From positions 1 through 35,189 of the IMG/VR virus record IMGVR_UViG_3300003635_000013: a stretch of 35,189 bases of DNA. One strand, given 5' to 3'. Position 1 is the first letter of the stretch. Every line of letters begins with the position of its first letter. The translations under genes were made by a program, and so were the position numbers. A model generated the notes under the pieces. It had not been told where the DNA came from. It ran no database searches and saw only the letters and a list, made by a program, of their open reading frames with translations. This DNA is from a virus. Below, one piece after another: positions 1-35,189 of the stretch.

Positions 1-56
1 GAGTCTGCTTCGGCTTCAAGTTCTTTGTAGTCGTAGTAGATTTCTGGATACGTCAT
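1..56 (-). CDS. Small acidic protein, N-terminal part only (left copy)
   Basis: The minus strand from 56 encodes MTYPEIYYDYKELEAEAD and then runs off the window edge. It is identical over this stretch to the complete 41-residue gene at 34757-34882. A GGTGA ribosome site lies just upstream (around 66-70), as in the right copy, but the promoter further upstream is different. No family recognised; the product is short and acidic. It is probably the same gene seen twice because of the terminal overlap. Confidence 0.6.
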   Translation of the reverse strand, partial: MTYPEIYYDYKELEAEAD

Positions 57-117
57 AGATTTGCTCACCGTATACCGGAGTGGTTATAGGTTCACTCCTT
101 CTGTTTATACTTGTAAT

Positions 118-140
118 TAGGACTGTCTTATAAAGGGTGG
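118..140 (-). promoter_or_regulatory. Promoter of left copy of small acidic gene
   Basis: Read on the minus strand there is a CTTTATAA box (128-135), about 75 bases before the ATG at 56. The right-hand copy of the gene has an unrelated promoter at the same place, so the two variants differ exactly here. Confidence 0.5.
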
Positions 141-151
141 GCCTGTAATAG

Positions 152-407
152 TTATTCTACTGATATGTCGTTGAACCACTCACAGTCTTCCTCGACAAAC
201 GCACCGAGGAAATATTTCTTCACAGCAGCAACATCACTTTCATCATCAGTGTAGAGTTCTGCTTCAAGCTCAGTGTTGCATTGAACACACGCCACGCGAA
301 CCACCCAACTCTCTGTCAGTTCATCAACTGGTTCTGCTTCACCGATTACAAAGAGTTCGTGTGTCTTTTCCAGCGAACCGTGTTTTCTGCTCTCGAAAGG
401 GATTCAT
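152..407 (-). CDS. Small acidic protein with one Cys pair, apparent frameshift
   Basis: The likely start is ATG at 407, which has a GGGAGGT ribosome site and follows the zinc-ribbon gene closely. That frame stops after 22 codons. The frame that continues to the stop at 152 (open 403-152) encodes a plausible acidic protein with a C-x2-C pair (VACVQCNTELE). Joining the two frames needs one base fewer in the T4 run at 366-369. Between this copy and the right-end copy (34973-35189) every substitution I can find before the last codons is synonymous in the downstream frame, so that frame is a real, selected protein. Corrected length would be about 84 residues. Function unknown. Confidence 0.6.
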
Positions 408-413
408 TATTTG

Positions 414-566
414 TTACCTCCCACGAGAGCGTCCGAATGTCGTGTAGTCTGTTCCTGTCTTGACGCCACAGTTCTGACACGAACGGAGAACACCGTTGTT
501 GTCGCTAAATACTCTATGAAACTTATCCGTTACCTTGCCGCCGCAATTTTGACATTTCTTTGTCAT
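414..566 (-). CDS. Small zinc-ribbon protein (50 aa)
   Basis: Fifty residues with two CxxC knuckles, CQNCGG near the start and CQNCGV around residue 31, giving a four-cysteine zinc ribbon, and an RVFSDNNG stretch between them. The layout resembles the small zinc-finger proteins common in haloarchaea and their viruses (DUF7563-like); that family name is from memory. It starts one base after the stop of the HTH-HNH gene and is followed at once by the next small gene, so it is translated as part of the leftward operon. Probably binds nucleic acid or a protein; no catalytic residues. Confidence 0.7.
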   Translation of the reverse strand: MTKKCQNCGGKVTDKFHRVFSDNNGVLRSCQNCGVKTGTDYTTFGRSRGR

Positions 567-567
567 T

Positions 568-1002
568 TTAGTAAAACCCAGTTACTTCGTGTAGTTCTTT
601 GTGTTCTCCAGCGTCCATTAGCTCGACATTATCAGGCCGCGTGTCGAGAGGACAACCGTTCTCGAAGTGCGTCTCCATCTCATTCTCCGAGAATACATTA
701 CTCGGCTCTGCACCCTCTGCAATCAGCACAAGCTGATGCTCGTAGAATGTTGATACGTCCTCGTTGGGGTTCCCAACAGCATACTGCACGTAGTTTTTAT
801 CGTTTTCTCTTCTGTAGATGTACTTGCTACTCTCGCTCTTTTCTGGACGGCCACGTTTGTCTGTGTCAATGTCGTGCTTCTGTAGCCAGCGCCGAATGGT
901 TTCTCTGGAACAGTCAAGTAGTTCTGCGATACTGTACGTACTTTCTCCGCACTCAACGTAGAGCTTTTGCATAAAGTCAGCGTCTTTGTAGAGTTTCGTC
1001 AT
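568..1002 (-). CDS. HTH-HNH protein (homing-endonuclease-like)
   Basis: 144 residues. Residues 17-45 (TYSIAELLDCSRETIRRWLQ) form a helix-turn-helix like that of resolvase or sigma-type domains. Residues 88-138 match the HNH nuclease fold of phage intron-type proteins: EHQLVLIAEGAEP, then T-H112-F-E-N115-G, D120-x-R-P-x-N125, and H134. The first His of the usual HH pair is Thr here, so activity may be weakened. A GTG at 1011 is also possible, but the ATG at 1002 sits five bases from a GGTGA ribosome site and is preferred. First gene of the leftward operon, divergent from the rightward accessory genes. Could be a regulator, a nicking nuclease or a selfish element. Confidence 0.75.
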   Translation of the reverse strand: MTKLYKDADFMQKLYVECGESTYSIAELLDCSRETIRRWLQKHDIDTDKRGRPEKSESSKYIYRRENDKNYVQYAVGNPNEDVSTFYEHQLVLIAEGAEPSNVFSENEMETHFENGCPLDTRPDNVELMDAGEHKELHEVTGFY

Positions 1003-1077
1003 ATTGCTCACCGTTACCGGAAGGCTTTTACCTTCCTACCTAATACTATGTACCCCAACCACTTAAAGGTTTCGGTT
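1003..1077 (-). promoter_or_regulatory. Leftward promoter and hairpin leader
   Basis: On the minus strand: CCGAAACC (BRE) then CTTTAAGT (TATA, 1061-1068), giving a leader of about 40 bases. The leader carries a perfect hairpin, GGAAGG (1019-1024) against CCTTCC (1031-1036), directly before the GGTGA ribosome site. The same promoter and leader are found upstream of the small acidic gene at the right end (34892-34968). Confidence 0.7.
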
Positions 1078-1097
1078 GTTATAGATTTATTGATGTA

Positions 1098-1123
1098 TCT
1101 CGCCACACCGCAACCTTAAAAGG
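1098..1123 (+). promoter_or_regulatory. Virus-type promoter 1 (TCTCG-N7-GCAAC-TATA)
   Basis: TCTCG at 1098, GCAAC at 1110 and CTTAAAAG following. It lies 50-75 bases before the gene at 1174 and faces away from the leftward promoter. One of eleven copies of the element. Confidence 0.75.
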
Positions 1124-1173
1124 TACTCGCACTAAATCTATAGATACGTGACAAAGAATCACAGGGGTTTACT

Positions 1174-1815
1174 ATGCAGCTACAGAACTCACATAAGCAG
1201 CTTATTGATGGACTAATTGTTGCAAACGCATCCGTTACGCAGAGCGAGGTGCAGCTACAACTCACAGACAAGGAAGAAGCACAGTACATCTACAGACTCA
1301 TTAAGCCTATCGCAGAGTCCCGTCGCTTGGAGCAGGCCAACCAAACAGCACTGAGTCGTGACTGGTACGTGAAGAACGACGAACAGAACAACACTGACGA
1401 ACTTCGTACAGAACGACACCACTCTCAAGTCTACACTGTCGTCTTTGAGCCTTCGAAAGAGGTTCTACAACGTGCCTCACACTGGCTTGAGCGCGATACA
1501 GACGACGAAGACGTGATTACACTCGTCTCACCAGATGACTTCGAGCTAACACAAACTGCTGCAAAGATTATCTATCTCGTTGCTGTTGAAGAACGCATCA
1601 ACGACGATGGACGGCCACTGGAGTTTACCACACAGGCTCCTGATGAGGCTGTCAGTGAGGCTCTCTCGGATGTTGGAATCAAGTCGGAGTCAGTCAACGG
1701 ACTCTTTCGCCTCCGTCCTGACGATGCTGCACACTTCCGAGAGTACGCTTGTGTCAGCGACAACCCCACGAGCGAGTTGAACAACGAGGTGCATCCAGAT
1801 GCCACAACAAATTAA
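1174..1815 (+). CDS. Hypothetical acidic protein (213 aa)
   Basis: 213 residues, acidic, no membrane segment. The first 50 residues (QLIDGLIVANASVTQSEVQL and on) are helical and could be a DNA-binding or protein-contact segment; the C-terminal third, with FRLRPDDAAHFREYA, looks globular. I do not recognise a family. First gene behind virus-type promoter 1, and its end overlaps the start of a ribbon-helix-helix-like gene by 17 bases, so the two are probably translated together. Accessory or early function is inferred only from position. Confidence 0.75.
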   Translation: MQLQNSHKQLIDGLIVANASVTQSEVQLQLTDKEEAQYIYRLIKPIAESRRLEQANQTALSRDWYVKNDEQNNTDELRTERHHSQVYTVVFEPSKEVLQRASHWLERDTDDEDVITLVSPDDFELTQTAAKIIYLVAVEERINDDGRPLEFTTQAPDEAVSEALSDVGIKSESVNGLFRLRPDDAAHFREYACVSDNPTSELNNEVHPDATTN

Positions 1816-1981
1816 TGTCAGTCTCAGAACACGACGCAAGCTGGATATGATTAAACGAGAAGTGTTTGGTGACGAGCCAACAGAAATGAGTGACGAAACA
1901 CTTCTCGCTTTAATGACTGAAGAAGTACTTGAAGAAGAGACTATCCTTGATGGGAGTGAACACAGTGCCGCCCAACAGTGA
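1799..1981 (+). CDS. Ribbon-helix-helix-like small regulator
   Basis: 60 residues. INVSLRTRRKLDMIKREVFG followed by a second helix (MSDETLLALMTEEVLEEE) has the strand-helix-helix layout of Arc/CopG-type DNA-binding proteins. Its start lies inside the preceding gene, with GAGGTG upstream, and its end overlaps the next gene by about 30 bases. One of at least three such proteins in the window (also at 2825 and 6833). Candidate binder of the repeated promoter or dispersed motifs, by inference only. Confidence 0.65.
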   Translation: MPQQINVSLRTRRKLDMIKREVFGDEPTEMSDETLLALMTEEVLEEETILDGSEHSAAQQ

Positions 1982-2270
1982 CAGCAACGCAGACAGCAAC
2001 AGCACGCTTCCCGAGGACGAGCGAATGCGCCCTGAACAGAAAGATGAACTCACTTCGAACGCCGCGACACGTTGGGAATGGTTGGCGACTGCTGTTGTTG
2101 CGGCGACTGTGTTCACTTTCCTTCTCATAGTCTCGCTTGCAGTTCTCGGAGTTGTGACACTTTCCTCACTACCGCAGGCGTGGTTCATCCTCTTTGGAAG
2201 CGTTGTTGCTGGTTCATACGCATACGCAATTGGAAAAGAGTATGTCAACTGGCGAGGGAAGCGCGGCTGA
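1950..2270 (+). CDS. Small two-helix membrane protein
   Basis: 106 residues from the ATG at 1950; a TTG at 1929 is possible. An acidic N-terminal third (about 40 residues) is followed by two hydrophobic stretches, WLATAVVAATVFTFLLIVSL and a second from AWFILFGSVVAGSYAYAIG, ending in a basic tail (WRGKRG). This topology is compatible with a holin-like or other viral membrane protein, but no family motif is visible. Overlaps the previous small regulator gene. Confidence 0.65.
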   Translation: MGVNTVPPNSDSNADSNSTLPEDERMRPEQKDELTSNAATRWEWLATAVVAATVFTFLLIVSLAVLGVVTLSSLPQAWFILFGSVVAGSYAYAIGKEYVNWRGKRG

Positions 2271-2286
2271 TTATAGGTTATATCTA

Positions 2287-2311
2287 TCTCGATGCGCCGC
2301 AATCGTTATAG
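2287..2311 (+). promoter_or_regulatory. Virus-type promoter 2
   Basis: TCTCG 2287-2291, N7, GCAAT 2299-2303, then GTTATAG. Drives the 34-residue zinc protein at 2346. Confidence 0.7.
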
Positions 2312-2345
2312 TGGTGTCACTCCTACAATAGTATCCCGTGATACT

Positions 2346-2450
2346 ATGAGTGAGTACTTTGATGAATGCCCGATGTGCGATTCTCCGAACATTGTAATGC
2401 AGGAAGGCTGTATGCTGTGTCAAACCTGTGGCTTTTCTCCGTGCGGATAA
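2346..2450 (+). CDS. Tiny zinc-ribbon protein (34 aa)
   Basis: 34 residues containing CPMC near the N terminus and CMLCQTCGFSPCG at the C terminus. The EGCxxCxxCG(F/Y)SxCG form is like the C-terminal zinc ribbon of vitamin B12-dependent ribonucleotide reductases, but here it stands alone. It has its own virus-type promoter and the next promoter starts on the base after its stop codon, so it is a single-gene unit. A peptide this short with six cysteines is very likely a folded zinc knuckle; its partner is unknown. Confidence 0.7.
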   Translation: MSEYFDECPMCDSPNIVMQEGCMLCQTCGFSPCG

Positions 2451-2474
2451 TCTCGATGTAGGGCAAGTTTTAAG
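2451..2474 (+). promoter_or_regulatory. Virus-type promoter 3 (for the tRNA)
   Basis: TCTCG 2451-2455, N7, GCAAG 2463-2467, TTTTAAG. No ORF follows before the tRNA at 2648, so this promoter appears to drive the tRNA, with a long 5' leader. Confidence 0.65.
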
Positions 2475-2647
2475 AGGTATAGGCTATAAGATATAGGTAC
2501 ACTGGACGAGGCTTACGGCTACTTCGATTCACTCCAAAATTGAATACAGAACGCTCCCGTGGGCCAACTATTGCCAGTGTGTGTGTGTGTGTTTCGCGGA
2601 TTCCATAGCATCAGTAAGTTTTGGCCCCCCATACGGGGGTTCTTCGT

Positions 2648-2719
2648 GGGCCAATAGCTCAGTGGCAGAGCATCTGTTTTGCAGGCAGAGAGCCGCCGGT
2701 TCGAGTCCGGCTTGGTCCA
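2648..2719 (+). tRNA. tRNA-Ala (anticodon TGC)
   Basis: A full 72-base cloverleaf: acceptor GGGCCAA / TTGGTCC, D arm GCTC-AGTGGCA-GAGC, anticodon arm TCTGT / GCAGA with loop TTTGCAG (anticodon TGC), five-base variable loop, T arm GCCGG-TTCGAGT-CCGGC and discriminator A. It has the G3:U70 wobble pair that specifies alanine. CCA is not encoded. GCA is visibly the favourite Ala codon in the large virion genes, so the tRNA may support viral codon use. Confidence 0.95.
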
Positions 2720-2766
2720 TCACTTTTTCTTTTGCGCGTGCGCGTGTGTTGGTAGATAGTTACATC

Positions 2767-2791
2767 TCTCGGTACACCCCAACCTTTAAGT
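2767..2791 (+). promoter_or_regulatory. Virus-type promoter 4
   Basis: TCTCG 2767-2771, N7, CCAAC 2779-2783, CTTTAAGT. About 35 bases before the ribbon-helix-helix gene at 2825; drives the operon to 4186. Confidence 0.75.
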
Positions 2792-2824
2792 AATAGTAGC
2801 CATAACTATGTACTGTGAAGAACG

Positions 2825-2992
2825 ATGACAGAGACTAAGGAATTTACAAACGTCAACGTTATCCCTTCCACTCGTAACGCAGTGAACGAGCTTAAGGGAG
2901 AGCTATTCAAGACGGACAGTGCAACACAGAACGATGTTATTGAAGAGCTTATTCGACAGGCTGGCTACTCGGAGGTGCTTGACGATGAGTGA
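2825..2992 (+). CDS. Ribbon-helix-helix protein (55 aa)
   Basis: 55 residues: TNVNVIPSTRNAVNELKGEL then SATQNDVIEELIRQAGYSEV. A short strand, helix, turn with S/T-x-N-D-V-I and second helix is the CopG/Arc pattern. First gene of the operon behind promoter 4; its last eight bases overlap the next start (ATGAGTGA). Likely a dimeric DNA-binding regulator, possibly of its own promoter; the target is not shown by the sequence. Confidence 0.7.
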   Translation: MTETKEFTNVNVIPSTRNAVNELKGELFKTDSATQNDVIEELIRQAGYSEVLDDE

Positions 2993-3371
2993 ACACACAG
3001 AGCAAGCGACGGTAGAGCTGACGACAGAGCAAGCGAAGCGATTCAACGAGCTTGCAGATGAGATTGCCCCCTACGGGACTGCGGCTCCAGAAGACGTTGT
3101 TGAGTACTTGCTGGACTATCACGACGGTGAGCTAAAGGAGTCGATGATTCTCGACTCTGCTGGCCCTCGGCCAACTACTGAAGCTTCTGGAAGTGGTTCT
3201 GGAGACGTAAATGGTGGGGGTGATGCTTCCACGAGTGCAGAAAGCCCGGCTAACGAAGGACTGACACCAGAGGAGAAGGCAGAAAAATTTCGACGGGACG
3301 ACGACGGGGCGACTGAAGAAAGTGTGGCAGAGCTTGACTCGGACGAACTCAGCGCACGAGTCGGAGAATGA
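2985..3371 (+). CDS. Acidic protein with RHH-like N terminus (128 aa)
   Basis: 128 residues starting MSEHTEQATVELTTEQ. The first 55 residues resemble a strand-helix-helix unit (VELTTEQAKRFNELADEI, then APEDVVEYLLDYHDG). The rest is a low-complexity Gly/Ser/Asp/Glu linker (GSGSGDVNGGGDAST) and an acidic C-terminal tail. GGAGGTG lies ten bases before the start; the 8-base overlap with the preceding gene implies translational coupling. The start also contains a GTGAACACA motif (2989-2997). Function unknown. Confidence 0.7.
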   Translation: MSEHTEQATVELTTEQAKRFNELADEIAPYGTAAPEDVVEYLLDYHDGELKESMILDSAGPRPTTEASGSGSGDVNGGGDASTSAESPANEGLTPEEKAEKFRRDDDGATEESVAELDSDELSARVGE

Positions 3372-3399
3372 CAACTAACTGAAATGAGGTGTGTACACT

Positions 3400-3759
3400 A
3401 TGGGAATACTCTTTAACTCAGACGAGGACGACAGGACGGTTGAACAACTGCTGGACGACGATGCAACAATCGAGGCGAAAGGTGACAACGGCCAAGTAGT
3501 CAGTACACCACGGAAGGTGGCGATTACGTTCGACGGCGTGCTTGAGTCGATGCAAAATATCGGTGAGGGTGACGTGACGCTGTTCTATGATTCCATCAGG
3601 GGAATTGAGTTCAAGAAGAGCGGCACGTTCCGTCGCGGTTACATCGAGTTGCAACAGAGCGGCGACGAGAACGTGACAATCAAGTTCCAGAAGAACCGCA
3701 ACCCTGACTTTGAGCAAGTAAAGGAGCTTATCGAAGCGCGAATGGCTGCACATCGGTAG
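3400..3759 (+). CDS. PH-like domain protein (119 aa)
   Basis: 119 residues from the ATG at 3400, which follows GAGGTG; a GTG at 3391 is less likely. After an acidic first 45 residues, the segment VTLFYDSIRGIEFKKSGTFR continuing to GYIELQQSGDE and then FEQVKELIEARM matches the seven-strand-plus-helix layout of bacterial short PH domains (DUF4429/SHOCT-neighbour type, from memory). Such domains bind proteins or membranes. It sits directly before the ERCC4 nuclease gene (4-base gap), so the two may act together. Confidence 0.65.
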   Translation: MGILFNSDEDDRTVEQLLDDDATIEAKGDNGQVVSTPRKVAITFDGVLESMQNIGEGDVTLFYDSIRGIEFKKSGTFRRGYIELQQSGDENVTIKFQKNRNPDFEQVKELIEARMAAHR

Positions 3760-3763
3760 GACA

Positions 3764-4186
3764 ATGAAAGTACTTATTGACAGTAGAGAGCAGAAACCAT
3801 ACTCGTTCGAGGAGTCTGAAGTCGTCACTCTTGAGACAGGCGACTATACCTGTCGGGATGTTGACACGGCAATTGAACGAAAAAGTAAGTCAGATTTTGT
3901 CGCCTCACTGACACAGCGACGAGAGCAGTTTCAAGCTGCGTGTGAACGAGCGTCACAATTTTCGAAGCCGATGGTAATTCTCGTTGAAGCGCCATACGAA
4001 GATTTTGCGAACGGTGATTACTTTTCCAATGCACATCCGAATGCGATTACCGGGACGATTGACTCGTGGGCAGATGCGTACAACATCGAGTTCCGCTTCT
4101 GTGAGTCTCGTGATGCAGCCGAGCGTGTTGCGCGATACTTGCTCAAGTCGTGGAGTGAAGAGAGTGAGTATAGCTTCTACGAGTGA
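3764..4186 (+). CDS. ERCC4/XPF-family nuclease
   Basis: 140 residues, the length of a bare nuclease domain with no helicase or HhH2 part. The motifs are complete: VLIDSREQKP (D6, R8, E9), GDYT (26-29) and IERKSKSDF (E38-R39-K40 and D44), the V/IERKx3D signature of XPF/Mus81/Hef. Such enzymes cut branched DNA such as flaps and forks, so it may resolve replication or recombination intermediates before packaging. Last gene of the operon from promoter 4. The enzyme class is clear; the substrate is inferred. Confidence 0.88.
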   Translation: MKVLIDSREQKPYSFEESEVVTLETGDYTCRDVDTAIERKSKSDFVASLTQRREQFQAACERASQFSKPMVILVEAPYEDFANGDYFSNAHPNAITGTIDSWADAYNIEFRFCESRDAAERVARYLLKSWSEESEYSFYE

Positions 4187-4272
4187 GGCTGCTGTCCTGC
4201 CGGGGCGGAGTGTGTTCACTTGCGTTGGCACGCTGGTATCGCTTGAGTGATGGTGTAGAACTCTGGTGACTG

Positions 4273-4290
4273 ATGTACACTTCTGTACAT
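4273..4290. repeat. Perfect inverted repeat ATGTACA/TGTACAT
   Basis: ATGTACA (4273-4279), CTTC, TGTACAT (4284-4290). It abuts the iteron array that follows and may be a protein-binding operator or a small hairpin. Confidence 0.75.
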
Positions 4291-4350
4291 TAGTGGGCGG
4301 GGTTGTTTGGTAGTGGGTATTTTTGGTTGGTAGTGGGTAGAATTGCTTGG
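4291..4350 (+). repeat. Three tandem 20-bp iterons
   Basis: Units start exactly at 4291, 4311 and 4331, each beginning TAGTGGG and ending TTGNTTGG or close to it, with a decayed fourth unit at 4351 (TGGAGTATA). The 20-bp period (about two helical turns) would place bound protein on one face of the DNA, as in plasmid iterons or operators. Confidence 0.8.
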
Positions 4351-4588
4351 TGGAGTATATAAATGAGATTGGAAAATTGGGGGCTGAGAACATCAAATTT
4401 ATTTTATCACTTATATACTTTTCGGTGAATACAAACAAAACTCTAATCAAAGCCCTCAACCCTTCTCAGACAATTTCCCGACACTTTGAGAACCAAATAA
4501 TCCACCCACAAACACCACAATACCCCAATTTTCGTTGAGTAGGACACGATTTGGCAACCGAAAGATTGATTAAGGTGGGCTATGACTG
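4351..4588. other. AT-rich gene-free stretch after the iterons
   Basis: No credible ORF. It is clearly richer in A+T than its surroundings and is framed by a 10-bp inverted repeat, AAAATTGGGG (4373-4382) and CCCCAATTTT (4523-4532). With the iterons and palindrome before it, this has the look of a replication, partition or regulatory region. Confidence 0.5.
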
Positions 4589-4613
4589 TCTCGCTGTGGC
4601 GCAAGACTTAAGT
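4589..4613 (+). promoter_or_regulatory. Virus-type promoter 5, no obvious gene
   Basis: TCTCG 4589-4593, N7, GCAAG 4601-4605, ACTTAAGT. The only ORF at the expected start is 12 codons (ATG 4627). An oligo-T stretch (4789-4803) could end a transcript of about 170 bases, so a small or antisense RNA is possible. Confidence 0.65.
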
Positions 4614-4630
4614 AAGGGTACTACCTATGA

Positions 4631-4775
4631 CTAAGTGGCCTCACTGCCGGAGGCTGCTTGCTTAAGCCGTTCGCGTTGCTCGTCTGGAGTTAGCGTCTGT
4701 CTATCGGTTGACTGTCTGCCATTCACCGTCACCGTCCTCGGCACAGTTTTGCTCACCGTTGCCGGATTGTGACAT
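4631..4775 (-). pseudogene. Small acidic gene broken by a frameshift
   Basis: From ATG 4775 the minus strand reads MSQSGNGEQNCAEDGDGEWQ and stops after 24 codons at a CGA-TAG. Removing one C near 4707 (AACCGAT to AACGAT) joins this to a second acidic segment, RQTLTPDEQRERLKQAASG, ending at 4631. Together they make a typical small haloviral protein of about 47 residues. Promoter 5 points into it from its 3' side. It may be a dead gene beside the origin region or a sequencing error. Confidence 0.4.
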
Positions 4776-4788
4776 ATTACTTTGTGAA

Positions 4789-4803
4789 TGGTTTTTGCTT
4801 TTT
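4789..4803 (+). terminator. Oligo-T terminator candidate
   Basis: GTTTTTGCTTTTTG on the plus strand, two T5 runs, the usual signal for archaeal transcription termination. A GTGAACACA motif follows directly, as it also does at the similar T-rich site near 24586-24611. Confidence 0.5.
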
Positions 4804-4879
4804 GTGGTGAACACACGCGACTCCAGCGGAAGCGCCGCACAGAACTATATAGATTCCTCACCCTCTATAGAGCCATCAG

Positions 4880-4904
4880 TCTCGTCCACAGGCAACAGTT
4901 AAGT
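4880..4904 (+). promoter_or_regulatory. Virus-type promoter 6
   Basis: TCTCG 4880-4884, N7, GCAAC 4892-4896, AGTTAAGT. The TATA centre is about 27 bases before the ATG at 4928, which fits a leaderless mRNA for the truncated HNH-type gene. Confidence 0.7.
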
Positions 4905-4927
4905 GAATGCCTCTCGTACAAGCAGGT

Positions 4928-5200
4928 ATGAGCTTATCAGACTGGAAACGGCAGACGTGCAGCAGGTGTGATGCAGTGCTTGGATTAACTGCTCACTCAG
5001 TTGACATTGCGATATACTGCGACGACTGCGAGCCACTTTCGATTGATGACGATACTCGAAGGTATGGGCCTGCATACGACAGGGCGAGAAAAATTGTCAT
5101 CGAACGAGATAACCACTCGTGTCAGGGAAGATACCTGTACCCGATTTCGACAATTGACGAACCTTCATTTCAAGTGGAGATTCTTAACCAACAGTTTTAA
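4928..5200 (+). pseudogene. Truncated HNH-type gene running into origin repeats
   Basis: An ORF of 90 codons starting MSLSDWKRQTCSRCD at the ATG that suits promoter 6; an upstream ATG at 4907 is too close to the TATA box. It has a CSRC ... CDDC zinc pair and then YDRARKIVIERDNHSCQ, the usual opening of haloarchaeal HNH endonucleases (RDNxxCQxCG). After SCQ the similarity stops: the remaining codons translate the origin repeat (5145-5193), so the HNH core is missing. Most likely a gene cut off by a rearrangement. Whether the short zinc domain is still made is unknown. Confidence 0.6.
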
Positions 5201-5260
5201 CCAACAACCCATTTTCGACAATCGTACAACCCCTGTTTCAAGTGGAAGTTCTTAACCAAC
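5145..5260 (+). repeat. Left ORB-like direct repeat pair
   Basis: Two direct copies, 5145-5193 and 5213-5260, each running TTTCGACAAT ... TTTCAAGTGGA ... TTCTTAACCAAC. The second has the fuller CCCCTGTTTCAAGTGGAAG core. The first overlaps the 3' end of the truncated HNH gene. Confidence 0.8.
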
Positions 5261-5319
5261 ACTGCGAGCCTCTCCCCTCGACAGTTGGGGAAGCCGTCAG
5301 TGTCGCTCCATAGCTGCTG

Positions 5320-5383
5320 TCGATTCTAAGCAGGCTCACAGCCGTTCTCAGAGCGTTCACAGTAACCCGAGAGGCACGCATCC
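5320..5383 (+). repeat. R element, copy 1
   Basis: Begins CGATTCTAAGC then CTCACAGCCGTTCTCAGAGC, ending GGCACGCATCCT. It is the shortest member of a five-copy family (also 5891, 6074, 6151 and 24864), with a short hairpin CGTTC-TCA-GAGCG. Confidence 0.75.
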
Positions 5384-5480
5384 TGTAAAAATAACTCCGC
5401 TTAGAACGGCGCTCAGAAGCTTGTGAGAGAACTGCTGTTTGGGGGACTATTGAGAGTCTCGTCGCGGAAGTGTCAACTGT

Positions 5481-5504
5481 CTGTAAAAAAATAACAGTAA
5501 AAAG
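5481..5504 (+). repeat. 24-base inverted repeat partner of 24776-24799
   Basis: CTGTAAAAAAATAACAG and the next seven bases are the exact reverse complement of 24776-24799. This A-rich tract opens the AT-rich part of the origin region. Confidence 0.85.
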
Positions 5505-5890
5505 AATATAATTGGTAAAGGGGTTTTGTGAAGTACCTTTGTAGAGTAGCTATTAGTGTCTACTGTGCTGTCTACACTATCAGTACCTCTTTATACTGTA
5601 CTGTATTGTCCATATACTGTCTGTAGTGCTGTTGCGGTGCTGTGAACTGTAGGCTGTCTGTGTTCACCCCCTATAGGGTATATACTCTATACAAAGTATA
5701 TCTATACTTGCCTTAGCACCGCCTCTACGGTTATTCAAGGAAGGTACTTTTTCAACCCCCCGTAGGGTATATACTTGAACAACAAATAGATTCTCAGCCA
5801 ACGACGGAGTTTTGAGAGCTTGCTCTGAGGGCCGCTGAGAGCTTGCTCAGAGCTTGCTCTCTCGAATCGGGGGAGCGTCAGCATCAGCAG
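5505..5890. other. AT-rich, gene-free part of the origin region
   Basis: No gene seen. 5550-5630 is dense in ACTGT/ACAGT pentamers. 5668-5704 holds CCCCCTATAGGGTATATAC and then CTATACAAAGTATATC, which recurs in altered form at 24718-24776. CCCCCCGTAGGGTATATAC recurs near 5754. 5810-5870 repeats GAGAGCTTGCTC, able to form several hairpins. Confidence 0.55.
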
Positions 5891-6010
5891 TTCGATTCTA
5901 AGCCGCCTCACAGCCGTTCTGAGAGCGTTGACAGTCTGCCGAGGGGGAAGCATCCTCTTTGCTCATCAAAAAGCTCTGAGCGCCTCTCAGCGGCTCACAG
6001 TACTGGCGGC
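5891..6010 (+). repeat. R element, copy 2 (long form)
   Basis: Starts TCGATTCTAAGCCGCCTCAC and extends about 120 bases to GGCTCACAGTACTGGCGGC. Contains two short hairpins, CGTTC-TGA-GAGCG and CTGAG-CGCCT-CTCAG. Closest in length to the copy at 24864. Confidence 0.8.
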
Positions 6011-6073
6011 ATATTACTGTCGATATGGGCTGACTGCGAGAACTGGTGGGGCGCTTACAGCACAGCGCGATTC

Positions 6074-6227
6074 TGAGCAGCCTCACAGCCGTTCTGAGAG
6101 CGTTCAGAGGCTTCCGAGAGGCACACATCCTCTTGCCTGAGAAATCGCTCTGAGCAGCCTCACAGCCGTTCTGAGAGCGTTCAGAGGCTTCCGAGAGGCA
6201 CACATCCTCTTGCCTGAGAAATCGCTC
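6074..6227 (+). repeat. R elements 3 and 4, perfect 77-bp tandem
   Basis: 6074-6150 and 6151-6227 are identical by eye, each starting TGAGCAGCCTCACAGCC and ending GAAATCGCTC. A recent tandem duplication inside the R family, or actively kept identical. Confidence 0.85.
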
Positions 6228-6267
6228 TGAGCATTGCTACTGAGGCGCTGCTTAGAGGACAACGATT

Positions 6268-6384
6268 TAGACAATTGTCGAAGTGTTGGATAAGAATGTT
6301 GGTTAAGAGTGTTGGTTAAGAATCTCCACTTGAAACAGGGGTTCGTCAGTTGTCGAAATGATGTTCGTCAATTGTCGAAATGAT
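6268..6384 (-). repeat. Right ORB-like cluster with tandem 13- and 22-bp repeats
   Basis: Inverted relative to the left pair. Contains three 13-bp units, TGTTGG(T/A)TAAGA(A/G), at 6284, 6297 and 6310; the core CCACTTGAAACAGGGG (6326-6341); and two 22-bp units beginning GTTCGTCA(G/A)TTGTCGAAA at 6341 and 6363. Confidence 0.85.
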
Positions 6385-6768
6385 TACCGCTCGCAATAAT
6401 TTGCCTCGCTCTCGTCGCTGGTTTGTCTGAGCCTGCTCGCTCTATAGATTGTGATGATTCTATATAGTTGCGCTGCTGTCCTGTTGCGGCAGCGTGTGTT
6501 CACTCTCATCTGACAAACTGGTAACTCTTGGAGAATTTTTATCGGCTTAGTTCAGGGCTGCTGGTGCGGTGGTTGGTTCAGTGTGATAGCTTGGTTCAGT
6601 GTCGTGTGGCTGGCCGGTTAACCCACCGTGTGTGGTTTGGAGAGTGAGGTGGCGCTCTCTCAAGGCGAGAAAGACTCCTGTTATGTGGCGACGGTATTTT
6701 AGTAAACCCCCCGACTCTCTAAAAAAAAAAAACATCCACTCTCCAGTGCTGTCTGTCTCTACAAACTA
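6385..6768. other. Gene-free stretch before the structural region
   Basis: No credible gene. It contains a GTGAACACA motif on the minus strand (6495-6503), an 18-bp-spaced direct repeat TTGGTTCAGTGT (6573-6584 and 6591-6602), an imperfect inverted pair TCTATAGA / CTATATAG around 6440-6468, and an A12-type run (6720-6732) that would be oligo-U on the minus strand. Confidence 0.5.
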
Positions 6769-6793
6769 TCTCGCACTACCCCAAGCTTTATGT
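6769..6793 (+). promoter_or_regulatory. Virus-type promoter 7
   Basis: TCTCG 6769-6773, N7, CCAAG 6781-6785, CTTTATGT. Lies about 45 bases before the ATG at 6833 and should drive the block of small genes to 9270. Confidence 0.75.
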
Positions 6794-6832
6794 ACACCTG
6801 AGTCACAAGTTATAAGTAGAGGAAGGACAGTT

Positions 6833-7123
6833 ATGTCGAATGACACAGAGTACACGACGGTAGCTCTGACTCCCGAGGACAAAGCACGCCTCGATAGAAT
6901 CAAGGCTACCTATTTAGACGACGACGCGGCATCATACCGCGAAGTAATTAACTTCCTCGCTGACGAAGTTGAAAATTACGCTGACGAGTATGAGGCGGTA
7001 CTTGCACGAGCAATCATTCGAGCAAGTGATGATGATATGCAGCGTGTGCGCGAGCGCGTGCGTAACGATACACAGTTTGTTGAGCGTGTGGCTTCGCAGC
7101 GAGACGACGAACAAGAGGAATAA
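6833..7123 (+). CDS. Ribbon-helix-helix-like protein (96 aa)
   Basis: 96 residues from the ATG at 6833. YTTVALTPEDKARLDRIKA then ASYREVINFLADEV matches a CopG-type strand and two helices (about residues 7-45); the remaining half is a charged helix ending in an acidic tail. First gene behind promoter 7, two bases before the next gene. It could control the following structural genes; no target is shown. Confidence 0.65.
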   Translation: MSNDTEYTTVALTPEDKARLDRIKATYLDDDAASYREVINFLADEVENYADEYEAVLARAIIRASDDDMQRVRERVRNDTQFVERVASQRDDEQEE

Positions 7124-7125
7124 CT

Positions 7126-7470
7126 ATGGCTACAGCAGAGACAGAATATGTAACGAAGACGAATGATTCACTCACCATCGAGCAATGGCTCCCCGGTGAT
7201 TTGCGAGAGGGTACAGTCGAGTTCTCGATGAAGCCTGTTGTCGCTCGTGGAAACGTGACAGTCAGCGAACAAGACGCAACTGTCGAAGAGTACGATGGCG
7301 AGCGCGGCGATGCTGGTGAAAGCCGTGTCCAGTACACGATTCAGCCAGCAGCCCTTAGTGAAGCTGGTGAATACTTCGGTGAGTTTGAAGCAACATACCC
7401 TGACGGGGACGTAGTAACATTCCCGAAGGGGAAATACTACTTTATCAAGGTTCGAGGTGACATTGTATGA
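7126..7470 (+). CDS. Baseplate-like Ig-domain protein (BppU-N type)
   Basis: 114 residues, all beta. TIEQWLPGDLREGTVEFSMK, then a strand-rich middle and EYFGEFEATYPDGDVVTFPK ending in YYFIKV. The closing pattern G-E-Y/F-x-G/A-E-F-x-x-x-Y-x-D-G-x-x-x-T/S-F-P is that of the N-terminal Ig-like domain of phage baseplate upper proteins, and the protein at 18581 has the same pattern. Probably a virion part for attaching a receptor-binding protein. It overlaps the next gene by 4 bases. Confidence 0.65.
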   Translation: MATAETEYVTKTNDSLTIEQWLPGDLREGTVEFSMKPVVARGNVTVSEQDATVEEYDGERGDAGESRVQYTIQPAALSEAGEYFGEFEATYPDGDVVTFPKGKYYFIKVRGDIV

Positions 7471-7766
7471 GTTACAGTTGCCCTGACTGTGGGTTTGAAC
7501 ACAGCGAGGCTGCGACAACGTTCACACATCGTGTCAAAAAACATACAGATTCAGGTAAGGGAGACTCCTTTAACCTTTACGATGACGAAATATTCAGCAT
7601 CTTTATGGAGATGGCGTGGGACGAAGCACACGAGTCGTGTGATTCGGAGTCACCAACGGTTGATGATGTAGTGAAGTACCTTAACCGAGAGATGAATATT
7701 CCTGTCACATCAGAACACATCGAGCAACACGCAGTTGTCGAGGAATATGAATATGACACAGCTTAA
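7467..7766 (+). CDS. Small C2H2-type zinc-finger protein (99 aa)
   Basis: 99 residues. N-terminal SCPDCGFEHSEAATTFTHRV with KKH gives a C-x2-C...H-x4-H finger; the remaining 65 residues are acidic and helical (FSIFMEMAWDEAHES, VDDVVKYLNREMNI). Starts by ATGA overlap with the previous gene. One of four zinc-finger genes leading up to the terminase. Binding partner unknown. Confidence 0.7.
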   Translation: MSYSCPDCGFEHSEAATTFTHRVKKHTDSGKGDSFNLYDDEIFSIFMEMAWDEAHESCDSESPTVDDVVKYLNREMNIPVTSEHIEQHAVVEEYEYDTA

Positions 7767-8088
7767 CGACACCGAACACCAAGCAGTTATCACCCAACTC
7801 CCCGTTGCGGAGCCGCAACTTAGTAGGGCGGAGTGTGTTCACTCTGTTGAGGAAGTGTCTGAACAATTCCCCGACAATAAAATCCCACTCCTGATACCAA
7901 GAGGAGCAAACCGAGCGGCTTTTACACGAATCGGTGAAGAAGTACAACAATTCCACAAGCGACACAAGAATGGACTGGAAGATGTTTCCCTATACGACTT
8001 TTGGCTTGACGTATGGCAAATTTACACTAAGACGTATGGGACTGGAGACGTTGATGTGTCTGAATTGGAGGTGACTATTGATGAGTGA
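7747..8088 (+). CDS. Hypothetical protein (113 aa)
   Basis: 113 residues from the ATG at 7747; a second ATG at 7753 is equally usable, with GAGGA before it. Central LLIPRGANRAAFTRIGEEVQ and aromatic FWLDVWQIYTKTYG suggest a small globular protein. No family recognised. Overlaps the genes on both sides, so it is part of a tightly packed operon. A GTGAACACA motif in reverse lies inside it (7834-7842). Confidence 0.65.
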   Translation: MNMTQLNDTEHQAVITQLPVAEPQLSRAECVHSVEEVSEQFPDNKIPLLIPRGANRAAFTRIGEEVQQFHKRHKNGLEDVSLYDFWLDVWQIYTKTYGTGDVDVSELEVTIDE

Positions 8089-8623
8089 TGCACCACACGA
8101 CAGAACGAAGGTTGAAGATGACATTTATGCTACAGAACACGTAAGTGAAGCAGCAAAACAACGAGACTTGATTAACGGACGACGCTATGAAACAGCGGCC
8201 AGTTGGGAACAGACGAATACAACAAACGAAGTATATATTTCGAACGAGAGTGATAATGATTACCTTTTTGTTGCTGTCGAAATTTTCGTTGGTGGTCCAC
8301 ACAGAGTAACACGTTCTGATAACCCAACCGTAGATACAGTTGGAACAGAACTTACTGTTCGTAATCTATTTGACTCATCAGTACCAGCAGATATTACTGT
8401 CGAAGAAGGGACAACAGTAACAGACACCGGAGACGAATATGAATCTTTCTTGATTGGTTCCGGTGACACACCGAACACTTACGAAAATTCACTATCTCGG
8501 ACATATAACGTAATTATACAGCCAAATAACTCCGTGTACTGGCAGCTTGAAAACATCTCTGGAAAAAACCAAAACGTTTCAGTCAATATAATCATCACAC
8601 GAACACCACAATCTGAGGTGTAA
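8081..8623 (+). CDS. Beta-rich probable virion protein (180 aa)
   Basis: 180 residues, starting at an ATG behind a GGAGGTGA site and overlapping the previous stop by 8 bases (ATGAGTGA). After a charged helical start, residues 50-180 are mostly short strands rich in Asn, Thr and Val (EVYISNESDNDYLFVAVEIF, VYWQLENISGKNQNVSVNII), as in phage head-decoration or tail accessory beta-sandwiches. No family recognised; a virion role is inferred from composition and position. Confidence 0.65.
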   Translation: MSDAPHDRTKVEDDIYATEHVSEAAKQRDLINGRRYETAASWEQTNTTNEVYISNESDNDYLFVAVEIFVGGPHRVTRSDNPTVDTVGTELTVRNLFDSSVPADITVEEGTTVTDTGDEYESFLIGSGDTPNTYENSLSRTYNVIIQPNNSVYWQLENISGKNQNVSVNIIITRTPQSEV

Positions 8624-8627
8624 ATTT

Positions 8628-8936
8628 ATGCAACTACGAACTGGACATACAGAATTTATCGAAGCAGAAGTTGAACAGCTACTCGACAATGCAGCAGTCG
8701 AAGAAACACACGCAGTTTATGCGTCTGAAGATGTTGACAATGCAACAGAAGACGTATACATCCATCGAAACGCTTACGACGCACTTAAATCACATCCCGG
8801 CGGGCGGATTCAAGTTGAGACACTCGATGGACCGCGACACATCTGCGACGAGTGTGGATTTGTTGCTGAAAGTGGTGCAGGACTTGCAGCACACGAACGC
8901 TCCCACGAGGAACTGGAGGTGGCTGGAGATGAGTGA
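8628..8936 (+). CDS. Protein with C-terminal C2H2 zinc finger (102 aa)
   Basis: 102 residues. The first 70 are a mixed alpha/beta region; residues 73-94 hold a clear finger, CDECGFVAESGAGLAAHERSH (C-x2-C-x12-H-x4-H spacing). The stop overlaps the next start by 8 bases in the recurrent ATGAGTGA arrangement, within a GTGAACACA motif. Possible DNA-binding or adaptor protein made with the packaging genes. Confidence 0.7.
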   Translation: MQLRTGHTEFIEAEVEQLLDNAAVEETHAVYASEDVDNATEDVYIHRNAYDALKSHPGGRIQVETLDGPRHICDECGFVAESGAGLAAHERSHEELEVAGDE

Positions 8937-9270
8937 ACACACCTGCCCCTGTGGGTTCGAGACAGACACCCCACAAGGACTCGGAGCGCACCAGCGCCAC
9001 TGTGACGAGTATCAAGCCCTTCAGGAAGAGGACGAGGGCGGTGACGAAGAGGACGAGCCTGTGTTCACTCACGAAGAGGAAGAGGCATACGAACGCGATA
9101 ACGGAGCCTGCCGACGATGTGGTGCAGATGGCGACGTTGTACACCGATTTCGTGACAATGACGACAGCCTTCCAAATCTCGTAACACTTTGTGAAGGCTG
9201 CGAAAGCCTTATTGAAGGGAAAAACCCCCATACCAAGCGCACACAAGTTGACTTCACAGACGACGAATAA
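8929..9270 (+). CDS. Zinc finger fused to a degenerate HNH domain
   Basis: 113 residues from the ATG at 8929. Residues 1-25 form a finger (CPCGFETDTPQGLGAHQRHC). After an acidic linker, residues 55-100 read YERDNGACRRCGADGDVVHR and LPNLVTLCEGCESL, the C-x2-C ... H ... NLVTLC-x2-C frame of HNH nucleases. The second His of the HH pair is Arg and the final metal-binding His after CxxC is not in place, so catalysis is doubtful. HNH proteins beside the terminase are needed for cos cleavage in HK97-like phages; here the position fits, the active site less so. Confidence 0.7.
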   Translation: MSEHTCPCGFETDTPQGLGAHQRHCDEYQALQEEDEGGDEEDEPVFTHEEEEAYERDNGACRRCGADGDVVHRFRDNDDSLPNLVTLCEGCESLIEGKNPHTKRTQVDFTDDE

Positions 9271-9278
9271 GCATAGCA

Positions 9279-9303
9279 TCTCGCCACGGCGCAACACTTA
9301 AGT
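9279..9303 (+). promoter_or_regulatory. Virus-type promoter 8 (packaging operon)
   Basis: TCTCG 9279-9283, N7, GCAAC 9291-9295, ACTTAAGT. About 45 bases before the 34-codon zinc-finger gene that leads into the terminase genes. Confidence 0.78.
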
Positions 9304-9343
9304 AAGCGTAGGTGGGAATTATAAGATAGACACGGTTACTGCT

Positions 9344-9448
9344 ATGCCATTTGTTCAGTGCAGTGCTTGTGATGCAATTTTCAAGCACGACGAAAAACTT
9401 GAACAGCACAAACGAACGTGTTCCGAAATTGAAGATAACGAGGATTAA
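9344..9448 (+). CDS. Tiny zinc-finger protein (34 aa)
   Basis: 34 residues: MPFVQCSACDAIFKHDEKLE then QHKRTC and an acidic tail. C-x2-C with H-x4-C makes a complete single finger. First gene after promoter 8 and three bases before the small terminase gene. Its place at the head of the packaging operon suggests it is made together with the terminase; role unknown. Confidence 0.72.
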   Translation: MPFVQCSACDAIFKHDEKLEQHKRTCSEIEDNED

Positions 9449-9451
9449 ATT

Positions 9452-9874
9452 ATGACTTTTGAAAAAGGAGATGACAGAGCAGGCGCTCCAGAAAACAATT
9501 CCAATGCCGTCAAGCATAATCTCTATGCTGATGACGATAAACTCATCGAGCGACTTGACGATGGCGAAAAGGAACTCTTTTGGGCGCTTGTCAAAGACTT
9601 GTTCGATAGAATCGAGGGCAAGGTTGGCCCATACGAACGAGAAACGGTAAAGCAGCTTGCTGTTGACACGATTAAGCGCCGTAAGTTTAACGAACACGAT
9701 GGGGCGTTCAATCCTGACGATGAAGCTGTACATAAGATGTACTCGAAGGTTCGTCGTGACAACATCAAGGAGATGAAGGAGCTTGGTATTAGTACCAAGT
9801 CTCCAGAAGCAAAGGAAGCTGAGGCGAAGTCTGACTGGTTCGACAAGGTTGCCGAAGCACAGGACGACGAGTAA
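9452..9874 (+). CDS. Terminase small subunit
   Basis: 140 residues. Residues 10-27 (GAPENNSNAVKHNLYADD) match the GAP-x-GNxNAxKHGLY signature at the N terminus of many phage small terminases; the rest is helical and charged, as in the DNA-recognition and oligomerisation parts. Directly upstream of the large subunit, five bases away. It would recognise the viral packaging site and hand DNA to the motor. Call rests on the motif and position. Confidence 0.82.
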   Translation: MTFEKGDDRAGAPENNSNAVKHNLYADDDKLIERLDDGEKELFWALVKDLFDRIEGKVGPYERETVKQLAVDTIKRRKFNEHDGAFNPDDEAVHKMYSKVRRDNIKEMKELGISTKSPEAKEAEAKSDWFDKVAEAQDDE

Positions 9875-9879
9875 ACACA

Positions 9880-11481
9880 ATGTCTACAGCACCAGAAAAT
9901 CCGTTGAAGCGATATATCTCCGGTAGAGACAGGTATGCAAACTTCGCGGAGGATATTCTGGATATTCAGCTTCTCGAAATTCAGAAAGAAATTATGCGTG
10001 CTGTGACAGAAAATCGTCGTGTCTGCATTGTGTCAGGTAACGGAGTTGGGAAGACGTTTACAGTCGCCGCATTAGAGCTTGCATTTCTGTATACGCACAA
10101 CAATGCGACGGTTCTGCACACGTCTCGTTCAAACGGACATACTCGGAACACGACGTACAAAGAGCTTCGGGAAATGCTTTCCCAAGCCCAAGATGAGTTC
10201 GGACTTCCCGGCACTGCGAAGAAGCAGCCGATGGAAATAGACTTTGAGGATAAGGAAACACGCAAGTACGAGGCTGTTTCGCCATCGAATCCTGACGGAC
10301 TCGAAGGACGCCACAACGAACACTTCCTTGCTGTTGTTGACGAGGCTGACAAAAAGGAGATTGATGAAGACGTTATTGAATCCGCTGAGTCGTCGCTGAC
10401 TGACGATAACGACAAAATGTTGGTTATAGGAAACCCCCCACGCGACAAGGGTAACAGTCTGCACACGCTTATGCAGTCGGAACATTGGCATACGATTCAG
10501 TTCAGTTCATTCGATTGTGACAACGTGCAGATTCAAGCAGGGAACCGAGATGGAGAGATTATTCCCGGCCCAATCCAGTTGTCAGAGATTCAGTACGACT
10601 GGGAGAAGCACCACAACGAAGACTGGCCCGGACACGACGAAGCGATTGCAGTTAGTGCGCCATATGTTGATGCTGACGGTAACTATTCCTTCACAGAATG
10701 TAATTCCTGTGAAGAAAATGACAAGTTCCGTGAGGATTTAGCTGAGGCGTGGTATCGTCGTCGTGTTGGCATCATCCCACCGAAGAGTGCAGTCGAAAAT
10801 CGGCCATTCTACGGCACTGATGTTGATGAAGCTGTTGACAGGTGGGAACAAGTGAACACAGAGAGCCGCCTGACGCCCGCTCAGTACGACGCCATTGGTG
10901 TTGACGTTGCAGGGCGAGGGAAGGACAAGACTGTCATTGCAGGCATCACACTGCCCGCTGAGGACGCTCAATCACGAGTCGATGTGTTGGGTAGATACGA
11001 CAGAGGAACGGAGACAGGCAACGCACAGGCCATTCGAGAAGCTATCAATGGTGCTGAAGACACGCCGATTGTGTTTGACACTGTTGGAATGGGTGGCCCT
11101 GTTGCCGAATCCTTCAAGAATGAAGGCTTCAACGTTGTCAGATTCGACGGCAACAAAAAGGCACGCAACGACGACAGGTACTACAATATGCGAACAGAGT
11201 CGCTCTGTGAGTTCGGTAACTGGCTCCACGACGGTGCTGTGCAGCCGGAGACTGACATTGCGAAAGAGTTATATGGTGTTGCTGAAGCACTTGCACTTGA
11301 CGAGAAGGGGCTTCGTTCTGGAACGTCGTACATTGCGACAAGTAAGGACGAGCTTCGGAAAGAAAAGAACTACGGCCAATCGCCTGACTTCCTTGACGCA
11401 GCGGCGATGGCTGTGTGGGGAAGTAACCACACGGGTAACTGGGGTAGTGCCAGTTGGAATATCTACACACACGAAGGTTAG
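9880..11481 (+). CDS. terL: Terminase large subunit
   Basis: 533 residues, normal length. ATPase domain: Walker A GNGVGKT (53-59), Walker B FLAVVDEAD (149-157, D154-E155) and a coupling-type IGNPP (183-187). RNase H-like nuclease domain with acidic residues in IGVDVAGRGKDKT (D342), PIVFDTVGMGG (D400) and SPDFLDAAAMAVW (D503/D506). It cuts concatemeric DNA and pumps it into the prohead. Followed ten bases later by the portal gene with a GGTGA site. No truncation. Confidence 0.96.
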   Translation: MSTAPENPLKRYISGRDRYANFAEDILDIQLLEIQKEIMRAVTENRRVCIVSGNGVGKTFTVAALELAFLYTHNNATVLHTSRSNGHTRNTTYKELREMLSQAQDEFGLPGTAKKQPMEIDFEDKETRKYEAVSPSNPDGLEGRHNEHFLAVVDEADKKEIDEDVIESAESSLTDDNDKMLVIGNPPRDKGNSLHTLMQSEHWHTIQFSSFDCDNVQIQAGNRDGEIIPGPIQLSEIQYDWEKHHNEDWPGHDEAIAVSAPYVDADGNYSFTECNSCEENDKFREDLAEAWYRRRVGIIPPKSAVENRPFYGTDVDEAVDRWEQVNTESRLTPAQYDAIGVDVAGRGKDKTVIAGITLPAEDAQSRVDVLGRYDRGTETGNAQAIREAINGAEDTPIVFDTVGMGGPVAESFKNEGFNVVRFDGNKKARNDDRYYNMRTESLCEFGNWLHDGAVQPETDIAKELYGVAEALALDEKGLRSGTSYIATSKDELRKEKNYGQSPDFLDAAAMAVWGSNHTGNWGSASWNIYTHEG

Positions 11482-11491
11482 GTGACTATAT

Positions 11492-12958
11492 ATGGGATAC
11501 AAAGATAAAATTCAGAACATTATGCTCGGTGATGGTGAGCCGGACCCACAGACACAGGACCCTGAAGATGATTACGGTTTCTTCGGGAGTCCATCAGATG
11601 GAAATATTCGGCGCACCAAGCCACCGAAGGACGACTTGCAGAAGTATTGGCGACAGTACGAGCATACAGGAATTGTTCGGAAAGCAATTAACACGTACAT
11701 TAACGACATTATCGAGCCGGGATACCAAGTATCCTGCGACGACGAGGAGCTTGAGCGTCGGCTAAATAGCTGGCTTGAGGAAGCTGCTATCGTCAACGGA
11801 GAACAGGATAAAGACTTCCTGTTCCTTCTCGAAGACTTCCTCCGCCAACGTGAAGTACGTGGAACTGGTATGGTTGAGGTAGTCCCGAAGAAGTCTGACG
11901 TAAATGGTATTTGGGGCTTCCGTCTTATCAATATTGAGACAGTTCACGCACTTGAGGACGACGACACTGGTGTCCTGATTCGTCCGAATGAAACAGAGCG
12001 CCAAGAGGCTGTCCAGACTCGTCGTGGTGAGGCAGCAGCCTATATTCAGTACGACGACACAGCCTTCGCTGGTCCGTTCGATAGAGACGACGTACCATTG
12101 TCACAGAATGACGTTGTGAAGATGGTACTCGACGGTGACGCTTACGATATTTTCGGAACGTCACGTCTTGAATCTGTCTCTCGTGACATTGAGATTCGTC
12201 GCAAGATTCTGGAAGACAATCAGGAAGCAATTGCAGCAAAGGGACACCCGCACTGGATTTTCAAGATGGGAGAACCGAATCCCAACGAAGAGAACCCACG
12301 TCGTGGTGTCTGGCCTGACGACAAGATTCAGGACTTGCGTGACGAACACAAGGACGAGAACTTCTCGGCTGGACAGAAGGACTTCCTACCGGGAGACGTT
12401 GACGTTGATGTAGTTCACGGAGAGACGGCAGACATTAAGGACACCCTGATGCACCACAATGAGGAAATCCTGTCTGCGATGCCCGTCCCGAAGTTTATGA
12501 TTGGACACGCAGACTCCGTGAATCGTGACATTACGACGGAACAGAACAAAAACTACCTCACCCAAGTTCAGAAGGTGCGGAATGAGGTGGAGTCTGTGTT
12601 CACTCCTGCACTGCGGCGCAAGGCTGCGGAGTGGGGATACGACACAGATGTAGTTGACTCTGTTGAACTCCGAATAGAGCGGGAGACACACGAAAGCCCG
12701 CTCCGAAACGAAGAGTTCGATGCACAGGAGTTCAAGGCAATGGCCGAAGGTATCCGCTCGATGGAGAAATCCGATGCAATCAGCACGGACGAGCTTCGAG
12801 AGAACATCCTTGGCCTACCTGCTGAACAGGACGAGGATACCTCGCAGGAACCAGCGAGCAATGACTCGGAAGACGAAGACAACTCCGACGAGGAAACTGG
12901 TTCTGACGAGCAGGAAGAGACTGCTGACAATTCACAAGAGGTGACTAACGATGAGTGA
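11492..12958 (+). CDS. Portal protein
   Basis: 488 residues, the normal size. Begins shortly after terL with a GGTGA site. Helical clip/stem region and the segment GETADIKDTLMHHNEEILSA then MPVPKFMIGHADSVN, followed by ITTEQNKNYLTQVQKVRNEV, are typical of HK97/SPP1-type portals. The C-terminal 60 residues are an acidic Asp/Glu/Ser tail (EDEDNSDEETGSDEQEE), a common haloadaptation. Forms the dodecameric head vertex for DNA passage and the terminase docking site. Its stop overlaps the next start by 8 bases. Confidence 0.93.
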   Translation: MGYKDKIQNIMLGDGEPDPQTQDPEDDYGFFGSPSDGNIRRTKPPKDDLQKYWRQYEHTGIVRKAINTYINDIIEPGYQVSCDDEELERRLNSWLEEAAIVNGEQDKDFLFLLEDFLRQREVRGTGMVEVVPKKSDVNGIWGFRLINIETVHALEDDDTGVLIRPNETERQEAVQTRRGEAAAYIQYDDTAFAGPFDRDDVPLSQNDVVKMVLDGDAYDIFGTSRLESVSRDIEIRRKILEDNQEAIAAKGHPHWIFKMGEPNPNEENPRRGVWPDDKIQDLRDEHKDENFSAGQKDFLPGDVDVDVVHGETADIKDTLMHHNEEILSAMPVPKFMIGHADSVNRDITTEQNKNYLTQVQKVRNEVESVFTPALRRKAAEWGYDTDVVDSVELRIERETHESPLRNEEFDAQEFKAMAEGIRSMEKSDAISTDELRENILGLPAEQDEDTSQEPASNDSEDEDNSDEETGSDEQEETADNSQEVTNDE

Positions 12959-13277
12959 ACACGTAGAACAAGATGTAACGACACAAACAGGTGTTGCTGC
13001 TGGTGGCACTATCAGCGCAACTGTAGACACGCAGGGCGCAGATAGGGTACACATCATCATTGACGATGGTGCTGGTAATAGTCCAGCAGCATACACGTAT
13101 GAAACTGACGTAGTGCTGAACGGAAACGGAGACTCTCAACCCGGCCCAACTGGTGGCGGGAGTAACTCTGGCCACCACGAAGAGACTGCGATTCCGTTCG
13201 AGTGGACAGTAACACTGACGAACGACAGCGGTGGTGCTGCTGATTACCGACTTCGAGTAATCAGCATCGAGGAATAA
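12951..13277 (+). CDS. Small beta-rich protein after portal (108 aa)
   Basis: 108 residues starting MSEHVEQDVTTQTGVAAGGT, with a Gly/Asn/Pro-rich loop (GNGDSQPGPTGGGSNSGHHE) between two strand-rich halves. No family recognised. Overlaps the portal gene by 8 bases in the ATGAGTGA arrangement, and a GTGAACAC motif covers the overlap. A small virion component is the likeliest role, from composition and position. Confidence 0.7.
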   Translation: MSEHVEQDVTTQTGVAAGGTISATVDTQGADRVHIIIDDGAGNSPAAYTYETDVVLNGNGDSQPGPTGGGSNSGHHEETAIPFEWTVTLTNDSGGAADYRLRVISIEE

Positions 13278-13294
13278 CAACGAGGTGACATATT

Positions 13295-13687
13295 ATGACG
13301 ACACAACTTTACAACAACGGAGAACTTGCAGTACTCGACGGAGGACTCGGCTCGCGTTCTGTTGACTTTGGACTATACAATGATTCAACAGACGCACTCT
13401 CGGACAGTGCAACGTATGCTGACATTACGACGGAGCCGAGCGGGGCTTCGTACTCAGTGCAGACTGCATCTGGCGGAAGTGTTGCGCTCAACGGTTCGAA
13501 TGATGGAGAAATTACATACTCGGACCAGACATTCGACGTAAGCGATTCTTCGGAGAGCGTTGATGCAGCATATGTACGTGATTCGAGTACAGGAGACTTG
13601 CTCTTTGCAGTCTCACTGGACCAAACGTATGACTTGTCCTCTGTTGATGAGTTCGTTCTCTCGAACACGTCACTGAACCTCGACTAA
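13295..13687 (+). CDS. Virion protein, fibre-cassette partner (copy 1)
   Basis: 130 residues, Ser/Asp/Thr-rich and beta. Paralogous over its full length to the protein at 16041: both start MT(T/R)QL(Y/F)(N/D)NGE, share GLYNDSTD, SATYA(D/S)ITTEP(S/T)GA, the ...FDVSDSS... block and YVRD.. then GDLLFA, and end in .LD. Good GAGGTGA site. Sits directly before a beta-propeller fibre gene in both copies, so it may be that fibre's attachment or chaperone part. Confidence 0.78.
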   Translation: MTTQLYNNGELAVLDGGLGSRSVDFGLYNDSTDALSDSATYADITTEPSGASYSVQTASGGSVALNGSNDGEITYSDQTFDVSDSSESVDAAYVRDSSTGDLLFAVSLDQTYDLSSVDEFVLSNTSLNLD

Positions 13688-13709
13688 CGGCGTAACCATC
13701 ATATAAAAT

Positions 13710-15923
13710 ATGGTTGAGTACGTACACGTCGGTTATGAGACAGGAACAATTCAACTCTCGGATAGCGACGGCTCAGAGCAGTGGAATGTATCTGGAAATA
13801 AGTCTCGGAGTATTGCTGTTGACGAGAACGGAGACGTGTACGAAGTAGTTGACGGAACATATCTACGAAAAGAAAGTAATGCAGACGGTTCACAGATTTG
13901 GCAAACTTCGCTAAGTAACCTTTCTACTGGACGGGCATTACACGTAACACCGAATTACGTCTATGTTGTTGGGGATAACAGTTCAAACCAAGGTTTGCTA
14001 TACCAAGTCCAACGGAATGGAACGGTTAATTGGTCCATAGTAATACAAAATTCGGTTACAACATCAGCAGAAGGACTGATAACTGCTGACTCCCAAGGGC
14101 GTCCGTATGTTGGAGAATCAAATGGGGTTGTAGAAGCATTCGACACATCTGGCAACCTCCGGTGGTCCAAAGACATTGGAAATGATTGCCGAGCCACTGT
14201 GTTTAATCCAGATGATGGGTACGTATATGCCTATGAAGCGAATAACGAAAGTGGAGAAAACATTCAAGTTTTTGACACTACAGGCGGTAAGATAACTACT
14301 CACAACTTTTCCAAAGGAGGAAATCCACTACTTGACTTAAAGATTGTTGAGGGTGGTGAATACTACGCTGCGTCTGGAGAAATTATCTGGAGAATTGACT
14401 CTTCATTTAATATTATTGATAGCGTAAACACTGGGCTTGAACTCGACTCGATTGGTGTTGATGATAGTGGCTTCGTCTATGTTAGTGGATATGATGGAAG
14501 CGATGGATTTGCACGACAATACTCAACAGACTTAAGTAGCCAAAATTGGGAATACAGAATTGGTGATGGATTCTTTGATAGCACGATTTGTGCCTATCCA
14601 AATTATTCATCATTTAAAACAACGTCGTGGGTTATTGTTGAAAAATCTACAGGAATAACATCATCAACAGCAACAACTCGAACAGGGAGCGGGTTACAAC
14701 GGGCAAAACCAACCCCACCCCCGGTAATCTCAACAGCGACAACGCTAACAGAAGAAGCAGGACGTGCAATTGTAGAAGCTTCTCATAGTAGCGTGAGTTC
14801 GTCTGAGTTCGGTTCAATCTTTACGAGTTCCACTACACTTGGAGAAACACTCAGCCCGACAGTAGACAGTACAACAGCTTCACAGACAAGCACAGAAGCT
14901 CAAGGAAGTCTGTCTACAATTGGTGCGGTAAACACAGACTCCTCCAGCAGACGCTTCGGCTCCGCAGTCACAGAGTCGGTGCTTTCATCTGTTCCTGTAG
15001 CAATTGGCCTATTGCAACAGACTGGACTGGCTCTTGCTGCAAGTTCTGTTGTCACTGAATCTGGAGCAACGGGAACCAAAAGGGCCGTCAATGGTGGTAG
15101 TGCTGTTGCGTTTGCTTCCATTCCGGGCGCGCCTGTGTTTACCGCGACAACGGGTGTAGGTTCAAGCACTGCTATTGGTACTCCAGATACATCAATAGCT
15201 CTAACAAAATCTATCACACTTGCAGATTCGACAACATCAATAACAGGAACATCGTCTGCAAGTCTTGGGCGGGTAATAGATGATAGTGAAGAATCATCCA
15301 GTGTAGTGGTTTTCGATGTGGCAACAGGAACAGCCTTTGTAACTGGTATAGCAGTAACAGAGCGCATATTCCCGAATACATCTACTGATGGATTTACAAA
15401 AGTAGTAGCGGTTCCTGTAATAGCATCATCATCTTCTCTCCAATCAACGGATGGTTTGGGGAGAAGTATTAATGGTGGAAGTATAACAGCACTAACAACT
15501 ATACCCATCTCTAAGGGTATCAGTGCAGCAACAGCAAAGGCACTCCCATCAAGTGTCCTTACATCACTGTTACTATCAGAACGTGCTGTTATTGTTGCAG
15601 AGCCGTTCCAGTCAACGAGAGCGTACCCTCGTGACAGCTATGAAACAGTCGGAATAGCAAAGACAACCGCGACACCACCCGCCGCGCTTGTCACAGCAGA
15701 CTCACCACTTGCCCGAGAGTCAATTCCTCGTGGAAGTGGGAGCGGTAACAACACGCGGGAAGTCTTCGAGAAGGCGGAATCGCCTGAAGAGAACCCCGAC
15801 GTTGGTGACAATCAGGCAACAGGAACAGCGACAACAAACACAGCGAGTGTCAGTGTGTCGAAGAATAGTGCTGACGGAGGAACAAATAAGAATGATGCGA
15901 CAATCAACGATGGCGAAAATTAA
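13710..15923 (+). CDS. Beta-propeller receptor-binding fibre (copy 1, 737 aa)
   Basis: 737 residues. Residues 1-310 are PQQ/WD40-like propeller repeats, with blades such as DSDGSEQWNVSGNKSRSIAV, DENGDVYEV and VYVVGDNSSNQGLLYQV. The remaining 400 residues are low-complexity Ser/Thr/Ala/Val shaft (SSTATTRTGSG, GTPDTSIALTKSITLADSTT) ending in an acidic Asn-rich tail. A globular propeller plus shaft suits host-surface binding. N-terminal part is paralogous to the protein at 16746. No ribosome site is obvious. Placement among head genes is unusual. Confidence 0.78.
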   Translation: MVEYVHVGYETGTIQLSDSDGSEQWNVSGNKSRSIAVDENGDVYEVVDGTYLRKESNADGSQIWQTSLSNLSTGRALHVTPNYVYVVGDNSSNQGLLYQVQRNGTVNWSIVIQNSVTTSAEGLITADSQGRPYVGESNGVVEAFDTSGNLRWSKDIGNDCRATVFNPDDGYVYAYEANNESGENIQVFDTTGGKITTHNFSKGGNPLLDLKIVEGGEYYAASGEIIWRIDSSFNIIDSVNTGLELDSIGVDDSGFVYVSGYDGSDGFARQYSTDLSSQNWEYRIGDGFFDSTICAYPNYSSFKTTSWVIVEKSTGITSSTATTRTGSGLQRAKPTPPPVISTATTLTEEAGRAIVEASHSSVSSSEFGSIFTSSTTLGETLSPTVDSTTASQTSTEAQGSLSTIGAVNTDSSSRRFGSAVTESVLSSVPVAIGLLQQTGLALAASSVVTESGATGTKRAVNGGSAVAFASIPGAPVFTATTGVGSSTAIGTPDTSIALTKSITLADSTTSITGTSSASLGRVIDDSEESSSVVVFDVATGTAFVTGIAVTERIFPNTSTDGFTKVVAVPVIASSSSLQSTDGLGRSINGGSITALTTIPISKGISAATAKALPSSVLTSLLLSERAVIVAEPFQSTRAYPRDSYETVGIAKTTATPPAALVTADSPLARESIPRGSGSGNNTREVFEKAESPEENPDVGDNQATGTATTNTASVSVSKNSADGGTNKNDATINDGEN

Positions 15924-15948
15924 CAGTATCAGCTCTCGGGATAGCGAA

Positions 15949-15973
15949 TCTCGATGCACAGCAACACTTAAGT
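15949..15973 (+). promoter_or_regulatory. Virus-type promoter 9, between the two fibre cassettes
   Basis: TCTCG 15949-15953, N7, GCAAC 15961-15965, ACTTAAGT. It starts 26 bases after fibre 1 ends and precedes cassette 2, so the second receptor-binding set can be expressed on its own. Confidence 0.78.
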
Positions 15974-16040
15974 ACGAGGAACTGGAACAATCACATAAGC
16001 GTTCCGGTTCTGCGTATAACCAAACTTAGAGAGGATAACA

Positions 16041-16433
16041 ATGACTCGACAACTATTTGACAATGGCGAGACGTTCACACTTCAGAATGACTTGTCTGGT
16101 GTAACGTTTGAGATTGGACTGTACAACGATTCGACTGATTCACTAACTGATAGTGCAACGTATGCAAGTATTACCACTGAACCAACTGGTGCTGCATACG
16201 CAGCACAGACACAGAGTACGACAACGATTCAGCTTGATGGGAACAGCGACGGTGAACTCGTTCTGGACCCAGTAACGTTCGACGTGTCGGACTCATCTGC
16301 GACAGTTGACTCGGTGTACGTCCGTGATAATGCGTCCGGTGACTTGCTCTTTGCCAACGACATTGGCTCACAAGACTTGTCCACGAAGGACGGCCAACTC
16401 GAAGTCTCGAACGTTGGATTTACGCTGGACTAA
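16041..16433 (+). CDS. Virion protein, fibre-cassette partner (copy 2)
   Basis: 130 residues, the same length as its paralogue at 13295 and alignable throughout (GLYNDSTDSLTDSATYASIT, FDVSDSSATVDSVYVRDNAS, GDLLFA). GAGGATAAC precedes the ATG. The pair and the downstream propeller genes show that a two-gene unit was duplicated in tandem and has since diverged. Confidence 0.78.
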   Translation: MTRQLFDNGETFTLQNDLSGVTFEIGLYNDSTDSLTDSATYASITTEPTGAAYAAQTQSTTTIQLDGNSDGELVLDPVTFDVSDSSATVDSVYVRDNASGDLLFANDIGSQDLSTKDGQLEVSNVGFTLD

Positions 16434-16446
16434 GGGGTGATGGCTG

Positions 16447-16743
16447 ATGCCAGCACTCTATACGAACAGCAACGGACGAGTTGTGCGTCGTGTGAGTAAT
16501 CCCGATGCAGACACGTCCGATGCTGACAAAGAAGTAGACACACTGCCCCCCAAGCCTGATGTGCAACCGTGGGTAGAGTGCAATCTGTACTTTACTGAGT
16601 CGAATGGTGTTGAATGGAGAACATCGGACCCGTTCGAGGGACTTAACTTCTCCGATGATGAAAAGTTCGCCCTCTTCAAAGCTATTCTCGACAACAACTT
16701 GATTGAGGCACGAAATATTGTAGAACAAGCCTATAACGCATAA
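16447..16743 (+). CDS. Small acidic protein inside cassette 2 (98 aa)
   Basis: 98 residues, with no counterpart in cassette 1. A disordered Asp/Pro-rich first half (NPDADTSDADKEVDTLPPKP) is followed by VECNLYFTESNGVEWRTSDP and a helical C terminus (EKFALFKAILDNNLIEARNI). GGGGTGAT lies before the start. Two bases separate it from the fibre gene. It may be a fibre chaperone or adaptor; no family recognised. Confidence 0.68.
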   Translation: MPALYTNSNGRVVRRVSNPDADTSDADKEVDTLPPKPDVQPWVECNLYFTESNGVEWRTSDPFEGLNFSDDEKFALFKAILDNNLIEARNIVEQAYNA

Positions 16744-16745
16744 CA

Positions 16746-18581
16746 ATGGTAGATTACGTTTCCATCACTGACGACGCCCTGCGTGTTCTGGACCCGTCTG
16801 ATGGTTCAGAGATTCGTAGCTACAGCCAAAATGTTGTTACTGGCCAGAACTCTGACGTTGACGACAATGGAAAGTTCTATTTCCGGCAGTTCGACTTTGG
16901 TGGTAACTTTGAACAGGGATTCGCAAGAATACCGAACGACTTGTCAGCGACAGATTGGGTTAATCAAACAGAACGCAGCAACAACTGTATTCGTAGCTAC
17001 CCGAACGGTGAAGTGGTTGTCTGTAACGACGACAACTACGTAGAGATGGTTAATGCTGATGGGACAGAAAAGTGGGCCACCGATATTTCTGCAACAAATG
17101 CGAGTATTCTTACAGCACGGGGTGCGTGTCTGTCAAATGATAGGACTGCTGTGTATGTCGTTGGTGATGGGCGTATTGTAGAAGAATTTGACGCAAGTAA
17201 TGGCTCATATGTAACTACACACAACCTTGAAGCTGTTGCTCAATTTGATAAATCCGATATTGTCCAAGATAAAAACGGTGACTTCTATATTGCGACTATT
17301 GATGGACAAATTCAAAAACACGACAGTAGTTACAACAATATTTGGCTATATAACCCATCGTGGGGAATTGGAGACGCGAATTACCAAATGGCACTCGGTA
17401 TGTCAGACAGTCACGTTTCTGTTGCCGGAGACTCTGGTGTTTCGAAAGTTGCACACGACGGAACAGTAGCGTGGGAGCAATCAACATCTGATTCTGGAAA
17501 TCAGACAGCAATTGGACAAAACGGCGCTGTCTACGCTGCATTTGACGACAGTACGTTCAAAAAGTTTGCATCGTCAGATGGAACTGAGCAGTGGAGTGTG
17601 GCAACAAACGCAGGAGATACTGGCGTCACAGCATTCCCACAGTGGAACCAATATCCTGACGCTTGGGGGCCATCTGTTGCACAAGTAACAGCAACACAGA
17701 TTGCGGCTGCTGCTGGTGTCAGTGTTGGAACAGTTTCAGAACTGTTATCAGCAACACAAGTACAGTCTGCCGCCACGATGGAGAGTCCAACGTTGCTTGA
17801 GGTGCTGGCTGCTGCTCAAGCAAGTTCCACAGCTACGATGGAGCAGGTAAGTCTGCTTGAGCTTATTAGCTCCACACAGGTACAATCCTCTGCCGGGGTG
17901 AACACAGCCGCCCTTCTGGAGTTCGCTCAAGCAACGCAGCCCGCTGCGGCGGCGCGTGTGTTTACTGCTGATACAGCCTTCCGTGTTAGCTTGACAGCAA
18001 CTCAGTTCGCTGCCACAAGCTCTATGGGCGTACCCAAGCTCAAAGAGTTCACACAAGCCGCTCAGAGTGACGTGAGTGCGACGACACTACAGGCTGCTGC
18101 AACACCCTCGGTAGCAATTGCAGCAGCACAGGTAGCTGCTCAGAGCGATATGAACGACGTGAGTCTGAATGTAGTGCTGCAAGCTGTGCAAGCGTCGGCG
18201 GCTACGTCGATGAATACGATTCCCGGCCTTAATGAAGCACTCGAAGCAGCACAGACTGATGCACAGGCAACAGTGAATGATGTACTCATTGACACTGTAA
18301 TCGTTGATGCAGCACAGGCAACCGCAGCAGCAACGATGCTTGAGGGAGTCACGATTGAAGACGTGACGGCACTCGCTCAGGCAACCAGCGCAACTGCAAC
18401 GAGTAACACAGATGTTCGTGGGCGCTTCATTGGGACAGCAACCCCCACCTCTGGCGTCGTTGTCATCCCGATTAGAGCGCGATTTAATCCACGAAGAGTT
18501 GACGTTGCTGAAACAGGTGACGAAGAAGAGAACGACGCCGAGCTAACCAGTGGCCGTAACAACTGGGTGAGTAATGACTAA
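16746..18581 (+). CDS. Beta-propeller receptor-binding fibre (copy 2, 611 aa)
   Basis: 611 residues. Residues 1-300 are propeller blades like copy 1 (MVDYVSITDDALRVLDPSDG, VNADGTEKWATDI, VVGDGRIVEEFDASNG, YAAFDDSTFKKFASSDGTEQ). Residues about 310-560 are eleven or so tandem units of 20-21 residues of the form (A/T)Q-x-x-(A/S)AATM-x-x-x-x-LLE-x-x-x-A, for example ATQVQSAATMESPTLLEVLA and AAQASSTATMEQVSLLELIS. This regular shaft differs completely from copy 1. Its stop shares one base with the next start. Confidence 0.8.
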   Translation: MVDYVSITDDALRVLDPSDGSEIRSYSQNVVTGQNSDVDDNGKFYFRQFDFGGNFEQGFARIPNDLSATDWVNQTERSNNCIRSYPNGEVVVCNDDNYVEMVNADGTEKWATDISATNASILTARGACLSNDRTAVYVVGDGRIVEEFDASNGSYVTTHNLEAVAQFDKSDIVQDKNGDFYIATIDGQIQKHDSSYNNIWLYNPSWGIGDANYQMALGMSDSHVSVAGDSGVSKVAHDGTVAWEQSTSDSGNQTAIGQNGAVYAAFDDSTFKKFASSDGTEQWSVATNAGDTGVTAFPQWNQYPDAWGPSVAQVTATQIAAAAGVSVGTVSELLSATQVQSAATMESPTLLEVLAAAQASSTATMEQVSLLELISSTQVQSSAGVNTAALLEFAQATQPAAAARVFTADTAFRVSLTATQFAATSSMGVPKLKEFTQAAQSDVSATTLQAAATPSVAIAAAQVAAQSDMNDVSLNVVLQAVQASAATSMNTIPGLNEALEAAQTDAQATVNDVLIDTVIVDAAQATAAATMLEGVTIEDVTALAQATSATATSNTDVRGRFIGTATPTSGVVVIPIRARFNPRRVDVAETGDEEENDAELTSGRNNWVSND

Positions 18582-18913
18582 TGACACAAACGTTCTACAT
18601 TGAAGAAGGTGACAGAAGCCCGTCTATCTCAGCAAAGCTAACTGACGAAGATGACAATGCGATTGACTTGTCGAGTGCGTCAGTTGACTTCATTATGCGA
18701 GAACCACGAGGCGGTGAACTAATTGTCAACGATGATGCAAATGTCGTTGACGGTGCAAATGGAGAAGTAGAATATCAGTGGAGTGAAACAGCAACAGAAC
18801 AGGACGGGCGGTTCCGTGCTGAGTTTGTTGTCAATTACGCTGATGGAACACAGGAAAGCTTCCCGAACGTCGGGTATCACACCGTGTTCATCACTCGTTC
18901 ACTGGCAAACTAA
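18581..18913 (+). CDS. Baseplate upper protein-like Ig domain (110 aa)
   Basis: 110 residues. MTQTFYIEEGDRSPSISAKL, then the strand DFIMREPRGGELIVNDDANV, then RFRAEFVVNYADGTQESFPN and a final HTVFI strand. This is the N-terminal Ig-like domain of phage BppU proteins, which links receptor-binding proteins to the baseplate or virion. It follows fibre 2 with a TAATG overlap, so cassette 2 looks like partner, small protein, fibre and adaptor. Related in pattern to the protein at 7126. Confidence 0.8.
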   Translation: MTQTFYIEEGDRSPSISAKLTDEDDNAIDLSSASVDFIMREPRGGELIVNDDANVVDGANGEVEYQWSETATEQDGRFRAEFVVNYADGTQESFPNVGYHTVFITRSLAN

Positions 18914-18938
18914 TCTCGATACAGCACAACATTTAAGT
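18914..18938 (+). promoter_or_regulatory. Virus-type promoter 10 (head genes)
   Basis: TCTCG 18914-18918, N7, ACAAC 18926-18930, ATTTAAGT. It begins right after the previous stop; the TATA centre is about 23 bases from the ATG at 18956, which fits a leaderless protease mRNA. Confidence 0.78.
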
Positions 18939-18955
18939 AGGATGGGTTATAATTT

Positions 18956-20872
18956 ATGAGTGACGATAAAGCTTTCGATTTTGCATTGTGCAGTAGCAGT
19001 ACAGACGCTTCCTCGACAACGATGGATACGATTCAAACGCAAGCAGGTGTCGCAACCTGCACATCTGGCATTGATAGTTCTCCACTAACAGTTAGTGGTG
19101 TCGCTATCTCTGCCGGTGAAATTACACGACACGAAGACGGGAATCGGCGCTGGCCTGAGCCACAGCTTATGGCAGCAGTAGATTCGCTTGAAGGGAAGCA
19201 CTTGACGAAGAATCACAACCACGACGCTGTTGAAGGTGTCGTTGGTGAAGTAACAAAGACGCGCTATAAAGAGGGCGTTGGTATTCTTTTCGAAGCACAA
19301 GTGTATGACGAGGAAGTAGCACTGAAGATTCAGGAAGGACTTCTCGATGTGTCAGTACACGCTGCACACAAAGTATCACACATTGACGACGACGGCAATT
19401 ACGTTGTCGAGAACGTTCGATTCCGTGACTTGTCTGTTGTTCCGAGAGGCGCAGCAGATGGAAACACAGTCTCGCCGGGTGCGCTCCAAGTGAGTGAACT
19501 CTCGGAAGACTCAGTTGCGGAACTTGTCGAGGATGAGTTTACTGAAGACACGATGACATATCGTGAAGCACTTAACGAGACAGCAGACAACTTTGATATT
19601 ACTCTGGCAGAACACGAACTCGATAGTGTCTACTCAGAGTGGCAAGATACTGTCAATATGACTGCCGGACAACTCCGACAGTGGAGTGAGAATCCGTGTA
19701 GTCGTGAAGCAAGCGTCCGTCCATCGTTCGTTATCCGTCGCAACCTTCGGCTACTTGAAAAACCGAAGAGTGAATGGACACAGAACGATGTTGAGGATGC
19801 ACGGCGCACTATTTCGTTCATCAACCGGATGAGCGCACAGCGTCCGACTGCACCTCGTGATGGGCCGAATGGTTGTCCGAGTCCGTGGGCAATTAGCCTG
19901 ATGAACTGGGCATACAATCCGTTTGATGAACTTCCATCTGTTCCAGAAGAGATGGAGCCTGTCGAGGAAATTACAGCAAAGGTTGCTGAAGCGGTACAGT
20001 CTTTCGAGGGTGACTCGGAGACACATATGCCGCAGTACGAATCGACGGAATCTGGCGACGGGTGGGACGCACCGAATCTGGAAGACTTCCCCGTTGAGTA
20101 CTTTGATGAAGATGATACTCCACGGTGGGACTTGATTGACAACCACTTCCTGTACTCGGAGACTGGCTTCCCGCCTGAAAACTACACGGACCTTGGGTTC
20201 CCGGTTGTGGACCCTGACGGTACATTGTGGCTTGCTGCACTGCGTGCAGTGAAGTCCCGTGCGCCACAGTCTGATGCTCCTGAAGCTGCTGTCGAGCGGC
20301 TACAGGAAATGGCTGACACACTTGCCGCACGGGAGTTCGACAAGGACTGGAGTGACGATGCTGAGAGCGATGACGGCTCGGAAGAGGAAATGGGCCAGAG
20401 TTCCTCGGCTGACACTTCTGATACTGACGAAACAAATCAAGGTGAAATTATGACTGAAGAAACTGAAACAGAAGAGTCTCAGGACGTTGACGAGCTTGAA
20501 GAGCGCGTCAGCGAGCTTGAGGCAGAGAACGAGCGTCTCCGTGACGAGGTAGAATCCGTTCGGATGGAGTATGCAACTGCCCTTGCGGGCGACTCTGCGT
20601 TCTCCGCCGAGGAACTCTCGGAGAAGTTCACAGTTGATGAGCTTGCAGAAAAGTACGATGACGCTGACGAGGTTGCACTTGCAGAAGCAGCTTCGGAGCC
20701 TGCACCGCAGACTGGCGGTGTAGAGGACGAGGTTGAGGCATCGGAGACTGATGAGGAAACTGATGCAGAAGTTGCAGAACTCGAACAGCGCATCGAAACG
20801 TATGAAGATATGGGTTGGGACGCTGCCGCTTCTGAACAGCGTGAGCGTCTTGACGAACTCACAGCAGAGTAG
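18956..20872 (+). CDS. Prohead protease with scaffold-like C terminus
   Basis: 638 residues. Residues 45-170 are an HK97-type (U35) prohead protease: KHLTKNHNHDAVEGVVGEV (H87/H89), LLDVSVHAAH (S133) and SVVPRGAA (161-167), with the usual His-Ser spacing of about 46. The middle (195-470) has an unassigned region including MTAGQLRQWSENPCSREAS and GCPSPWAISLMNWAYNP. The C-terminal 150 residues are acidic and coiled-coil (DVDELEERVSELEAENERLR), as in scaffold proteins. The protease processes the scaffold, so this is a protease-scaffold fusion. Starts at the position expected for a leaderless mRNA. Confidence 0.85.
   Translation: MSDDKAFDFALCSSSTDASSTTMDTIQTQAGVATCTSGIDSSPLTVSGVAISAGEITRHEDGNRRWPEPQLMAAVDSLEGKHLTKNHNHDAVEGVVGEVTKTRYKEGVGILFEAQVYDEEVALKIQEGLLDVSVHAAHKVSHIDDDGNYVVENVRFRDLSVVPRGAADGNTVSPGALQVSELSEDSVAELVEDEFTEDTMTYREALNETADNFDITLAEHELDSVYSEWQDTVNMTAGQLRQWSENPCSREASVRPSFVIRRNLRLLEKPKSEWTQNDVEDARRTISFINRMSAQRPTAPRDGPNGCPSPWAISLMNWAYNPFDELPSVPEEMEPVEEITAKVAEAVQSFEGDSETHMPQYESTESGDGWDAPNLEDFPVEYFDEDDTPRWDLIDNHFLYSETGFPPENYTDLGFPVVDPDGTLWLAALRAVKSRAPQSDAPEAAVERLQEMADTLAAREFDKDWSDDAESDDGSEEEMGQSSSADTSDTDETNQGEIMTEETETEESQDVDELEERVSELEAENERLRDEVESVRMEYATALAGDSAFSAEELSEKFTVDELAEKYDDADEVALAEAASEPAPQTGGVEDEVEASETDEETDAEVAELEQRIETYEDMGWDAAASEQRERLDELTAE
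20450..20872 (+). CDS. Candidate nested scaffold protein (in-frame internal start)
   Basis: An in-frame ATG (codon 499 of the protease gene) is preceded by GGTGA at 20441-20445 with four bases between, as good as the real starts nearby. It would give 140 residues: an acidic lead, the coiled coil DELEERVSELEAENERLRDE and a helical C terminus. Lambda makes scaffold Nu3 from inside its protease gene C in the same way. Needed here because the capsid protein has no scaffold-like delta domain. Inferred from the ribosome site and family parallel. Confidence 0.55.
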   Translation: MTEETETEESQDVDELEERVSELEAENERLRDEVESVRMEYATALAGDSAFSAEELSEKFTVDELAEKYDDADEVALAEAASEPAPQTGGVEDEVEASETDEETDAEVAELEQRIETYEDMGWDAAASEQRERLDELTAE

Positions 20873-20916
20873 AGTGAGTCTAAATACATCTACTCATTTA
20901 ATAGGTACTACAATTT

Positions 20917-21744
20917 ATGGCATCTGATGGCACTGTAAATTCTGGCGAAGTTATCACTGAGGAAGCCGTCCGTGCAGAGATGGAAGCAGTTGCAGAGGAA
21001 AACCTCGTTTTCCGAGAGGCGTTCCGAGAGATTGACGCAACTGACATTAACGCTGGCGCTCTCCAGATTCCCGTCCTTGGCGACAATGGCGAGGAAGCTG
21101 GACAGGTTGGCGAAGGTTCCGCCTTCCCTCGCTCGCAGGACGAACAGACTTCCAAGACACAGCTCGATTTCAACAAGTACGGTACTGAAGTCGAAATCAC
21201 TTACGAGTCGATTCAGGACGGCCTGTTCGACGTTGTTGCAATGCACGCAGAGGACAAGGCTCGCGCACTTGCCGAGGGCCTCGACGCTGCTGCATACAGC
21301 ACGCTTAACAGCAACCTGAACGCAGACTCCCCTATCGGAAGCTCATCGGGAACGATGGCTTACGACGACGTTGTTGACGCAATGACGGCTCTCGAAGAGG
21401 ACTCCTACGAGCCGGACCTCCTCTTCGTGCCGCCGAACAGCAAGGGGGACCTGATGAAGTCTGACGAGTTCACCCGTGCATCCGAGTTCGGTGACGAGGT
21501 TATCCGAGACGGTGCATTCGGCCAGATTGCTGGCATCGACGTGATGGTGTCCAACACTGGGGACCTTGGTGATGGTGAAGCTATCCTCGTTGACTCCAAC
21601 CGCTACGGTTACGAGGGTGTCCGAGAGGGCTTCACCTCGATGGAGTACGAGGTAGAGAACGAGAACAAGCGCGTGATTCAGGTTCGCACCCGAATGGGAT
21701 GGGTTGCAGTCCGTTCCGGTGCAGCTATCAAGATTACGGCGTAA
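20917..21744 (+). CDS. Major capsid protein (HK97 fold)
   Basis: 275 residues, compact. After a helical N terminus (ITEEAVRAEMEAVAEENLVF), ALQIPVLGDNGEEAGQVGEG and STFP-like spots correspond to the extended N-arm and E-loop; YGTEVEITYESIQDGLFDVV with the long helix HAEDKARALAEGLDAAAYST is the spine-helix region; AYDDVVDAMTALEEDSYEPD then FVPPNSKGDLMKS is the P/A-domain signature of HK97-type capsid proteins. Follows the protease-scaffold gene. Base usage is the most GC-rich in the window, as expected for the most abundant protein. Confidence 0.92.
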   Translation: MASDGTVNSGEVITEEAVRAEMEAVAEENLVFREAFREIDATDINAGALQIPVLGDNGEEAGQVGEGSAFPRSQDEQTSKTQLDFNKYGTEVEITYESIQDGLFDVVAMHAEDKARALAEGLDAAAYSTLNSNLNADSPIGSSSGTMAYDDVVDAMTALEEDSYEPDLLFVPPNSKGDLMKSDEFTRASEFGDEVIRDGAFGQIAGIDVMVSNTGDLGDGEAILVDSNRYGYEGVREGFTSMEYEVENENKRVIQVRTRMGWVAVRSGAAIKITA

Positions 21745-21777
21745 ATTCCGTAATCTGTTAGTGTACGGGTGATTACT

Positions 21778-22116
21778 ATGGTTTCACGCATTACAATTGA
21801 CGACGTACTGGAAATCCTCGATACAGAGGTTGACGAGCCTGCAATTCAGGCATTCATCGAGGATGCTCACAGAGTTGTCAATCAGCGTATTGCTCCGTAC
21901 ACAGACGATGAATCAGCACTTGCAGCAGTCGAAACGTATCTCGCGGCACACATCGCAACGTCGAAGGACCCGCGAGTACAGTCAGCATCTCACGAGTCCG
22001 TCTCCTTCGAATATGAAGAGGGACGGGGACAAGAATACTGGCACAACGCCATTATGCAGGACCCAACCGGACGACTCGCTCGTCCCGGTGGATATACTGT
22101 CATTACAGCAAATTGA
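21778..22116 (+). CDS. Head-tail connector (adaptor)
   Basis: 112 residues from the ATG at 21778, which follows GGGTGATT; a GTG at 21769 overlaps that site and is unlikely. Helical: ITIDDVLEILDTEVDEPAIQ, FIEDAHRVVNQRIAPYTDDE, AVETYLAAHIATSKDPRVQS, the four-helix pattern of gp6/gp15-like head completion proteins that sit below the portal. Position after the capsid gene fits. Confidence 0.8.
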   Translation: MVSRITIDDVLEILDTEVDEPAIQAFIEDAHRVVNQRIAPYTDDESALAAVETYLAAHIATSKDPRVQSASHESVSFEYEEGRGQEYWHNAIMQDPTGRLARPGGYTVITAN

Positions 22117-22120
22117 TACA

Positions 22121-22468
22121 ATGACTTCCGCATTTACTGACGCTCGGGTTGCTATCTCAGGACTTGCAGCAACCAATGCTGCACTTGAGGCAGCGAAACC
22201 CGATGCAAACGCTGAGTGGATTGTCGGAACTGATGTAGAATATTCAGTCTACGTCGAGTTCGGCACGTCGGAGCAACAGGCACAGCCATATCTCCGGCCT
22301 GCACTCAGACAAGCAATGCGTGAAGCAGACACATTTTCTGGAGATGCAGACAACGTTGACGAACTGGTTGCATTGATTGCACAACGCACAAAAGAGCTTG
22401 CGAAGGATAGAGCGCCTGTTGATACAGGACGCCTTCGTAACTCTATTTCAGCGGAGGAGGTAGAATGA
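22121..22468 (+). CDS. HK97 gp10-like neck/tail completion protein
   Basis: 115 residues from the ATG at 22121. Two hallmark blocks: YSVYVEFGTSEQQAQPYLRP and RAPVDTGRLRNSI (in this copy the second lies near the C terminus, a circularly shifted order relative to many homologues, where the DTG block comes first). Contacts the connector and the tail terminator. The following gene starts within its stop codon (ATGA). Confidence 0.87.
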   Translation: MTSAFTDARVAISGLAATNAALEAAKPDANAEWIVGTDVEYSVYVEFGTSEQQAQPYLRPALRQAMREADTFSGDADNVDELVALIAQRTKELAKDRAPVDTGRLRNSISAEEVE

Positions 22469-22851
22469 AAGATACCCTATCACGGACAATGAACACAGCG
22501 CGGCGTGTGTTCGACAGCTTCACCTCACAGGTGACAGTTGTTCAGTATACATACGACGACACTGCTGGTAGTAACGAGTACGCTGATGGGGACTGGGTTG
22601 AAAGCAACGAACTTGCTGAAGCAACTATCCGCGAGGCATCTGATGATTACACGAAGGATGCTGCTGGTTCCGACACAGAGTACGATGTGAACGTGTTTGT
22701 GGACCCATCCGAGGTGACGGTTACACTCGGCCAAGGTGACAATGAACGCGCCACAGAGTTCGTAGAAGACTCTACAGGACGAACCTATAAGGCTGTTGCA
22801 ATCTATGATGAATCGTCTCTGTACCGAGTTGCGTGTGTGGAGGTAGAATAA
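22465..22851 (+). CDS. Head closure / head-tail joining protein
   Basis: 128 residues with a GGAGGAGGT ribosome site inside the previous gene. After a helical start (MKDTLSRTMNTARRVFDSFT) it is mainly beta: QVTVVQYTYDDTAGSNEYAD, NVFVDPSEVTVTLGQGDNER, FVEDSTGRTYKAVAIYDESS, compatible with gp16/FII-type stopper proteins that plug the connector after packaging. Assigned mostly by gene order. Confidence 0.7.
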   Translation: MKDTLSRTMNTARRVFDSFTSQVTVVQYTYDDTAGSNEYADGDWVESNELAEATIREASDDYTKDAAGSDTEYDVNVFVDPSEVTVTLGQGDNERATEFVEDSTGRTYKAVAIYDESSLYRVACVEVE

Positions 22852-23333
22852 TGGTACGTCAAATTGATGACATTCGCCTGCTGGTTCGAAACCTTCTCAG
22901 GACAGAGTGGGACAACAGTTCACTTGTTATCTCACTATCTGATACTGATATTCATACTGGCTGGTACGATGATGGCAAGGGCTACCCGCAAGTCACCGTT
23001 ACCAATCCAGAAGAAGGTATCTTAGCAGGCGGTGAATCCGGTGTGACAGGCATCAAAGGTTCCGGTGATGGGTACGTCCAGCATCGCAATGGAACCGTTT
23101 TGGTGAACTGTTGGGCCGGTTCTCGTGCCGACTATGACGCAGCAGGTGAAGTCGAACTTCAAGCACAAGCAATGGGTGATGAAGTCGATGATATACTGTA
23201 CGAGAATATCCACGCACTCTCCGGTGTAGATTCAATCACTGTCACGAGCCGTTCTCGGATTGTTGACACTGATGAAGAACCATCGGAGTACCGTGTTCAA
23301 CTCGAACTAACATTTAACTGGACAAAAGATTAA
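22851..23333 (+). CDS. Tail terminator / tail completion protein
   Basis: 160 residues from the ATG at 22851, sharing one base with the previous stop (TAATG) and preceded by GGAGGT. Layout: N-terminal helix (IDDIRLLVRNLLRTEWDNSS), strand YPQVTVTNPEE, then strands and a helix (VELQAQAMGDEVDDILYENI) and a final strand YRVQLELTFNW. This is the order expected of gpU/gp17-type tail terminators, which cap the tail tube. Family by layout and position. Confidence 0.72.
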   Translation: MVRQIDDIRLLVRNLLRTEWDNSSLVISLSDTDIHTGWYDDGKGYPQVTVTNPEEGILAGGESGVTGIKGSGDGYVQHRNGTVLVNCWAGSRADYDAAGEVELQAQAMGDEVDDILYENIHALSGVDSITVTSRSRIVDTDEEPSEYRVQLELTFNWTKD

Positions 23334-23350
23334 TATAGAGGTTTACAATT

Positions 23351-24550
23351 ATGGCAAATCAAGCTACACAGGCTGACAGTGGGATTACGAACCACCGTGT
23401 AGAGTTCGTTCGAGAGACTTCCGTTTGTGAAACACCATCGGACCCGTCGTGGAACGTATTCTCGGACAATCTCGACACGGCACTCATTGTTAGCTCTGAC
23501 GCACAAGTTGAATCGCAGCGCGGAGTCGGTGACGTGAACGTCCAGAACTTCTTTGCTGGTCCAGAGGACCACACTGCAAGTATCGACTATCACTTGCAGA
23601 AGTTCTTCGTTGATGGGAGCGGAAACCCCCTCGACGCATCTGGTGACGCAATCGTCCGTGGCTCTGATAACGAAGTACCGAACACTCACACTGTCGTTGA
23701 CAGAGTGGACCACGGTGACACGAGAGTGTACCGCGTCCTGAAGGGTGGCTATCCGAACATCGGTGACGTTTCCGGGGACCCGTCCTCGGGAATGCCGATT
23801 ATGCTCTCGCTTGAGTACGAGGCAAAGAAGATTCGCTCGTACAAGCTAAACCAGCCTGACGGAACGACACTCACCGTCAAGTCCACTGACTCGTCCGACA
23901 CGTCTCCGTCTGTCTACTTTGAATCTGACAATGCAAACACTACTGACGACGTGCAGCTTAACGGAACGACTGAAGTAACCACAACCGAAAGCTTCTCCAG
24001 CCTCGACGCTGTAGAGCTTGACGCTGAGACAACTGGCGACGTTGTTGTTACTGACGGCTCCGGTAACGACATTATCACCATCCGTGGTGCAGACTACTAC
24101 GATGGTGTCGAGGGAGACTTGGGGATTCCCCGACTCGGTTCCGGTTCCCACGCTGGTTCCATCGGCTCCAGCTACGAAATCTTCCTTGACGACGACGTTA
24201 CCCGTGGCGGAAACAGTCTTGCCGCAGAAATTCGCTCCGCTTCCTTTAGCGTGAGCAACAACTACGACAAGACTGGTGTTGCTGGTACGAAGCAACAGGC
24301 TATCCACGAGGGTGTACAAGACGTTGAGCTTTCGGCAACTGTTGCCGGTGACTTCGAGGAACACTCGTCTATCGAGGAACACCTCGCAGCCAAGGAACTT
24401 GACGTTGTGTGGACGCTCTCCGGTGGGACAGTTACCCTTTCGGGTGCTGCACTCACTGACTTGGGTGACGTAGGCCCATCTGCTGGTGACGTTATCTCTA
24501 CACAGGAGAACACGTTCACCGCTGGTGACGTGTCTGTGTCGAGTAACTAA
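23351..24550 (+). CDS. Major tail tube protein
   Basis: 399 residues, larger than most tube proteins. The first part (HRVEFVRETSVCETPSDPSW, GRGVGDVNVQ-like VESQRGVGDVNVQNFFAGPE) and last part (AAEIRSASFSVSNNYDKTGV, GVQDVELSATVAGDFEEHSS) fit the beta-barrel of tail tube proteins; residues about 165-260 (TLTVKSTDSSDTSPSVYFES and on) look like an inserted Ig-like surface domain. GAGGT precedes the start. Position between tail terminator and chaperones is canonical. Followed by a T-rich terminator. Confidence 0.83.
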   Translation: MANQATQADSGITNHRVEFVRETSVCETPSDPSWNVFSDNLDTALIVSSDAQVESQRGVGDVNVQNFFAGPEDHTASIDYHLQKFFVDGSGNPLDASGDAIVRGSDNEVPNTHTVVDRVDHGDTRVYRVLKGGYPNIGDVSGDPSSGMPIMLSLEYEAKKIRSYKLNQPDGTTLTVKSTDSSDTSPSVYFESDNANTTDDVQLNGTTEVTTTESFSSLDAVELDAETTGDVVVTDGSGNDIITIRGADYYDGVEGDLGIPRLGSGSHAGSIGSSYEIFLDDDVTRGGNSLAAEIRSASFSVSNNYDKTGVAGTKQQAIHEGVQDVELSATVAGDFEEHSSIEEHLAAKELDVVWTLSGGTVTLSGAALTDLGDVGPSAGDVISTQENTFTAGDVSVSSN

Positions 24551-24585
24551 CGACACTTGACTCGGATTATTGAACATCCGTAAAC

Positions 24586-24600
24586 TTTTTATTCTTTTTG
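24586..24600 (+). terminator. Oligo-T terminator after the tail tube gene
   Basis: CTTTTTATTCTTTTTG with two T5 runs, ending the head-tail transcript. The GTGAACACACGCG motif follows directly at 24603, as at 4807. Confidence 0.6.
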
Positions 24601-24775
24601 TGGTGAACACACGCGCCCCCTTAGCAGCAGCACCACACAGCCAGACTACCACTTTACCTTCTGTAGACTTCTCTTTAACAATATATTGTGCTGTACTTGT
24701 AGAGGAGGAGTGTGTTTACCCCCTATAGTATAGTGTATTCAACAAGGAGCTTCAGATACACTCTACAAAGTATAT

Positions 24776-24799
24776 CTTTTTACTGTTATTTTTTTACAG
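24776..24799 (-). repeat. 24-base inverted repeat partner of 5481-5504
   Basis: CTTTTTACTGTTATTTTTTT followed by ACAG is the exact reverse complement of 5481-5504. Its T7 run could also end transcription on the plus strand. Confidence 0.85.
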
Positions 24800-24863
24800 A
24801 AGTTTGACAAGACGCCTGTTCCCATCTCGACTGAGCTATCCGAGCTTCCCCAACAAGCGACAG

Positions 24864-24980
24864 TCGATTCTAAGCAGCCTCACAGCTTCGCTCAGAGCGT
24901 CCACAGTCTGGCGAGGGGTATGTATCCTCTTGCCTCAGAAATCGCTCTGAGCGCTGCTCAGCGGCTCACAGTATGCCGCC
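24864..24980 (+). repeat. R element, copy 5 (long form)
   Basis: TCGATTCTAAGCAGCCTCAC through GCGGCTCACAGTATGCCGCC, aligned along its whole length with 5891-6010. The hairpin CTGAGC-GCT-GCTCAG replaces CTGAG-CGCCT-CTCAG; stem sequences are kept while loops differ. Confidence 0.8.
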
Positions 24981-25020
24981 ACTTCTGCAACCCACCCGGC
25001 AGGTGTGAAGTACCCTTGGG

Positions 25021-25092
25021 TGACGGTAAACTTTATAAATGTCCAGTTTTACCGAAACCTATAACTATCTCGGGTTGACGCAACCTTTATAA
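25021..25092 (+). promoter_or_regulatory. Tail-gene promoters, including virus-type promoter 11
   Basis: TCTCG 25068-25072, N7, GCAAC 25080-25084, CTTTATAA. About 55 bases upstream lies a conventional-looking TATA (AAACTTTATAAATG, 25028-25041), and CCGAAACC precedes the TCTCG element. Drives the tail operon starting at 25167. Confidence 0.72.
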
Positions 25093-25166
25093 GCCCCGAA
25101 CCAAAAGACATAAGTAGAAGCTGATAACATATCAGCGATGCGCTTGACACAGAGCGAGGTTTTACT

Positions 25167-25610
25167 ATGACAGAACAAGAACCAGAAGAACTCGAAATTG
25201 CAGAACCAGAAGACTTCTTCGTAGAGCGGGATAGTGATGGCAACCTTCAGCCTGTCACACAGAAACTTCCCGGCGTTGAACAACACATTCGTGTCATTCC
25301 AATGACAATGGGTGACGTGAATGAGTACGGACTCAACGAGGGAATGGATATTGACGAAGAAGACGTTGCAGACATTCTGAACAATCACTGGGCTGATGTG
25401 AAGGAGCGCGACGGCTACGAGATTACGCCTGAGATGGTTGAAGACGATACGATTGGCTTTGGCCGTGACGCACTCATTCAGTCTATCCTTCGTGCATCTG
25501 GATACGATATGCAGAACGCACTCAATATGGAGCAGTTCGAGATGCTCGCAGATATGGACGAGGGAAAGTTCGAAAAAGTGATGCAACTGGCGGAACGTCA
25601 AAGCCAGTAG
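25167..25610 (+). CDS. Tail assembly chaperone G
   Basis: 147 residues. Acidic N terminus, then VTQKLPGVEQHIRVIPMTMG, DIDEEDVADILNNHWADVKE and FGRDALIQSILRASGYDMQN, ending in a charged helix. Size, acidity and place directly before the tape measure identify it as the lambda G-type chaperone that coats the tape measure during tail assembly. The end of the gene carries a GGGAAAG slippery heptamer (25562-25568) for producing the G-T fusion. Confidence 0.83.
   Translation: MTEQEPEELEIAEPEDFFVERDSDGNLQPVTQKLPGVEQHIRVIPMTMGDVNEYGLNEGMDIDEEDVADILNNHWADVKERDGYEITPEMVEDDTIGFGRDALIQSILRASGYDMQNALNMEQFEMLADMDEGKFEKVMQLAERQSQ
25562..25568 (+). promoter_or_regulatory. -1 ribosomal frameshift site GGGAAAG
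   Basis: G-GGA-AAG is in the correct phase of gene G: GGA at 25563 and AAG at 25566 are zero-frame codons. After a one-base backward slip the -1 frame is open from 25568 to the stop at 25879. It is the same heptamer used by lambda G-GT. Confidence 0.78.
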
Positions 25611-25879
25611 AGGTACAGAAGAGTCAATTAATTGCGAACTTACACGACGACGGATACACGTTCTTCGGTGACTCCTCGATGTACCGGCTGACGATTCCTG
25701 AACTACGAATGCTTCAGGAAGGGAAGTATCAGAACCAGCAGGAGAAGAAGCGCCAACGCCGGGCCAAGCAGAAATCGTCCGGTGACACCGACACAGTGAG
25801 TGAATCGAGGATGGAGCTTGAACGAGAACGTGACAAAAACGATAAGCAGTTCGTCAAGGAACTGGCGAGCCAGAACTAA
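25569..25879 (+). CDS. Tail assembly chaperone T part (made by -1 frameshift)
   Basis: The -1 frame after the slip has no stop until 25879 and adds 103 residues to the first 134 of G, a 237-residue G-T fusion. The T part includes VEVQKSQLIANLHDDGYTFF and SSMYRLTIPELRMLQEGKYQ and then a basic, Gln/Lys/Arg-rich stretch (EKKRQRRAKQK), typical for GT C-terminal parts. An ATG at 25679 exists but lacks a good ribosome site and would miss half the domain, so frameshifting is favoured over independent translation. Confidence 0.78.
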
Positions 25880-25900
25880 GCGTTTATAGCGAGGTAGAAT

Positions 25901-28900
25901 ATGAGTTTTACACCAAGTGGCGGAAATGAGATGGAAATTACCATTTCTGCTGAGGACAACGCCTCTGAAGATATTAATGATGTTCAGGGTAGTCTCAGTG
26001 GGATGCGTACAGCAGCGGCAGCAGCAGGTGCAGCAATGGCTGGTATCGGTGTCGGTGGCCTTGCAGTGGCAACACAGGCTGCTGCTGACTTCGAAAGTGC
26101 AATGGTTGAAGTGGAAAAGGTTACATCCGAAGCCACTGCTGATGCACTGAACGAAGACATTCGACAGATGGCTGAGAATATTCCGATGGCTCAGTCTGAG
26201 CTTGCAAATCTTGCAGCACAGGCTGGCCGGTTCGGTATTGAGGGGCCTGAAAATATCCGTGAGTTTACAGAAACCACGGCAATGATGGCAACCGCCACAG
26301 AACTCAACGCACAGGAAGCTGGTGAGTCTCTTTCCCGGCTTGCTGAACTGACAAATACGCCTGTCAGTGAAATGGAAAACCTCGGTAGCTCCATCAACTC
26401 TCTTTCCAACAACTTCGCAACATCCTCACAAGAGATTGTTGACGCGATGCTCCGTGCATCCGGTTCGATGAGTCAGCTTGGACTCAACCAGCGTCAGATT
26501 GCTGGTATGTCGGCTGCACTGAACGAAGTGTCCGAGTCCTCGCAGCGTGCTGGTACTCGTCTTCGTCGCCTCTCACAAGAGGTTATGAATCCGTCGAACG
26601 TCAGTGACTTCGCCAGCGCACTCGGAATGACAGAGGAAGAGTTCCGAACGATGCGTGAAGAGAACCCGAACGAGCTTCTGCTTACGATGGCAGAAGCAAT
26701 GCAGGAGGGTGGCGAAGAGGCTGACGCACTTCGGACAACGCTCTCTACAACGAGCCGACAGGCCCTTGCAGGACTCTCACAGAACCTCGACGGGACTCGA
26801 CAGGCACTTGAGCGCTCGAACGAGTCCTACGCCGAGGCAAGTTCACTTCAGGAAGAGTACAACGCACAGACTGACACATTCAACAGTCAAATGCAACTCC
26901 TCAAGAATCGTCTCAACAACGTGGCGATTGTGATGGGTAATCAGCTACTCCCAGTAATCCTCGAAATAGTGAACACAGCGATTCTGCCTGCTGTTGAAGC
27001 GTTCGCAGACTTGAACGAGGCAACAAACGGAATGGCTGGTGTTGCGCTGTTCGCAGGAACAGCAATCACCGGACTCGTAACTGCACTCGCAGCAATTGCA
27101 CCAGTTATCACAGGAACCGTGCTGCCTGCGTTGGGCAGTGTCGCCGCTGTGTTAACTGGCCCAGTGGGTATTGCAATCGCTGGAACGGCTGCCGCAGTTG
27201 CAGGATTGTGGTATGCGTGGGAAAACAACCTCGGTGGTATCAGAGACTTTACACGTTCTGTGATGAATCGTGTACAGCAACTCTTCACGCTTACCGATAA
27301 TGAGGCGTCTGCACTCGGTGATGCTGTTGACAGCTTGGAAAATACGTTTGCTGGTGCGATGAGTGCCATCCGAGGTGTCGTTAGCTTTACTGTTGAGCGG
27401 CTACTGATTCCGCTTGCAGAAGAGCTACTTCGCATCTACGAGCTTCACTTCGAGCAAATGTTTAGTGAAGTGGCACGAACCCTTGACGCCATCAACAGCC
27501 ACATCCAGACAATTGCTGGACATATTGAGACGTTCTGGAACCGACACGGCGAGCAGATTATGGCAATCACGGAAGCCGTGTGGGGATTCATTGAACTCAC
27601 AATCGGAACAGCACTCGACGCAATTCTGTCAACCATCCGTGTTATCCTCGCACTTATTCGAGGTGACTGGGATGGAGCAATGGACATTATCTGGAACTTC
27701 ACACAGCGAACCTTTAACCGTATCGTTGACTTTATCGGCGGTGCGTTCCTTGAAGGACTTCGTGGCGTGTTGGACCTCGTGTTCGGACTGATTGCTGACG
27801 TGTTCCGTGGAATCTACAACTTCCTCATCGGTGGTTCTATCGTTCCACGGACGTTTAATGCAATCCTGAACTTCCTCAGAAACGTGTTCTATAACACACT
27901 TCAGACAATCTTCAACAACATTGTCAGTTTCATTCGAGGAACGTTCCAGACGATTGAGCGAATCGTCACTGGCTCGTGGAATGCTATCAATCAGACGACT
28001 CGTAGTGTCCTGAATGGCGTCAAGCAGTTCATCCGTTCCACGTTCAACACGATTGCAGGATTCACGACTCGCATCTGGAACGGTATCGAACGGACGATTG
28101 ATAACACAGTCAGTGCAATTGACAACACTGTCTCAAGTGGAGTGAACACAGTCCGGCGCACAGTAAGCAGCACCTTCAACACTGTTGACAGGAACGTGAC
28201 GAATATCTGGAACGGTATTGAGAACACTGTTGACAATGCCGCAAGTGGCATCGAGAACAGTGTTGATAACGCTGTGAATGGTGTCGAGAGTACTGTTCGA
28301 AGTGTGTTCAACTCTGTTGACAGCTTCGTTGATACGACGTGGAATGGCATCGGGGACCACATTACTGAGCCGGTGAGTGGTGCTGCTGATAGTATTGCAA
28401 GCACCGTCTCCGACTTCCGTAATGCAGCCGGTGACATTGCTGACGCAATTGTCGATTCCTTTACCGGACTACCGGGCGACATTGCTGACGAGATTGGAAG
28501 CCTCGGTGACGAGCTAATGGGCGTCTTCGAGGATGCTGCTCAGGATGCAATAGACGCCTTCAACGACATTATGCCCGATGCAATCCACCTTCCAAACGTC
28601 GAAGTTCCGTCTCACGACATTGACGTACCACGAGTTTCAGTCGGCCTTCCGAGTGAGCTTGGTGGTGGAAGTGTTGGTGTCGGTGGTGGTGACTTCCTGA
28701 GCGAAGGGCAACTCTTGAACCTCGGAGATGGCCCCGGTTACGATATACCGGAGCTTGCAACAGGTGGAATTGCACTCGATGATACCATCGCACGAATTGG
28801 TGAAGCAGGAGAGTCCGAGGCAGTTGTGCCGCTCGATAGGCTGTCCAGTATGCTCGACACGACGTTTGCTGCTGGTGCGAGTGCAATGCAACCCCGTCCA

Positions 28901-29056
28901 ACTGGAGCCACGCAAAGCGGCTCTCAGGACGGCACAATGGAAGTCAAGCTACGAGTCGAAGGTGACGACGAGCTTACACGGCTTATCCGAGAGAACGCTG
29001 AAGTTGTCGTACAGGAAAATGAAGACAACAAGCAAAACAGAATACAGAGGTTGTAA
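25901..29056 (+). CDS. Tape measure protein
   Basis: 1051 residues with a GAGGT site. Residues 30-350 are the TP901/PhageMin tape measure core (GGLAVATQAAADFESAMVEV, NIPMAQSELANLAAQAGRFG, LNQRQIAGMSAALNEVSESS). A hydrophobic segment at about 375-440 (GVALFAGTAITGLVTALAAI and on) may insert into the host membrane. Residues 560-830 are helical repeats around WNGIE-x-T(V/I)DN (also seen as RIWNGIERTIDN and NIWNGIENTVDN). At about 1.5 angstrom per residue the tail would be near 155 nm. Followed two bases later by the distal tail gene. Confidence 0.93.
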   Translation: MSFTPSGGNEMEITISAEDNASEDINDVQGSLSGMRTAAAAAGAAMAGIGVGGLAVATQAAADFESAMVEVEKVTSEATADALNEDIRQMAENIPMAQSELANLAAQAGRFGIEGPENIREFTETTAMMATATELNAQEAGESLSRLAELTNTPVSEMENLGSSINSLSNNFATSSQEIVDAMLRASGSMSQLGLNQRQIAGMSAALNEVSESSQRAGTRLRRLSQEVMNPSNVSDFASALGMTEEEFRTMREENPNELLLTMAEAMQEGGEEADALRTTLSTTSRQALAGLSQNLDGTRQALERSNESYAEASSLQEEYNAQTDTFNSQMQLLKNRLNNVAIVMGNQLLPVILEIVNTAILPAVEAFADLNEATNGMAGVALFAGTAITGLVTALAAIAPVITGTVLPALGSVAAVLTGPVGIAIAGTAAAVAGLWYAWENNLGGIRDFTRSVMNRVQQLFTLTDNEASALGDAVDSLENTFAGAMSAIRGVVSFTVERLLIPLAEELLRIYELHFEQMFSEVARTLDAINSHIQTIAGHIETFWNRHGEQIMAITEAVWGFIELTIGTALDAILSTIRVILALIRGDWDGAMDIIWNFTQRTFNRIVDFIGGAFLEGLRGVLDLVFGLIADVFRGIYNFLIGGSIVPRTFNAILNFLRNVFYNTLQTIFNNIVSFIRGTFQTIERIVTGSWNAINQTTRSVLNGVKQFIRSTFNTIAGFTTRIWNGIERTIDNTVSAIDNTVSSGVNTVRRTVSSTFNTVDRNVTNIWNGIENTVDNAASGIENSVDNAVNGVESTVRSVFNSVDSFVDTTWNGIGDHITEPVSGAADSIASTVSDFRNAAGDIADAIVDSFTGLPGDIADEIGSLGDELMGVFEDAAQDAIDAFNDIMPDAIHLPNVEVPSHDIDVPRVSVGLPSELGGGSVGVGGGDFLSEGQLLNLGDGPGYDIPELATGGIALDDTIARIGEAGESEAVVPLDRLSSMLDTTFAAGASAMQPRPTGATQSGSQDGTMEVKLRVEGDDELTRLIRENAEVVVQENEDNKQNRIQRL

Positions 29057-29058
29057 AT

Positions 29059-29529
29059 ATGAGTGATACGACGTGGAATTTGACTGATGATGCGACAACA
29101 TATACGTTCGATGGAGCAGAGTCAGATGTGGGTAACGTTACAGTTGGGGAAGAGTTTTCCGTAACACTTTTCCTTGAGCCGGGTGGTGAATCCGGTGGAC
29201 ACCTAACAGTGTACAATACATTTAACGGAGACTACAATAGATACTTGAACGACAAGGCACTTGACTATGGACTTGACTATGAAGGGGAGCCGTGGTATCG
29301 GTACACACTGCACCCAAATGCAACAATCAACTCCTACCTCTTCAAAGTTGAGCCAAGTGCCGGAGTAGAAAAAGGAACAAGCTTTTGGGGGCTTTTAACA
29401 AATGTAGAAGATGAGAGTCGCTTGGTTGGTGCTGGAGAACAACTTTCAATGACATTTTACGTACTCGCAGAAAGCGATGAATATTCAACACGAACAGACG
29501 TACAGAATGCACTTCGGGGTGACTTATAA
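29059..29529 (+). CDS. Distal tail / minor tail protein (156 aa)
   Basis: 156 residues, beta-rich: TYTFDGAESDVGNVTVGEEF, VTLFLEPGGESGGHLTVYNT and aromatic-rich YEGEPWYRYTLHPNATINSY. Directly after the tape measure, where Dit-like or hub proteins are coded. It shares its last base with the next start (TAATG). Family not recognised from sequence; role from position. Confidence 0.65.
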   Translation: MSDTTWNLTDDATTYTFDGAESDVGNVTVGEEFSVTLFLEPGGESGGHLTVYNTFNGDYNRYLNDKALDYGLDYEGEPWYRYTLHPNATINSYLFKVEPSAGVEKGTSFWGLLTNVEDESRLVGAGEQLSMTFYVLAESDEYSTRTDVQNALRGDL

Positions 29530-32500
29530 TGGGACGATATGAACTACGAATTGGAGATTTCTTCGCAACGTCAGCGTCAGCTATTCTTACTGACTTCTTC
29601 GACTTGCAGTTTAACAAGAATCACACGTCTCTTTCAGACTGGAGTGCAAAAGTCAAGTGGGACGAGTCTCTCCGAGACTACCTCCTTGAGCGTGTCTATG
29701 TATATGATACACAGGCAGGTACAGATGATGAATCTATCATTTATGTCGGCTTGCTTGAGTCTATTGATGATTCAACACGAGACGACGGAACTGGAAAAAT
29801 CTCTGGCCGTGGTGTGTTAGTTGAAGAAGAGTGGGACTCAACGACTGTTTCATACAGAAAAGAGTTCCTCCACGATGCAATTGACACATTCGGTACTGTT
29901 GAACTCGGAAAGCCGCACCAGATAAACATTCCAAATAAGTATAGTCAGCTTGTCAACAAGACACCACAAATGTCTGATGTTGATAACAATAACGAGCTAC
30001 TATACGAAACCAATAGAGGAATTGCTGTAGACTATATTGCATACAACATCGAATTTGAAGAATCTGAGTGGGGCTTTTTGGATAACGACGCTGATAGAAA
30101 ACTACTCACCAACGAAGATGGGTTCTCACACGGAAACGCAATCAGACTTGGAGAAGGAACATCTAATACAGTATCACTGACGATAAACGAATCGTACTTC
30201 GAACACGATGTTGGTACAAACTTCGAGATTCCACTTCGGATAGAAACAACAGGACTGATTAGTGAACTTCGTTTGTACCACAGTGGGACGCTCGTTCGCT
30301 CCACGACAAGTCCATCAGATGGATGGGAAGAGCCATATGCAGATTGGACTGTCGAGAATACAGATACACAATCCCTCAATGGGACAGACTTCACACTTGA
30401 AGTTGATACATCTGATAACGACAGATACATTGATGTTGATGTGTGGAGCTTCATCGACAAGGATTACAGCTATACACTGTCATCAACACTTAACGAAAAT
30501 GATGTGTATAATGAGCCGAAGATGTTCCCCGATGAGACTGAAGCCCAGTTCGTTATCAATGATACCGCTCCTGACACAGACGCATCTGTAATCTACGAAG
30601 TCAGTGACACGAAGGTTGACGGTGATGGTGTAGGGTTTACTGAGTTCGCTACAAACATCTACAGCAGACAGGACTTAGTAACGAACGAAGATAATAATTG
30701 GGTTAAGTTCAAGGATATTGATAATACTACCAACACAAATCTCAATTACGAAATTCTACTTCAGCGAAGCTCAGATGAGCCAACAGAGAGAACTGGACGG
30801 TATGATATGCAAGAGCTTAATACAGTTGTACTGATTCCATTCAAAGACAAAGGCATCTCATACCTCGTTGATAGAAACATTACTGGAACGAACCTTGGAA
30901 TACTCAAAGAGCTTCATAACATCGGCTCGTGGCGGTTCGATGTAACTGCTAACACGACACCAGAGGTTCGTAGTTTCGTAGTTGGTGAAGCAAAGCAAGC
31001 TGGTGATATAACAATCAAATCTGAAAGCCAAAAGGTTGATTACAGCGACTATGCTAATAAGATTACTGTCACAAACGGGCAGCTTGATTCAGCAACAGTT
31101 GAGTCACAAGCTGAGATTAATGCTGTTGGTGAGACATTCCACAGAACATTTGTGAAACCTGAAGCGAACAGCTATAGTGAACTCTTTGAAAAGGCTGAAT
31201 CTATACTCACAGAAAAGATTCAGAACAGAAAAGAAGCTGGTAGTCTCAGTGCCGTCCCAACAGAGATTGACGTTGGATATGAATATCAGTTCCCACAATG
31301 GGAAGATAGATTCAGTGGCGGTACACAAGTAGAGAATGGTGCAGCATACTATAATGCTAACCAAACTGAATGGGTTACACAAGAAGTTAATGGTGCAGCA
31401 ACAGAAACGATAGATATAGATATGGCTCTGGAAGTAGTTGTGTGGGTTGACTTGTCAGACTTGGGTACTGATGAATACACTCACATCGTCTCAAGTGAGA
31501 ACGCACACGACTTACTCAGAGTATATGGTGATGGTTCAATTGGTGTAGAGAATCCGTCTGATGAACACAGCGAGCCTGTCAGTAGAAGCGCGTCCGGTGT
31601 TGTAGAGAGCCAAACTCGGCAGCGCGTCAGTGTGTTCAGCTACTACGACTTCGATGCTGATACACTAAACGGAGAAGTATACGTTGATGGTGGTACGTTT
31701 GGCTCACCGGACCACACCTTTACAACAAGCAAGGTTGGTGAACCGGGCTACGTCTATCTCGGTTCAGCGTGGCCTCAACGACGGCTACACCGTTCAAAAA
31801 TCGACGCCCATTGGGAGATGGACACAAATACTATCAGTGGAGGCCTACTCGAAGATAGCTATTACGGCTCCACACAGAACCCACTAACAGATAACGGTTT
31901 TACTGAGATGGCCGGTAAGTGGCGCGGAGCTGTGGAAATAGATTCAGCAGCACCACTTGACTCAGGTGACAGTACAGTCTGGAATCTCGATGCAACCAGC
32001 AATGATGCGTTTACAGTTAGTATGTGGGTTCGCCCGGATGCGTCGTCATACGTCCTCTTCCAAAAGGGCGATGTGAAAGATAGCTCTGTTGAGGGGTATC
32101 AGTTGTATGCAGACTTCGGTGACTTGTACTTCGAAGTAACAGGAGAAAATGGAACGAACCAGATTGAGATGGCAGGCGAAGCTGATACGCTTGAAGATGG
32201 AAGTTGGCATCACGTAGCCGCTTCGTTCAACACTGACGGAGATGCGTTCAAAGTCTACATTGATGGTACTGAAGTCGGTTCACTCATCTCTGGAGACTTG
32301 GGGAGTGTGTCAAATACTGAGCCATTCCAGCTTGGTGGTGCTATCTCGGGCGGTGCTGGTGTAGTTATTATGGATGACGTTCGTATGTACTACCCGGACC
32401 AGCTAACACAATCTGAAGTCAGCGAACTGGCAAACTTCAGCCTCGCTGATAATAACTTCAGTGATGCACTTGACGACTACCGCCTATGGAATATCAATCT

Positions 32501-32894
32501 CGATACTGAAGACGACGATACAACGAGAACATCTGCACAGGTGCTTCTTGATAATCCATACACGGCTGCAATGCCCGGAACGGACTTGGAAATAGTCCTC
32601 GATGGGGATAGTGGTGTCTCCGGTGATGGTATCGTGACGTATTGGCGGTTCGAGAACCTTGCTGATTCAGCGACACACGACATTACAGATTACGCAACGT
32701 CTGGTAACACTAATAACCACGCAATTCTGAATGGTGTCACTATCGAAACCAGAACAGCACTCCTCGATGAAGTATCATACAGTCTTTCGAGTGATTCTTC
32801 ATCTATGGACTTGAAGTTTGACATTCAGAAGCGCGTTGACGTACAGCTTAACGAAACGAAGACTGAACTGGAATCTACGAAGCGTTCGTTGTAA
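29529..32894 (+). CDS. Large tail-tip protein with LamG-like domains (1121 aa)
   Basis: 1121 residues. The N-terminal 130 residues (GRYELRIGDFFATSASAILT, YVYDTQAGTDDESIIYVGLL, KISGRGVLVEEEW) resemble the start of tail hub proteins (Tal/gp27-like). A hub/protease-type beta region follows to about 620. Two LamG/concanavalin-like folds follow, about 627-760 and 815-955; the second is the clearer (FTVSMWVRPDASSYVLFQKG, GSWHHVAASFNTDGDAFKVY, IDGTEVG). C-terminal helix QKRVDVQLNETKTELESTK. Likely tail-tip hub joined to a carbohydrate-binding adhesin. It is the longest gene. Confidence 0.8.
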   Translation: MGRYELRIGDFFATSASAILTDFFDLQFNKNHTSLSDWSAKVKWDESLRDYLLERVYVYDTQAGTDDESIIYVGLLESIDDSTRDDGTGKISGRGVLVEEEWDSTTVSYRKEFLHDAIDTFGTVELGKPHQINIPNKYSQLVNKTPQMSDVDNNNELLYETNRGIAVDYIAYNIEFEESEWGFLDNDADRKLLTNEDGFSHGNAIRLGEGTSNTVSLTINESYFEHDVGTNFEIPLRIETTGLISELRLYHSGTLVRSTTSPSDGWEEPYADWTVENTDTQSLNGTDFTLEVDTSDNDRYIDVDVWSFIDKDYSYTLSSTLNENDVYNEPKMFPDETEAQFVINDTAPDTDASVIYEVSDTKVDGDGVGFTEFATNIYSRQDLVTNEDNNWVKFKDIDNTTNTNLNYEILLQRSSDEPTERTGRYDMQELNTVVLIPFKDKGISYLVDRNITGTNLGILKELHNIGSWRFDVTANTTPEVRSFVVGEAKQAGDITIKSESQKVDYSDYANKITVTNGQLDSATVESQAEINAVGETFHRTFVKPEANSYSELFEKAESILTEKIQNRKEAGSLSAVPTEIDVGYEYQFPQWEDRFSGGTQVENGAAYYNANQTEWVTQEVNGAATETIDIDMALEVVVWVDLSDLGTDEYTHIVSSENAHDLLRVYGDGSIGVENPSDEHSEPVSRSASGVVESQTRQRVSVFSYYDFDADTLNGEVYVDGGTFGSPDHTFTTSKVGEPGYVYLGSAWPQRRLHRSKIDAHWEMDTNTISGGLLEDSYYGSTQNPLTDNGFTEMAGKWRGAVEIDSAAPLDSGDSTVWNLDATSNDAFTVSMWVRPDASSYVLFQKGDVKDSSVEGYQLYADFGDLYFEVTGENGTNQIEMAGEADTLEDGSWHHVAASFNTDGDAFKVYIDGTEVGSLISGDLGSVSNTEPFQLGGAISGGAGVVIMDDVRMYYPDQLTQSEVSELANFSLADNNFSDALDDYRLWNINLDTEDDDTTRTSAQVLLDNPYTAAMPGTDLEIVLDGDSGVSGDGIVTYWRFENLADSATHDITDYATSGNTNNHAILNGVTIETRTALLDEVSYSLSSDSSSMDLKFDIQKRVDVQLNETKTELESTKRSL

Positions 32895-32904
32895 GGTGTT
32901 GATT

Positions 32905-33294
32905 ATGGTTGAACCAGCTATTATTGCTGCTGCGATTACCGTCATCGGGACGATAGTTATTGCAGTTGTTGGATGGTTGTACAGAAAACGGAACAAACGA
33001 ATTGTGCGTGTCGAAACAGACACCACAGAAATTGAAGAAGATATATCAGCCCTCCAGAGTCGAGTTGATACACTCTGGCGGTGGGCATTCGGGCGAGAAG
33101 ATGACGCCACAGACAAGGGAATTAGTAAAGAAATCGAAGAAGGCTTCGACAATATCGAAAAAGATATTGGTGAAGTTCGCAAACGTCAAGAAACATATCA
33201 CGACGTTGAGATGGACAGGCTCGAACAACTTGTCAACGAACTCCACGATGACGAAGACGTAGACGTGGAGCGCGAAGACGTGTTCGAGGATTAA
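32905..33294 (+). CDS. Membrane-anchored coiled-coil protein (129 aa)
   Basis: 129 residues from the ATG at 32905 with GGTG upstream. An N-terminal membrane helix (EPAIIAAAITVIGTIVIAVV) is followed by a basic stop-transfer YRKRNKR and then a long coiled coil (ETDTTEIEEDISALQSRVDT, NIEKDIGEVRKRQETYHDVE) with an acidic end. Last rightward gene. The topology suits a lysis or egress factor, a holin-like or spanin-like protein, or a membrane-bound tail cofactor; no lysin gene is visible. Confidence 0.7.
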   Translation: MVEPAIIAAAITVIGTIVIAVVGWLYRKRNKRIVRVETDTTEIEEDISALQSRVDTLWRWAFGREDDATDKGISKEIEEGFDNIEKDIGEVRKRQETYHDVEMDRLEQLVNELHDDEDVDVEREDVFED

Positions 33295-33414
33295 CACTAC
33301 GTGTGATGAACACACGCGCCTCCGCTTGGGGGCCGCACCGCCGATGACGCTCTGTAGAATGAGTCGAGGCAATGTAATCCCACTTTCACTCACTGTAGTG
33401 GGGTACTCTGTGTC

Positions 33415-33430
33415 AAGGGCATCTGCCCTT
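33415..33430. terminator. Hairpin between convergent genes
   Basis: AAGGGC (33415-33420), loop ATCT, GCCCTT (33425-33430), a perfect six-pair stem between the last rightward gene and the end of the leftward operon. T-rich tracts flank the leftward gene's end (33455-33462). Likely bidirectional terminator. Confidence 0.65.
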
Positions 33431-33435
33431 ATTGG

Positions 33436-34089
33436 CTATTGAAGCCATTTACCATTTTTTGTCGTCGGTTCCGGCATCGTGTTGAAGTTGCCGCCCTCGA
33501 TGACGTAGTTATAATGTGATGCAACAGGACTTTTCTCTTTGTTGCTTGCTTTGAAGACTTCTTCTCTGTTTACCCACCCGAGGACTTCGACGTACTGAGC
33601 ATCTTCCGGCACGTACACGACTACGAAGGCTTCAATGTTTTCCTTTCTTTTCTTGTCTTCTTCAACCCACAAGTCGGTTGAGTCAGGATTATTATTCACT
33701 CTGTAGGTATTACCTTTAATATCTACAGACTTTTCATCCCCACCCAAGGCGAGGTGTGTGTCCACGCCGTCATCTCCATCAGTGTAAATCTCTTCATCGA
33801 GTTCTGCATCCTCGTACAACTTACTGATGGCGTACTCAGCCCGAAGGCCAACGTCGTGACAGCCAGCACTATCATCTTTAAGGTTTCGGTTGCGCCCTGT
33901 CTCGCCGTTGACGTAAGACTTATTACGTTGTGCTGCTAAGTCTCTAATGTGTTCCAAGTCGTCGTCTGTCAACTCCACACAGATTCGCCCATCGGTGGGT
34001 TTCGGAGCAGACATATCTTCTTGGAAACTGAAGAGGCTTTCTTGTTCGTCGTCTGTACTATCGTCATTCTGTTGGAAACTGAACGTCAT
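33436..34089 (-). CDS. PD-(D/E)XK-type nuclease candidate
   Basis: 217 residues from the ATG at 34089, which lies about 20-25 bases after a TATAT box, so it may be leaderless; a TTG at 34119 is possible. The pattern GLRAEYAISKLYE (E85), DGDDGVDTHL (D110), KSVDIKGNTYR (D123-I-K125), then AFVVVYVPEDAQYVEVLGWV fits a restriction-endonuclease-like core with E-D-DxK. The N terminus repeats SFQ (MTFSFQQ and LFSFQED). End of the leftward operon. Could degrade host DNA or act in recombination; substrate unknown. Confidence 0.6.
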   Translation of the reverse strand: MTFSFQQNDDSTDDEQESLFSFQEDMSAPKPTDGRICVELTDDDLEHIRDLAAQRNKSYVNGETGRNRNLKDDSAGCHDVGLRAEYAISKLYEDAELDEEIYTDGDDGVDTHLALGGDEKSVDIKGNTYRVNNNPDSTDLWVEEDKKRKENIEAFVVVYVPEDAQYVEVLGWVNREEVFKASNKEKSPVASHYNYVIEGGNFNTMPEPTTKNGKWLQ

Positions 34090-34130
34090 ATTTGCTTGCT
34101 TAAACCGAGATATATTCAAAAACAGTACAA

Positions 34131-34604
34131 CTACACCGAGGCAAGGGCACGCTCAACCGTGGGATTGACGCTCCACTCTGCGGCTGCACCGGCTTCAGTA
34201 TCGTGCTTGACTAAAATATCAGCATCGGAGAGTGTCTGGAGTGTCTGTCCGATAAGATTATATTCACTTGCCGAAAAGTTACTGTCACCAAGGATAGACA
34301 CGACTGTTGCTGCGTGTCGCTCAAGGGCCGACAGTTGCTCGTCAGAGAGGTTGCAGATAGCAGAGGTATCACACGTCTCGATGAATCGCTCACCGCGCTC
34401 TGTCCACGTCCACGTCGTCTGAGAGCCTTGCCAGCCGTCCCACTTCGCAATCACATCAGCGTGGCGGAGTGACTGAAGGACACCTTTGTCAATTGTATCT
34501 GTATGCTTAAATCGCCACTTCTCTTTTTCAAATACAGCGTCGTCTGGATTGTAATACTGTGCAACTCGCGCCAAGTCTGAAATATCGTCTGGAGACATAT
34601 TCAT
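34131..34604 (-). CDS. Protein with duplicated winged-helix-like unit
   Basis: 157 residues from the ATG at 34604; ATG 34598 and TTG 34619 also possible, no clear ribosome site. Two halves share a pattern LQ-x-L-x-x-AD-(V/I)-(I/L)-x-K-x-D ... W-x-x ... ER: GVLQSLRHADVIAKWDGWQG and then WTERGERFIE; GQTLQTLSDADILVKHDTEA and then WSVNPTVERALA. This looks like two tandem winged-helix units. Probable DNA-binding regulator of the leftward operon. Confidence 0.62.
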   Translation of the reverse strand: MNMSPDDISDLARVAQYYNPDDAVFEKEKWRFKHTDTIDKGVLQSLRHADVIAKWDGWQGSQTTWTWTERGERFIETCDTSAICNLSDEQLSALERHAATVVSILGDSNFSASEYNLIGQTLQTLSDADILVKHDTEAGAAAEWSVNPTVERALASV

Positions 34605-34622
34605 AAATCGCTTGCTCAAGCG

Positions 34623-34760
34623 TTATTCTTCAGAGATTGTCACGTTCCCTGCACCGCCACTTCGAACAAGTTCAGCAACGTAGTCTGCCATTTCCTCAGT
34701 TGCCGTCTCTTGCTCAAACTGTTCACCATTCGGACTCTCGTATGATACTGTGTACGTCAT
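34623..34760 (-). CDS. Small protein (45 aa)
   Basis: 45 residues, MTYTVSYESPNGEQFEQETA, then a helix (EEMADYVAELVRSGGAG) and a final strand (NVTISEE). A compact beta-beta-alpha-beta peptide. It starts inside the stop of the previous gene (ATGA overlap). No family recognised; the tight operon position and clean codon use support it as a real gene. Confidence 0.68.
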   Translation of the reverse strand: MTYTVSYESPNGEQFEQETATEEMADYVAELVRSGGAGNVTISEE

Positions 34761-34882
34761 CGTTCGTCACCGGGAATCATTTCCCATTCGTCAGATTCTT
34801 CAATCATTTCGAGGAGTTCCTCGTTCGAGTCTGCTTCGGCTTCAAGTTCTTTGTAGTCGTAGTAGATTTCTGGATACGTCAT
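34757..34882 (-). CDS. Small acidic protein (41 aa, right copy, complete)
   Basis: 41 residues: MTYPEIYYDYKELEAEADSN, then EELLEMIEESDEWEMIPGDE and R. Strongly acidic. GGTGA lies six bases before the start and a four-base overlap couples it to the next gene. It is the complete form of the gene cut by the left window edge. Function unknown; acidic peptides of this size include inhibitors and DNA mimics, but nothing here proves that. Confidence 0.7.
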   Translation of the reverse strand: MTYPEIYYDYKELEAEADSNEELLEMIEESDEWEMIPGDER

Positions 34883-34891
34883 AGATTTGCT

Positions 34892-34968
34892 CACCGTATA
34901 CCGGAAGGACTTAACTCTTTCCCTTCCTACCTAATACTATGTACTCCACCCACTTAAAGGTTTCGGTT
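34892..34968 (-). promoter_or_regulatory. Leftward promoter and hairpin leader (right copy)
   Basis: On the minus strand: CCGAAACC then CTTTAAGT, with the leader hairpin GGAAGG (34903-34908) / CCTTCC (34922-34927) just before GGTGA. Nearly the same cassette as at 1003-1077. The left-end variant of this gene (118-140) has a different promoter. Confidence 0.7.
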
Positions 34969-34972
34969 TTTC

Positions 34973-35189
34973 TTACTTAACTGATATGTCGTTGAACCAC
35001 TCACAGTCTTCCTCAACGAACGCACCGAGGAAATATTTCTTTACAGCAGCAACATCACTCTCATCATCAGTATAAAGTTCTGCTTCGAGTTCAGTGTTGC
35101 ATTGAACACACGCCACGCGAACCACCCAACTCTCTGTCAGTTCATCAACTGGTTCTGCTTCACCGATTACAAAGAGTTCGTGTGTCTTT
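34973..35189 (-). CDS. Small acidic Cys-pair protein, right copy, cut by window end
   Basis: Encodes THELFVIGEAEPVDELTESW onward with the same CVQC pair as 152-407, ending in SVK instead of SVE. Differences from the left copy in the body of the gene are synonymous. The window ends in the T run where the left copy shows a frameshift. Promoter and next gene follow on the minus strand. Confidence 0.65.
   Translation of the reverse strand, partial: KTHELFVIGEAEPVDELTESWVVRVACVQCNTELEAELYTDDESDVAAVKKYFLGAFVEEDCEWFNDISVK

Follow-up and report, generated by a model that had tools for sequence, protein, structure and literature searches.

Results

The window, meaning the whole stretch of DNA analysed here, is a virus record of 35,189 bases whose genes are ordered as in a tailed halovirus. 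Its terS, terL, portal, major capsid, tape measure and tail genes all run rightward, alongside a short leftward arm. The coding fraction is 86%, with 13.6% noncoding. Named relatives are distant: TerL is 38% identical to that of Halorubrum virus CGphi46, and the tape measure is 40% identical to that of Hardycor1. No close relative was found in IMG/VR by a TerL peptide search, nor among deposited phages.

An earlier note on this sequence had described eleven rightward promoters built from TCTCG, a gap of seven bases, a CAA block and a TATA-like element. All eleven copies of TCTCG lie exactly where it placed them, on the + strand (Table 1), and none of the sites overlaps a predicted gene. Compared with dinucleotide shuffles, the pattern TCTCG-N8-CAA was strongly enriched: the two strands together had 12 matches where 1.8 were expected, and none of 100 shuffles reached 12. 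The twelfth match (5109, - strand) falls inside coding DNA. Spacing was equally selective, with TCTCG-N7-NCAA occurring 11 times on the + strand and 0-3 times at each other spacing from 0 to 30. TCTCG followed by TTWA gave 6 and 7 matches on the + strand at the neighbouring spacings of 13 and 14, and 0-3 otherwise. When scored with a 28-bp matrix, the sites reached 23-34 bits, followed by a leftward match at 1085 (- strand, 17.8 bits) and a remainder at or below 10.5 bits. Each of the 11 sites was recovered when left out of the matrix. Unguided enumeration of gapped words (5+4) ranked the motif joint second, with GTGAACACA ahead, but this is a weak test because it leaves out the TATA part.

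Table 1. Putative promoter sites, candidate regulators and leftward promoters in the window.
Feature	Position	Strand	Remarks
Putative promoter site 1	1098..1146	+	TCTCG-ccacacc-GCAAC-ct-TAAA; before gene 1174-1815
Putative promoter site 2	2287..2335	+	Before 34-aa zinc-ribbon ORF 2346-2450
Putative promoter site 3	2451..2499	+	Starts one base past stop codon of 2346-2450; before tRNA-Ala (2647-2721)
Putative promoter site 4	2767..2815	+	Before RHH-like gene 2825-2992
Putative promoter site 5	4589..4637	+	No clear downstream gene; 17.4 bits with other-virus matrix
Putative promoter site 6	4880..4928	+	ATG of gene 4928-5200 at base 48; 13.6 bits with other-virus matrix
Putative promoter site 7	6769..6817	+	Before RHH-like gene 6833-7123; G395 counterpart before RHH2 homologue
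Putative promoter site 8	9279..9327	+	Before C2H2 zinc-finger gene 9344-9448 and terS; counterparts in G001, G002 provirus, G393, G394, G399
Putative promoter site 9	15949..15997	+	Before g16041; counterparts in seven relatives: G001, G002 provirus, G393, G394, G395 (lower score), G396, G398
Putative promoter site 10	18914..18962	+	Starts one base past stop codon of 18581-18913; before gene 18956-20872, ATG at base 42; counterpart in G399
Putative promoter site 11	25068..25116	+	Before g25167 and tape-measure gene; counterpart in G394
Candidate regulator, 155 aa, two winged-helix-like halves	34131..34598	-	Fold assignment sub-threshold
Second candidate, 34-aa C2H2 zinc-finger protein	9344..9448	+	Just behind site 8; homologues in several relatives
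Third candidate, RHH-like protein	6833..7123	+	Behind site 7; assigned by reading, no Pfam family reached
Candidate, RHH-like protein	2825..2992	+	Behind site 4; assigned by reading, no Pfam family reached
Leftward promoter, canonical BRE CCGAAACCTTTAAG	1045..1085	-	For HNH-type gene 568-1011
Second leftward canonical promoter CCGAAACCTTTAAG	34935..34976	-	Downstream sequence near-identical

Within the sites, TCTCG is invariant (11/11) and the adjoining seven bases are nearly free, the window's letters being TCTCG, CGCAA and TTTAAGT. The CAA block had been taken to stand in place of the BRE. The better reading is the usual haloarchaeal BRE (CGAAA) altered at a single position to CGCAA, the C replacing the middle A in all eleven sites. 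The TATA-like TTAA or TTTA is present at most sites but not, at the fixed register, at 1098 (TAAA), 2287, 6769 and 25068 (TTAT); all window sites have T.A at bases 19-21. Two further informative positions, absent from the earlier note, are an A at base 38 (11/11) and a T at base 47 (9/11). Transcription is predicted to start near base 48, which would put the TATA (centred near base 21), A38 and T47 at about -27, -10 and -1, respectively. The ATG at 4928 coincides exactly with this predicted start, a position that fits a leaderless transcript, and the ATG at 18956 lies six bases before it.

As had been claimed, the sites mostly lie upstream of genes or the tRNA. Site 4589 has no convincing gene behind it and its output is possibly a non-coding RNA; 2451 lies about 200 bases before the tRNA-Ala. 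A canonical CCGAAACC-TATAA is located 15 bases upstream of site 11. The leftward promoters do have the normal BRE attributed to them, with CGAAA at 1085 and 34976 and no TCTCG. Canonical GAAA-type promoters in noncoding window DNA number four leftward and one rightward. The proposed separation of leftward from rightward expression therefore holds for the sites of the window (11:0), but not for the relative G399, which has high-scoring sites on both strands.

A similar frequency of the element in host genomes would have counted against a virus-specific class, and none was seen. The sequence TCTCGN7SCAASNNTTWAGT had no match in 391 haloarchaeal genomes, versus six in the 35-kb window, although the window's own host is possibly unsampled. 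The motif form of the relatives described below was absent from 145 haloarchaeal genomes. Among the nearest named haloviruses, CGphi46, ChaoS9, HATV-3 and Hardycor1 had no sites in the stretches examined. The exact consensus had nine matches in IMG/VR, all representing one conserved site common to prophage-like contigs of isolate genomes, and a looser consensus matched 27 stretches, each with a single match and no second strong site. We judged both sets to be chance.

We used TerL and major-capsid alignments to delimit a clade whose syntenic members are G001 (33.5 kb), a Natronosalvus hydrolyticus provirus contig (G002:C28) and G393 to G399. About ten related tailed haloviruses and proviruses were compared, with major capsid proteins 50-60% identical, and eight had diverged sites with the same geometry, YCT[C/G/A]-N6/7-N[G/C]AAN-NN-T[A/T]A. 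Their letters are YCTCA or YCTAN, mostly AGAAK (GAA at the BRE) and TGTAAY, and spacing is the constant part. The box-to-BRE spacing is 7 in all window sites and 6 or 7 in the relatives, which is the fixed helical distance sought in an activator-dependent promoter. An invariant A lies 17 bases beyond the pattern in the relatives and played no part in finding the sites. G001 has four sites, all rightward, of the form YCT[C/G]R-N7-NGAAN-TG-TAA[T/G], scoring 30-36 bits, with the next match at 10.4. The Natronosalvus provirus has three rightward sites with the same parts and N6. Searching with a fixed pattern located sites before terS and/or the g16041 homologue in G393, G394, G396 and G398. A gap control on 2.07 kb of orthologous upstream DNA gave 8 matches at gap 7 and 0-2 at other gaps.

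To search without reference to the window, we built a matrix from 13 of the relatives' sites and used reversed sequence as a control. In these 13 sites, C35, T37 and A38 are kept in 13, 12 and 13 cases, respectively, all outside the search pattern. This blind matrix had 29 matches in clade DNA (294 kb, window included; some sites counted in both spacings) and none in the control, as compared with 3 matches and 4 in the control for other loci (1.25 Mb). Its top window match was site 2, at 22.5 bits. When one virus was left out at a time, sites scored above the control maximum in the window, G001, the G002 provirus, G393, G394, G395, G396 and G399; the G398 sites were not recovered and G397 gave marginal matches only. 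The relatives' sites were first selected by patterns modelled on the window. That choice has little bearing on the conservation of bases 35-38, the zero controls or the leave-one-virus-out recovery.

The genes behind the sites correspond across the clade, encompassing the terS region, g16041, g18956, g25167 and RHH2. Since the same genes lie downstream in the relatives, the late promoters were apparently already present in the ancestor of the clade. Copies are most numerous in the window, and absence of a site in a relative means little because several relatives are partial. At one site in G001 (11856) and one in the G002 provirus (3025), the start codon precedes the predicted start, falling at base 23-24. 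Like window 18914, both sites would have to be internal promoters for genes further down only. The virus-specific promoter class of the earlier note is thus well supported, since sampled hosts and unrelated haloviruses lack it, whereas relatives have diverged versions ahead of the same genes.

Having compared the sites, we considered which product of the virus might bind the box. The leading candidate is the product of leftward gene 34131-34598, which has homologues in G001, G393, G394, G395, G399 and the G002 genome, that is, in every clade member with its left arm available. In the relatives, these adjoin the same leftward neighbours (g33436-like and g001_2994-like genes). We prefer this gene because it is leftward, keeps its leftward neighbours and would supply two DNA-binding halves suited to an asymmetric site. 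Its family matches are sub-threshold (MarR chain, E=0.044; HxlR, E=0.09), so the assignment is a lead. A single-sequence structure model was poor (pLDDT 42), and the models of genes 1174-1815 and 34131-34598 were too poor for structure search. Other candidates are given in Table 1. We set aside HNH-type gene 568-1011 as a regulator; it encodes a homing-endonuclease-like HTH-HNH protein, and many haloviruses have relatives of it.

Discussion

The closest precedent for these sites is the intergenic-repeat promoters of halovirus HF2, classes I and II (PMC8707807). Both sets are multi-copy, virus-specific intergenic elements of a tailed halovirus, tested as promoters in HF2 and assigned that role here from sequence. 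Both have a conserved block upstream of the BRE and TATA, whose position in HF2 is kept among members of one genus. The HF2 promoters likewise have a TATA at about -26, and viral regulators have been proposed for them (PMC8707807). The HF2 repeats are near-identical over 29-58 bp, whereas conservation here is limited to short boxes at fixed spacing whose letters drift between viruses. In HF2 the early/middle and late repeats form separate classes (I and II, respectively; PMC8707807), while a single class here would serve both kinds of gene. The class I beta motif TCTTTAAGTC and gamma motif with CGTCTNNTAGAG are absent from the 11 aligned sites, 2767 alone having CTTTAAGT. No site has CCCTTTAC, the core that is accompanied in HF2 class II by three AT motifs separated by C runs.

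Haloarchaeal core promoters consist of a CGAAA BRE, a TTWT-type TATA at about -27 and WW at -10 (PMC4983044). Given the predicted start, the positions of the BRE, TATA and -10/-11 element fit this model, but the invariant C in the BRE and the extra YCTCR box one turn upstream do not belong to it. GvpE-dependent gas-vesicle promoters have a 20-nt UAS upstream of the BRE and TATA (PMC8241225). The box is likewise placed directly upstream of both, but it is a short, asymmetric sequence present in many copies in a viral genome, and no window gene was identified as a GvpE homologue. The layout, with its proposed activator box, also resembles the middle promoters of phage T4, with no homology claimed. 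In that bacterial sigma-factor system, the box of the viral activator MotA replaces a good host core element and is repeated through the genome. Our literature search returned no virus-specific promoter family conserved clade-wide by geometry rather than sequence.

We consider it fairly probable that the 11 sites are one promoter class of this tailed-halovirus clade, activator-dependent and helped by a viral protein at the upstream box. The class would drive nearly all rightward units, including delayed-early genes, the tRNA and late structural genes, through a fixed array of YCTCR box, BRE position, TATA position and -10/-11 A in which spacing is kept and letters are not. Host RNA polymerase, TBP and TFB would initiate. 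Their helper, encoded by the virus, would sit on the box, one helical turn upstream of the BRE, and would most likely be the tandem winged-helix-like product of gene 34131-34598. In the window and relatives alike, an off-consensus core element stands beside the conserved box, this being the BRE in the window and a poor TATA, with a purine-rich BRE, in the relatives. A viral helper would be needed because of the departures from consensus in the BRE (CGCAA, not CGAAA) and, in relatives, in the TATA (TGTAAY). An expression order of early-left, then right would follow from the canonical BRE of the leftward promoters. A more specific version, which we put forward tentatively, has the tandem winged-helix protein as a master activator that binds the asymmetric YCTCR box and contacts TFB. 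Infection would then be required for promoters with a weak BRE or TATA to fire, and co-evolution of activator and box would have given each virus a private promoter alphabet on a common spacing.

Alternatively, the box might be the operator of a virus repressor that keeps rightward promoters shut in the provirus and open in lytic growth, an arrangement known from certain temperate phages with repeated asymmetric operators. One of the relatives is a provirus-like contig from a Natronosalvus genome, and a protein bound to a box adjoining the BRE could block TFB. We regard this as unlikely, as a blocker would not need exact spacing and orientation to the TATA, yet both are kept across viruses, and an off-consensus BRE and TATA suit activation better. 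The window genes scanned included no recognisable integrase, and no repressor was identified. A particular host TFB/TBP pair could instead read the whole array with no viral factor, the C of CGCAA being a TFB-specific letter. Haloarchaea carry several TFBs and the change does sit in the BRE, both of which agree with this proposal. The earlier note had offered a host TFB as a possible reader, but as the sole reader it now appears improbable, because the motif occurs in no sampled host (0/391 genomes, and 0/145 for the relatives' form, with the caveat that the window's host may be unsampled) and letters vary between related viruses while spacing stays constant.

It is also conceivable, but we think very improbable, that the promoters are simply strong ones of the ordinary kind. 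Their upstream box would then be conserved yet dispensable, either a leftover or a DNA-shape element, comparable to the HF2 class I alpha motif. All HF2 repeats were active without viral proteins, and activity in uninfected Haloferax survived mutation of the alpha motif and of the BRE (PMC8707807). On this precedent, a motif in the upstream position does not have to be a site for an activator. However, a dispensable box would hardly be expected to remain invariant beside seven nearly free bases, or to be kept among viruses that are ~40% identical in TerL.

If the sites are indeed activator-assisted promoters, the virus probably turns on genes with a protein of its own. How archaeal tailed viruses time their genes on eukaryote-like TBP/TFB machinery is poorly known. 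The defined sites in the window and its relatives, the predicted start and the short list of candidate factors make the question of a viral activator testable with reporters.

Repeats and promoter variants

The 9-mer GTGAACACA/TGTGTTCAC was the commonest of all gapped words counted on the plus strand of the window, where it has 16 copies, some of them alike over a longer context (those at 4807 and 24603). Repeats are also found in the noncoding region 5140-6360, where a 77-base repeat is present four times and the arms of long inverted repeats are 89% complementary. This region is possibly a replication origin or a recombination region. Among the related viruses, G399 and the compared locus L132 have a promoter variant of their own, CTACCC...GGCACAAGAGTAAAG-like, whose copies lie a short distance apart or face opposite ways.

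Repeat and variant promoter positions
Feature	Sequence	Positions	Strand
9-mer repeat (examples)	window	1956, 4211, 4807, 6495, 24603	
Inverted repeat	window	5144-5206 with 6297-6359	
77-base repeat	window	5325, 5897, 6072, 6149	
Variant promoter copies	L133 (compared locus)	14018, 14288	-
Variant promoter copies	L132	2130, 2202	

The two ends of the window, 1-368 and 34828-35189, carry an identical gene set and are nearly alike in sequence; a promoter segment of about 130 bases differs between them, with CCACCCTTTATAAG at the start and CCGAAACCTTTAAG at the end. These ends reflect either a circularly permuted genome whose assembly drew on two strains, or a duplication in tandem in which the promoter was exchanged.

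Genes near promoter sites and homologues in Natronosalvus

Genes 13295-13687 and 16041-16433 are paralogues (52% identical) that have a single counterpart gene in relatives, and of the pair only 16041-16433 is preceded by the TCTCG promoter. Directly upstream of the terS-region promoter lies gene 8929-9268, which encodes a C2H2 finger and an HNH-like zinc part and is kept at this position in several relatives. Two adjacent homologues of the winged-helix-like gene, a candidate regulator, occur in the Natronosalvus genome at G002:C20:9604-10574, on a contig other than that of the provirus. This pair is perhaps the remainder of the Natronosalvus provirus, or a second provirus.
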